Below, piece by piece: positions 1 through 45,720 of a DNA stretch of 45,720 nt. Below the pieces are notes generated by a model, which saw only the letters and a list, made by a program, of their open reading frames with translations, made no database searches and was not told where the DNA came from. Each line of letters begins with the position of its first letter. Within the stretch, counting starts at the first letter, position 1. The position numbers and the translations under genes are program-made. The stretch covers positions 112,452 through 158,171 of the forward strand of contig VJZX01000009.1 of NCBI GenBank assembly GCA_009663185.1, written 5' to 3'. The DNA comes from Isoptericola halalbus (GTDB taxonomy: Bacteria; Actinomycetota; Actinomycetes; Actinomycetales; Cellulomonadaceae).

Positions 1-2593
1 CGCCTACCGCGCGCGGCTGCTGCGCATCGCGGCGACCGACCTGACCAGCCCCGACCCGCTCGGCCAGCTGCCCGGCGTGGCGGGGTCGCTCGCGGACCTG
101 GCGGCCGCCGCGCTCGAGGGCGCGCTCGCGGTCGCTCGCGCGGAGGTCGGCGCGCCGGCCGACGGCGTACGCCTCGCCGTCATCGGCATGGGCAAGACGG
201 GCGGCCACGAGCTCAACTACGTCTCCGATGTCGACGTGGTCTACGTGTGCGAGCCGGGCTCCCGCGCCGACGGCACGCCCGTCGAGGAGAGCGCGGCGCT
301 CGCGGCCGGCACCCGACTGGCGATGGCCCTGCAGAAGGTCTGCGCGAGCGCGTCGGCAGAACCGGCACTCTGGCCGGTCGACGCGGCGCTACGGCCCGAG
401 GGCAAGCAGGGCCCGCTCGTGCGCACGCTCGCGAGCCACCTCGCCTACTACGAGCGGTGGGCCGCGACGTGGGAGTTCCAGGCCCTGCTCAAGTCGCGGC
501 CGGTCGCGGGCGACGCCGAGCTCGGCCGTGCCTACCGCGATGCCGTCGACCCGCTGGTGTGGGCCGCCGTCTCGCGCGAGAACTTCGTCGAGGACTCGCA
601 GGCCATGCGCCGGCGGGTGGAGGATCACGTGCCGGCGTCGGAGGCCGACCGGCAGATCAAGCTCGGCAAGGGCGGGCTGCGCGACGTCGAGTTCACGGTC
701 CAGCTGCTGCAGCTCGTGCACGGGCGCACGAACGACGCCATCCACTCGCCGCACACGCTCACGGCGCTGGCCTCGCTCGCTGCCGGCGGGTTCGTCGGCC
801 GCGAGCACGCCGCGCGGATGGGGGTGTGCTACCGGTTCCTGCGCTCGCTCGAGCATCGCGTGCAGCTGTTCCGGCTGCGCCGCACGCACCTCGTCCCCAC
901 GGCCGAGGAGGACCTTCGCCGGCTCGCCCGGTCGCTCGGTCTGCGGGCCGAGGGTGCCGACGGGCTCCTGGAGCGCTGGCGCGCGACGCGGCGCGAGGTC
1001 CGCGCGCTCCACGAGGCGGTCTTCTACCGGCCGCTGCTCCCGGCGTGGGCCCAGCTGTCCGACGACGAGCTCTCGCTCGCGCCCGACGCCGCGCGGGCAC
1101 GTTTCGCCGCCATCGGGTACCACGACCCCGACGGCGCCATGCGGCACGTCGTCGCCCTCACCGAGGGCACGTCGCGGCGGGCGGCGCTGCAGCGCCAGCT
1201 GCTGCCCGTGCTGCTCGGGTGGTTCGCCGAGGGCGCCGACCCGGACGCGGGGCTGCTGGCGTTCCGGAGGCTGTCCGAGGAGCTGGGCAGCACGCCGTGG
1301 TACCTGCGGCTGCTGCGGGACTCGGAGAACGCGGCCTTCCACCTCGCGCAGCTGCTGTCGTCGTCGAAGTACCTTGCCGACGCCCTGGCCCGGTCTCCCG
1401 AGTCGGTGCAGTGGCTCGCCGACACGTCGGGGCTCGAGCCGCGCGGTCCTGAGCGGCTCGCCGCCGAGGCGGACGCGATCCTCACGCGCGCCGACGACTC
1501 CGGCCCGGCGGCCACGAAGCTGCGCGCGATCCGGCGTCGTGAGCTCGCTCGCACCGGGGCCGGCGAGGTGCTCGGCGTCCTCGACCCGGTCCAGGCGCAG
1601 GCCGCGATCTCCGACGCGGCCGACGTCGTGCTCGTGGGCGGGCTGCGCGTGGCGGAGTACGCGGCCCGCGCGGAGATGGGGCTCGGCCCTGACCCGGCGG
1701 CCGACCCGACGCGGATGCTCGTCGTGGCGATGGGCCGGCTCGGCGGTCGGGAGATGGGCTACGGCTCGGACGCCGACGTGCTGTTCGTGCACGACCCGGT
1801 GCCCGGCGCCGACGAGAGGACGGCCCAGGACTTCGCCCTGCTCACCGCGCGCAAGCTCCAGTCGCTGCTGTCCGCCGTCGGGCCCGAGCCGCCCCTGCCC
1901 GTGGACGCGGACCTGCGGCCCGAGGGCCGGCAGGGCCCGCTCGTGCGGACGCTCGCCTCCTACGCCGAGTACTACGAGCGCTGGGCCAGCGTGTGGGAGC
2001 AGCAGGCACTGCTGCGTGCGCGGCCGGTGGCGGGCGATGCCTCCGGCCCTGGCAGCGTGGGGGAACGGTTCGCCGCGCTCGTCGAACCGCTCCGTCACCC
2101 CCCGGGGGGACTCGACGACACGAGCCTGCGCGAGGTGCGGCGCATCAAGGCGCGCGTCGAGTCCGAGCGGCTGCCGCGCGGCGTCGACCCGGCGCGGCAC
2201 CTCAAGCTCGGCCGCGGCGGGGTGTCCGACGTCGAGTGGACCGTCCAGCTGCTGCAGCTGCAGCACGCGGGTACGGTCCCGGCGCTGCGCACCACGCAGA
2301 CGATCGCGGCGCTCGACGCCGCCCAGGAGGCCGGCCTGCTCGCGTCCGACGACGCCCGGTGCCTGCGCGACGCCTGGGTGCTCGCTTCCCGGCTGCGCTC
2401 GGCGCTCGTGCTCTGGTCGGGCAAGGTCACCGGCCCGCAGGTCGACGCGCTGCCGCACGACCGGCAGGCCCTGGGTGGCGTCGCGCGGCTGATGGGCGAC
2501 GTCGACACCGGTTGGCAGCTCGAGGAACGCTACCTGCGTACGGCGCGCCGGGCGCGGGCCGTCATGGAGCGCGTCTTCTACGGCCAGGGCTGA
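1..2593 (+). CDS. glnE: Bifunctional glutamine synthetase adenylyltransferase/deadenylase, 5'-truncated by the window edge
   Basis: GlnE adds AMP to, and removes it from, a tyrosine of glutamine synthetase, coupling GS activity to nitrogen status. The reading frame is open from base 2, so the start lies outside the window and roughly 860 C-terminal residues are present. Both halves of the family's tandem architecture are visible: a first nucleotidyltransferase domain with GMGKTGGHELNY followed by SDVDVVYV (about bases 185-245), and a second with AMGRLGGREMGYGSDADVLF (about bases 1726-1785). Each is followed by a helical linker containing a K-L-G-(K/R)-G-G-(L/V)-x-D-V-E motif. The target tyrosine is seen in glnA of this window (Y402). 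The gene converges on the quinone oxidoreductase gene with only 26 bp between stop codons. The identification is firm. Confidence 0.96.
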   Translation, partial: AYRARLLRIAATDLTSPDPLGQLPGVAGSLADLAAAALEGALAVARAEVGAPADGVRLAVIGMGKTGGHELNYVSDVDVVYVCEPGSRADGTPVEESAALAAGTRLAMALQKVCASASAEPALWPVDAALRPEGKQGPLVRTLASHLAYYERWAATWEFQALLKSRPVAGDAELGRAYRDAVDPLVWAAVSRENFVEDSQAMRRRVEDHVPASEADRQIKLGKGGLRDVEFTVQLLQLVHGRTNDAIHSPHTLTALASLAAGGFVGREHAARMGVCYRFLRSLEHRVQLFRLRRTHLVPTAEEDLRRLARSLGLRAEGADGLLERWRATRREVRALHEAVFYRPLLPAWAQLSDDELSLAPDAARARFAAIGYHDPDGAMRHVVALTEGTSRRAALQRQLLPVLLGWFAEGADPDAGLLAFRRLSEELGSTPWYLRLLRDSENAAFHLAQLLSSSKYLADALARSPESVQWLADTSGLEPRGPERLAAEADAILTRADDSGPAATKLRAIRRRELARTGAGEVLGVLDPVQAQAAISDAADVVLVGGLRVAEYAARAEMGLGPDPAADPTRMLVVAMGRLGGREMGYGSDADVLFVHDPVPGADERTAQDFALLTARKLQSLLSAVGPEPPLPVDADLRPEGRQGPLVRTLASYAEYYERWASVWEQQALLRARPVAGDASGPGSVGERFAALVEPLRHPPGGLDDTSLREVRRIKARVESERLPRGVDPARHLKLGRGGVSDVEWTVQLLQLQHAGTVPALRTTQTIAALDAAQEAGLLASDDARCLRDAWVLASRLRSALVLWSGKVTGPQVDALPHDRQALGGVARLMGDVDTGWQLEERYLRTARRARAVMERVFYGQG

Positions 2594-2619
2594 CGCGCCC
2601 CGGCGCGACCGCACCGGCC

Positions 2620-3567
2620 TCAGGGCACGAGGATCGTCTTGCCCCGGGAGTGGCTTGCTCGGGCGCCGGCGACGGCGGCGGGGGCGTCGTCCAGGGCGAC
2701 CTCGGCGTCGATCGTGATGCGCAGGGTGCCGGCATCGGCGAGGGTCGCAAGGGCTTCGAGCTCGGCCTGGGTCGGGCTGCTGGAGAGGTTGACGGCGCGG
2801 ATCTCCCGCGCGGCCAGGGCGTCGGCGTCGGCGGCGAAGTTGGAGTTGACGAGAACGCCGCCGGGCGCGAGCAGGTCGGCCAGGGTGTCGATGTCGCCGC
2901 CGGGCGCGGTGATGAGGTCCAGGACGGCGTCGATGCCCTGAGGGTGCAGGGAGCTGACCTGCTCGGCGGTCGGCGCGGTGGTGAAGTCGATGATCTCGTC
3001 GGCGCCGAGCTCGCGGAGGTGGTCGGCGAGGTCCGGGGTCGCGGTGGCCAGGACGCGGGCGCCCTTGGCGGCGGCGAACTGGATGGCGGACTGACCGACG
3101 CCGCCGGAGGCGCCGTTGATGAGGATCACCTGTCCGGCCTCGAGCGAGGCGGCCTCGATGCCCTTGTAGGCGGCCGCGCTGGCCGTGGGGAGCGCGGCCG
3201 CGACGGTGAACGGCAGGCTCGCGGGGATGTGGGCCACCTTGCCGTCCGCTGGGATCAGCGCGTACTCGGCGTAGGAGCCCTGACCCTCAGGGAGCCGCAT
3301 GAACTGGCCGTAGACGGTGTCGCCAGGCTCGAACTCGGTCACGCCTGCGCCGACGCGCTCGACCACGCCCGCGCCGTCGGAGCCCATGACGAGGGGGAAC
3401 GCGTGCTCGACGACGCCCCTGAGCGCGCCGTCGATGACCTTCCAGTCGAAGGGGTTGAGTCCCGCGGCGTGCAGGCGGACCAGCAGCTCGCCGTGCCCGG
3501 GGTCGGGGACCGGTAGGTCGGCGACCTTCGGCTCGGCTCCGAAGTCGGTGATGATGACGGCCTTCAT
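2620..3567 (-). CDS. NADP-dependent quinone oxidoreductase-like protein (zinc-free MDR family)
   Basis: This 315-residue medium-chain reductase probably transfers hydride from NADPH to a quinone or enone. The N-terminal GroES-like half opens with MKAVIITDFG and contains AAGLNPFDWKVIDG. The Rossmann half carries GASGGVGQSAIQFA near residue 150. No structural or catalytic zinc cysteine cluster is visible, as is usual for the QOR subgroup. It is the last gene of a minus-strand operon; only 2 bp separate it from the upstream reductase gene, so the two are probably translationally linked. The substrate is not evident. Its position with flavin-biosynthesis genes may mean it uses or protects a flavin or quinone product, but that is inference. 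Confidence 0.85.
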   Translation of the reverse strand: MKAVIITDFGAEPKVADLPVPDPGHGELLVRLHAAGLNPFDWKVIDGALRGVVEHAFPLVMGSDGAGVVERVGAGVTEFEPGDTVYGQFMRLPEGQGSYAEYALIPADGKVAHIPASLPFTVAAALPTASAAAYKGIEAASLEAGQVILINGASGGVGQSAIQFAAAKGARVLATATPDLADHLRELGADEIIDFTTAPTAEQVSSLHPQGIDAVLDLITAPGGDIDTLADLLAPGGVLVNSNFAADADALAAREIRAVNLSSSPTQAELEALATLADAGTLRITIDAEVALDDAPAAVAGARASHSRGKTILVP

Positions 3568-3569
3568 GG

Positions 3570-4352
3570 CTAGCCTCTTTCCTGCGTTCGGCCTTGCGGC
3601 CTCTCTGGGGTGGTGGGTGACCCGAGCGGGTCGGTGAGGTAGCGGGCGTAGATCAGATCGCCGATCGCGCGGGTCTCGGCCAGGCGCAGCGGATGACCGG
3701 GGTCGTTGGCGAAGCGACCAGGTCCCACGAAGCGCGGCGCGCGCGGGTCGCCGACGAAGAACGGAGCGGTGACGAGCTGGAGCTCGTCCGCCAGGCCTTC
3801 GGCGAGGAACTGGGTGTGCACCGTCCCGCCGCCCTCGACCACGAGGCGGTCGACGCCGCGCGCGGCGAGATCGGCGAGCACGGCGCGAAGGTCGAGCGGT
3901 GTGCCGGCCTCGACGACCGAGGCGCTCGAGCCGAGGAGCTCGCGCGCTCCGCGGACGGCACCGCCGTCGGTGTAGACGAGGCTGTCGCCCGCTGCGCCGT
4001 CGAAGAACGCCATCGTCGGGTCGAGGGCTCCGCCGGAGCTGACGACCACGCGCAGCGGCGTGGCGGGACGCAGCGCGCTGACGCGGTCGGCTTGACGCGC
4101 GGCCGAGCGCACCCGCAGCCGGGGATTGTCGGCGCGCAGCGTGCCCGCGCCCACGAGGATGGCATCGGCCCAGGCTCGCAGCGCATCGACCCGGTCCCAG
4201 TCCTCGTCGTTGGACAGGATCAGCCTGCGGGCGGTCGCGTCGTCGAGGTAGCCGTCGAGCGACACCGCGCAGGACAGCACCACGTACGGCCGAGCGTCCC
4301 GGTCCGGGAGCGCCGGAAGGTTCCGGGGCTTCGTGAGGGTCGAGGTCTCCAT
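3570..4352 (-). CDS. RibD C-terminal-type pyrimidine reductase, stand-alone
   Basis: This 260-residue protein matches the RibD C-terminal/dihydrofolate-reductase-like fold. In riboflavin synthesis that domain reduces 5-amino-6-ribosylaminouracil 5-phosphate with NADPH. Visible landmarks are the N-terminal strand YVVLSCAVSLDGYLDD, the ILVGAGTLRADNPRL segment near residue 65-80, and the VDRLVVEGGGTVHTQFL motif near residue 165-185. The deaminase half normally fused in RibD is absent. It lies 20 bp downstream of ribA and 2 bp upstream of the quinone oxidoreductase, so the three probably form one transcript. It could serve riboflavin synthesis or a related pathway that branches from GTP. Confidence 0.85.
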   Translation of the reverse strand: METSTLTKPRNLPALPDRDARPYVVLSCAVSLDGYLDDATARRLILSNDEDWDRVDALRAWADAILVGAGTLRADNPRLRVRSAARQADRVSALRPATPLRVVVSSGGALDPTMAFFDGAAGDSLVYTDGGAVRGARELLGSSASVVEAGTPLDLRAVLADLAARGVDRLVVEGGGTVHTQFLAEGLADELQLVTAPFFVGDPRAPRFVGPGRFANDPGHPLRLAETRAIGDLIYARYLTDPLGSPTTPERPQGRTQERG

Positions 4353-4372
4353 GGCGGACCGCTGCGCTCGGC

Positions 4373-5053
4373 TCAGCCGGCGATGCCGACGGGCTGGGGC
4401 AGCGCGATGGTGTGGTGGGTGTGGTCGGCCTTGGCGTGGAGGTACCGGAGGTTGTCAGGCGTGGCGTGCACCCCGGTGGGCCGGGTGTCCTGGACAGCGA
4501 CGCCGCGGGTGCGCAGCTGGTGGGCCTTGTCAGGGTTGTTGGTGAGCAGGTCGAGGGCGTCGACGCCCAGGGCGGAGAGCATCTGGGCTGCGGCGGTGTA
4601 GTCGCGGGCGTCCTCGGGCAGGCCGAGGGCGACGTTGGCCTCGTAGGTGTCGAGGCCCTGGTCCTGAAGCGCGTAGGCGTCGAGCTTGTTGTACAGGCCG
4701 ATGCCGCGGCCCTCCTGGCGCAGGTAGAGCAGGACCCCGCCCGTACCGGCGATGCGCTCGACGGCTTCGCGCAGCTGGGGGCCGCAGTCGCAGCGCGCGG
4801 AGCCGAAGACGTCCCCGGTGAGGCACTCGGAGTGCAGCCGCACCAGCGGGCTCTTCGCAGTGTCGAGGTCGCCCAGGACCAGCGCGACGTGCTCGGCGCC
4901 GTCGGCGAGGCCGTGGAAGGTGACCGCCTCGGTGGTGACCGTGTAGCCGTCGTCGAAGCTCAGAGGGATGCGGACCCGGGTGCGGACCGTGGCGGCGGGC
5001 ACGGTTGCGGCGGGGATGCCGGCGTGGACGTCGGCGTGGACGGTCGTCGTCAT
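4373..5053 (-). CDS. ribA: GTP cyclohydrolase II
   Basis: GTP cyclohydrolase II opens the imidazole ring of GTP and releases pyrophosphate and formate, the first step of riboflavin synthesis. The 226-residue protein carries the zinc-binding cysteines in SECLTGDVFGSARCDCGPQ, the catalytic LRQEGRGIGL loop and the late LLTNNPDK segment. The chosen ATG at 5051-5053 follows a GGAG about 7 bases upstream and gives a length typical of a single-domain RibA; the open frame extends further but without recognisable homology. The DHBP synthase (RibB) domain, often fused in actinobacteria, is missing. First gene of a three-gene operon, divergent from a marR gene. Confidence 0.93.
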   Translation of the reverse strand: MTTTVHADVHAGIPAATVPAATVRTRVRIPLSFDDGYTVTTEAVTFHGLADGAEHVALVLGDLDTAKSPLVRLHSECLTGDVFGSARCDCGPQLREAVERIAGTGGVLLYLRQEGRGIGLYNKLDAYALQDQGLDTYEANVALGLPEDARDYTAAAQMLSALGVDALDLLTNNPDKAHQLRTRGVAVQDTRPTGVHATPDNLRYLHAKADHTHHTIALPQPVGIAG

Positions 5054-5170
5054 GAGGTGGCTCCAACGGGACTGGCTGGGAGAGCGGGTCGCCCGTGCGG
5101 GTCGGCTGTGTCTCACTGGACGATAGTACACCCGAAAGCTAACTAGCAAGATATTCGCGAGTGGTAGACT

Positions 5171-5185
5171 TTGGCGTACCGCCAA
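5171..5185. promoter_or_regulatory. Candidate MarR operator between ribA and marR
   Basis: A perfect inverted repeat TTGGCG-TAC-CGCCAA lies in the divergent intergenic region, 33 bp before the marR start and about 120 bp from ribA. An A/T-rich stretch (5121-5160) beside it is the only low-GC part of the intergenic region and probably holds the promoters. Binding by the neighbouring MarR protein is inferred from position and symmetry. Confidence 0.5.
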
Positions 5186-5218
5186 GACCCGCCGACCTGA
5201 GAGCACACCGCGCAAGCA

Positions 5219-5689
5219 ATGGACCAGACCCAGACCGTCAAGATCATCACCGCCTGTCCTCAGGCGCCGCTGCTGCTGCAGTGGACCGAGCTGCAGGCCG
5301 GGTTCCAGCGGCTGACCTCCCGCTTGTACGAGGAGGTCACCGAGCGCACGGGCCTGCCCGCGTCGTCCGTCCAGATCCTGCTGCACCTCCTCACCAGCCC
5401 TCCGGACACGGTCCAGATGACTCATCTCGCCCGCCGTCTGGAGTTCTCCACCGCCGGCATCACCAAGGTCACCGACCGGCTTCTGGCGGCCGGGCTGATC
5501 GAACGCACCTCCTGCGTGACGGACCGCCGCATCGTGCGGGCAAACCTCACGCCGAAGGGTTACGAGGTCGCCCAGGAGGCTTCCCGCGTTCTCGCTGACG
5601 CCATCAACCGAGAGGTCGTCGGCAAGATCGGCCCGAAGGACTTCGACCGGTTCGCCGAGCTGCTCGCCGCCCTCGACGACGGTCGCTGA
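5219..5689 (+). CDS. MarR-family transcriptional regulator
   Basis: This 156-residue winged-helix regulator is typical of MarR proteins that bind as dimers to palindromes and respond to small ligands. The wHTH spans about residues 55-115: the recognition segment is MTHLARRLEFSTAGITKVTD and the wing contains CVTDRRIVRANLTPKG, where the D-R-R pattern is a family hallmark. It is divergent from ribA and close to a perfect palindrome, so it is likely to control itself and the ribA operon. The ligand is unknown. The ATG at 5219 is the first in frame after the A/T-rich promoter region. Confidence 0.88.
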   Translation: MDQTQTVKIITACPQAPLLLQWTELQAGFQRLTSRLYEEVTERTGLPASSVQILLHLLTSPPDTVQMTHLARRLEFSTAGITKVTDRLLAAGLIERTSCVTDRRIVRANLTPKGYEVAQEASRVLADAINREVVGKIGPKDFDRFAELLAALDDGR

Positions 5690-5855
5690 TCGGCTCGCGT
5701 CGAGGCGGCATCACTGACGCGGACGGCGGGCCTCAGAGCTCCAGCGCCGTGACGATGCGGCACCATTGAGGCATGCAGACTCCGACTCCCTCCGCGGTCG
5801 CGCCCGCGACAGCCATCGCCGTTCCTCGCAGCTCCTGGTCCGCGGCGGTGACCGC

Positions 5856-6869
5856 GTGAGCGCCGGTCTGCTCGGGCTGCTCGACGACGTCGCGGCGATC
5901 GCGAAGCTTGCCGCGGCGTCCGTGGACGACGTCGGCATGGCGGCCGGCCGGGCGACCGCCAAGGCGGCCGGCGTGGTGGTCGACGACACCGCCGTGACCC
6001 CCCAGTACGTGCACGGCGTGGCGGCCGAGCGCGAGCTGCCGATCGTCAAGAAGATCGCGCGTGGTTCGATCCGCAACAAGCTGCTGTTCATCCTGCCGGC
6101 GGCCCTGGTCCTGAGCCAGTGGGCGCCGTGGCTCCTGACGCCGATCCTCATGCTCGGCGGCACGTACCTCGCGTTCGAGGGGGCCGAGAAGATCTGGGGC
6201 AGGCTGCGCGGCCACGAGGACCACGACGTCCCTGCCGCGGTGGCCGGCGAGGAGGCGGAGAAGACCCTCGTCGCCGGCGCCGTGCGGACCGACCTCATCC
6301 TCTCGGCGGAGATCATGGTCATCGCGCTCAACGAGGTCGCCGACGAGGGCTTCTGGTCGCGCCTGGCGATCCTGCTCGTCGTCGCCGTCGCGATCACGGT
6401 CGTGGTCTACGGCGTCGTGGGTCTCATCGTGAAGATGGACGACGTGGGCCTCGTGCTCTCGCAGCGCCGCTCGTCGTTCAGTCAGCGCCTGGGCCGCGGC
6501 CTGGTGGCCGGCATGCCCAAGCTGCTCGCGATCATCTCGGTGGTCGGGACCGTCGCAATGCTCTGGGTCGGCGGTCACATCCTGCTGGTGGGTGTCGACG
6601 AGCTCGGATGGCACGCCCCGTACGAGCTCGTCCACCACACGGAGGAAGCCATCGCGCACGCGATCCCCGGCGTCGGGGGAGTGCTCGCGTGGCTGTTCAA
6701 CACACTGTGCTCCGCGATCGTGGGTGTGCTGGTCGGTGCGGTCGTCGTCGCCGTCATGCACGTGCTGCCCTTCGGCCCCGGCAAGGGCCACGGCGCCGAG
6801 CATGACGTCGAGCACGACATCGAGGCGGCAAGCACTGCCGACGACCACCGCCCGCCGACGGAGACCTGA
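5856..6869 (+). CDS. DUF808 family inner-membrane protein
   Basis: The 337-residue protein resembles the DUF808 (YedI-like) membrane family, whose function is unknown. It begins SAGLLGLLDDVAAIAKLAA, a characteristic N-terminus, which is why the GTG at 5856 is preferred over an in-frame ATG at 5766 that would add an arginine-rich, unconserved stretch. Several hydrophobic segments are visible: about residues 78-110 (LLFILPAALVLSQW...), 170-210 (LAILLVVAVAITVVVYGVVGLIV), 230-260 and 285-320. The C-terminal tail is rich in His, Asp and Glu. It stands alone between marR and a sigma-factor gene, with no clear operon partner. Confidence 0.85.
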   Translation: MSAGLLGLLDDVAAIAKLAAASVDDVGMAAGRATAKAAGVVVDDTAVTPQYVHGVAAERELPIVKKIARGSIRNKLLFILPAALVLSQWAPWLLTPILMLGGTYLAFEGAEKIWGRLRGHEDHDVPAAVAGEEAEKTLVAGAVRTDLILSAEIMVIALNEVADEGFWSRLAILLVVAVAITVVVYGVVGLIVKMDDVGLVLSQRRSSFSQRLGRGLVAGMPKLLAIISVVGTVAMLWVGGHILLVGVDELGWHAPYELVHHTEEAIAHAIPGVGGVLAWLFNTLCSAIVGVLVGAVVVAVMHVLPFGPGKGHGAEHDVEHDIEAASTADDHRPPTET

Positions 6870-6992
6870 GCTCGTCGAGAGATCGTACGTCGGCACGCGA
6901 CCGAAGCGGCGTGCGGCATGGTGAGCACATCTCCCTGCGACGAAATGAGATAGGACCGGAAAGACCTGGCGTCACGTCGGACAGAAGCGAGT

Positions 6993-7529
6993 GTGGAGAC
7001 CTTGCCCCAGAGCGAACCGACGAGCCGGGAGGATCGGTTCCTCGCCCTGGCCGCGCTCGTCGCCGCGCCCCTGCGTCGCAACGCCGTTCGCCGTACTGAC
7101 CCCGACACTGCCCAGGACGTGCTGGCCGAGACGATGGTGCTCTGGCGACGCCTGGACGATGTGCCGGCCGATGACCCGCTCCCATGGTGCTACGCCGTGG
7201 CCCGTCGCTGCCTGGCCAACGCCCAGCGCGCCGGGCGCCGGCGAGCCCGCCTCGTGGAGCGGATAGCCCTCTACCGCGACTCACAGCCGGTGCAGGACCC
7301 GCCGTTGGTCGATGACGCGCTGCACACAGCGCTTGCGAAGCTCTCCGATGGCGAGCGGGAGCTCCTTCGGCTGTGGACATGGGAGCAGCTCGAGCCTCGA
7401 GAGATCGCAGTGCTGCTCGGGATCACCCCCAACGCGGTGAGCATCCGCCTGCACCGAGCGAAGAAGAAGGCCGCGATCCTGCTCGAGGAGTCTGAAAGGA
7501 CGCAGTCGACGGTGGACAAGAACAGGTGA
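6993..7529 (+). CDS. ECF-type RNA polymerase sigma factor
   Basis: This 178-residue protein has the two-domain layout of extracytoplasmic-function sigma factors. Region 2 spans about residues 20-80, with DTAQDVLAETMVLWRRL and the helix PWCYAVARRCLANAQRAGRR. Region 4 spans about 110-165, with LAKLSDGERELLRLWTWEQL and the recognition helix PREIAVLLGITPNAVSIRLH. The start is a GTG at 6993. It is followed 16 bp downstream by a gene for a single-span membrane protein that occupies the place of an anti-sigma or sensor partner. Target promoters are not evident from the window. Confidence 0.88.
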   Translation: METLPQSEPTSREDRFLALAALVAAPLRRNAVRRTDPDTAQDVLAETMVLWRRLDDVPADDPLPWCYAVARRCLANAQRAGRRRARLVERIALYRDSQPVQDPPLVDDALHTALAKLSDGERELLRLWTWEQLEPREIAVLLGITPNAVSIRLHRAKKKAAILLEESERTQSTVDKNR

Positions 7530-7545
7530 AGGAGAGGAGGTCAGC

Positions 7546-8130
7546 GTGAACGACGAAAAGCTGCGACGGCGAATGCAGGCCGCCGACCCCGCCCGCCACA
7601 TGCCACAGACCGACTCATGGATTCCCGATCTGGTGGAGGCCACCATGCGTACCTCGACTGAAGTCCCGCTCGCGAACCGCCGCAGGGTGCCCGCTCTGGC
7701 GGGGGCCGCCGCGATCGCAGTGATCGGCGTCGGAACCTACGTCGTGGTCGGCCAGGACGATGTCGGCCCCACGACCGAGCCGACCACCATGGTCCTGTCG
7801 ATGCCCGACACCGGCACGTCGATGACCAGCTGCGTCCCCTTCGCCGTCGAATATCTCGAGGACATCCCCGTGGCCTTCTCCGGCACGGCGACCGACGTGG
7901 CCGATGACACCGTCACCTTCGACGTCGACCACTGGTACCGCGGCGGTGAGGCCGATGCTGTCACTCTCGAGAGGTACGACGTCAGCTCGGCTTCGATCCA
8001 AGGACTCGACATCAGCGAAGGCGACCGATACCTCATCACCGCCACCGGCGGCACCGTCAACCTGTGCGGCTTCTCCGCGCCCTGGTCGTCCGAGATGGCC
8101 ACAGCGTTCGACGAGGCATTCGGCTCCTGA
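7546..8130 (+). CDS. Single-span membrane protein, possible partner of the ECF sigma factor
   Basis: No family is recognised with certainty. The 194-residue product starts at a GTG preceded by an AGGAGAGGAGG Shine-Dalgarno region. Residues 1-45 are charged and would be cytoplasmic, one hydrophobic segment follows (VPALAGAAAIAVIGVGTYVV, about 49-68), and the rest is an acidic, probably beta-rich outer domain with two cysteines (in SCVPF and LCGFS) that could form a disulfide. Spacing and order suggest co-transcription with the sigma factor. A canonical zinc-binding anti-sigma motif (HxxxCxxC) is absent from the N-terminal part, so an anti-sigma role is only a guess. Confidence 0.7.
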   Translation: MNDEKLRRRMQAADPARHMPQTDSWIPDLVEATMRTSTEVPLANRRRVPALAGAAAIAVIGVGTYVVVGQDDVGPTTEPTTMVLSMPDTGTSMTSCVPFAVEYLEDIPVAFSGTATDVADDTVTFDVDHWYRGGEADAVTLERYDVSSASIQGLDISEGDRYLITATGGTVNLCGFSAPWSSEMATAFDEAFGS

Positions 8131-8205
8131 TCTCGCCGGCGGAGAACCGGCGGTTCGCCCAGCAGAGAGCTGAGCTCGGCGAGGCGCCGGTCCCGAGTGC
8201 TTGCG

Positions 8206-8790
8206 TCAGCGTGACACGCGGCGGACCGACCCCAGGACGAGCGAGGCGAGGCGTGCCGGGGCACCCTCGTCGGGTGCGGTGGCCGCGGCGCCGAGGGAGT
8301 GGAGGCAGTAGTCGGCCAGCTCGCTGACGGGAACGTCGGTGCGTACGGCGCCGGCGGACACGGCCTCGTCGAGCAGGCCGGCGAAGACCTGGTGCAGTCG
8401 GCGCTGAGCCGAGGCGACGTCGTCATGTCGGTGGAACAAGGGCGAGAGGTCCGGCGAGGCATGCTTCGCGCGATGGTGGCAGATCTGCGCGTAGGCGACG
8501 AGCACGTCCTCGAGGCGATCCTCGGCGCTGCGGTGTGGGCGGCTGGCCAACCGGGTCAGCTCCTCGAGGTGGGCGTCGACGTGCTGCTGGTGATGAGCCT
8601 GGAGGATCGACTCGACGTCGGGGAAGTACTTGTAGAGCGTGGCGCGGCCGATGCCGGTTGCCTCGGCCACCTCGGTCATGGTGACCGAGAGTGGCCCCTT
8701 GTCCGCGACCAGCTTCCAGGTGGTCGTGAGGATCGCGTCCCGGACCGCCTGGCGATGCGACTCGATGGTCTCGTTCCACAGCTTCGGCAT
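8206..8790 (-). CDS. TetR-family transcriptional regulator
   Basis: This 194-residue TetR-type repressor has the N-terminal helix-turn-helix at about residues 15-60, visible as VTMTEVAEATGIGRATLYKYFPDVESIL, which includes the family's T-x-Y-x-Y/H-F signature. A larger helical ligand/dimer domain follows. The ATG at 8788-8790 is chosen because the protein then begins a short distance before the HTH, as usual; the open frame reaches 8838. It is divergent from the two small membrane-protein genes at 8894-9576, and the intergenic region carries an inverted repeat inside a good promoter, so it probably represses those genes. Confidence 0.9.
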   Translation of the reverse strand: MPKLWNETIESHRQAVRDAILTTTWKLVADKGPLSVTMTEVAEATGIGRATLYKYFPDVESILQAHHQQHVDAHLEELTRLASRPHRSAEDRLEDVLVAYAQICHHRAKHASPDLSPLFHRHDDVASAQRRLHQVFAGLLDEAVSAGAVRTDVPVSELADYCLHSLGAAATAPDEGAPARLASLVLGSVRRVSR

Positions 8791-8830
8791 GCACAGATGA
8801 TACGCGTCGTCATTCTCAGAACGCTGTGCT

Positions 8831-8858
8831 TTGAACACGACACTTTGTCTCGTAAACT
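8831..8858 (+). promoter_or_regulatory. Sigma-70-type promoter with TetR operator in the spacer
   Basis: TTGAAC (8831-8836) and TAAACT (8853-8858) are separated by 16 bp and read toward the small membrane-protein genes. The spacer holds an imperfect inverted repeat, ACGACAC-TTT-GTCTCGT (8837-8853; one mismatch in seven base pairs). A repressor bound there would block RNA polymerase. The divergent TetR gene is the obvious candidate. Confidence 0.6.
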
Positions 8859-8893
8859 GCGACCAAGCCTATCCGTGAGCTGTAGGAGTCACC

Positions 8894-9064
8894 ATGTCCG
8901 AAGAGCGCCCCACCGTTGAGGGCAGCTCGAATGCTGGTGGACCGCCGCGCGTTCCCGGGTGGGTCAAGGTTCTCGGGGTGGCGCTCCTGGTACTCCTCGC
9001 GGCGGTCGTGGTGCTGATGGTGCTCGGGGTCGGCGGCGAGCACGGGCCGGGTCGTCACGCATGA
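8894..9064 (+). CDS. Small single-span membrane protein (56 aa)
   Basis: A short gene with a clear Shine-Dalgarno (TAGGAG, 8883-8888) encodes MSEERPTVEGSS..., with a proline-rich linker and one strong transmembrane helix (VLGVALLVLLAAVVVLMVLG, about residues 27-46) ending in a short GEHGPGRHA tail. Its stop codon overlaps the start of the next gene (ATGA at 9061-9064), so the two are translationally coupled. No function is known. It may be a partner or stabiliser of the downstream membrane protein under control of the divergent TetR. Confidence 0.75.
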   Translation: MSEERPTVEGSSNAGGPPRVPGWVKVLGVALLVLLAAVVVLMVLGVGGEHGPGRHA

Positions 9065-9576
9065 TGATGCCGCCGCGGCTGCGGAAGGCGATGCTTGCAC
9101 TCCATGTGGCGACGTCGGTGGGGTGGCTCGGCGCGATCGTCGCGTATATCGCGCTCAACGTCCCGGTGATCGTCGGAGGTGACGAGCAGCTGGTGCGCGC
9201 AGCGCACCTGATGATGCAACCGGTGGCGTGGTACGGCGTGCTGCCGCTGGCCGTTGCCTCGCTCGTGACCGGGATCGTGCAGTCCCTGGGTACGCCGTGG
9301 GGGCTGTACCGGCACTACTGGGTGCTGGTCAGTCTGCTGATGACGGTGTTCGCGACGGTGATCCTGATCCTGCACCTGCCCGACGTCGACGCCCTCGCTG
9401 CGAGGGCGGCCGATCCGGCCACGAGTGCCGCTGACCTCGGCGGAGATCTGTTCCACTCCGTCGGGGGACTTGTCGTGCTCCTGGTGCCGCTCGTGCTCAA
9501 CCTCTACAAGCCGCGCGGCCTGACCCGATACGGCTGGCGCAAGCAGCAGGAGCAGCGCGCGGCCGTCGAGCGCTGA
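9061..9576 (+). CDS. Multi-span membrane protein of unknown function
   Basis: This 171-residue integral membrane protein has about four transmembrane helices: LHVATSVGWLGAIVAYIAL (about 12-30), a second near 52-75, HYWVLVSLLMTVFATVILIL near 87-106, and VGGLVVLLVPLVLNLYK near 138-154. It resembles small actinobacterial membrane proteins annotated as DUF2269-like; I am not certain of the exact family. The ATG at 9061 overlaps the stop codon of the upstream 56-residue gene. Coupled expression and the divergent TetR suggest a small, inducible membrane unit. Confidence 0.7.
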   Translation: MMMPPRLRKAMLALHVATSVGWLGAIVAYIALNVPVIVGGDEQLVRAAHLMMQPVAWYGVLPLAVASLVTGIVQSLGTPWGLYRHYWVLVSLLMTVFATVILILHLPDVDALAARAADPATSAADLGGDLFHSVGGLVVLLVPLVLNLYKPRGLTRYGWRKQQEQRAAVER

Positions 9577-9799
9577 CGATCCCTCGGTCGGAGCATGCTG
9601 TGCGAGGACGTGAGCCGCTCAGGCGAGGCAGAACTCGTTGCCTTCCGACACCCGGATCGCGGAACCGCTCGGCCTCGGGGCTCTACGCCACGATCGCGAC
9701 CAGCCGGCCGAGCCGCACGACGAGGTCGACGTGGCCATGCTCACCGTCGGGGTGCAGGCGCTGCGGGACCTGCGCCACGCCGTGGGCGCTCGCGGCTGA

Positions 9800-10162
9800 T
9801 CACCCGTTGGCCGAGGGAACCCCGATGGAGTAGACCTTGCGGATGGTCTCGGTGACGTCCCAGCGGCCGGACCAGCCCTTGGGCTGGACGATCACGTCCC
9901 CAGCGGAGACCTCATAGCGGTCGCCGGTGGCATCGTCGCTGATCGTGGCGCGACCGCTCAGGATGTAGCAGGTCTCGGTGTCGGGCCGGTCCTGGACGGG
10001 CCAGCCCCCGGGTTCGCACTCCCACACGCCCACCTTCACATCGGCGGGCGCGTCGAACGCGACCGCCGAGATCTGCGGGTCTCCCGAGTCCGCACCCGGT
10101 CGTCGACCCTTCGGCTCGAGGGGTCCGGTGACGGTGTCGGCGGGTTGGTGGACGTAACGCAA
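9800..10162 (-). CDS. Small cupin-domain protein
   Basis: The 120-residue product is a single cupin barrel of the Cupin_3 type, with WECEPGGWPVQDRPDTETCYILSGRATISDD and YEVSAGDVIVQPKGWSGRWDV visible. The histidines that usually bind metal in the first cupin motif are largely missing (the glutamate of ETCYIL remains), so it may be a binding or accessory protein, not a metalloenzyme. It is the last gene of the minus-strand operon HAD1 > FAD oxidase > aldehyde dehydrogenase > cupin, 51 bp after the dehydrogenase. Similar small cupins often accompany amine-oxidase catabolic genes, but their role there is not established. Confidence 0.8.
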   Translation of the reverse strand: MRYVHQPADTVTGPLEPKGRRPGADSGDPQISAVAFDAPADVKVGVWECEPGGWPVQDRPDTETCYILSGRATISDDATGDRYEVSAGDVIVQPKGWSGRWDVTETIRKVYSIGVPSANG

Positions 10163-10213
10163 GGGGGCTCCTTCGTCAGGTTGATCGATTGTCGTGCCTC
10201 GGCGCGGGGCGCC

Positions 10214-11716
10214 TCAGCGGGCCAGGTTCACGATCGTGGCCTTCGGTTCCGTCATGGCCTCGACGGCGAACCGCACGCCTTCCCGGCCGATGCCTGAGTT
10301 CTTGAAGCCGCCGAAGGGCATGGAGTCGACGCGCAGGTCGCTCGTACCGTTGACGACGACGGCTCCCGCGACCAGTCGAGCGGACACCGCGAACGCCGTC
10401 TCGACCGAGCCGGTGAAGACACCGGCCTGAAGTGCATAGTCGCTGCTGTTGGCCCCACGTACCGCGGAGTCGAGATCTTCGAACGGGACGATGGTCACCA
10501 CCGGTCCGAAGACCTCGTCGGTGAGCACCTTCGAGCCCTCCGTGACGTCTGTGAGGACCGTCGGCTCGTAGAAGGCGCCACGTCGGGCTCCGCCGGCATG
10601 GACCGTCGCCCCGTCGGCGACCGCCTTCCCGACCCACTCCTCGACCCGTTGAGCCTCCGACTCGCTGACGAGCGGACCGACGTCCGTCTCCGGGTCGTGC
10701 TTGCTCCCGACCCTCAACCGCCGGGTGCGCGCGACCGTGTCGCGAAGGAACTCGTCGTAGACGGACGCATGGACGTACACACGCTGGACCGACAGACAGT
10801 TCTGTCCGGCCACGCCGAAAGCGCCGTCGACTACCGCCTCGACGGCGTCTGCGAGCGCCGCGTCCGAGCAGACGATCGTCGGGTTGTTCCCGCCGAGCTC
10901 CATCAGCATCTTCCGCGGTCCGGCGGCGGCAGTGATCTTCGCCGCGGTCCTCGGCCCACCGGTGAACGATATGAGCGCGACCCGCTGGTCGGTGACCAGG
11001 GCTTGGCCGGCCCGGGCGCTGCCGCAGACCACGGCAACTCGTCCCGCCGGCACGCCCGCCGAGAGCAGGAGATCGACGAACGCCAACGACGTCAGAGGGG
11101 TGTGGTCCGAGGGTTTGAGGACCACGCCGTTGCCGCCGATGAGCGCCGGCCCGAGCTTGTGCGCCACCAGGTTGAGAGGGTCGTTGAACGAGGTGAGCGC
11201 GGCGACGACGCCGACCGGCTCGCGAGTGAACCAGCCGACCCTGCCGTGACCGTTCCGGCTCGCCGAGAACGGGATCGTCTCGCCGGTGAGGACCGACCCG
11301 GCTTCGGCGGAGAGTCGGAGGGTCTCCACGCAGCGGACCACCTCGCGCTCGGCCTCCGCGAGGGTCTTGACCCCTTCGGAGGCGATGAGGCGGGCGAACC
11401 GGGCGGAGTCCTGAGCCAGCAGCCGTGACGCCTGATGGAGGGCCTCGCTGCGGGCCCACAGCGTCCACTCCTCCGTCGCGAGCGAGTCCTGGACGCCGGA
11501 CACCGCAGCCGCGACGTCTGCCCGGGTCGAGTCAGCGACGTACCCCAGCAGCCGCCCGTCCTGAGGATCGGTGACCGGGAGCGTGAGGTTGTTGCGCTGC
11601 CAGGAGCTGTTGATGAAGGCCCCGCCCGGCACGGACAGGTCAGGAACGGGATCAGTGACGATCCGAGGACCGCTGGCGCGATCCTCGGTCAGCACCCGCT
11701 GGTCTGATGTGCTCAT
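10214..11716 (-). CDS. NAD(P)-dependent aldehyde dehydrogenase
   Basis: This 500-residue ALDH-superfamily enzyme would oxidise the aldehyde made by the neighbouring amine oxidase. The full catalytic set is present: the Asn in TSFNDP (N178), the general base Glu in LMELGGNNP (E273), and the nucleophile Cys in GVAGQNCLS (C307). The cofactor-binding SFTGG is near residue 250. The first 25 residues are an unconserved extension. The ATG at 11714-11716 lies 14 bp downstream of the FAD oxidase stop codon, placing it within the operon. Its closest relatives are probably semialdehyde or lactaldehyde dehydrogenases; the substrate cannot be named from sequence. Confidence 0.9.
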   Translation of the reverse strand: MSTSDQRVLTEDRASGPRIVTDPVPDLSVPGGAFINSSWQRNNLTLPVTDPQDGRLLGYVADSTRADVAAAVSGVQDSLATEEWTLWARSEALHQASRLLAQDSARFARLIASEGVKTLAEAEREVVRCVETLRLSAEAGSVLTGETIPFSASRNGHGRVGWFTREPVGVVAALTSFNDPLNLVAHKLGPALIGGNGVVLKPSDHTPLTSLAFVDLLLSAGVPAGRVAVVCGSARAGQALVTDQRVALISFTGGPRTAAKITAAAGPRKMLMELGGNNPTIVCSDAALADAVEAVVDGAFGVAGQNCLSVQRVYVHASVYDEFLRDTVARTRRLRVGSKHDPETDVGPLVSESEAQRVEEWVGKAVADGATVHAGGARRGAFYEPTVLTDVTEGSKVLTDEVFGPVVTIVPFEDLDSAVRGANSSDYALQAGVFTGSVETAFAVSARLVAGAVVVNGTSDLRVDSMPFGGFKNSGIGREGVRFAVEAMTEPKATIVNLAR

Positions 11717-11730
11717 GTCTGGACTCCTCG

Positions 11731-13008
11731 TCAGCTGAACCGGTCGACGACCTTGGCGTAACCGCCGATGAGCGGCAGGAACCACGGCGGTCCGAAGTGG
11801 CCGGGAACGGCCGGGTTCGGCAGGTGCTCCCAGAGGTTCCGGGACGGCTTGCCGAGCATGGACAGCGCCATCTGCTTGCCCATGTAGGTCGCCATCTGGA
11901 CCCCGTGGCCGCTGTAGCCGAGCGAGTAGTGCACCCCGTTGCGCTCCCCGGCGTGCACCATCTGGTCCATCGTCAGGTCGACGAGCCCGCCCCACGTGTA
12001 GTCGACCCGCGCCGAGGCCAGGTAGGGGAACAGCGTGGTCATCGCGCGCTTGAGGATCTCCGCGCTCTTGACGTCGGAGTCCGGGCTGGACAGCGCGAAC
12101 CGCGCGCGGCCTCCGAAGAGCAGCCGGTTGTCCGGCGTGATGCGGAAGTAGTACGTGAGCATCTTGTTGTCGGAGGCCTGCCGGTGGCGGGGAAGGACCC
12201 GCCGAGCGGTCTCCTCCGGCAGGGGCTCCGTCACGATGATGAAGCTGCCGACCGGGATGGTCCGCCGCTGGAGCCACGGCGTCAGCGACCCGGTGTAGCC
12301 GCTGGTCGCGATCAGGACCCGGTCGACGTCGACCATGCCGCGGGTCGTGCGGACCGCGTGGCCGCCGCCCGGACGGGCGGCCAGCTCGGTGACCTCGGCG
12401 TCCTCGCAGATCGTGACCCCTGCCCGGGTGCCGGCCTCGGCGAGGCCGTGCGCGAACTTGCCGACGTGGACGCCGGCCCCGAGCGGATCCACCATGCCGC
12501 CGGCGTAGAAGTCGGTGCCGATCTCGGTGTGGAGGTCCTGCTTGTCGACGACGGTGACCGAGTAGTCCGCGAGCTTGGACAGGGTCTCCTGCGTCTTGCG
12601 CATCTGGCCGACCTGCTTGTCGTTCATGGCCAGGGTCAGCTTGCCGGAGCGCTGGAAGTCGCAGTCGATCGAGTGCTCCTTCACCAGCTCCTCGATCGTG
12701 TCGATGGCTCGGTTGTACTCCGAGAACATCTCGAGGCCACGGGCCTGGCCGTACCGCTTGATGGCCTTGCCGACCCCGATCGCGAGACCGGTGGTCGCCA
12801 TGCCTCCGTTGCGGCCCGAGGCGCCCCAGCCGACCGTGTGCGAGTCGAGCACGACGACGGACGCCCCGTGCTGCGCGGCCTCGAGGGCGGCGGACAGGCC
12901 GGTGAAGCCGGCCCCGACGATGGCGATGTCGGCACGCTCGGGCACGGGGGTCCGGCGGTAGTCACCGGACGGCGTCGCGGTGTCGAGCCAATAGGGCGTG
13001 AGCTTCAC
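11731..13008 (-). CDS. FAD-dependent amine oxidase 1 (PuuB/OrdL, DAO superfamily)
   Basis: A 425-residue flavoprotein with the layout of gamma-glutamylputrescine oxidase-type enzymes, which oxidise an amine to an imine/aldehyde with release of hydrogen peroxide and ammonia or an amine. The Rossmann FAD motif is IAIVGAGFTGLSAALEAA near residue 28-45, followed by the substrate-side GASGRNGGMATTG. A conserved YFRITPDNRLLFGGRAR lies near 290-306 and a C-terminal GYSGHGVQMATYMG completes the FAD site. The N-terminal YWLDTA is typical of this family. No gamma-glutamyl-amine ligase is nearby, so the gamma-glutamyl route is unlikely. It is the second gene of the HAD1 operon and a clear paralogue of the oxidase at 27842-29119. 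Confidence 0.9.
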   Translation of the reverse strand: MKLTPYWLDTATPSGDYRRTPVPERADIAIVGAGFTGLSAALEAAQHGASVVVLDSHTVGWGASGRNGGMATTGLAIGVGKAIKRYGQARGLEMFSEYNRAIDTIEELVKEHSIDCDFQRSGKLTLAMNDKQVGQMRKTQETLSKLADYSVTVVDKQDLHTEIGTDFYAGGMVDPLGAGVHVGKFAHGLAEAGTRAGVTICEDAEVTELAARPGGGHAVRTTRGMVDVDRVLIATSGYTGSLTPWLQRRTIPVGSFIIVTEPLPEETARRVLPRHRQASDNKMLTYYFRITPDNRLLFGGRARFALSSPDSDVKSAEILKRAMTTLFPYLASARVDYTWGGLVDLTMDQMVHAGERNGVHYSLGYSGHGVQMATYMGKQMALSMLGKPSRNLWEHLPNPAVPGHFGPPWFLPLIGGYAKVVDRFS

Positions 13009-13033
13009 CTGTTGCTCCTCAAGGTGCGCCGGG

Positions 13034-13708
13034 TCAGATGCCGAGGAGCGAGTTGAGCTCGTCCAGGGACTTCACGGTCGTGTAGTTGTAGGCCGGGCTC
13101 TGGGGGTCGTAGCCGCGGTCGAGGAAGACCTTGTTCGTGAACCCGAGGTCGTCGGCGGGCATCAGGTCGTAACGCGTGTGCGACGAGACGTGGAGGAAGT
13201 CCTCCGGCTTCGCGTCGAGCTGGTCGAGCATGTACTCGAACGCCTGGTAGCGCGGCTTGTAGAAGCCGGCCTGCTCCGCGGTGTAGACGGCGTGGAAGTC
13301 CGCTCCCAGCTTGGGGACGGAGACGTCGAGGTACTTGGTGTCCGCGTTGGACAGGATCACGAGGGGGAAGTTGTCGCCGAGCTTCTTCAGCGGCGCGGGG
13401 ATGTCGGCGTGCGGCCCCCAGGTGAGCACGGCGGCGGCGAGCTGTTGGCCGGCGTCCTCGTTGACCTCGAGCCCCCACTTCTTGCATGTCCGTGCGTAGG
13501 CGTCGTGCAGGACCTGGTCGTAGGCGTAGAACTCGCCGCAGACCTGGTCGTAGCGGTACTTGCTGAACTGACGGAGGAAGACGTCGGTCTGCTCCTCGGT
13601 CAGGCGGTCGCCGATCAGGCTACGGGTGGTGCTGGCGATCTCGAAGTAGATCAGCGTGCCGTAGCAGTCGAACGAGACGTACTGCGGGCGGGGGATGGAG
13701 GTCGACAT
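13034..13708 (-). CDS. HAD-superfamily hydrolase, haloacid dehalogenase type II-like (HAD1)
   Basis: This 224-residue protein has a Rossmann HAD core with a C1 helical cap. Motif I is SFDCYGTL: the nucleophile is D14, but the residue two positions on is Tyr, as in L-2-haloacid dehalogenases, not the Asp of phosphatases. Motif II is VILSNAD (S120), motif III is K151 in FYKPRY, and motif IV reads HVSSHTRYDL, so the first acidic residue of the usual GD pair is Ser. Chemistry at carbon is therefore more likely than phosphatase activity. The ATG at 13706-13708 follows GGGA in the message. It is the first gene of the operon and is paired with an amine oxidase; a real dehalogenase role is unproven. 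Confidence 0.85.
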   Translation of the reverse strand: MSTSIPRPQYVSFDCYGTLIYFEIASTTRSLIGDRLTEEQTDVFLRQFSKYRYDQVCGEFYAYDQVLHDAYARTCKKWGLEVNEDAGQQLAAAVLTWGPHADIPAPLKKLGDNFPLVILSNADTKYLDVSVPKLGADFHAVYTAEQAGFYKPRYQAFEYMLDQLDAKPEDFLHVSSHTRYDLMPADDLGFTNKVFLDRGYDPQSPAYNYTTVKSLDELNSLLGI

Positions 13709-13765
13709 CGTTGTTCCCATCGGTGTGCGGTGCAGTGGCGTGGGCGCCGACGGCGGCGCGCACCC

Positions 13766-13796
13766 AACGTAGCGCACCGCCTGCCGATTGTCGACC
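13766..13796 (-). promoter_or_regulatory. Promoter of the HAD1 operon with GGTCGA-type operator (site 1)
   Basis: On the minus strand TCGACA (13789-13794) and TACGTT (13766-13771) are 17 bp apart and read toward HAD1. The -35 lies inside GGTCGACAATCGGCA (13782-13796), one mismatch from the GGTCGA-N3-TCGACC inverted repeat seen elsewhere in the window. The neighbouring GntR gene is divergent; a TTGACA at 13812-13817 may be its own -35. Confidence 0.6.
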
Positions 13797-13897
13797 GTCG
13801 GCCGCATTCCGTTGACACTTGCCTTCTGATGGCGGAGACTGCTAGAGGCAACGTACCGGGGCCGATCAGCGGTGCCGGTGACCGAGGGGAGTCGATC

Positions 13898-14614
13898 GTG
13901 GCAGTGTCCGGGCTGAGTTCGCTGAAGACGCTCGAGCGGAAGTCGACCTCCGATCGCATCGCCGAAGATCTGCGGCAGATGATCATCGAGGGACGGCTCA
14001 TGCCGGGCGAACAGCTGGCCGAGGCACGAATCGCCGAGCTGCTCGACGTGTCCCGCGCCCCCGTGCGTGAGGCGCTGCAGCAGCTCGTCCAGCAGAAGCT
14101 GCTGGTCGCCGCGCGGAACCGGGGTGTCTCGGTGGTGACCTTCACGGCGTCCGACATCTGGGAGATCTACGACGCGCGGTGCGCGATCGAGAGTCACGCT
14201 GCCGGCAGGATCCTCGACGGAGGGCCGGGCGCCCGGGCCCGCGCGACAGACGCCTTGCGGGCGGTCCTGGAGAGGCTGCGCGTCGCGTTGAAGCAAGGCG
14301 ATCACCGGAAGATATCGGCCGTTGACCTGGACTTTCACACCTCGCTGGTCGCCTCTGCGGGCAACTCGCGCCTCGTCGACGCATATTCCATCCTCTCGGC
14401 CCAGACGCTCACGTGCATCAACAGGCTCGAGATCGCGATCCCGTCCGGCGAAGAGCTCATCGACGAGCACGGCGTCCTCATCGACGCCCTTGCTGCTGGT
14501 GAGCGAGAGGCGTTGCTGAAGGCCATCAACGACCACCTGACCGTGGCCGCAAGCCACCTCACGTCGCCGCAGTCCCAGGGTCGGACCGATGGAGAGCCCG
14601 GCCTGCCTCGCTGA
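13898..14614 (+). CDS. GntR-family regulator, FCD subgroup (GntR1)
   Basis: The 238-residue regulator has an N-terminal winged helix and a C-terminal helical FCD ligand domain typical of FadR-like repressors. The wHTH shows SDRIAEDLRQMIIEGRLMPGEQLAEARIAELL with recognition helix DVSRAPVREALQQL. The FCD domain contains YDARCAIESHAAGRI and the metal-site-like DLDFHTSLV. The GTG at 13898 is preferred because it follows GAGGGGAG at 6 bp; an in-frame ATG at 13829 lacks such a site and may lie upstream of the transcript start. It sits between the HAD1 operon and the ABC importer, both of which carry the same operator motif, so it probably controls both. Confidence 0.88.
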   Translation: MAVSGLSSLKTLERKSTSDRIAEDLRQMIIEGRLMPGEQLAEARIAELLDVSRAPVREALQQLVQQKLLVAARNRGVSVVTFTASDIWEIYDARCAIESHAAGRILDGGPGARARATDALRAVLERLRVALKQGDHRKISAVDLDFHTSLVASAGNSRLVDAYSILSAQTLTCINRLEIAIPSGEELIDEHGVLIDALAAGEREALLKAINDHLTVAASHLTSPQSQGRTDGEPGLPR

Positions 14615-14789
14615 TCCGACGTTCGGCGCCCACCGAACCGCGTGGCCGCGACGCTCACCCAAGCGCGCTCGACGACGCCCGCCCCGCTCAGACCCACGGC
14701 TGTCGCTGCCGGTCTCGGGGCGGGCGCCGTGTTGTCTCTGCGCGCCCCGCGTGCTCGCGGTCTCGCGAAACAAGCTGTTTACGGACGAG

Positions 14790-14820
14790 TGTCGACAATC
14801 GTCTGTCGGCATGCTTGTAT
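14790..14820 (+). promoter_or_regulatory. Promoter of the ABC importer with GGTCGA-type operator (site 2)
   Basis: TGTCGACAATCGTCT (14790-14804) matches the operator seen at five other places (core GTCGACAATCG). It contains TCGACA (14792-14797), which sits 17 bp before TTGTAT (14815-14820), an acceptable -35/-10 pair reading toward the binding-protein gene at 14856. The -10 is weak, so the exact start is uncertain. Confidence 0.55.
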
Positions 14821-14855
14821 TGGACGCGTCACTCCACCGCTTGAAGGGAACGACC

Positions 14856-15794
14856 ATGAGAGTGCAACGAAGCAAGCTCGCCGCGTCCGTCCTCGGAGCC
14901 GTGCTGCTGGTGTCGGCCAGCGGGTGCGGCGCGACGACCGCCACCTCTAGCGACGGGGCCCCGGGCACCGACAGCACCCCCGCCGACGCGCCGCCGACGG
15001 TCCAGCCCGACCCCGAGGCGATCAAGCTGTTGCCGGCAGACCTGCAGGACGGCGGCACGATCACCATGGCCGCGGACCTGCACTACCCGCCCACCTCGTT
15101 CCTCGCTGAGGACAACACGACGCCGGTCGGCTACAACGTCGACATCGCCCACCTGCTGGGTGAGGCGCTCGGGCTCGAGGTCGAGGTCAAGAACGTGACC
15201 TGGGATGGAGTGATCCCCGGCATCGCCGCTCACCGCTACGACTTCACCGCCACCAACATGACCCCGACCCCGGACCGGCTCGAGGTGCTGGACATGATCA
15301 CCTACTGGTCGGCCGGGTCGTCGCTCATCGTGGCGAAGGGCAACCCGCTGGACCTGAGCCTGGCCGACCAGTCCATGTGCGGGAAGAAGATCTCGGTCAT
15401 GACCGGTAGCACGCAGCAGGAGAAGTATCTGCCGGAGATCTCCGAGGCGTGCGAGGCCAACGGCCAGGACGCCGTCGACGCCGTGGTCCTGCCGAACGTC
15501 CAGGGTGCGCTCACCCAGCTGGCCTCGAAGCGCATCGACGGCGTCTTCTCCGACACGTCGCAGCTGGCCTGGGCGGAGAAGCAGCAGCCGCAGGCGTTCG
15601 AGCTGCTCTCGCCGCAGTATCAGAAGAAGGAGGGCGACGACATCGTCGCCCTCGGTCTTCCCAACGACTCCCCGCTCACCCCGGCGCTCCATGCCGCGAT
15701 GCAGTACCTGATCGACGACGGGGCGTACCAGGCCGCGCTGGACCGGTGGGGGCTGGGCGCGGGCGCCATCCCGACCTCCGAGACCCTGAGCTAG
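14856..15794 (+). CDS. ABC transporter substrate-binding lipoprotein, amino-acid type
   Basis: This 312-residue extracellular binding protein of family 3 (polar amino acids) delivers ligand to the permease encoded next. The ATG at 14856 follows GAAGGGA at 6 bp. A lipoprotein signal is present: basic MRVQRSK, hydrophobic LAASVLGAVLLVSAS, then Cys24 in SGC. The mature part starts with a Thr/Pro/Asp-rich linker, then GTITMAADLHYPP and YNVDIAHLLGEALGLEVEVKN, both typical of this fold, and KISVMTGSTQQEKYLPE in the second lobe. A conserved amino-acid-binding Arg is not obvious, so the ligand may not be a standard alpha-amino acid. It heads the operon SBP > permease > ATPase > flavin oxidase. Confidence 0.92.
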   Translation: MRVQRSKLAASVLGAVLLVSASGCGATTATSSDGAPGTDSTPADAPPTVQPDPEAIKLLPADLQDGGTITMAADLHYPPTSFLAEDNTTPVGYNVDIAHLLGEALGLEVEVKNVTWDGVIPGIAAHRYDFTATNMTPTPDRLEVLDMITYWSAGSSLIVAKGNPLDLSLADQSMCGKKISVMTGSTQQEKYLPEISEACEANGQDAVDAVVLPNVQGALTQLASKRIDGVFSDTSQLAWAEKQQPQAFELLSPQYQKKEGDDIVALGLPNDSPLTPALHAAMQYLIDDGAYQAALDRWGLGAGAIPTSETLS

Positions 15795-15852
15795 TCCGAT
15801 GGCTCCAGACGTCGGCGTGCTCAACAAGAGCCCCTCCGAGGAGGCAAAGGCA

Positions 15853-16746
15853 ATGGATGCGACTGACAAGCCGCGACTGCACAGGCGTGGGCCGCTCGAG
15901 TACGCGGCCTGGGCGGCCTGCGTGCTGGTCGGTGCGGGGTTGGCGCACACGCTGGTCACGAACGAGAACTACCAGTGGAACGTGGTGGGCCAGTACTTCA
16001 CCGCTCCGACGATCCTGCAGGGCCTGCGACTGACGATCGTCCTGACGTTCCTGGCCATGTTCTTCGGAACCATCCTGGGCATGGTCATCGCCGTGATGCG
16101 AGCCTCGACGATCCGCCCGGTCCAGCTCCTGGCGTCGGGCTACATCACCTTCTTCCGGGGAACCCCGGTGCTGGTGCAGCTCATCTTCTGGTTCAACATC
16201 GCCGCGCTGTACCCGAACATCGCGGTCGGGATCCCGTTCACCGGCATCTCGCAGGCGGTCGACGTCAACGTGCTGATGAGCGCGACCACCGCGGCGATCA
16301 TCGGCCTGTCGCTCAACGAGGCGGCCTATCTCGCGGAGATCATCCGCGGTGGCTTCGCGTCGGTGGACAAGGGCCAGATCGAGGCGGCCGACTCGCTCGG
16401 GATGAGCGCCCGGAAGAAGCTGTTCCGAGTGATCATCCCGCAGGCGATGCCCACCGTCGTCCCGGCGACGGGCAACCAGGTGATCGGGATGTTCAAAGAG
16501 ACGTCGCTGGTCAGCGTGCTGGGCGTGGCCGAGCTGCTGCAGAGCACCCAGCTGATCTACGCCCGCACCTACCAGGTCATCCCCCTGCTGATCGTGGCCT
16601 GCCTGTGGTACCTCATCATGACGCTGGCCCTCAGCTACCCCCAGTCCCTGATCGAGAAGAGGTACTCGCTCGTGCGATCTCGGGTGAGCAACGAGGCCAA
16701 CGAGGCCCTGGTCGACCCCGTGCCGATGGGTGGTGAGGCGCGATGA
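15853..16746 (+). CDS. ABC transporter permease, polar amino acid family
   Basis: Inner-membrane subunit of the importer (297 residues). About five to six transmembrane helices are visible, for example [39 protein letters not shown] and [18 protein letters not shown]. The ATPase-contact EAA loop is [20 protein letters not shown]. The [15 protein letters not shown] segment is characteristic of HisM/GlnP-type permeases. The ATG at 15853 follows a GGAGG at about 8 bp; an in-frame ATG at 15799 would add 18 residues. It ends in an ATGA overlap with the ATPase gene. Confidence 0.92.
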
Positions 16747-17510
16747 ACGGCGACGGAACCGTCTACGCCCGCAAGCTGCGCAAGTCCTACGGCGACCGGG
16801 TGGTGCTCGGCAGCATCGACCTGGACGTCAGGTGCGGCGAGATCGTGTGCATCATCGGCCCCAGCGGGTCGGGCAAGTCCACGCTGCTGAGGTGCATCGA
16901 CGGGCTCGAGGAGGTCGACCGAGGGATCCTCAGGGTGAACGGCGAGGACCTCGGGTTCGTCGAGACCGACACCGCCTACCGTGCGCGCAACCGCAAGGAG
17001 GTGGCGATGCAGCGCACCCGGATGGGCATGGTCTTCCAGCAGTTCAACCTGTTCCCGAACATGACCGCGCGGGAGAACGTGATGGCCGGGCCGGTGCTGG
17101 TCAAGGGCGCCGCCAAGAAGGCGGCGGCCTCGCGGGCGGACTCGCTGCTGGCCGACGTCGGCCTGGCCGGACACGGTGACCACTATCCGTGGCAGCTCTC
17201 CGGCGGGCAGAAGCAGCGTGTGGCGATCGCCCGTGCCCTCGCGATGGACCCGAACGTGATGCTCTTCGACGAGCCCACGAGCGCCCTGGACCCCGAGCGG
17301 GTCGGGGAGGTCCTGGCGGTCATGAAGGGTCTGGCGGAGCGGGGGATGACCATGCTCGTGGCCACCCACGAGATGGGCTTCGCCAAGGAGGTGGCCGACA
17401 CCGTGATCTTCATGGACGGCGGCGTGGTCGTGGAGCAGGGGCCGCCCGCGGAGGTGCTGGGCAATCCCAAGGAACCCCGGACGCAGAAGTTCCTGGCACA
17501 GGTGCTGTGA
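16743..17510 (+). CDS. ABC transporter ATP-binding protein, polar amino acid family
   Basis: The 255-residue motor subunit of the importer. Walker A is GPSGSGKST (residues 39-47), the Q-loop is in [10 protein letters not shown], the signature is LSGGQKQR, Walker B is [14 protein letters not shown] and the switch His is in VATHEMGF. It overlaps the permease stop codon (ATGA) and its own stop overlaps the next start (TGATG), so it is tightly coupled on both sides. A single permease gene means the importer is probably a permease homodimer with two copies of this subunit. Confidence 0.94.
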
Positions 17511-18652
17511 TGTCGGACGGCAAGCTCGCAGTCATCGGCGTCGGCAGCGTCGGCAGCATGGCGCTGTGGCACGCCTCGAAGTTGGGCGTCCCGGCTGTCG
17601 GCTTCGAGGCGGTGTCGCCGGCGCACCCCCGCAGCGCCGTGGGTGGAGACTCCCGGCTGTTCCGGATGACGTTCCGAGGGGAGCACAACCTCTACCCGGT
17701 GCTCGAGCTCGCCGAGCGCGTGTGGCGGGGCCTCGAGGAGGAGTCCGGGCAGGAGATCCTCACCCAGTGCGGGGGACTGTCGATCGGTGAGGTGGACGGG
17801 CCCTACGTCCCTGCGCTGCTCGAGTCGATCAAGCGCACCGGGGCGCCGTACGAGATCCTCGACCACGCCGAGATGGCGCGCCGTTACCCCCAGCATCATC
17901 TGTCGCCGGGGGAGTGCGGCATCCTCGATGCGCGAGCGGGGATCCTCCGCACCGATCGCGCAGTGCTCTCCGCCGTCGAGGTGGCGCGCCAGAACGGCGC
18001 GGAGGTGGTCAAGGACGCCCGGGTTCGCGAGGTCCGCGAGCTCTCCGACGGGGTACGCGTCTCGACCGACGACGGAAGCTGGACGTTCGACCAGGTGATC
18101 GTGGCGTCGGGCGCCGGATCCGGTGCTCTGCTGCCTGCCTTCCTCCAGCGGCAGGTGCACCAGAGGCGGATCTTCCTGACGTGGTTCGCCGCCCGCGACC
18201 CCCAGCAGTTCGTTCCAGATGCCTTCCCGATCTTCATCCGGATCACGCGCGGCCGTTCCATGTACGGGGCACCGACGATCGACGGTTCGACGGTAAAGGC
18301 AACCCTGGACGGGCGGGGAGCGACGGTGGCGGACGGCGACACGATCGCCCGGGAGCTCACGCCTGCCGAGGTCGCCGAGTCGGTCGACACGGTCCAGGAG
18401 TTCTTCCCCGGTCTGATCCCCGAGATCGTCCGGTCGGACGCCTACCCCGACCTGTACACCTCCGACTCCACCGGCCTCCTGGGGCACGTGCCTGGCAGCG
18501 AGCGCATCTACTGCGCGACCGGGTTCTCGGGCGGCGGCTTCAAGATGTCCTCGGCGCTGGGCGCCATCGCCGCCTCGGAAGCGCTCGGCGCGGTTCCGCT
18601 CGTGGACGGCTTGGACTTCCTTCGTCCGGCGCGGTTCGCGTCCGCCGGCTGA
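17510..18652 (+). CDS. Sarcosine oxidase / N-methyltryptophan oxidase-like flavoprotein
   Basis: This 380-residue DAO-superfamily enzyme resembles MSOX/MTOX, which oxidise N-methyl amino acids to imines. The FAD motif is VIGVGSVGSMALWHASKLGV near residues 8-27, followed by HPRSAVGGDSRLFRMTF (family form HxxGSSHGxxRIxR). The C-terminal CATGFSGGGFKMSS matches the family's AGFSGHGFKFS. The cysteine that covalently holds FAD in MSOX/SolA (CxYTxTPDEHF) is replaced: the segment reads YPDLYTSDST with Asp314 at that position, so FAD may be non-covalent. It is the last gene of the importer operon (TGATG overlap), so its substrate is probably what the importer brings in. Confidence 0.88.
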   Translation: MSDGKLAVIGVGSVGSMALWHASKLGVPAVGFEAVSPAHPRSAVGGDSRLFRMTFRGEHNLYPVLELAERVWRGLEEESGQEILTQCGGLSIGEVDGPYVPALLESIKRTGAPYEILDHAEMARRYPQHHLSPGECGILDARAGILRTDRAVLSAVEVARQNGAEVVKDARVREVRELSDGVRVSTDDGSWTFDQVIVASGAGSGALLPAFLQRQVHQRRIFLTWFAARDPQQFVPDAFPIFIRITRGRSMYGAPTIDGSTVKATLDGRGATVADGDTIARELTPAEVAESVDTVQEFFPGLIPEIVRSDAYPDLYTSDSTGLLGHVPGSERIYCATGFSGGGFKMSSALGAIAASEALGAVPLVDGLDFLRPARFASAG

Positions 18653-18660
18653 CCCGCCCC

Positions 18661-18732
18661 GACCGGGGCCTCACGATCGTCGGGCGAGCAGGGGTCTCTG
18701 CTCCCTCACCGACGATCGCGGAGGCCCCGGTC
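18661..18732. terminator. Long hairpin between convergent genes
   Basis: Left arm 18661-18683 (GACCGGGGCCTC, then CGATCGTCGG) pairs with right arm 18709-18732 with a single bulge, and a smaller GAGCA/TGCTC stem sits in the loop. It lies between the convergent flavin oxidase and GntR2 genes and could stop transcription from both sides. There is no U-tract after either arm. Confidence 0.7.
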
Positions 18733-18772
18733 TTGTCCGTGCCGCGCTCCTTGACGGGACGCTCCGCACCCT

Positions 18773-19444
18773 TCAGTCGCGACCGTTCAGGATCTCGATG
18801 ACCCGCCGGGCGTTGCTCTCGATGTGGCTGCGCACCTGCTCGACCGCGGTGGCGGTGTCGCCGGACTCGATGGCCTCGAGGATCGCCCGGTGCTCGGCGA
18901 GAACGTCGTCGGGATGCTCGAACTCGCGGTCCTCCAGCGACAGAACGGTCAGGTAGAAGCGCAGCTCGACCATGAGCTCGGCGTAGAACTCGTCGAGGCG
19001 GCTGCTGCGTAGCGTCGCGACGATCGCGGAGTGGAATGCCAGGTCCAGGTCGACGATGCGAAGCACGTCGTGCGAGGCCGCTGCTTCGACGAGCTTGTCG
19101 TACGCCGTCTTGAGTGCCGCCAGCTCAGGCTCCCTGACGGGGCGGGAGACCGCCGCGGTCTCCAGCAGCTCGCGGGCGGTGTAGAGGGCGTCGACCTTCT
19201 CCGGCGTCGGTGAGATGACGACGGCGCCGCGGTTGACCTCGTACTGCACCAGGCCGCTCTGCTCGAGGATCCGGACCGCCTCTCGCACCGTGTTGCGGGC
19301 GACACCCAGCTCCGTGGCTATCGCGCTCTCGCGCAACCGGTCCCCAGGCGCGAACGCGCCGGCGACGATCCGCGAGGCGAGACCAGCGGCCACCTGCTGC
19401 GCGGCCGTTGACCGCTGCACCACCAGACCTTCGAGTGCTGACAT
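18773..19444 (-). CDS. GntR-family regulator, FCD subgroup (GntR2)
   Basis: The 223-residue regulator has the wHTH QQVAAGLASRIVAGAFAPGD and recognition helix TELGVARNTVREAVRILE, then an FCD domain with DLDLAFHSAIVATLRSSRL. The recognition helix (VARNTVREAV) differs from GntR1 and GntR3 (VSRxPxREAL). The ATG at 19442-19444 gives a typical short lead into the wHTH; the open frame starts at 19480. It is divergent from the six-gene aminotransferase operon. A perfect palindrome next to that operon's start is the likely binding site. Confidence 0.88.
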   Translation of the reverse strand: MSALEGLVVQRSTAAQQVAAGLASRIVAGAFAPGDRLRESAIATELGVARNTVREAVRILEQSGLVQYEVNRGAVVISPTPEKVDALYTARELLETAAVSRPVREPELAALKTAYDKLVEAAASHDVLRIVDLDLAFHSAIVATLRSSRLDEFYAELMVELRFYLTVLSLEDREFEHPDDVLAEHRAILEAIESGDTATAVEQVRSHIESNARRVIEILNGRD

Positions 19445-19472
19445 GCCAGCAAGAATAGTCCGCCAGCACCCC

Positions 19473-19509
19473 TTGTGCACTACAGCGCAACTGTTCTACA
19501 GTTGCGCAC
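19473..19509 (+). promoter_or_regulatory. Palindromic operator overlapping a leaderless promoter
   Basis: GCGCAACTG-TTCTA-CAGTTGCGC (19485-19507) is a perfect 9-bp inverted repeat ending 2 bp before the ATG at 19510. TACAGT (19498-19503) fits a -10 element whose start would fall at or beside the ATG, and TTGTGC (19473-19478) could be the -35 with a long 19-bp spacer. No Shine-Dalgarno fits, so the mRNA is probably leaderless. GntR2, divergent and adjacent, is the likely binder. Confidence 0.65.
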
Positions 19510-20772
19510 ATGGCAGCGACGAATCTTCCGGGCGACGCGCTCTGGAACCCGCAGGCTCATATGCCGACCGCACGGCCCAAGCGCCTCGTGCTGACGGGGG
19601 GAGAGGGTGCGTGGCTCGAGAGCTCGACGGGTCAGCGACTTCTCGACGCGACCGCGAGCCTGTGGCACGCGAACATCGGCCATGGACGGGCTCGTCTCGC
19701 CGAGGCGGCGTACCTGCAGATGCTGAAGCTGGAGACGTACCACACGTTCGGCCGCTTCGCGAACGAGCCCGCCCTCGAGCTCGCCGATCGACTCGCGGAG
19801 ATCGGGCCTGTGTCCGGCGCCAAGGTCATGCTCACCAGCGGCGGCTCCGACTCGGTCGACCTGGCGTGCAAGCTGGCGCGCCGGCACTGGCAGCTCGAGG
19901 GGCGCCACGAGAAGACGACGATCCTCAGCCGCGTCGGCGCGTACCACGGGCTGCACGCCTTCGGCACCAGCGTGGCCGGCCTGGAGTACAACCGGGACGG
20001 CTACGGCACCGCCTCGCTCGTCCCGGAGACCGCGAGGGTCGCGACCAACGACATCGCGGCCGTCCGGCGCTCGGTCGCCGAGATCGGCCCGGAGAACATC
20101 GCCGCGATCATCGCCGAGCCGGTCATCGGCACGGGGGGCGTCATCGGTCCCGCCGAGAGCTACCTCCAGGGCCTCGAGAACCTTTGCCGAAGCCATGACA
20201 TCCTGCTCATCGCCGACGAGGTGATCACCGGCTTCGGCCGGACCGGCCACATGTTCGCGTCCCACCGCTGGGACGTCGAGCCGGACATGGTCACGATGGC
20301 CAAGGGCATCACGTCCGGCTACGCCCCGCTGGGCGGGGTCCTCGTGTCGCCACGCATCTCCGAGCGGTTCTTCGAAGGCGCGGACGCGCCGATCTTCCGT
20401 CACGGCCTGACCTACTCCGGTCATGCCACCGCCTGCGCGGTCGCGCTCGCGAACCTGGCCGTGATCGAGGAGGAGGGGCTGGTCGAGGAGGCGGGCCGGC
20501 TCGAGAACGTCCTGGCAAAGGCGGTCGAGCACCTGCGGGACCATGAGCTGGTCGAGGAAGTGCGCTCCGGAGCCGGCTTCATGGCGGGCATCCACCTGCA
20601 CGAGGGTGTCAACGGCGACGCTATCGCCGAGGCCTGCACGGACGCCGGAGTGCTGATCCGGGTCATCCACGACAACACGCTGCAGATCTGCCCGCCCTTC
20701 GTCACCACCGACGCCGAGGTCGAGCTGATCGCCGGCACCATCACCCAGGCGCTCGACGCCTACCAGGACTAG
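19510..20772 (+). CDS. Class III (omega-)aminotransferase, PLP-dependent
   Basis: This 420-residue fold-type I aminotransferase moves an amino group from an omega- or distal amine to a keto acid. The PLP site is complete: TSGGSDSVD for phosphate (about 109-117), IADEVITGFGR with D236, and the Schiff-base lysine K265 in MAKGITSGYAPLGG. The next gene is alanine dehydrogenase, which points to pyruvate as amino acceptor: the alanine formed is recycled to pyruvate and ammonia. A semialdehyde-type dehydrogenase two genes on would oxidise the other product. It is the first gene of a six-gene operon and probably translated from a leaderless message. Confidence 0.92.
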   Translation: MAATNLPGDALWNPQAHMPTARPKRLVLTGGEGAWLESSTGQRLLDATASLWHANIGHGRARLAEAAYLQMLKLETYHTFGRFANEPALELADRLAEIGPVSGAKVMLTSGGSDSVDLACKLARRHWQLEGRHEKTTILSRVGAYHGLHAFGTSVAGLEYNRDGYGTASLVPETARVATNDIAAVRRSVAEIGPENIAAIIAEPVIGTGGVIGPAESYLQGLENLCRSHDILLIADEVITGFGRTGHMFASHRWDVEPDMVTMAKGITSGYAPLGGVLVSPRISERFFEGADAPIFRHGLTYSGHATACAVALANLAVIEEEGLVEEAGRLENVLAKAVEHLRDHELVEEVRSGAGFMAGIHLHEGVNGDAIAEACTDAGVLIRVIHDNTLQICPPFVTTDAEVELIAGTITQALDAYQD

Positions 20773-20784
20773 GAGAAGAAGCAC

Positions 20785-21861
20785 ATGCGCATCGGAGTGG
20801 TCAGGGAGATCAAGCCGGCAGAGCGCCGCGTGGCGCTGACCGACGCCGGGGCACGCGCCCTGGTCGCGGACGGCCACGACGTGCTGGTCGAGCGCGGCGC
20901 CGGCGTCGGAGCGGGGATCCCGGACGAGGAGTACGAGCGTGCCGGGGCCAAGCTCGTCAGCCCCGACGACGCATGGGGCTCAGAGCTGGTCGTCAAGGTC
21001 AAGGAGCCGGTGGCCGAGGAGTACGACAGGCTGCGCGAGGAGAGCGTCCTGTTCACCTACCTGCACCTGGCCGCCGACCGGCCGCTGACCCAGGCGCTCC
21101 TCGACAACCGCGTCACGGCGATCGCGTACGAGACGGTCGTCGACGACCGCGGCGAGCTGCCGCTCCTCAAGCCCATGAGCGAGGTCGCCGGGCGCCTCGC
21201 CGCCCACGCCGCAGGGCAGTACCTCACGCACCCGTACGGCGGGCCCGGGCTGCTTCTCGGCGGCTCGCCCGGCGTCCCGCCCGCCAAGGTGACCGTGCTC
21301 GGCGGCGGTGTCGTCGGCACCCAGGCGGCCTCACTCGCCGTGGGCATGCGGGCCGACGTCACCATCCTCGACACCTCCTCGCGCCGGGTGCGCGAGCTCG
21401 AGGAGTACTTCGGCAGCTCGGCACAGGTGCTGCAGTCGGCGGGCGGACCGGCGATCACCGCGCTGCGCGACGCCGACGTCGTGATCGGAGCGGTGCTCGT
21501 CCCCGGAGCCGCGGCGCCGAAGCTGCTCACGCGTGACGGCCTCGGTCTGCTCAAGCCCGGCGCCCTCCTCATCGACGTCGCCATCGACCAGGGTGGTTGC
21601 TTCGAGACGTCGCGGCCCACGACCCACGACGCGCCGACCTACGAGGTGGACGGCGTCACTCACTACTGCGTGGCCAACATGCCGGGCGCCGTACCGCGCA
21701 CGTCGACCCGAGCGCTCACGAATGCGACGCTGCCCTACGTGCGCCGCCTCGCCGGGCTCGGCGTGGATGACGCGCTGGACCGTGACCACGGTCTGCGAAG
21801 CGGCCTCAACACCAGGGCCGGGACCATCACCCACGACGCCGTGGCCGCGGCGTTCCGCTGA
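20785..21861 (+). CDS. ald: Alanine dehydrogenase
   Basis: The 358-residue NAD-dependent enzyme interconverts L-alanine and pyruvate plus ammonia. Substrate-site residues typical of the family are present: R15 in ERRVALT, the lysine of VKVKEP (K73) and the histidine of YLHLAADRPLT (H94). The NAD fold is at VTVLGGGVVGTQAASLAVGM near residue 170-190. A good Shine-Dalgarno (AGGAGAAG) precedes the ATG, 12 bp after the aminotransferase stop. In this operon it most simply regenerates pyruvate for the aminotransferase and releases nitrogen as ammonia. Confidence 0.92.
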   Translation: MRIGVVREIKPAERRVALTDAGARALVADGHDVLVERGAGVGAGIPDEEYERAGAKLVSPDDAWGSELVVKVKEPVAEEYDRLREESVLFTYLHLAADRPLTQALLDNRVTAIAYETVVDDRGELPLLKPMSEVAGRLAAHAAGQYLTHPYGGPGLLLGGSPGVPPAKVTVLGGGVVGTQAASLAVGMRADVTILDTSSRRVRELEEYFGSSAQVLQSAGGPAITALRDADVVIGAVLVPGAAAPKLLTRDGLGLLKPGALLIDVAIDQGGCFETSRPTTHDAPTYEVDGVTHYCVANMPGAVPRTSTRALTNATLPYVRRLAGLGVDDALDRDHGLRSGLNTRAGTITHDAVAAAFR

Positions 21862-21881
21862 GTTCAGTGACGGAGGCAAAG

Positions 21882-23378
21882 ATGACCGGGACCGGAGTCG
21901 CCGCAGTGCGCCCGACCTACGACATGACCGAAGCGCTGACAGGCGTGCCGCGAGACCTCTTCCTCGGCGGTAGATGGGTTCCCGCCGCGAGCACAGACCG
22001 GATGCCGGTCGTGAACCCCGCCACCGAGGAGGTGCTGACCGAGGTCGCCGACGCCGGCGCGCAGGATGCCCTGGCGGCCCTGGAGGCGGCCGAGCGTGCT
22101 CAGGAGTCCTGGGCCCGCACCCCGGCCCGGACCCGGTCGGAGATCCTCTATCGCGCGTTCGAGCTGACCGTCGAGCGCACCGAGCAGCTGGCGCTCCTGA
22201 TGACGCTGGAGATGGGCAAGCCGCTGGCCGATGCTCGCGGCGAGGTCGCCTACGCCGCGGAGTTCTTCCGCTGGTTCGCCGAGGAAGCGGTCCGGATCGA
22301 CGGGGGCTATGCCCACCGCCCTGACGGAGCCGCACGAAACCTGCAGGTCAGGCAGCCGGTCGGCCCTTCCCTGCTGATCATCCCGTGGAACTTCCCGCTG
22401 GCCATGGGGGCCCGCAAGCTCGGCCCGGCGATCGCCGCCGGCTGCGTCAGCATCCTGAAGCCTGCTCCGCAGACCCCCCTCTGCTCGCTGGCGCTCGCCG
22501 ACATTCTCGCCGAGGCCGGCCTCCCGGACGGCGTCCTCAGCGTCGTGACCACGAGCCGGGCCGGTGAGGTCGTCACGCCGATGCTGGAGAGCGGGATCAT
22601 CCGCAAGCTGTCCTTCACCGGGTCCACCGAGGTGGGCAAGCTCCTGCTCGCCCAGGCGGCCGGCGGTGTGCTGCGCACCTCGATGGAGCTCGGCGGCAAC
22701 GCGCCGTTCCTCGTGCTGGAGGACGCCGATCTCGACCGAGCGGTCGAGGCGGCGTTCCACGCGAAGATGCGCAACATGGGCGAGGCCTGCACGGCCGCCA
22801 ACCGGTTCTTCGTCCATGCCGCGGTCGCCGACGAGTTTGCCGGCCGGCTGGCCGAACGCTTGGGCGCCCTGACGGTCGGCGACGGCACGCACGACGGCGT
22901 TGACGTCGGACCGCTGATCGACGGGCCTAGCCGTGAGAAGGTGCGGACGCTGGTCGACGACGCCGTTGACCGCGGTGCGTCGGTCCTCGTCGGTGGCGGT
23001 CGTCCCGACCGACCCGGGTTCTTCGTGGAGCCGACGGTGCTGACCAACACCGACCCCGGGAGCGCGCTGGCGTCCACCGAGATCTTCGGGCCCGTCGCCG
23101 CGATCCAGACCTTCACCAGCCTCGACGACGCGATCCGTCGGGCGAACGACACCGAGTGGGGTCTGGTCGGGTACGTCGCCACCCAGGACATCGACAACGC
23201 GCTCAACGTGGCCGAACGACTGGAGGTCGGCATGGTCGGCATCAACTCCGGCGTCGTCTCCACGCCGTCAGCGCCGTTCGGCGGCGTCAAGCAGTCCGGG
23301 CTCGGGCGCGAGGGCGGCCGGATCGGGATCGACGAGTTCCTCGAGACCAAGTACATCTCGATCCCGGTGCGGCCATGA
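21882..23378 (+). CDS. Aldehyde dehydrogenase, succinate-semialdehyde type
   Basis: The 498-residue ALDH has N170 in IIPWNFPL, the base E269 in SMELGGNAP and the nucleophile C303 in GEACTAANRFF. The sequence around the nucleophile and ETKYIS at the C-terminus resemble succinate-semialdehyde dehydrogenases (GabD). With the upstream aminotransferase and alanine dehydrogenase it would form a GABA-shunt-like route from an omega-amino acid to a dicarboxylate. The ATG at 21882 has GGAGG 5 bp upstream; an in-frame GTG at 21867 is less well placed. It ends in an ATGA overlap with the next gene. Glutarate-semialdehyde or another short semialdehyde is equally possible. Confidence 0.9.
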   Translation: MTGTGVAAVRPTYDMTEALTGVPRDLFLGGRWVPAASTDRMPVVNPATEEVLTEVADAGAQDALAALEAAERAQESWARTPARTRSEILYRAFELTVERTEQLALLMTLEMGKPLADARGEVAYAAEFFRWFAEEAVRIDGGYAHRPDGAARNLQVRQPVGPSLLIIPWNFPLAMGARKLGPAIAAGCVSILKPAPQTPLCSLALADILAEAGLPDGVLSVVTTSRAGEVVTPMLESGIIRKLSFTGSTEVGKLLLAQAAGGVLRTSMELGGNAPFLVLEDADLDRAVEAAFHAKMRNMGEACTAANRFFVHAAVADEFAGRLAERLGALTVGDGTHDGVDVGPLIDGPSREKVRTLVDDAVDRGASVLVGGGRPDRPGFFVEPTVLTNTDPGSALASTEIFGPVAAIQTFTSLDDAIRRANDTEWGLVGYVATQDIDNALNVAERLEVGMVGINSGVVSTPSAPFGGVKQSGLGREGGRIGIDEFLETKYISIPVRP

Positions 23379-24496
23379 GCGGGCGGCGCGAGTACACGGT
23401 CGACGTGATCGCGGGTGACGGGATCGGTCAGGAGGTGATGCCCGCGGCGATCACCTGCATCGACGCGATCGCTCCCGCCCTGGGCTTCACGGTCACCTGG
23501 CGTGACCGCGAGTGGGGCTCGGACCACTACCGCGAGCATGGCCGGATGATGCCGGTGGACGGCATCGACCAGCTTGCCACCGGTGACGGCATCCTGCTGG
23601 GGGCGGTCGGCGCCCCCGACATCCCGGACGACGTCACCCTCTGGGGGCTGCTGATCCCGATCCGCCGAGAGTTCCAGCAGTACGTGAACCTGCGCCCGGT
23701 GCGGATCCTGCCGGGCGTCGTCTCACCCATCGCGGGTCTGGACGAGCTCGACATCGTGGTCGTCCGCGAGAACGTCGAGGGCGAGTACTCGGAGATCGGC
23801 GGCCGGGTGTACCGCGGACGCCCGGAGGAGACGGCCGTCCAGGAGGCGGTGTTCACCAGGGCCGGGATCGAGAGGGTCGCCGAGTACGCCGTCGACCTCG
23901 CGGGCCGGCGTCAGGGACGCCTCGTCTCGGCGACCAAGTCCAACGGCATCATCCACACGATGCCGTTCTGGGACGAGGTCGTCAGGGAGTGCGTCGCGGC
24001 GAGCCCCGGCGTCACGCTGGAGAGCGTCCTCATCGACGCCCTGGCCGCGCGGGTCGTGCTCAAACCCCGCTCGATCGATGTGATCGTCGCATCGAACCTC
24101 TTCGGCGACATCCTCTCCGACCTGGCGGCCGCCGTCGCAGGGTCGATCGGCGTAGCCCCGAGCGCAAACCTGAACCCGCCGCGGCAGTACCCGTCGATGT
24201 TCGAGCCGGTGCACGGGTCCGCGCCCGACATCGCCGGCCGGGGCATCGCGAACCCGGTGGGTCAGATCTGGGCGTCCGCGATGATGCTCGAGCATCTCGG
24301 CGAGCCCGTCGGTGCGAAGGTTCTGCTCGACGGCATCGAGGCGGCGATGGCTGAAGGGATCCGCACCGCGGACCTGGGCGGCACCGCCACCACGACCGAG
24401 GTCGCGGACGCCGTCACGCGCCATTGCCTGGACGCACTGGCGACCATGGACGTGCACGCGGACGAGGACGAGGACATAGATGCGTACGGGCGCTGA
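23375..24496 (+). CDS. Tartrate dehydrogenase / D-malate dehydrogenase-type decarboxylating dehydrogenase
   Basis: This 373-residue member of the isocitrate/isopropylmalate dehydrogenase family would oxidise and usually decarboxylate a 2-hydroxy acid with NAD. Landmarks are DVIAGDGIGQEVMP, LRPVRILPG, the active-site VRENVEGEYSEIGG, ATKSNGIIHTMPFWDEV, the metal-site ASNLFGDILSDLAAAVAGS, and the adenine-site FEPVHGSAPDIAGRGIANP. The YRGRPEETAVQ stretch and overall length favour the tartrate/D-malate subgroup over leucine biosynthesis. It overlaps the upstream gene by 4 bp and the downstream lyase gene by 17 bp. The exact substrate is open. Confidence 0.85.
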   Translation: MSGRREYTVDVIAGDGIGQEVMPAAITCIDAIAPALGFTVTWRDREWGSDHYREHGRMMPVDGIDQLATGDGILLGAVGAPDIPDDVTLWGLLIPIRREFQQYVNLRPVRILPGVVSPIAGLDELDIVVVRENVEGEYSEIGGRVYRGRPEETAVQEAVFTRAGIERVAEYAVDLAGRRQGRLVSATKSNGIIHTMPFWDEVVRECVAASPGVTLESVLIDALAARVVLKPRSIDVIVASNLFGDILSDLAAAVAGSIGVAPSANLNPPRQYPSMFEPVHGSAPDIAGRGIANPVGQIWASAMMLEHLGEPVGAKVLLDGIEAAMAEGIRTADLGGTATTTEVADAVTRHCLDALATMDVHADEDEDIDAYGR

Positions 24497-25889
24497 TCAC
24501 GACGTTCGCGTCGAGCACGACCTGCTCGGCGACCACGCAGTACCGGCTGCGGCGCTCTACGGGGTTCACACCGCCCGGGCAGGGGCGAACTTTCAGATCA
24601 CCGGTGACACGCTCGCGCGCTACCCGCTGCTGATCGAGGCGCTGGCCGCCGTCAAGCAGGCCGCAGCGGCGGCCAACCGCCGCTGCGGTCGTCTGGACCC
24701 GACGGTCGCCGCAGCGATCATCGACGCCTGCGAGCAGGTGCGTCGAGGCGAGCACCACGACCAGTTCGTGGTCGATCCCCTCCAGGGCGGGGCCGGTACG
24801 TCGACGAACATGAACGCGAACGAGGTCATCGCGAACCTCGCCCTCGACCGGCTCGGGCACGGCCGAGGCGAGTACGACGTCGTCCACCCCCTGGAGCACG
24901 TCAACCTCGGACAGAGCACGAACGACGTCTACCCCACGGCCGTCAGGCTCGCGCTGCACCGAGCCGCGGGAGACCTGCAGGAGTCGCTGGACCTCCTGCA
25001 GCGGGCCCTCGTCGCCAAGGCGGCCGACCTCGCGACGACGGTCAAGCTCGGTCGTACGCAGCTGCAGGACGCCGTCCCCATGACTCTGGGTCAGGAGTTC
25101 GGCGCCTTCGCCGGCATGCTGGCGAAAGAGGAGGACGCGCTGGCCCGTGCCCGTCGGCATCTGTGCGAGCTGAACTTGGGAGGCACGGCGATCGGGACGA
25201 GCCTCAACGCGCACCCCGACTTCCGGGTCAATGCCCTGGCGGAGCTGCGAACGATCACCGGCATACCCGCGCTGCGCTCCGCGGACGACCTCGTCGAGGC
25301 CACCCAGGACACCGGAGCGTACGTGCACCTGTCGTCCGTCCTGAAGGGGACGGCCGTCAAGCTCTCCAAGATCTGCAACGACCTACGGCTGCTGAGCTCC
25401 GGGCCGCGTGCGGGTCTGCATGAGATCAGCCTCCCGCCCGTCCAGGCGGGATCGAGCATGATGCCCGGGAAGGTCAACCCCGTCATCCCGGAACTCGTGA
25501 ACCAGGTCGCGTTCGAGGTCATCGGGAACGACCTGACCGTGACGCTCGCCGCCGAGGCCGGACAGCTCCAGCTCAACGCCTTCGGACCTGTTATCGCGCG
25601 GTCCCTGCTAGACGGCGCGGCGCACCTCGCCGCCGCCGTGCGCGCTCTCGCCGAGCGCTGCGTCGCGGGCATCACCGTCAACCGGGAGCACCTGGCGAAC
25701 CTCCTGCAGGGCTCACTCGTCACCGTGACCCACCTGAGCCCGGTCCTGGGTTACGCGCGAGCGAGCGAGCTCGCCGTCGAGGCGGGCGCCATCGGCGGGG
25801 GAGTTCTCGACCTGGCTGTGAGCAAGGGTCTGCTCGACGACGTCCAGGTCCGCCAGATCGAGGAGGCCGCGGGGGTGGGCGGCCCATGA
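24480..25889 (+). CDS. Aspartate ammonia-lyase (aspartase/fumarase superfamily)
   Basis: The 469-residue lyase would convert aspartate, or a close analogue, to fumarate and ammonia. Family regions are clear: LYGVHTARAGANFQITG, GGAGTSTNMNANEVIAN, the substrate-site HVNLGQSTNDVYPTA, TVKLGRTQLQDAVPMTLGQEF, and the mobile-loop signature GSSMMPGKVNPV (about 322-334). These match aspartase somewhat better than fumarase. Its start lies inside the upstream gene (17-bp overlap) and its end overlaps the SDR start (ATGA). Within an operon that releases nitrogen as ammonia, an aspartate or N-substituted-aspartate substrate is plausible. Confidence 0.88.
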   Translation: MRTGADHDVRVEHDLLGDHAVPAAALYGVHTARAGANFQITGDTLARYPLLIEALAAVKQAAAAANRRCGRLDPTVAAAIIDACEQVRRGEHHDQFVVDPLQGGAGTSTNMNANEVIANLALDRLGHGRGEYDVVHPLEHVNLGQSTNDVYPTAVRLALHRAAGDLQESLDLLQRALVAKAADLATTVKLGRTQLQDAVPMTLGQEFGAFAGMLAKEEDALARARRHLCELNLGGTAIGTSLNAHPDFRVNALAELRTITGIPALRSADDLVEATQDTGAYVHLSSVLKGTAVKLSKICNDLRLLSSGPRAGLHEISLPPVQAGSSMMPGKVNPVIPELVNQVAFEVIGNDLTVTLAAEAGQLQLNAFGPVIARSLLDGAAHLAAAVRALAERCVAGITVNREHLANLLQGSLVTVTHLSPVLGYARASELAVEAGAIGGGVLDLAVSKGLLDDVQVRQIEEAAGVGGP

Positions 25890-26599
25890 GCACGGCGCGA
25901 AGGTTGGCGGTGGTCACCGGGGGTAACCGGGGGATCGGCCTCGAGATCTGCCGGCAGCTCGCAGAGCGCGACTACCACGTGGTCCTGACCGCCCGGGACC
26001 CCGACCGGGCCGACGAGCAGGCACGATCGCTGGACGCCACCTGCCCCGGTGAGGTCAGCGGCCTGGGGCTCGACGTCGTGGACGCGGAATCCGTCGTGTC
26101 GGCGTTCCGGCACGTCAGAACGCACCACGGCAGGATCGACGTGTTCGTCAACAACGCGGGCATCGCCGTCGACGGCCCGGAGCACCGGCCGTCCGCACCC
26201 GACTTCACGCGCGTCCGGCGCACCCTGGAGACGAACCTCCTCGGCGCGTGGCGATGCTGCGCCGAGGTCGTCCCGGAGATGCGGGCCCGCGGCTACGGCC
26301 GGATCGTCAACCTGAGCAGCACCATGGCGTCGCTCGACCTGACCGGATCGGCGAGCTCGCCCGCCTACCGCATCTCGAAGACCGGGCTCAACATGCTCAC
26401 CCGGACCCTGGCCGCCGAGCTCGAGGGCACCGGCGTCCTGGTCAACGCTGCGTCGCCCGGGTACACCAGGACGGACATGAGTCCCGACGCCGAGCGCCCG
26501 GTCGAAGTGGGAGCAGATACGCCGGTCTGGCTGGCCACCCTGCCCGACACGGGACCGACGGGACAGTTCTTCTTCGACCGGCAGCCGCTCGCCTGGTGA
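25886..26599 (+). CDS. Short-chain dehydrogenase/reductase (SDR1)
   Basis: The 237-residue classical SDR has the cofactor motif VTGGNRGIGLEI, the NNAG motif in VFVNNAGIAVDG, and the catalytic set Ser in NLSSTM plus Y-x-x-x-K in AYRISKTG. It lacks the long C-terminal part of some SDRs and ends DTGPTGQFFFDRQPLAW, a form shared with carbonyl reductase-like SDRs. It is the last gene of the six-gene operon and overlaps the lyase stop codon (ATGA). It probably reduces or oxidises a pathway carbonyl or alcohol; the specific substrate is unknown. Confidence 0.88.
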   Translation: MSTARRLAVVTGGNRGIGLEICRQLAERDYHVVLTARDPDRADEQARSLDATCPGEVSGLGLDVVDAESVVSAFRHVRTHHGRIDVFVNNAGIAVDGPEHRPSAPDFTRVRRTLETNLLGAWRCCAEVVPEMRARGYGRIVNLSSTMASLDLTGSASSPAYRISKTGLNMLTRTLAAELEGTGVLVNAASPGYTRTDMSPDAERPVEVGADTPVWLATLPDTGPTGQFFFDRQPLAW

Positions 26600-26629
26600 G
26601 CGCAGCGAGGTTCCCGTCCGTCTTGCACG

Positions 26630-27155
26630 GCCCTCCGTGAGATGGGTCCCGTTGGGCGAGAGCACCGGGCCGCCTTCCACGTCGCGACCGCGTGCCAGTA
26701 CTTGACCCGCAGCGGCGAGGTAGCGAACCTTGCTGGCGGCCTCGGCCGTCGGCGCGGTGTAGATCGGGCCCATCGCCGCAGCGACCCGTCACGGACCTTG
26801 ACCACGATCGCGTCGAGGTACATGAGCAGGTAGAACGCCTCCATCAGCCGGTTCTGCCAGGCCATGACCTCCTCGCAGATCTCGGCGATGACGTTGCCGA
26901 TCGCCTCGTGGCTCAGCTCGGTGCTGATGCCCGCCCAGGCGCGCGCTCCTCTGGGCACGAGCATCAGGTGTTCGTCCCGTCGCGGTCCCGCGGCACGTCC
27001 AGACGCGCGTCGCCGACCTCCGTGGAGACCGTCTTCGACGTGATGCCGTTTCGCGAGTTCGGGAAGTGCTTGGACTCCAGGTCGCCCTTGTCGTAGCCCG
27101 TCATCGCTCAGCTCGGCCTGCAACCCGCGCTCGAGCGCGGCCTTGGTCATGCCGG
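26630..27155 (-). pseudogene. Decayed IS256-family transposase
   Basis: Minus-strand fragments in different frames match the IS256 mutator-type transposase in order: GMTKAALERGLQAELSD (near 27153-27105), then GYDKGDLESKHFPNSRNGIT with EVGDARLDVPRDRDG in another frame (27110-26990), then ISTELSHEAIGNVIAEI and VMAWQNRLMEAFYLLMYLDA with VVKVRDG (26930-26800), then IYTAPTAEAASK (near 26765). Frameshifts and a large internal loss make it non-functional. No terminal inverted repeats were found. It separates the two halves of the catabolic cluster. Confidence 0.75.
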
Positions 27156-27412
27156 CGGCATCCCGCCGTCCCGGTGAGCTGAAATTCGCCCGCATCGATC
27201 CTGGCGAACAATCCGTAGCGCACCCGAGGCGACCAGCTCGGCCGCCATCGCGTCCTGTTTGTCGTCCGTCACGGACACACATGCTCCTCTCGTCAGACCC
27301 ATGACCAGGCCTTACACAGAGAAGCCGGCACCCCGGGCTACGGCTCAGCGGGCGGGTCCCGGCCGTCAAGATCAAAGTCGCCAAACGCCCATCCGAGACA
27401 TCCAGGGGCCGA

Positions 27413-27800
27413 GTTCGATCATCTGTCGTGCAGCCTCGACGTGCCCGCACATGCCCTGCGGGTGGTGACCCGCTGGATCGCGGGGCACCGCCGCAGCCAC
27501 GACCGCCGGCCGCGGCAGCGGGCCGCGTCCGTACGCACGCAGGCGATCCTGCTGCGCTGGTTCAAGGACGCCACCCCCGGATGCCCACGCCGACCCCGCG
27601 ACGTCCAGATCTCGCTCGCCACGACCTACCGGTTCGTGCACGAGGGCGATCGACGTCATCGCTGCCCCGCGCCCCGGGACTGCACGAGGCGCTGGCCGAC
27701 GCCCGTGCGCAGCACTGGCCGTTCGTATGTCTGGACGGCGCCACCCACGACATCACCGCCGCCGCCCTCGTCCTACTCCACCTTCAACGAGGCAGCCGAC
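27413..27800 (+). pseudogene. Decayed transposase fragment (IS5-like)
   Basis: The forward frame reads FDHLSCSLDVPAHALRVVTR and then RTQAILLRWFKDATP, followed by SLATTYRFVHEG. After a frameshift it continues with LHEALADARAQHWPFVCLDG. The order and content resemble the N-terminal part of actinobacterial IS5-type transposases (HTH followed by the first catalytic strand with FVCLDG). The catalytic remainder is missing. The family call rests on memory of similar proteins and is moderate in certainty. Confidence 0.6.
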
Positions 27801-27841
27801 GACCCTGGTGAGAACACCTCAGTATGTGTCGCGGCAGGGAC

Positions 27842-29119
27842 TCAGCTCACGCGGTCCTTGAGCTTGTAGTAGGCGCCGGCGACGGGCAGGAACCAGGGCG
27901 GGCCGAAGTGGCCGGGGATGCGGCGGAAGGGGAAGTCACGCCAGATGTTCGCCTCGGGGACGCCGGCCATGTACTCGGCCATCTGGCGGCCCATGTAGGT
28001 GGCCATCTGGACGCCGTGTCCGGCGTAGCCCATGGAGTAGTAGACGCCGTCGCGTTCGCCGGCGTGGACCATGCGGTCGATGCTCATGTCGACCAGGCCG
28101 CCCCAGCAGTAGTCGATCCTGGCGTCGGACAGCTGCGGGAGGATGCGGACCATCGCGTCGCGCAGGATCTGCCCGCTCTTCTCGTCGGACTCGGGGTTGG
28201 ACATCGCGAACCGTGCTCGGCCCCCGAAGAGCAGGCGGTTGTCGGGCGTGATCCGGAAGTAGTTGAGGATGTTCTTGGAGTCCGAGGCCACCCGCCGAGT
28301 GGGGAGGAGCTCGTCGCACCTGCTGGTGCCGAGCGGCTCGGTTGCGATGATGAAGCTGCCGACCGGAGCGATGCGGACCTGGTGCCAGCGGAACGGCCGG
28401 CGGGTGTACGCACCGGTGGCGACGAGCACCTGGTCTGCCTGGATGCGGCCACGGGGGGTGGTGAGCTCGTGGCCTGAGCCGCGCTTGGCCAGCGTCAGCA
28501 CGGGCGCGTTCTCGTGGATGGTGACCCCAGCGCGCTCGGCGGCCTCGCCGAGCCCGCGGATGTACTTGCCGACGTGCAGGCTGGCGCTCTTGGAGTCGAT
28601 CAGGGCGCCGTGGTAGACGTCCGAGCCGATCTCGCGATGCAGCTCGGCCTTGGGGACCAGGTCGGCCTCCACGCCGAGGCGTGTGGTGAGCAGCTCGGCG
28701 GTCTTGGCGAACCCCTCGTAGTGTGCCGGCTTGGTGGCGAGGTTGAGCTTGCCGGGGCGGGCGAAGTCGCAGTCGATGCCTTCGTCGGCGACGAGCTTTT
28801 CGATCAGGTCGATCGCCTGGCCGTAGGAGCGGTACAGCGGCTCGGCCTTGTCCAGGCCCATCTTGGCCACCGCGGCCCGGATGCCGATCGACATGCCGGT
28901 GGTCGCCATGCCGCCGTTGCGACCTGAGGCGCCGAACCCCACGGTGTGCTGCTCGAACAGGTGCACCTTGGCTCCACGTCGAGCCAGGTGCAGGGCGGCC
29001 ACCACGCCGGTCAGGCCGCCCCCGATGACCGCCACGTCGGTGCGGCCCTCCACGACGGTCGTGGATCGCTCGGCCGCACCTGCGGGGGCGGTGTCGAGCC
29101 AGTAGGACGTGAACTTCAT
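27842..29119 (-). CDS. FAD-dependent amine oxidase 2 (PuuB/OrdL, DAO superfamily)
   Basis: A 425-residue paralogue of the oxidase at 11731-13008, identical in length and sharing long identical blocks such as GFGASGRNGGMATTG (one residue differs), YFRITPDNRLLFGGRARFA and GHFGPPWFLP. The FAD motif is VAVIGGGLTGVVAALHLA near residue 28-45. It would oxidise an amine to an imine/aldehyde and peroxide. Unlike copy 1, its HAD partner is divergent instead of upstream in the same operon, and no aldehyde dehydrogenase or cupin follows; the transposase scars lie directly downstream, so a longer operon may have been cut. The two copies may act on different amines or successive intermediates. Confidence 0.9.
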   Translation of the reverse strand: MKFTSYWLDTAPAGAAERSTTVVEGRTDVAVIGGGLTGVVAALHLARRGAKVHLFEQHTVGFGASGRNGGMATTGMSIGIRAAVAKMGLDKAEPLYRSYGQAIDLIEKLVADEGIDCDFARPGKLNLATKPAHYEGFAKTAELLTTRLGVEADLVPKAELHREIGSDVYHGALIDSKSASLHVGKYIRGLGEAAERAGVTIHENAPVLTLAKRGSGHELTTPRGRIQADQVLVATGAYTRRPFRWHQVRIAPVGSFIIATEPLGTSRCDELLPTRRVASDSKNILNYFRITPDNRLLFGGRARFAMSNPESDEKSGQILRDAMVRILPQLSDARIDYCWGGLVDMSIDRMVHAGERDGVYYSMGYAGHGVQMATYMGRQMAEYMAGVPEANIWRDFPFRRIPGHFGPPWFLPVAGAYYKLKDRVS

Positions 29120-29210
29120 GCGTACTCCTCACAGGGACCCGGACGACCGGCGTCGGCCGCCGAGGCACGGGCGGAACAGCGCCGCAGAGCGACGCAGCCC
29201 GGCCACACTT

Positions 29211-29253
29211 TGTTGACAGTCGACCACCATACACGTATGGTCGACAATCGACC
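29211..29253 (+). promoter_or_regulatory. HAD2 promoter bracketed by two GGTCGA-type operators (sites 3 and 4)
   Basis: A consensus -35 TTGACA (29213-29218) and TATGGT (29236-29241) are 17 bp apart and read toward HAD2. Site 3, TGTTGACAGTCGACC (29211-29225), covers the -35. Site 4, GGTCGACAATCGACC (29239-29253), is a perfect 6-bp inverted repeat with a 3-bp spacer and covers the end of the -10 and the start region. The two sites lie 28 bp apart, which suggests co-operative repression. The region also serves the divergent oxidase gene. Confidence 0.7.
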
Positions 29254-29293
29254 AGGGCGGATCAGGCCGCTCGGCTGATCACAGGAGGACCTC

Positions 29294-29974
29294 ATGGGAT
29301 TTGACGTCAAGCCGAAGTTCGTGACGTTCGACATGAACGGAACGCTGATCCAGTTCCGGATCAACGACGCGATCCGTGAGGTGCTGGGCGACCGGCTGCC
29401 GGCCGAGGTCGCCGCCGAGTTCCTGCAGACCTGCAAGGCGTACCGGATCGACGAGTGCCTCGGCGAGTACAAGCCGTTCGAGCAGATCGTGGGCCGTTCC
29501 ATGGAGCGGTCCATGCGCCGGTTCGGTCTCGAGTACCGCGAGGGCGATGCACGGGCCGTGCACGACCGCATCCCCACCTGGGGCCCGTACCCCGGTGTCA
29601 CCGCAGCACTGCGGCGCCTGGCCGAGGCCTACCCGCTGGTGATCGTGACGAACAGCGACGACGCGCACGCCGAGCGCCTGGCGGCCAACCTGCAGGCCCC
29701 GTTCGAGCTGGTGATCAGCGCCGAGCAGATGGGTGTCTACAAGCCCCGGCTCCGGGCGTTCGAGGACATGCTCGACAAGCTCGGGGCGGCGCCCGAGGAG
29801 ATCGTGCACGTCTCGGCGAGCCCGATGTACGACCTGCGTCCGGCGGCGGTCATGGGCATCGAGCACAAGGTGTACGTGGACCGGGGCTTCGAGCACGACG
29901 AGTCGTGGCTCGGCTACGAGCGGATCACCGACATCGCCGACCTGCCCGTCCTGTTCGGTCTGCCGCGCCCCTGA
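29294..29974 (+). CDS. HAD-superfamily hydrolase, haloacid dehalogenase type II-like (HAD2)
   Basis: The 226-residue paralogue of HAD1 has nucleophile D13 in TFDMNGTL, but the residue two positions on is Asn15, neither the Asp of phosphatases nor the Tyr of known haloacid dehalogenases. Motif II is VIVTNSD (T119), motif III is K150 in VYKPRL, and motif IV reads HVSASPMYDL, with D180 kept and the usual GD pair lost. The ATG at 29294 follows an AGGAGG. It is divergent from the second amine oxidase and followed by a GntR gene. A C-N, C-O, C-P or C-halogen hydrolase activity is possible; ordinary phosphatase activity is unlikely. Confidence 0.83.
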   Translation: MGFDVKPKFVTFDMNGTLIQFRINDAIREVLGDRLPAEVAAEFLQTCKAYRIDECLGEYKPFEQIVGRSMERSMRRFGLEYREGDARAVHDRIPTWGPYPGVTAALRRLAEAYPLVIVTNSDDAHAERLAANLQAPFELVISAEQMGVYKPRLRAFEDMLDKLGAAPEEIVHVSASPMYDLRPAAVMGIEHKVYVDRGFEHDESWLGYERITDIADLPVLFGLPRP

Positions 29975-30037
29975 GGGGCGCACGCAGTCGCCGCGCGACG
30001 GCATGTTCGGCGCCGGAGTGGCAGAAGCATCCGGTAC

Positions 30038-30052
30038 GGTCGACAAGCGACC
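30038..30052 (+). promoter_or_regulatory. GGTCGA-type operator upstream of GntR3 (site 5)
   Basis: GGTCGACAAGCGACC lies 17 bp before the GntR3 start and differs by one base from the perfect repeat at 29239-29253. Its position suggests autoregulation. No convincing -10 element is seen at the matching distance, so GntR3 may also be read from the HAD2 promoter. Confidence 0.6.
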
Positions 30053-30069
30053 ATGAAAGAGGCGGTGCG

Positions 30070-30753
30070 ATGAACCTCGAGCTCGGAGGGTTGGAACGGA
30101 CCACGACGCCGGAGGGCGTCTACCGGGTGCTGCGGGCCGCGATCCTCGACGGCACCTTCCCTCCTGGTGGGCAGCTGCGCGAGCGCGACATCGCAGACAG
30201 CCTCGGGGTCAGTCGGTCGCCCCTGCGCGAGGCCCTCACCAGGCTCGAGGAGGAGGGGCTGGTCGTGAAGATCCCCTTCCGCGGAGCGTTCGTGATGGAG
30301 GTGAGCGCTCAGGACGTCGCCGAGATCGCCTCGATCCGCTTGCTCGTCGAGCCGTACGCGGCGCAGCTGTCGCTCGAGGCGCTGCGCGGCCGCGAGCGCC
30401 CCAGGCTGACCCGGACGCTCGAGAGTCTGCGTCGGGCGACCGACCAGAACGACATCCCGGCCAGCATCGACGCGCACCTGCAGATCCACCGGCTCTTCTA
30501 CGACCTCTCGGGACACGGTGTGCTGCGTAGCCTCTGGGCGGGGTGGGAGACGAAGCTGCGCATGTACCTCACGGTCGACCACCGCTCCTACGGCGACCTT
30601 CATGACATCGCCGTCGAGCACGAGCGGCTGGTGGAGATCGCCCTGGAGGGCGACGCGGACAAGTTCCGGCAGGAACTGGCGCGCCACTTCCAGTCTGCCC
30701 TGCGCGCAGGCAGCGGGGACTCCGGGAGCGGACCCGCCGAACCAACCATGTAA
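30070..30753 (+). CDS. GntR-family regulator, FCD subgroup (GntR3)
   Basis: The 227-residue regulator has the wHTH VYRVLRAAILDGTFPPGGQL and recognition helix DSLGVSRSPLREALTRLEEEG. The FCD domain follows with IRLLVEPYAAQLSLEAL and an IHRLFYDLSGH segment. Its recognition helix (VSRSPLREAL) is close to that of GntR1 (VSRAPVREAL), and both lie among copies of the same operator. The ATG at 30070 follows a GAAAGAGGCGG stretch. It sits between HAD2 and the RidA operon and probably controls the whole second module. Confidence 0.88.
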   Translation: MNLELGGLERTTTPEGVYRVLRAAILDGTFPPGGQLRERDIADSLGVSRSPLREALTRLEEEGLVVKIPFRGAFVMEVSAQDVAEIASIRLLVEPYAAQLSLEALRGRERPRLTRTLESLRRATDQNDIPASIDAHLQIHRLFYDLSGHGVLRSLWAGWETKLRMYLTVDHRSYGDLHDIAVEHERLVEIALEGDADKFRQELARHFQSALRAGSGDSGSGPAEPTM

Positions 30754-30825
30754 CGAACAGGCTTTGCTGCTGCGGCGGTGGGCGAGCGTCCGCGAGGACG
30801 TTGACGATCAACTCGGCCCGCTAGC

Positions 30826-30840
30826 GGTCGACAATCGACA
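30826..30840 (+). promoter_or_regulatory. GGTCGA-type operator upstream of RidA (site 6)
   Basis: GGTCGACAATCGACA keeps the perfect GTCGA-CAA-TCGAC core and lies 38 bp before the RidA ATG. A TTGACG at 30801-30806 could be a -35 but no good -10 is seen 16-18 bp later, so the promoter itself is not resolved. Confidence 0.6.
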
Positions 30841-30877
30841 GACTGCTGCGTCCGACCACGAGGAGAAGTTGGAACAG

Positions 30878-31354
30878 ATGACTAGGAGTCACACCACGAG
30901 CGGTGCGGCCACGGAGCGACTTCAGGCTCTGGGCCTGAGCCTTCCCGCTGTCAGTGACAACCCACACTTCGTGAACCACCGGAGCATCGACTCCAGTGTC
31001 CACGTGGCCGGCCAACTGCCGTTCAAGGACGGCAAGCTCCTGGGCACGGGCATCGTCGGACGGGACGTCGACCTCGAGACCGGTCGTGAGCTGGCGCGTC
31101 ATGCGGCGCTCAACGCGCTCGCCGTCGCCGCGGACGCGGTTGGCGGCCTCGACCACGTCCGGATCGTGCAGATGCTGGTCTTCGTGGCCAGCACGCCCGA
31201 GTTCGGTCTGCAGTCGAAGGTCGCCGATGCGGCCAGCGATCTGCTCGTCGAGGTGCTCGGTGAGAACGGGCGGCACGCTCGCACGGCCATCGGTGTCGCC
31301 AGCTTACCGCTGCACACCCCGGTCGAGATCCAGATGGTCTGCACCGCGGTGTAG
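30878..31354 (+). CDS. RidA-family enamine/imine deaminase, long form
   Basis: This 158-residue RidA/YjgF-type protein belongs to the longer subgroup that starts with a RLQALGLSLP helix before the chorismate-mutase-like fold. Core features are SSVHVAGQLPF, the ALNALAVAADAVGGLDHVRIVQMLVFVAS strand-helix unit, and HARTAIGVASLPLHTPVEIQ, which keeps the catalytic-site arginine of the family. RidA proteins hydrolyse reactive enamines and imines released by PLP or flavin enzymes. It precedes a D-serine-dehydratase-like PLP enzyme and follows amine-oxidase genes, both of which make such intermediates. The ATG at 30878 is used; a TTG at 30869, nearer the AGGAG, is an alternative. Confidence 0.87.
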   Translation: MTRSHTTSGAATERLQALGLSLPAVSDNPHFVNHRSIDSSVHVAGQLPFKDGKLLGTGIVGRDVDLETGRELARHAALNALAVAADAVGGLDHVRIVQMLVFVASTPEFGLQSKVADAASDLLVEVLGENGRHARTAIGVASLPLHTPVEIQMVCTAV

Positions 31355-31403
31355 GACCGGCCGACAGACCCCACCGCCCGCATCGACGTTCGAGGAGCGC
31401 AGC

Positions 31404-32510
31404 ATGCACCGGCTTCAACGAGTACTCAACCGCCTGGTCGACCGGGTGGACACCCCCGTGCCGATCGTGCTGGCCGACGTCATGCAGCGAAACATCGACC
31501 GCATGCAAAACTTCGCCGTCGAGCACGATGTGGACCTGCGGCCTCACGTCAAGACGCACAAGTGCGTCGAGGTCGGTCGACGCCAGGTCGAGGCGGGCGC
31601 GGTCGGGATCACCGCCGGCACTGTGGGTGAGGCGGAGGTCTTTGCCCAGGCCGGGTTCGAGGACATCTTCCTCGCCTACCCGGTCTGGCCGTCCGGTACC
31701 AAGGGCGACCGGATCCGCCGTCTGGCGCAGACCGCCCGGATGCGCGTGGGGGTGGACAACCTTGCCGCGATCGAGGCCCTCGCCGAAGCGATGAGGGACG
31801 AGCCGGACCGGCTCCAGGTGGTGGTGGAGATCGACTGTGGCGCCCGCCGGTCCGGGGCCCCGCCCACGGCCGCGGGTGATCTCGCGCGTGCGGCCCGCAA
31901 GCGCGGGCTGGTGCCGGTCGGGGTCTACACCTATCCCGGGCATGGCAGCTCTGGTCCGGGTTCCCGTGAGCCGGCGGCGCAGGACCAGCAAGCTGCGCTG
32001 ACCGCCGCGGTGCGCAGCTTCGGCGACGTCGGCATCACTGCTGAGGTCGTCAGCGCGGGATCGACGCCCACGGTCGCGTTCTCGACCAGCAGCGTGATCA
32101 CCGAGATCCGTCCGGGCGAGTACGTCTTCTGCGACCTGAACAACACGCGGCTCGGGGCGTGCGACGAGGACCAGATCGCACTGTTCGTCGGCGCCACCGT
32201 GGTCAGCGGCTGGGTCCCCGATCAGGTGATCCTCGACGTCGGCACCAAGGCTCTGGGCCGCGAGGGCAACCCGGAACGAGGGTACGGCGGCATTGCCGGG
32301 AGCACGGCGGTCCTGGCCAGGCTCAACGAGTACCACGGGTTTGCTGCAGTGCCCGACGGGGAGTCGCGGCCGAGCGTCGGCACTGTCGTCCCGGTGGTGC
32401 CCAATCACGTGTGCCCGGTCGTGAACAGCTTCGAGGAGCTGGTCGTGACCGACACCGACGGCACGATGCTGGAGCGGTGGCCGGTCGCCGCCCGTGGACT
32501 CCTCGGCTGA
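31404..32510 (+). CDS. PLP-dependent D-amino-acid dehydratase/aldolase-like enzyme (fold type III)
   Basis: The 368-residue protein belongs to the alanine-racemase-like family that includes D-threonine aldolase, beta-hydroxyaspartate aldolase, D-serine dehydratase and D-threo-3-hydroxyaspartate dehydratase. The PLP lysine is K50 in LRPHVKTHK. The C-terminal metal pair is H335 and C337 in VPNHVCPVVN. D-serine and 3-hydroxyaspartate dehydratases use His-x-Cys, while the aldolases use His-x-Asp, so a dehydratase is favoured. A dehydratase would form an enamine, which the adjacent RidA could hydrolyse. The ATG at 31404 follows CGAGGAG. The substrate (D-serine, D-threonine or 3-hydroxyaspartate-like) is not settled. 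Confidence 0.85.
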   Translation: MHRLQRVLNRLVDRVDTPVPIVLADVMQRNIDRMQNFAVEHDVDLRPHVKTHKCVEVGRRQVEAGAVGITAGTVGEAEVFAQAGFEDIFLAYPVWPSGTKGDRIRRLAQTARMRVGVDNLAAIEALAEAMRDEPDRLQVVVEIDCGARRSGAPPTAAGDLARAARKRGLVPVGVYTYPGHGSSGPGSREPAAQDQQAALTAAVRSFGDVGITAEVVSAGSTPTVAFSTSSVITEIRPGEYVFCDLNNTRLGACDEDQIALFVGATVVSGWVPDQVILDVGTKALGREGNPERGYGGIAGSTAVLARLNEYHGFAAVPDGESRPSVGTVVPVVPNHVCPVVNSFEELVVTDTDGTMLERWPVAARGLLG

Positions 32511-32567
32511 CGGTCCGCGGAACCTCGCCCCACAAGACCCACTTCGAACCCACCAGGAGAAGCTGAG

Positions 32568-33302
32568 ATGAGACTCGAGAACGTGACGGCGCTGGTGACG
32601 GGCGCCAGCAGCGGAATCGGAGAGGCGGTGAGCTCGCACTTCCGCCGTGAGGGCGCGCGCCTGCTGCTGACCGGCCGTCGCGAGCATCTGGACACCGCTC
32701 AGCCCGACGACGTGTACGTCCCGGGCGACCTCAACGAGGAGGCATTCGTCGCCGGCCTGGCCGAGCGCGCCGCCGAAACGTTCGGGTCAGTCGACGTCGT
32801 GGTCCTCAACCACGGTCTGCAGGCCAGCAGCCCGCTGACCGAGATGGCGTACGACGACGCGAAGAACGTGCTGCACAGCAACCTGCTCAGCGCGTTCCTG
32901 GTGATGAAGCACTTCGTGCCGCTCATGCCCGAGGCGGGCGGCTCGTTCGTGTGCGTCAGCTCACGGCTCGGCATGGTGGGCACGCCCGGGGAAGTCCTCT
33001 ACTCCGCGGCCAAGGGCGGCCTGATCATGCTCGCCAAGGGCGCGGCGATCGAGTGGGCACCGCGCAACATCCGCGTCAACGTGGTCGCTCCTGGCCTGAC
33101 CGCGACCCCGATCATCGAGTCGTCGTTCCAGCGCAGGCCCGATCCTGAGGCGTACCGCCGTCAGCGCGAGAGCACGATCCCGCTCCAACGGCTTGCCTCG
33201 CCCGAAGAGGTCGCCGACTCCGTCCTCTTCCTCGCGTCGTCGGAGTCGTCCTACATCACCGGAGCGGTCCTTCCGGTCGACGGGGGGTACACCGCCTTTT
33301 GA
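32568..33302 (+). CDS. Short-chain dehydrogenase/reductase (SDR2)
   Basis: The 244-residue classical SDR has the cofactor motif VTGASSGIGEAV, an unusual VVLNHGLQ in place of NNAG, and the catalytic set Ser in CVSSRLG plus Y-x-x-x-K in LYSAAKGG. It ends with the common ITGAVLPVDGGYTAF. A good Shine-Dalgarno (AGGAGAAG) precedes the ATG, 57 bp after the dehydratase-like gene, so it is probably the last gene of the RidA operon. It would oxidise or reduce a hydroxy or carbonyl intermediate; it is not closely similar to SDR1. Confidence 0.88.
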   Translation: MRLENVTALVTGASSGIGEAVSSHFRREGARLLLTGRREHLDTAQPDDVYVPGDLNEEAFVAGLAERAAETFGSVDVVVLNHGLQASSPLTEMAYDDAKNVLHSNLLSAFLVMKHFVPLMPEAGGSFVCVSSRLGMVGTPGEVLYSAAKGGLIMLAKGAAIEWAPRNIRVNVVAPGLTATPIIESSFQRRPDPEAYRRQRESTIPLQRLASPEEVADSVLFLASSESSYITGAVLPVDGGYTAF

Positions 33303-33531
33303 ACCCACCGGCTGCGTACCACGACGGCAGAGGAGTCAAAGGCGCCATAGACGCGCATGTCTAGCCCAGACTCGCGCACACATTTCGCGCACACCGTGGA
33401 AAGGCTCGGTCCGGCAGCTGCACGGCGAAGCCGCCTGGCGGCGGGTCGTGGTGACGTCTTGTCATAAGCGACCCATAGCGTCGGTGGAGCAGCCCGTCCG
33501 GTGATCCGCCCCCCAGGCGGACGCCCGCACA

Positions 33532-33880
33532 CATCGCCTGGATCAAGACGGCCTTTGGCGACATGCAGCTCGGTGCGGTGAGGCCTTCGCACGACGACCT
33601 GGTGCGACCGCTCGCCTCCGAGGGCGTCGCTGAGTCCAACATCTACGCGCTGCACGCGGGGCTGTCCCAGTCTTACGCCGACGCCATCCACGATGGGCTG
33701 GTCGCCAGGTCTCCGTGCTCCCACAGGACCTGAACCCGATCCCCCAGAGCCTGGCTTCGAGTTCTCAGTGCATGTCGCCGTCGGCGCATGTCGCCGTCGG
33801 CCGGCCGCACCCTGCTGGTGAACGAGTTCGGCGGGCAGCTCATGCCTTGGATGCTCGAGCGCGCCGGCCGGCGCCCGCCT
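33532..33880 (+). pseudogene. Decayed tyrosine recombinase (integrase)
   Basis: One forward frame reads DDLVRPLASEGVAESNIYAL followed by HAGLSQSYADAIHDGLVARS, ending in a stop at 33731. This matches the N-terminal SAM-like domain of phage-type integrases. A second frame further on reads GRTLLVNEFGGQLMPWMLER (about 33810-33865), which matches a segment just before the catalytic HxxR box. The middle and the C-terminal catalytic part are missing. It lies close to the junction with the glnA core region, so it may mark the edge of an old insertion. No attachment-site duplication was found by eye. Confidence 0.6.
33770..33801 (+). repeat. Perfect tandem duplication of 16 bp
   Basis: GCATGTCGCCGTCGGC is repeated twice head to tail inside the integrase remnant. 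It is probably a small decay event and has no evident function. Confidence 0.8.
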
Positions 33881-34033
33881 CGATCCTCATCGCGGCCCGC
33901 GCTGACGTGAAGGTGCCCAGGCCAGGCTCAGGCCCGCGAGCGCCGAGACGACGCTGACGAGCACCGTCCGCCGACGCAGAGCTGAGTGCGGCAACGACGG
34001 CACCACGGCGTCAGGCCGCGGGAGGTGAGTACG

Positions 34034-34408
34034 TCAGCTCAGGGAGACGAACAGTGCGAGGATCGCGAGCGCGAGTGCGACCGGGGTCATCGCGAACCGT
34101 TCCGGCTTCGAGCGCGAAACGGCGTTCATCAGGGTTCCGAGAACCAGAACGCCGAACACCGCCCACATCCCGACCCGTGACGTGGCGTCGGGAACGACGG
34201 CGACGAGGCCGGTGCGGTCGAGCGCCAGCAGGGCCATGACCCCGTACACCAGGATGTTGGCGGCGGAGCCGACCCGGTAGCCGACGGGGAGGGAGCCCTG
34301 GTGCTGCCCGCCCCAGGCCAGACGACCCCACGGTGCGCCGAGCGCGAGGGCGAGCTGGAACACGACCAGAATGCCGATGAGAACGGCGAACGCGACGGCG
34401 GCGACCAT
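34034..34408 (-). CDS. Small membrane protein, about four spans
   Basis: No named family is recognised. The 124-residue product has hydrophobic helices at about 2-23 (VAAVAFAVLIGILVVFQLALA), 49-65, 80-97 (VGMWAVFGVLVLGTLMNAVS) and 105-123, joined by short loops. AWGGQHQGSLPVGYRVGSA between the first two is a compact polar loop that looks conserved-like. It stands alone between the integrase remnant and glnA. The 290 bp between this gene and glnA hold only the glnA terminator. Confidence 0.75.
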   Translation of the reverse strand: MVAAVAFAVLIGILVVFQLALALGAPWGRLAWGGQHQGSLPVGYRVGSAANILVYGVMALLALDRTGLVAVVPDATSRVGMWAVFGVLVLGTLMNAVSRSKPERFAMTPVALALAILALFVSLS

Positions 34409-34613
34409 GGGCGCCAGAGTAGTGCCGCCACGGCTGCACGGCTCCGGTCAATCGAGCCCGCGGCCGCGACGTCGAGGTGAACGCTGTCCTGACGACTTCG
34501 ACTTTCTGGCACGCGTTGGAGGAAGAGTCGCGGGCATGAACTCCTGGCACGGAGCGGTCGACGCCTCGCTCGGCCCGGGCCTCTCCCGGAGTTCTCCGAG
34601 CCCCGCAACACGA

Positions 34614-34665
34614 AACGGCGGCTGACGCTGCACGTCGCGAGGCGAAGCGCAGGTCAGCCGCCGTT
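34614..34665 (-). terminator. Hairpin downstream of glnA
   Basis: AACGGCGGCTGAC (34614-34626) and GTCAGCCGCCGTT (34653-34665) form a perfect 13-bp stem around a 26-base loop, 36 bp after the glnA stop codon on the minus strand. Its position fits a transcription terminator for glnA; no strong U-tract follows. Confidence 0.72.
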
Positions 34666-34700
34666 CCACGGCATCTCAGGAGGCCCCGAAGGACCGCCGG

Positions 34701-36125
34701 TCAGATGTCGTAGTAGAGCTCGAACTCGTGCGGGTGCGGGCGCAGACGGATCGGGTCGATCTCGTTGGTGCGCTTGTAGTCGACCCACGTCGAGATGAGG
34801 TCCTCGGTGAAGACGTCACCCTGCGTGAGGTACTCGTGGTCCGCCTCGAGGTTGTCGAGCGCCTCGTTGAGCGAGCCGGGGACCTGGGCGATCTGGGCGT
34901 GCTCCTCGGGCGGCAGCTCGTAGAGGTCCTTGTCGACCGGCGCCGCAGGCTCGGTGCGGTTCTTGATGCCGTCGAGGCCGGCGAGCAGCATGGCCGAGAA
35001 GGCGAGGTATGGGTTGCTCGACGGGTCCGGCACGCGGAACTCGACGCGCTTGGCCTTGGGCGAGGAGCCCGTGACCGGGATGCGGATGCACGCGGAGCGG
35101 TTGCGGGCCGAGTAGACCAGGTTCACCGGGGCCTCGAAGCCCGGGACCAGACGGTGATAGGAGTTCACCGACGGGTTGGTGAAGGCGAGCAGCGACGGCG
35201 CGTGCTTGAGGAGCCCGCCGATGTACCAGCGGGCCGTGTCGGACAGGCCGCCGTAGCCCTTCTCGTCGTAGAACAGCGGCTCGCCGTTCAGCCACAGCGA
35301 CTGGTGCGAGTGCATGCCCGAGCCGTTGTCGCCGAAGATCGGCTTCGGCATGAAGGTGACCGACTTGCCGGCGTTGAAGCCCACGTTGCGGATGACGTAC
35401 TTGAACTTCATCAGGTCGTCGGCCGCGTGCAGCAGGGTGTTGAAGCGGTAGTTGATCTCCTGCTGGCCAGCCGTGCCCACCTCGTGGTGAGCGCGCTCCA
35501 CGTCAAGACCCACCGCACCGAGGGTGGCGACCATGTCGTCACGCAGGTCCGAGAAGCGGTCCGACGGCGAGACGGGGAAGTAGCCGCCCTTGTAGCGCGT
35601 CTTGTACGCCAGGTTCCCGCCCTCCTCCTCGCGACCGGTGTTCCAGGCTGCCTCGACCGAGTCGATGGAGTAGAAGCTGCGGTGCGAGTTCGTCTCGAAG
35701 CGCGCGTCGTCGAAGACGTAGAACTCCGCCTCAGGGGCGAAGTACGCGGTGTCCGCGATGCCGGTCGACGCGAGGTAGGCCTCGGCCTTGGCTGCGATGT
35801 TGCGGGGGTCGCGCGAGTAGGGCTCGTCCGTGAACGGGTCCACGATCGAGAAGTTGATGACCAGCGTCTTGCGCTTGCGGAACGGGTCGATGAAGGCGGT
35901 CTTCACGTCCGGGACCAGCTTCATGTCCGACTCGTGGATCGCCTGGAAGCCGCGGATCGACGAGCCGTCGAACATCAGCCCGTCGGTGAACGAGTCCTCG
36001 GAGAACTGCTCGACGGGGATGTTGAAGTGCTGCATCACGCCCGGCAGGTCGATGAACCGGACGTCGATGAACTCCACCCCCTCGTTGCGGGTGAAGGCGA
36101 TGGCCTCCTCGGCGTTAGTGAACAT
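34701..36125 (-). CDS. glnA: Type I glutamine synthetase
   Basis: The 474-residue GlnA makes glutamine from glutamate, ammonia and ATP. Family motifs are present: FDGSSIRGF (about 53-60), PEAEFYVFD, the ATP-site [16 protein letters not shown], and NRSACIRIP. The adenylylation tyrosine is Y402 in [11 protein letters not shown], the target of the glnE product. The ATG at 36123-36125 gives the standard length; the open frame runs further upstream without homology. A double GlnR-type box lies 61 bp upstream and a hairpin follows the gene. Its length and Y402 mark it as the canonical ammonia-assimilating enzyme, not a gamma-glutamyl-amine ligase for the catabolic cluster. Confidence 0.97.
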
Positions 36126-36185
36126 GCATGCGCTCCTTGGTGGGACGGTGCCAGGTGCTCGGCGCCACGACGCTAGGGCCGCGTC

Positions 36186-36223
36186 GTTTCTCCGGCGTGG
36201 CGGAAGTGTTTCGGGCACGTAAC
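36186..36223 (-). promoter_or_regulatory. Double GlnR-type operator upstream of glnA
   Basis: Read on the minus strand the region is GTTAC-N6-GAAAC-N6-GCCAC-N6-GAAAC, with all three spacers exactly 6 bp. This is the a-b-a-b arrangement of actinobacterial GlnR sites, with one change in the third 5-mer (GCCAC for GTnAC). A TAGCGT at 36170-36175 could be the -10 of a GlnR-activated promoter that lacks a good -35. The divergent RDD gene starts 38 bp from the other side and might also respond. Confidence 0.75.
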
Positions 36224-36260
36224 GCAGAGCGTGTCGAGCCCGGCGCTTACGCTGTGAGGC

Positions 36261-36734
36261 ATGGTGTCACGCGAAGGGCTGGGGTCTTGGCTCGAGGGAG
36301 GATCTGTCTCGGGTTCTGAGACCCACGGCAGGCGTCCGGGCCTGCCCGACGCCGGGTCTGGCTCGCGGGCACCCCTCGGACGGCGTCTCGCGGCGCTCTC
36401 GGTGGACTGGATCGTCGCGACCCTGGTGGCCTTCATCCTCTTCCGTCCGAGCGCGCCCGGCGTGTTCGAGCTCGTCTCCGAGCTTCCAGCCTGGGCTCAG
36501 CCCGCGCTCTTCGCGGCGATGAACCTGCTGCTCGTGAGCACCATCGGGAGCACGATCGGGCACCGCCTGCTCGGCCTGCAGGTGCGCGTCGTGGGCGCCG
36601 GCGAGGCGGTGGGCTTCGCCCGCGGAGCGGTCCGGACGCTGCTGCTGTGCCTCGTCATCCCCGCGGTCGTCTGGGACGCCGACGGTCGCGGCCTGCATGA
36701 CAAGGTCGCCGGGACCGCCATCGTCCGGCGCTGA
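36261..36734 (+). CDS. RDD-family membrane protein
   Basis: The 157-residue protein has a polar N-terminus of about 35 residues and then an RDD-type membrane domain: [23 protein letters not shown] with the Arg and Asp of the family, a middle helix near 82-98, the [16 protein letters not shown] loop, and [37 protein letters not shown] at the end. Actinobacterial genomes commonly carry an RDD gene beside glnA. The function is unknown; some RDD proteins have been linked to ion or proton exchange. Confidence 0.88.
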
Positions 36735-36747
36735 TGCGAGCGCGCGA

Positions 36748-37488
36748 TCAGCGGCCGCGCATGCCCTTGCGGTCCGGCCGCGCCTTGGTCGGGTCGATGC
36801 CCTTGGGGATCGGCAGCCGGGCGGCGCCGAGCGCGCGCAGGCGCTTGCTCACCTCGGAGACCTCGGGCCGGGTCAGCGTCTTCTTCAGCTTGCGGACCTT
36901 GGCGGCGAGCTTGGGCAGGGGGACCTGACCCTCGTCGTTGCCGCACTGGATCGTGGTGACCGGCACGTTGGGCAGGACTCGGGCCACGCGCTTGCGCTCG
37001 TCGTCGAGAAGCCGTGTCACGCGGTGCTTCGGGCCCTCGCTGACGAGCACGATCCCGGGGCGTCCGATGCCGCGGAAGACGAGGTCCTGGGTGCGTGGGT
37101 TGATCGCGACCGGCTCGTCGTCGAAGGTCCAGCCGCCGCGGACGGTGCCGAGGGCCGCGCGCACGGCGCCCGGCTGGCCCTCGATCTGCGTGTACGCGGC
37201 ACGCTCAGCCCGCCGGGTGAGCACGAACATGGCGCCCAGCAGAGAGAACGGCAGGCCGACGAGCGTCGCGTAGATCGGGTGATCGGTGAGGAACCCGGCG
37301 AGCAGGGCGACCGCGAGGATGCCCACGAAGACCGCCAGCATGACCCACGTGACGAGCGGGTCCTGCCGCTTCGTCATCTTGTAGGCGGCCCACACCTGGT
37401 GGTACCAGCGCTGCTTCTTCGGCTTCTTCTGCTTCTTCGGGGTGGGCGCGTCGGCACTGTCGCCGGCGCCGGACTTCGTGCGGGCCAT
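36748..37488 (-). CDS. DUF4191 membrane protein
   Basis: The 246-residue protein starts MARTKSGAGDS and has a very lysine-rich stretch (KKQKKPKKQRW), two adjacent transmembrane helices at about 48-67 and 72-90, and a soluble C-terminal domain containing EGQPGAVRAALGTVRGGWTF, DLVFRGIGRPGIVLVSEG and the VRKLKKTLTRPEVSEVSKRL helix. This matches DUF4191, an actinobacterial family of unknown function routinely found next to lipA. Its ATG at 37486-37488 lies 11 bp after the lipA stop codon, so it is probably in the lip operon. Confidence 0.88.
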   Translation of the reverse strand: MARTKSGAGDSADAPTPKKQKKPKKQRWYHQVWAAYKMTKRQDPLVTWVMLAVFVGILAVALLAGFLTDHPIYATLVGLPFSLLGAMFVLTRRAERAAYTQIEGQPGAVRAALGTVRGGWTFDDEPVAINPRTQDLVFRGIGRPGIVLVSEGPKHRVTRLLDDERKRVARVLPNVPVTTIQCGNDEGQVPLPKLAAKVRKLKKTLTRPEVSEVSKRLRALGAARLPIPKGIDPTKARPDRKGMRGR

Positions 37489-37499
37489 GAGAGCCGAGT

Positions 37500-38510
37500 C
37501 TAGTGCGCCGCGCGGGCCACGAGGCTCGCCGCCTCCTGGCGAGAGGTCGTCGGCTCGGCCAGGTGCGCGAGCGCGGCGGGGATCTCCTGGCCGCGCTTCG
37601 TCATGGCCTGACCCCACAGGCGCCCTGCCCGGTACGACGAGCGCACCAGCGGCCCCGCCATGACGCCGAGGAAGCCGATCTCCTCGGCGTACTCCGACAG
37701 CTCGACGAACTCCTCGGGACGCACCCACCGCTCGACCGGGTGGTGGCGCAGCGACGGGCGCAGGTACTGCGTGATCGTGATGAGGTCGCAACCCGCGTCG
37801 TGCAGGTCGACGAGTGCCTGCTTGACCTCGTCGATGGTCTCGCCCATGCCGAGGATGAGGTTCGACTTCGTGACCAGGCCGGCCTCGCGCGCCCGCGTCA
37901 GCACCGACAGCGACCGCTCGTAGCGGAACGCCGGGCGGATCTGCTTGAAGATGCGAGGCACGGTCTCGACGTTGTGCGCGAGCACCTCGGGGCGCGAGTC
38001 GTTGACCTCGTCGAGCAGCTCGGGGATCGCGTTGAAGTCCGGGATGAGCAGCTCGACGCCGGTGCCCGGGTTGAGGGCGTGGATCTGGCGCACGGTCTCG
38101 GCATAGAGCCAGGCGCCGCCGTCGGCCAGGTCGTCGCGCGCGACGCCCGTGACCGTCGAGTACCTCAGGACCATGGCCTGGACCGACTCGGCGACGCGAC
38201 GCGGCTCGTCGGCGTCGAAGTCCGCCGGCTTGCCCGTGTCGATCTGGCAGAAGTCGCACCGCCGGGTGCACTGGTCGCCGCCGATGAGGAACGTCGCCTC
38301 GCGGTCCTCCCAGCACTCGAAGATGTTGGGACAGCCCGCCTCCTCGCACACCGTGTGGAGGCCCTCGCCTCGGACGAGGCCCTTGAGCTCTTTGTACTCC
38401 GGCCCCATCACGGCCCGGGTCTTGATCCACTCGGGCTTCTTCTCGATGGGCGTTTCGGCGTTCCGGGCCTCGATGCGCAGCATGCGGCGGCCCTCGGGTG
38501 CGATGGTCAC
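37500..38510 (-). CDS. lipA: Lipoyl synthase
   Basis: LipA is a radical-SAM enzyme that inserts two sulfurs into protein-bound octanoate. The 336-residue protein has both iron-sulfur sites: the auxiliary cluster C55/C60/C66 in [14 protein letters not shown] and the radical-SAM cluster C81/C85/C88 in CTRRCDFC. The C-terminal RSSYRAG contains the serine that binds the auxiliary cluster. The start is a GTG at 38508-38510; an in-frame ATG nine codons on is possible. It follows lipB by 28 bp in the same direction. Confidence 0.96.
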
Positions 38511-38538
38511 GTCGTGGGTTCCCCTCCGTAGACGTCGG

Positions 38539-39228
38539 TCAGCCTACGACGGCGTCCAGCGGCTCGGCCGGGTTCTCCCGCTGGGTGGGCGTGACGTCGG
38601 TCACGAGCGGGGCGAGGCGGCGCTCGAGCGCCTCGGCGAGGAGCGGGCGCACCTCCGCGACCGTGACGTCGCGGCCCAGCTCGGCCGACACCGACGTGAC
38701 GTCGGCGTCGTCGATCCCGCACGGCACGATCCGGTCGAACGCGCCCAGGTCGGGGTCGCAGTTGAGGGCCAGGCCGTGCATGGTCACGCCGCGCGCGACG
38801 CGGGCGCCGATCGCGCACACCTTGCGCTCGCGCCGGACGTCGTCGGCGGCGAACCACACGCCCGAGCGGCCCTCCACGCGGATCGTCGCCAGGTCGAACG
38901 CGGCGCACACGTCCATGACCGCGGCCTCCAGGGTGCGCACGTACTGCACGACGTCGACCGGGGAGCGCAGCGCGACGATCGGGTAGGCGACCAGCTGGCC
39001 CGGTCCGTGCCACGTGATCCTGCCGCCGCGGTCCACGTCCACGACGGGGGTGCCGTCCGTGGGGTACTCGTCGCGGCGCGTGCGCCGCCCGGCGGTGTAG
39101 ACGCTCTCGTGCTCGAGCAGGTAGACGGTGCCGCTGCGCTCCTCGGTGTGCACCGCGGCATGCTCTCGCCGCTGGAGGTCCCAGGCCTCGTGATAGTCGG
39201 TGAGCCCGCTCAGGGTGACCACGTCCAC
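38539..39228 (-). CDS. lipB: Octanoyltransferase
   Basis: LipB moves octanoate from acyl carrier protein to lipoyl domains, making the LipA substrate. The 229-residue protein carries the catalytic lysine K136 in [10 protein letters not shown] and cysteine C170 in IVPCGI, along with [14 protein letters not shown] and the [13 protein letters not shown] motif of the family. Gene order lipB > lipA > DUF4191 on the minus strand is the usual actinobacterial arrangement. The marR-like gene upstream in the same direction ends 9 bp before it and may be co-transcribed. Confidence 0.96.
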
Positions 39229-39237
39229 CGCTGCAGG

Positions 39238-39738
39238 CTACTCCTCGCCGGGTGGGTCCGCCGTCGGCGCCTGCTGTGCGCGCGCCATGGCGACGAGGAG
39301 CTCGCGCAGGGCGCTGGCCTGCTCGGGGTCGAGCCCGCGCGTCGCGAGCTGCTCGGCGGGCTGGACCCGACCTGCCTCGACCGCGGCGCGGCGGCCGGCG
39401 TCCGTGACCTCGACGGCACGACGTCGCCGGTCGCGAGGATCACCCGTGCGGGTGACGTAGCCCGAGCGTTCGAGGCGCGCCACGACGCGGCTCATGGTCT
39501 GCTCGGTGACGCCGGAGAGCGCTGCGAGCTCGCGCTGGGTGCGGGGGCCGCCGAACAGGTGCAGCAGCACCGGGAAGCCGGCGTGATTGAGGTCCCAGCC
39601 TGAGAGGTGGGCGTTCCACTCCTGCTCGACACGACGGGCGACGGCGAACAGCAGCCGGCCCGTGGGCCAGTCGCCCGGGTCCTCGCTCGTGGGGTCGGCC
39701 CCGGGCGGAACCGACCGCGGTCGACCGTCGTAGGTCAC
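39238..39738 (-). CDS. MarR-family transcriptional regulator (MarR2)
   Basis: The 166-residue winged-helix regulator has the wHTH at about residues 60-115: RTQRELAALSGVTEQTMSRV as recognition region and YVTRTGDPRDRRRRAVEVTD as wing. It starts at a GTG (39736-39738) and ends in a Pro/Gln-rich tail. It is divergent from an MMPL exporter gene, and a perfect 14-bp palindrome lies between them over the exporter start. The likely role is repression of the exporter, released by an exported compound. Confidence 0.88.
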   Translation of the reverse strand: MTYDGRPRSVPPGADPTSEDPGDWPTGRLLFAVARRVEQEWNAHLSGWDLNHAGFPVLLHLFGGPRTQRELAALSGVTEQTMSRVVARLERSGYVTRTGDPRDRRRRAVEVTDAGRRAAVEAGRVQPAEQLATRGLDPEQASALRELLVAMARAQQAPTADPPGEE

Positions 39739-39768
39739 TTGCTGCGCGCCTCCCTCAGGTAGAGAATA

Positions 39769-39782
39769 CTCAGCATGCTGAG
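39769..39782. promoter_or_regulatory. Perfect palindrome over the MMPL start, candidate MarR2 operator
   Basis: CTCAGCATGCTGAG is a perfect 14-bp palindrome that includes the ATG of the exporter gene (39775). The 36-bp intergenic region is A/T-richer than its surroundings (GAGAATACT). Only about 36 bp separate the divergent starts, so promoter, operator and start codon must overlap and the exporter message is probably leaderless or nearly so. Confidence 0.55.
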
Positions 39783-42036
39783 CAATAATTGGCCAGGCCT
39801 CGTCCGTGGCCTCGTCATTCTCGCAGCGCTCGGGGTCTGGCTGACGATCGGCGCGCTGGGCGGGCAGGCCCAAGGAAGCCTGAGCGACGTCCAGACCAAC
39901 GACGCAGCGGCGTTCCTGCCCCGCAGCGCGGAGTCCACGCGGGCCGCCGCCCTCGCGCGCGACTTCGTCCGCGACGAGAGCCTGCCGGGGCTCGTCGTGG
40001 TCGAGACGAGCGACGGCTCTTCGCTCACAGAGGGCCAGGTCTCCGCCGTGCGCGCGCTCGCCGAGGCGATCCCGGCCGCGCCGCTCGAGGGCACCTCGGG
40101 CGACGAGCCGCAGACCGTCGGCGACGCCAGCGTCGCAGCTCCGGTCGTCGTGCCGGCCGAGGACGGCACGGCTGCGCTGGTGGTGGTCTCGCTCGACGCG
40201 GACCTCGCCCAGGATGACGTCGGCGCCGAGGACTCGAGCGTCGCGGAGCTCGCCGTCGCGGCGCTGCGCGACCGGGCGTCGGCCCCTGCGGCCGACGGCG
40301 GGCTCTCCGGCACGGGCCTCGACGTCTGGGTCACCGGTCCGGCGGGGTTCGTGGCGGACTTCGTGAAAGCCTTCGGCGTGATCGACACCGTGCTGCTCCT
40401 CGTCGCGCTCGGTGCGGTCCTCGTCATCCTGGCGCTGGTCTACCGCTCGCCGGTCCTGCCGTTTGTCGTGATCCTCACGGCCGTCCTGGCGCTGAGCCTC
40501 GCCGGGCTCGTCGTGTATCACCTGACGGCGAACGGCGTGCTGACCCTCAACGGCCAGTCGCAGGGCATCCTGTCCATCCTCGTGGTGGGCGCGTCGGTCG
40601 ACTACGCGCTGCTCGTCGTGGCGCGGTACCGCGAGGAGCTGCGCGCTGTCGCCTCGCCCTACGGCGCGCTGAGCCGGGCCATGCGCGCCTCCATCGCGCC
40701 GATCGCGGCCAGCGCGGGGACGGTCGCCGCGGGCCTGCTCTGCCTGCTGCTGTCCGACCTGTCCTCCAACCGCAGCCTCGGGCCCGTCGCCGCGATCGGG
40801 ATCGCCGCGGCCTTCCTCGCGGCCATGACGGCGCTGCCGGCGCTGCTGCTCGTCGGTGGCCGGCACGCCCGGTGGGTGTTCTGGCCGCGCGTGCCCCGCG
40901 CGGTGGGCCCTGCCGCGCATGCGGAGACCGTCGACGCCGACGACGGCGGGCGCGTCGTCGTCGAGGGGCACGGGGTCTGGTCGCGCGTCGCCGGCTTCGT
41001 CGGGCGCCACGACCGACCGGTATGGATCGGCACCGCGCTCCTGCTCGCTGCCGGTGCGGCACTGGTCCCCACGCTCGACGCGGAGGGCACCGGAGACGCG
41101 GAGGTGTTCCTGACCCAGGTTGACTCGGTCGACGGCGAGGCCGCGCTCGTCCGGCACTTCGAGGGCGTGTCCGCCCAGCCGGCGAGCGTCGTCGCGCCCG
41201 AGCGGGACCTCGAGGCGGTGGTCGAGGCGGCCGAGCAGACCGACGGCGTCGCGAGGGCCGCCGTCGTCACCGACCGGCCCCCGGCTGCGCCGGGAACACC
41301 CGCGCAGGGCGACCCGCTCGTCGTCGACGGACGGGTGCGGGTCGACGTCACGACCGAAGCGCCGTCCGACAGCCGGGCGAGCATCGAGGCGGTCGCCGAC
41401 CTGCGGAGCGCCGTGCACGAGGTCTCGCCGGAGGCTGTCGTGGGCGGGACCGCCGCGGAGCGCCTCGACACCCGGCTCGCCGGCCAGCGCGACCTGCGGG
41501 TCATCGTGCCCGTCGTCCTCGCGGTGATCCTCGTGATCCTCGTCCTCCTGCTGCGGTCGGTCCTCGCCGCCCTGCTGCTGGTGGGCGCCAACGTGCTGTC
41601 ATTCGGGGCCGCGCTGGGCGTCGCGGCGGTGCTCTTCGATCAGGTCTTCGGTTTCCCTGGCGCCGACCCGGCGGTCCCGCTCTACGCGTTCTGCTTCCTC
41701 GTGGCGCTCGGGGTCGACTACTCGATCTTCCTCATGACACGCGTGCGGGAGGAGAGCCTGCGCGTCGGCACTCGGCGCGGCGTCCTGCGAGGACTGGCCG
41801 TGACCGGCTCGGTCATCACGTCCGCTGGGGTGGTGCTCGCCGCGACGTTCGCCGCCCTGGGCGTGGTTCCGCTGCTCTTCATGGCGCAGATCGCGTTCAT
41901 CGTGGCGTTCGGCGTGCTGGTCGACACGCTCGTCGTGCGCAGCCTGCTCGTGCCCGCGCTGGTCCACGACCTCGGGCCACGCGCCTGGTGGCCGAGCCGC
42001 CTCGACGGCCGGCCGGCCCGGGACTCGGCCGGGTGA
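39775..42036 (+). CDS. MMPL/RND-family transporter
   Basis: The 753-residue RND-superfamily exporter of the MMPL type has a first helix at about 9-30, an outer loop, and two membrane bundles: about residues 200-370 with the motif VGASVDYALLVVARYREEL, and about 570-740 with LGVDYSIFLMTRVREESL. These twin GxDY segments are the proton-relay-associated signature of the family. The second outer loop lies around 430-570. Such proteins export lipids, drugs or other amphipathic molecules. Control by the divergent MarR2 fits an inducible efflux pump. The start ATG lies inside a palindrome. Confidence 0.92.
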   Translation: MLSNNWPGLVRGLVILAALGVWLTIGALGGQAQGSLSDVQTNDAAAFLPRSAESTRAAALARDFVRDESLPGLVVVETSDGSSLTEGQVSAVRALAEAIPAAPLEGTSGDEPQTVGDASVAAPVVVPAEDGTAALVVVSLDADLAQDDVGAEDSSVAELAVAALRDRASAPAADGGLSGTGLDVWVTGPAGFVADFVKAFGVIDTVLLLVALGAVLVILALVYRSPVLPFVVILTAVLALSLAGLVVYHLTANGVLTLNGQSQGILSILVVGASVDYALLVVARYREELRAVASPYGALSRAMRASIAPIAASAGTVAAGLLCLLLSDLSSNRSLGPVAAIGIAAAFLAAMTALPALLLVGGRHARWVFWPRVPRAVGPAAHAETVDADDGGRVVVEGHGVWSRVAGFVGRHDRPVWIGTALLLAAGAALVPTLDAEGTGDAEVFLTQVDSVDGEAALVRHFEGVSAQPASVVAPERDLEAVVEAAEQTDGVARAAVVTDRPPAAPGTPAQGDPLVVDGRVRVDVTTEAPSDSRASIEAVADLRSAVHEVSPEAVVGGTAAERLDTRLAGQRDLRVIVPVVLAVILVILVLLLRSVLAALLLVGANVLSFGAALGVAAVLFDQVFGFPGADPAVPLYAFCFLVALGVDYSIFLMTRVREESLRVGTRRGVLRGLAVTGSVITSAGVVLAATFAALGVVPLLFMAQIAFIVAFGVLVDTLVVRSLLVPALVHDLGPRAWWPSRLDGRPARDSAG

Positions 42037-42062
42037 TCGACGGTCCTCACCTCGCCGCGTGG

Positions 42063-42510
42063 TCAGGGACGCGTGGCCCGTGCGGCCTCGGCACGACGAC
42101 GTCCCAGGTGCGCCTGCTCGCGTTCGTTGCCGCACAGGGCCAGTGCGCGGTCGTACTCGGCGAGAGCCACCTCCGTCCGGCCCGCGCGGACCAGGAGCTC
42201 GGCGCGTGCGGCGGGAAGCCGGTGCGAGCGCGGCAGCCGCTCGTGGCTCCTTCCGTGCCGCGACCGCCTCCGCGCGGAGGCGGTCGAGGATGCGGCGGCG
42301 GGCCGCCGTGAGGAGCCAGGCGGCCGGGTTGGCGGGCGCGGCGTCGGACCAGGTTCGCGCCGCGGCCTCGAATGCGTCCGCGAGGCCGTCCTCCGCAAGG
42401 TCGAGCCGCTGGTAGCGCGCGACCAGCAGGGCCAGGAGGCGGCCCCACTGGCCGCGGAACGCGGTCTCGACCGGGTCCGGTCGGGGCGGCCCGACGCCGT
42501 TCACAGGCAC
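42063..42510 (-). pseudogene. Sigma factor of the YCII-linked type, internally deleted
   Basis: The gene begins normally: PDPVETAFRGQWGRLLALLV, LDLAEDGLADAFEAAARTW and NPAAWLLTAARRRILDRLRA match sigma region 2 of the ECF group that accompanies YCII genes. After about 85 codons the frame shifts near 42245-42265 and resumes with the far C-terminal SHRLPAARAELLVRAGRTEV and ALAEYDRALALCGNEREQ, ending at 42063. Roughly 250 residues of the usual 400, including region 4, are missing. The start follows the YCII stop by 1 bp. It is a clear loss of function; sequencing error could add a frameshift but not remove the middle. Confidence 0.8.
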
Positions 42511-42511
42511 G

Positions 42512-42868
42512 TCAGTGCTCGAACCCCTCGACCGTCACGACCGGGCGGCTCTCGATCGCGTATACCGAGGGCAGGAGCGCGCACAGATCGGTCATCACGT
42601 CGAGGTCGGGCGCGTCGACGAGGTAGAACCCGCCGACATGCTCCACCGTCTCCGCGAAGGGCCCGTCCGTGAGCGCGACCTGCCCGTCGACGTGACGCAT
42701 CGTGGTGGCGGCCTCGACGCCCGCGAGCGCCTCGCCTCCCAGCAGCCTCCCCCGCTCCGCGACGGCCTTGTGGAAGTCGAGGTGAGCCTGGTGGTAGGCC
42801 TGGCGCGTCTCCTCGGACGCCTCGGACCAGACGGCCGGCTCGTGGGCGAGCAGCGCCAGGTACCTCAT
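42512..42868 (-). CDS. YCII-related domain protein
   Basis: The 118-residue dimeric alpha-beta barrel protein of the YCII/DGPF type begins MRYLALLAHEP and contains VDGQVALTDGPFAETVEHVGG, the DGPF-type core, followed by FYLVDAPDLD. These proteins are usually paired with the sigma-factor gene that follows; here that sigma gene is broken. The start overlaps the stop codon of a 26-codon upstream ORF (ATGA). Its biochemical role is unknown. Confidence 0.9.
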   Translation of the reverse strand: MRYLALLAHEPAVWSEASEETRQAYHQAHLDFHKAVAERGRLLGGEALAGVEAATTMRHVDGQVALTDGPFAETVEHVGGFYLVDAPDLDVMTDLCALLPSVYAIESRPVVTVEGFEH

Positions 42869-42945
42869 GCGTTCACCCCCGCCTCGGCCGGGGCGTCGAG
42901 CCGCTCAACCGTCTTGGCGTCGGGGACCCTGTGTTCCGTGCTCAT
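42865..42945 (-). CDS. Small ORF (26 aa) coupled to the YCII gene
   Basis: A 26-codon frame, MSTEHRVPDAKTVERLDAPA plus six residues, has an AGGAG 7-11 bases upstream of its ATG and a stop that overlaps the YCII start. It may be a leader peptide that couples translation, or the remnant of a longer gene. No homology is recognised. Confidence 0.45.
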   Translation of the reverse strand: MSTEHRVPDAKTVERLDAPAEAGVNA

Positions 42946-42970
42946 CGTTCGTCTCCTGGTGCTCCGGTGA

Positions 42971-42996
42971 TGGCGAGGGCCGGTCGGCCCTCGCCA
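42971..42996 (-). terminator. Hairpin after the HNH gene
   Basis: TGGCGAGGGCC (42971-42981) and GGCCCTCGCCA (42986-42996) form a perfect 11-bp stem with a 4-base loop. It lies 66 bp after the nuclease stop codon and 26 bp before the next minus-strand start, so it probably ends the nuclease transcript. Confidence 0.72.
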
Positions 42997-43061
42997 CGAT
43001 GACGCGTGAGCAGCGGAAGATCGACAGGGCCGTCCGAAGGCCGCGGACGGGAACCCCGAAG

Positions 43062-43820
43062 TCAGTCGAGCGGCAGCGGTTCGGCCGGGCACGTGGCGAG
43101 CACCTCGTGCATGGCTGCGTTCTCCTCGGGGCTGACCGCGAGCTCGTAGGCGACCTTGACCGCGACCTGCCGCGCGACGTACGGGCAGCGGAACCTGGTG
43201 TCGGGCGGGAGCCAGCTCGCGGCGTCGCTCGCACCCTTCGACATGTTCGCGGGACCGTCGGATGCGATGAGGTTGAGCGGGTCGTTCGCGAACTCGATCC
43301 GCGTGTCGTCGTCCCAGTCCGCCGCGCCCTTGATCCATGCGTCCTTGAGGGCGACGATGTGGTCGACCTGGACCGCGCGCGACGTCTCGACCCCGCGCAG
43401 GAACGCGATCGTCGCGCCCGTGTACGGGTCCTCCAGGATGCCCTCGCGCACCACGCAGGCGGTGGTGTCGTCGGCGAAGGCAACCTCGACGAGGTCGCGG
43501 GCGAGGATATCGTTGCGCGTGTCGCAGCCGTTGGAGTCGACGTCGGACCACGCCGGGCCGAAGGCGTCCCGGTCGTAGTCGTCGCCCGGTTCCGGCTCGG
43601 CGATCGCGAGCGTCTCGAGCGCCTCGAGGGCGCTGCCTTCGGCCGGGACGGCGTCCGGCCCGCGCTCGAGCCACATCTGGGCGACCACGACGGCGATCGC
43701 GACGAGCACGAGCAGGAGCCGCAGGATCCGACGTCGGCCCACGCCGCGCGCACGAGGCCGGGAGGGTGCGATCGGGGGAGCCTCGCGGCGGACGGGGGCG
43801 TCCCGCTCCACGGTGACCAT
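43062..43820 (-). CDS. Membrane-anchored or secreted HNH (DUF1524-type) endonuclease
   Basis: The 252-residue protein has a basic N-terminus, one hydrophobic segment at about 31-49 (RILRLLLVLVAIAVVVAQM) and an outer domain that matches secreted actinobacterial HNH nucleases. Metal-site residues are visible: H154 in QVDHIVALKDAW, N183 in NDPLNLIA and N192/K195 in NMSKGA, with a cysteine pair (GCDTRNDIL and RCPYVARQ) consistent with an extracellular disulfide. It probably cleaves DNA outside the cytoplasm for nutrient recovery or competition. The ATG at 43818-43820 places the TM segment in the normal position; the open frame extends to 43871. Confidence 0.87.
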   Translation of the reverse strand: MVTVERDAPVRREAPPIAPSRPRARGVGRRRILRLLLVLVAIAVVVAQMWLERGPDAVPAEGSALEALETLAIAEPEPGDDYDRDAFGPAWSDVDSNGCDTRNDILARDLVEVAFADDTTACVVREGILEDPYTGATIAFLRGVETSRAVQVDHIVALKDAWIKGAADWDDDTRIEFANDPLNLIASDGPANMSKGASDAASWLPPDTRFRCPYVARQVAVKVAYELAVSPEENAAMHEVLATCPAEPLPLD

Positions 43821-44011
43821 CGGCGGGCAGGACCTCCGCGCGTACGGGACGCCTCGCAGCAGACCGTGCAAGGCGTACAGACCTCAGAATCGGCTCAACC
43901 TTGGTGCAGAAGTGATGAAATTGTCAACATCGTACGAACCGGACGCCACGCCGATGGTTGGGCCGGGCACCGGCGTCGCGCGGCACGTCGGGCACCATGG
44001 TGGGCATGGTC

Positions 44012-45052
44012 ATGGGAAGCCTGCGGGTGGCGATCGTCGGGTACGGAGGAGCGGGGCGGCAGATCCACGCCCGGCTCATCAGGGAGGCAGGGCTCTCGGT
44101 CACGGCAGTCCTGACGCGTGACCCCGGACGACGGACCCAGGCCGCGGGGGACTGGCCGGGGGCGCGGCTCGTGGACGGCCTCGACGCGCTCATCGACCTG
44201 CGAGCGGCGTACGACGTCGTGGTGGTCGCGAGCCCGACCGCCCTGCACGCGACGCACGCGGCCGCGCTCGCCCGCGCCGGCGTCCCGTTCGTCCTCGACA
44301 AGCCGATCGGCGTCGACGCGCACGAGGCGCGCGCCGTCGTCGAGGAGGCCGAGCGCACCCGCACCCCGTTCACGGTGTTCCACAACCGGCGCTGGGACCC
44401 CGAGCAGCTCACGCTCGAGGCGCTGATCGGGCGCGGCGAGCTCGGCGACGTGCACACGTTCGAGCGCCGCTGGGAGCGGTGGCGGCCCACACCGCGGCAG
44501 CGGTGGAAGGAGAACGACCTCGCGGGCGGCGGGCTCCTGCTCGACCTCGGGCCGCATCTCGTGGACTCGGCGACCCGGCTGTTCGGCCGCGTGACCTCCG
44601 TCTGGGCGCAGACGCGCGCACTGACGACGCCGACCGAGGACGACGTGTTCCTCGTCCTGGAGCACGAGGCGGGCGGCGGGCTCGCCGCGAGCCCCCGGGC
44701 CGTCGTCTCCCGGCTGTGGGGCGGCTCGCTCGTCGGGGCGCCCGGCCCGCGGACGCGCGTGCTCGGGTCGACGGGCGCCTACCTGGTGACGACGTTCGAG
44801 GAGGACGGCTCGCCGTTCGAGGTCCTCGACGACGGTGCCGCGGACGGCACGCTGGGCTGGCTCACGCGCGGGCGCGAGCGGCAGGCGGTGCCCGCCGCAC
44901 CGGGTGGCCACGCCGACTTCTACCGGTCGCTCGAGCCGTGGCTGCGGGGAGACGCGGCCGCGCCCGTCGACCCGCGGGACGCCGTCCGGACCGCCGAGGT
45001 GCTCGACGCCGCGCGGGTCGCCGCGCGCGAGGGGCGGCGCATCGACGTCTGA
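44012..45052 (+). CDS. Gfo/Idh/MocA-family oxidoreductase
   Basis: This 346-residue NAD(P)-dependent oxidoreductase, of the group that acts on sugars, inositols or their derivatives, has the Rossmann motif VAIVGYGGAGRQIHARLI at the N-terminus, VVVASPTALHATHAAAL, and the catalytic-region FVLDKPIGVDAHEA with the conserved Lys-Pro. The C-terminal domain begins with FHNRRWDPEQLTLEAL and carries GGGLLLDLGPHLVDSA. Several ATGs (43997, 44006, 44012) are possible starts. The gene ends in the first copy of a 15-bp tandem repeat that supplies its stop codon. Confidence 0.9.
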   Translation: MGSLRVAIVGYGGAGRQIHARLIREAGLSVTAVLTRDPGRRTQAAGDWPGARLVDGLDALIDLRAAYDVVVVASPTALHATHAAALARAGVPFVLDKPIGVDAHEARAVVEEAERTRTPFTVFHNRRWDPEQLTLEALIGRGELGDVHTFERRWERWRPTPRQRWKENDLAGGGLLLDLGPHLVDSATRLFGRVTSVWAQTRALTTPTEDDVFLVLEHEAGGGLAASPRAVVSRLWGGSLVGAPGPRTRVLGSTGAYLVTTFEEDGSPFEVLDDGAADGTLGWLTRGRERQAVPAAPGGHADFYRSLEPWLRGDAAAPVDPRDAVRTAEVLDAARVAAREGRRIDV

Positions 45053-45098
45053 GGCATCGACGTCTGAGGCATCGACGTCTGAGGCATCGACGTCTGAG
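45039..45098 (+). repeat. Four perfect tandem copies of a 15-bp unit
   Basis: GCATCGACGTCTGAG is repeated four times without change, followed by a partial fifth copy (GCATCG). The first copy encodes the last residues (IDV) and stop of the Gfo/Idh gene. Because the unit is five codons long, every copy places a TGA in the same frame, giving four in-frame stops in 45 bp. It probably arose by slippage. Confidence 0.93.
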
Positions 45099-45135
45099 GC
45101 ATCGCCGCCAGGCCTGTGGACGACGGGAGCGGCGC

Positions 45136-45720
45136 GTGCCGCCGACGGTGTTCGATGGGTTCGTGCGCGACACGACCGTCACCGAGATCCCCGTCCCGGC
45201 GGACGCCGCCGCCCGCGACGCCCTGCTGTACCGCGTCCGGGTGCTCTCCGAGGCGGCCCATCCTCGGCTCGTGCCCGTCACGGCCGCCGAGCTGCGGCCC
45301 GACGGCCTGCTCGAGGTCCGACGCGCGGGCGGCGAGGCTGCCGACCTCGCGACCGTCCTGGCCGTGCGGGGGACGCTCACCCCGGCCGAGGCCGCGGGCG
45401 TCCTCGTCCCGGTCGCGCAGGCGCTCGCGGCGCTCCACGGCGCCGGGCTGGCCCATGGACCGGTGACCGCGCGCGACGTCGTCCTGGGCACCGACGGGAC
45501 CGCGCTGCTGTGCCCCCGGCTCGAGCCCGCGCCGTCCGACCGTGCCGGATTCGCGGACGACGTGCACGCCGTCGCGCGACTGACCGACGATCTCGTCGGC
45601 CAGCACGACGACGAGGCGGCGACCGCGCTGCGTGCGGCGCTCGCCGCCGCACTCGCGCCGGACCCGCACGTGCGCCCCGAGGCGGGCACGCTGGCCGCGT
45701 GGGCCGACGACGCCGTCGCG
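45136..45720 (+). CDS. Protein kinase-like domain protein, probable pseudokinase, 3'-truncated by the window edge
   Basis: An open frame runs from a GTG at 45136 to the last base (195 codons) without a stop. The middle reads VAQALAALHGAGLAHGPVTA then RDVVLGTDGTALLCPRLEP, which lines up with the catalytic loop and following strand of Ser/Thr kinases (ALHxAGLVHGDVxxxNVLLxxDGxxxLxD). The catalytic Asp is Pro, the Asn that binds magnesium is Val, and DFG is absent. A helical stretch with ALAPDPHVRPEAGTLAAW follows, as in kinase C-lobes. It is therefore more likely a pseudokinase or scaffold. Start choice is uncertain and the C-terminus is unseen. Confidence 0.7.
   Translation, partial: MPPTVFDGFVRDTTVTEIPVPADAAARDALLYRVRVLSEAAHPRLVPVTAAELRPDGLLEVRRAGGEAADLATVLAVRGTLTPAEAAGVLVPVAQALAALHGAGLAHGPVTARDVVLGTDGTALLCPRLEPAPSDRAGFADDVHAVARLTDDLVGQHDDEAATALRAALAAALAPDPHVRPEAGTLAAWADDAVA

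Follow-up and report, generated by a model that had tools for sequence, protein, structure and literature searches.

Operators with a common core at two HAD/FAD-oxidase modules of Isoptericola halalbus: candidate sites for two FCD-type GntR regulators

The genes and sites considered in this study, all within a stretch of 45,720 nucleotides (the window), are collected in Table 1. I will refer to the genes around the regulator GntR1 as module 1 and to those around GntR3 as module 2. Both hydrolases exceed the cut-off of the HAD type II model (TIGR01428, 125.4 bits), HAD1 with 152.2 and HAD2 with 136.2 bits. The best solved match of HAD1 is to L-azetidine-2-carboxylate hydrolase (PDB 3smv, 8ywo, 9v14; E = 1.3e-23), a likeness that is by sequence similarity alone and spans residues 11-193 only; the match to the classical 2-haloacid dehalogenase 1jud (4e-08) lies well below it. 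For HAD2 the same azetidine hydrolase (E = 1.6e-11) does not stand out, as several other matches score similarly.

GntR1 and GntR3 belong to the GntR family, FCD (FadR) subfamily, scoring 67.0 bits each against PF00392 (cut-off 27) and 73.7 and 69.8 bits, respectively, against PF07729 (cut-off 24.3). Of the NCBIfam models, TIGR03338 (PhnR-type) fits all three GntR proteins best, but membership in that family was rejected: its cut-off is 271.5, and the proteins score 115.3, 123.5 and 84.7.

Table 1. Genes, putative operators and predicted promoters of the two modules (positions in the window).
Feature	Position	Strand	Remarks
FAD-dependent oxidase 1 (DAO family)	11731..13008	-	downstream of HAD1
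HAD1, HAD type II hydrolase	13034..13708	-	closest solved structure L-azetidine-2-carboxylate hydrolase
Predicted HAD1 promoter	13766..13794	-	-35 TCGACA (13794-13789) in operator, 17 nt, -10 TACGTT (13771-13766)
Putative module-1 operator, 20-bp palindrome GCCGATTGTCGACCGTCGGC	13783..13802		between HAD1 and GntR1; includes reported 13782-13796
GntR1, GntR-FCD regulator, module 1	13898..14614	+	PF00392 + PF07729
Putative module-1 operator GACGAGTGTCGACAATCGTC	14784..14803		before importer; includes reported 14790-14804
Predicted importer promoter	14792..14821	+	TCGACA in operator, 18 nt, TGTATT (or 17 nt, TTGTAT)
Importer: solute-binding protein, permease, ATPase	14856..17510	+	
FAD-dependent oxidase 2 (DAO family)	27842..29119	-	divergent from HAD2
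Predicted HAD2 promoter, TTGACA-17-TATGGT	29213..29241	+	-35 box makes up most of reported 29211-29225
Putative module-2 operator TGGTCGA-CAA-TCGACCA	29238..29254		overlaps HAD2 -10
HAD2, HAD type II hydrolase	29294..29974	+	
Putative module-2 operator CGGTCGACAAGCGACCA	30037..30053	+	before GntR3
GntR3, GntR-FCD regulator, module 2	30070..30753	+	PF00392 + PF07729
Putative operator before RidA	30826..30840	+	intermediate between both types
RidA-like protein and D-threonine-aldolase/D-serine-dehydratase-like protein	30878..32510	+	
Exact copies of GTCGACAATCG in the genome	13782, 14790, 29239, 30826		

The original prediction placed one operator motif at six intergenic sites (13782, 14790, 29211, 29239, 30038 and 30826), joining both modules into a single regulon. 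All six stretches are present at these positions, and a check against the genes confirms that all are intergenic. Their resemblance is real, in that four contain the 11-bp core GTCGACAATCG exactly and 30038 is a one-base variant of it, but the statement that each differs by at most one arm mismatch was generous: the mismatches to the 15-mer GGTCGACAATCGACC are, in the order given, 2, 3, 3, 0, 1 and 1. The window contains nine matches to GGTCGACAATCGACC at three or fewer mismatches, as compared to 3.2 expected, and one of 100 shuffles reaches nine, so the weaker sites are not, by themselves, significant by the shuffle test. The core occurs four times in the genome of 4,103,245 bases, always at reported sites, and its reversed control not at all. 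All four copies are intergenic; in the form of the 11-mer, the motif is thus not equally frequent inside genes. At 0-1 mismatch, GGTCGACAATCGACC has three copies genome-wide, all in module 2. Since GTCGACAATCG was picked from the window sites themselves, conservation elsewhere provides the independent test, which the core passed. A looser core, GTCGACAANCG, was rejected as a genome marker (13 occurrences in the own genome against 14 for its reversed control); most of the genomes in a set of 15 likewise show no excess over that control.

The sites of the two modules are two palindromes with a common 11-bp core and different centres, and it is because of this core that the operators of both modules look alike. 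The module-1 palindrome is GCCGA-NN-GTCGAC-NN-TCGGC, centred between GTC and GAC, and the module-2 palindrome is TGGTCGA-CAA-TCGACCA, a 17-bp inverted repeat centred on CAA. What stands of "one operator motif" is accordingly the core and not the palindrome around it. When sites are pooled, symmetry in register A extends beyond the core (124 pairs against 99 expected, a value reached in 0 of 2000 shuffles). Register B, centred between GTC and GAC, fails as a description of the pooled sites (62 pairs against 68 expected) and holds for module-1 sites only, which show greater symmetry around this second centre (p = 0.0002; 6 vs 57 sites). Position weight matrices built from training sites outside the window separate its sites according to module, the one exception being the intermediate site before RidA (18.3 for the GntR3 type, 17.0 for the GntR1 type). 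The GntR1 type, whose matrix comprises three distinct sites from two genomes (one further site is an identical copy), is preferred by 15.4 bits at 13783..13802 and by 11.7 bits at 14784..14803; the GntR3 type is preferred by 25.9 bits at 29238..29254 and by 14.9 bits at 30037..30053. The pattern GMMGANNGTCGACNNTCKKC, designed after the window sites were seen, is found at 0 mismatches genome-wide only at the two module-1 places.

It had also been claimed that in three cases the -35 hexamer lies inside the operator. This is supported for HAD1 and the importer; at the module-2 operators, the hexamer that abuts or overlaps is chiefly the -10. The arrangement of the operator between HAD1 and GntR1 recurs in L028 and L183, where the importer operator is equally placed as well. 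The geometry of the predicted HAD1 promoter is kept in L028 (-10 TACTTT), L089 (TAGTGT) and L183 (TACGAT), giving TCGACA-17-TAnnnT before HAD1 in four genomes. The predicted importer promoter has a weak -10, with similar spacing in L028 and L027. Site 29211 is the weakest of the six: a perfect TTGACA stands here, 17 nt before TATGGT, and the stretch is most readily explained as the HAD2 promoter's -35 box. A promoter-hexamer scan found no good -35/-10 pair for the GntR3 and RidA promoters of the window. In the wider set, TTGACA is followed after 16-18 nt by a -10 abutting or in the operator upstream of 18 of 23 HAD2 genes, and the same geometry (spacing 16/18) is found upstream of 9 of 11 RidA genes.

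The core lies upstream of 21 of 23 HAD2 genes, 13 of 18 GntR3 genes and all 11 selected RidA genes, counts that are not independent, since the loci are often close relatives (mostly Streptomyces), and that come from upstream regions chosen post hoc, after earlier core-match results. Three of the five GntR3 upstream regions without the exact core carry variants. At the same loci, 70 core matches fall within 13,688 bp of upstream sequence and 15 within 438,584 bp elsewhere.

The two site types are linked to the two regulators. Genome G164 has GntR1 (79%) and both module-1 operators, with no GntR3 match at E ≤ 1e-25; in G752, G754 and G756, GntR3 occurs together with module-2 operators, and no GntR1 match passes the same threshold. 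The module-1 operator type is also found near GntR1 in two relatives, one of them without a detectable GntR3. Which palindrome is present goes with the module within the window, and with the regulator in G164, in G901 and in Streptomyces. The division is less clean in Prauserella (L089), where a relative of GntR1 (53%) occurs with a merely distant GntR3-like protein (36%): the matrices assign the HAD1 site there to the GntR3 type (by 5.9 bits) and the HAD2 site to the GntR1 type. These mixed sites may hint at operators passing from one regulator to the other. In Amycolatopsis (L048), HAD1 (76%) and HAD2 (78%) are present and the core is absent.

Taken together, the sequence evidence indicates that the sites are genuine and conserved regulatory operators that overlap promoters and have a link to GntR1 and GntR3. 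The reading I prefer (probability about 0.68) has two FCD-type GntR regulators acting at these sites, each serving its own module through related operators. The single regulon first proposed, with both proteins binding all sites and the modules co-regulated, is unlikely, and as stated it is not supported, each operator type occurring elsewhere beside one regulator with the other undetected. The restriction of the common core to these places in the genome, the intermediate RidA site and the mixed sites of Prauserella speak for it, and so do the recognition helices: GntR1 and GntR3 both have SR[A/S]P, and 23 of 24 other rows lack A, S or T there. The likeness of the helices, noted at the outset, is genuine, and SR[A/S]P[V/L]RE parts operator-linked regulators from their neighbours (22 of 22 rows against 1 of 24), but it follows phylogeny and does not prove that the two proteins share their binding sites. 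Against one regulon stand the two differently centred palindromes and the placement of GntR1 and GntR3 in separate supported clades, with an alignment of 39% over only 127 residues. To take a look-alike motif as sufficient evidence of one regulon is a tempting error, here corrected.

Still less probable is that the sites serve one regulator only, with the other acting at different places, for example GntR1 on nearby GTTGACA-type elements. There is indeed a partly conserved second element around the GntR1 -35 (GTTGACAA in L028 and L183, GTTGACAC in the window), but G164 retains both module-1 operators although no GntR3 is detectable there, and in three genomes the module-2 operators persist where no GntR1 is detectable. 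Promoter sequences or GC-rich composition could in principle have produced the motif as a by-product, with no operator involved: in most regions -35 or -10 hexamers overlap with the site, 29211 consists largely of a -35 box, and most of the 66 matches to GTCGACAAWCGAC in 396 genomes lie outside the HAD/GntR system. That origin is hardly credible, given that the arms beyond the hexamers are conserved and symmetric and that the 8 matches in the three genomes with a HAD2 orthologue (E ≤ 1e-110) are all upstream of HAD2 or RidA.

With two regulators, GntR1 would bind the two module-1 sites (the 20-bp palindrome) and thereby cover the -35 elements of the HAD1 and importer promoters, and GntR3 would bind the 17-bp inverted repeats of module 2, covering the HAD2 -10 and predicted start, with further sites before RidA and before GntR3 itself, where I infer autoregulation through the operator at 30037..30053. 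Both proteins are probably repressors, most likely acting by covering core promoter elements, and a compound of the pathway would release both from DNA. With GTCGACAATCG present in both operators, either protein might also bind sites of the other to some extent, and the intermediate RidA site is the most plausible place for this; cross-talk between the regulators, and one control circuit for both modules, are in that sense possible.

The operator consensus of the FadR (FCD) subfamily is TNGTN(0-3)ACNA. The present case resembles that subfamily in the GntR and FCD domains of both regulators, in operators containing GT-CG-AC and in putatively autoregulatory, promoter-overlapping sites. Around the GTCGAC core, A at +5 is invariant, and T at -5 is present in 90% of 63 distinct sites. 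The present case differs in the one-sided conserved TCGAC extension, an extra conserved arm, and in the second dyad centre around the same core. A literature search with the operator strings and topics, covering titles and the starts of abstracts, found no FCD member with such operators among the papers listed. The two-regulator reading describes a well-supported new regulon. It would supply a concrete regulon, with promoter positions and two regulators, for the HAD/FAD-oxidase catabolic system of several actinobacterial genera and, if the split into overlapping palindromes is true, a natural case of related repressors sharing or separating operator specificity. A more far-reaching picture is doubtful: that two distantly related FCD regulators read overlapping, differently centred palindromes with a common half GACAATCG, that one core serves two repressors, that RidA-like promoters take both inputs, that operators move between regulators, and that the pathway degrades strained-ring or secondary-amine amino acids, HAD1 opening the ring as happens in azetidine-2-carboxylate hydrolase.

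Outside these modules, 29 GTCGACAAWCGAC loci (30 of the 66 matches, minus the window) have no relative of GntR1-3 within 1.5 kb on either side (blastp, E ≤ 1e-5) and look like background, chance copies. Relatives of HAD1 with 60-66% identity occur in six other genomes of the class (7 of 394 with its own). Under the filter applied, their eight loci (L117-L124) were free of operator matches, so that HAD1 homologues are not always accompanied by the operator. The viral contigs searched for HAD2 relatives contained none. The rhizobial look-alikes GATCGACAATCTKCC, about 5-7 kb before HAD genes, were set aside as operators; those at L091 and L101 directly precede an ABC-ATPase reading frame and, judged by eye, look like coding sequence.

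The six copies of a 15-nt operator motif that the original prediction placed in the window were all found there, each between genes as it had claimed (see table). Two belong to module 1 (HAD1 and oxidase 1, the regulator GntR1, and the importer) and four to module 2 (HAD2 and oxidase 2, GntR3, and RidA). In the window alone, matches to the 15-mer at a loose level number 9, compared to 3.2 expected, and 1 of 100 shuffles was as high, a significance that is only modest. The 11-mer core common to sites of both modules, GTCGACAATCG, occurs 4 times in the 4.10 Mb genome and its reversed control not at all. An equal frequency of the motif inside genes had been named as evidence against the prediction, and all four genomic copies of the core lie at the reported intergenic sites. 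With at most one mismatch, the 15-mer has three copies in the genome, all in module 2. As a marker, GTCGACAANCG (the core with its tenth base free) was lost in the background, at 13 occurrences versus 14 for its reversed control in the same genome.

Sites and other features, with positions in the window unless a locus is named
Feature	Position	Place	Mismatches to 15-mer	Type by weight matrices (margin in bits)
Site	13782	HAD1/GntR1	2	GntR1 (15.4)
Site	14790	importer	3	GntR1 (11.7)
Site	29211	HAD2	3	GntR3 (13.2)
Site	29239	HAD2	0	GntR3 (25.9)
Site	30038	GntR3	1	GntR3 (14.9)
Site	30826	RidA	1	types differ by 1.3
15-mer match, minus strand	10183-10197	between aldehyde dehydrogenase and cupin genes	3	
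HAD1	13034-13708			
Second element, GTTGACA	13812-13817	near presumed GntR1 promoter		
Near-perfect dyad	19485-19507	between GntR2 and aminotransferase		
HAD2	29294-29974			
Additional GntR3-like regulator	L135:1377-2333	Streptomyces scabiei		

A HAD-alignment scan of 84,980 species genomes gave at least 80 loci; a second search covered 396 genomes from the window's own order, 8 of which had matches. HAD2 orthologues of at least 68% identity occur, among the matches listed, in Streptomyces, Arthrobacter, Amycolatopsis, Lentzea, Prauserella and two further genomes of the order; most of the genomes listed have one or two core copies 5' of HAD2 and more 5' of GntR3 and of RidA, the first gene of a RidA-aldolase pair, like the window. 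I counted a relaxed core (GT[CT]GACAANC) lying no more than 250 bp upstream of a gene and oriented toward it: in the loci listed it precedes HAD2 in 21 of 23 regions (three from one genome, G251), GntR3 in 13/18, RidA in 11/11, HAD1 in 3/5 and the importer in 3/4. It is absent upstream of HAD2 in Amycolatopsis (L048) and Prauserella (L089, where the core is present but reversed in orientation) and upstream of GntR3 in loci L044, L047, L052, L022 and L025, the first three of which have near variants. Within these loci, 70 occurrences of the relaxed core fall in the listed upstream regions (13,688 bp in all) and 15 in the other 438,584 bp, an enrichment whose computed P should not be taken at face value, because the gene classes were picked post hoc and the loci are mostly from Streptomyces. 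Amycolatopsis has both HADs and no core, and HAD1 relatives of 60-66% identity, from six further genomes of the class, have no operator match. Judged by sequence, the sites are with high probability genuine operators. I found no published account in the open-access literature tying the operator strings to a regulator, and topic searches there gave nothing closer to these operators. The additional regulator in Streptomyces scabiei (44%) is surrounded by GGTCGACAATCGACC and a pair of near matches, and would probably represent a third regulon with the same operator.

The modules had been predicted to form one regulon under one operator. They do share the core GTCGACAATCG, but the sites are of two palindrome types, a 20-bp palindrome centred on GTC/GAC (GntR1 type) and an inverted repeat centred on CAA (GntR3 type). 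Over 63 pooled distinct sites, whose kinship inflates the result, symmetry beyond the core about CAA amounts to 124 pairs versus 99 expected (0 of 2000 shuffles), with no excess about GTC/GAC (62 versus 68 expected). Module-1 sites are more symmetric about GTC/GAC (p = 0.0002, 6 versus 57 sites), the means, of 8 pairs, being 4.7 for HAD1 and 5.3 for the importer as compared to 1.2-2.6 in the module-2 classes. The same 20-bp palindromes lie 5' of HAD1 and the importer in the relative G901 (GntR1 77% identity), and in the window's own genome GMMGANNGTCGACNNTCKKC occurs without mismatch only at the two module-1 places and with one mismatch at three further places. The weight matrices, trained without the window on 54 GntR3-type sites and 3 GntR1-type sites (from G901 and another relative, G164; the latter matrix is small), also split the types.

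At a presence cut-off of E<=1e-25, with G901 left out of the GntR3 search, G164 has GntR1 (79%), module-1 operators and no GntR3 match, and G752, G754 and G756 have GntR3 (69-74%), module-2 operators and no GntR1 match; G251, G755 and others have GntR3 alongside more distant GntR1-like proteins (39-44%). The best reading is two regulators with related operators (probability about 0.7); the coreless Amycolatopsis HADs, the HAD1 relatives with no operator match and the small GntR1 matrix count against it. A single regulon common to both modules, the main rival, appears unlikely, since the site types split by module and each is matched to one regulator in those genomes, but it draws on Prauserella, where the types are crossed relative to the regulators: that genome encodes a relative of GntR1 (53%) and, on the GntR3 side, no more than a distant similar protein (36%), and by the matrices its HAD1 site is of GntR3 type and the HAD2 one of GntR1 type. 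Prauserella blurs the split of sites by regulator, and could represent cross-reading or a switch of regulator. In a tree that includes one artefact row (L036), GntR1 joins its G164 and Prauserella relatives (97/93), GntR3 belongs to an 18-row clade (100/100), and the two clades lack support as sisters. Their recognition helices are similar, as predicted, with A, S or T after SR in 22/22 rows of both clades versus 1 of 24 others, 16 of which have G.

The predicted -35 inside the operator is supported in module 1, for HAD1 and the importer. At HAD1 a -35-like TCGACA stands 17 nt ahead of TACGTT in the window and, at the same spacing, of TACTTT (L028), TAGTGT (L089) or TACGAT (L183). In module 2 it is mainly the -10 that abuts or lies in the operator. 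A perfect TTGACA stands 16-18 nt ahead of such a -10 in 18 of 23 HAD2 regions, the -10 abutting as TAnnGT in 8, including the window (TTGACA-17-TATGGT), and lying inside as GACAA in 10. TATGGT is found at the operator in 9/11 RidA regions, with TTGACA 17-18 nt ahead, and TATAGT adjoins the operator in 11/18 GntR3 regions, with no clear -35; both promoters are weak in the window. The 29211 site is mostly the HAD2 -35 box, and other genomes have TTGACA and then varied sequence in its place. Operators lying over the -35, -10 and predicted start would suit a repressor. The second element near the presumed GntR1 promoter, in whose place L028 and L183 have GTTGACAA, is possibly a weaker GntR1 site.

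Both HAD1 and HAD2 score beyond the curated cut-off as HAD type II hydrolases; the oxidases are DAO-family flavoproteins, and the importer is an ABC system of polar-amino-acid type. GntR1, GntR2 and GntR3 have GntR and FCD domains, and RidA-like and D-threonine-aldolase-like proteins are encoded downstream of GntR3. Likeness to the azetidine-2-carboxylate hydrolase system lies in HAD1, which among solved structures matches L-azetidine-2-carboxylate hydrolase best (E = 1.3e-23), with the classical 2-haloacid dehalogenase well behind; for HAD2 the preference is less clear. Azetidine-2-carboxylate is hydrolyzed by a HAD enzyme and used via the GABA pathway, as stated in passages of PMC8016842. 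Near the modules are a class-III aminotransferase and a semialdehyde-dehydrogenase-like protein. Degradation of azetidine-type or related secondary-amine amino acids by the modules is no more than a lead. The dyad, GCGCAACTGT-TCT-ACAGTTGCGC with 10-bp arms, is likely a GntR2 operator, unlike the other sites, and L028 has CTGTAGTACAG close to the matching position. Among the relatives, loci L021-L023 and L029-L034 have several HAD type II genes within 35 kb, accompanied by genes for FAD oxidases and GntR-FCD proteins, which looks like repeated duplication of the module.
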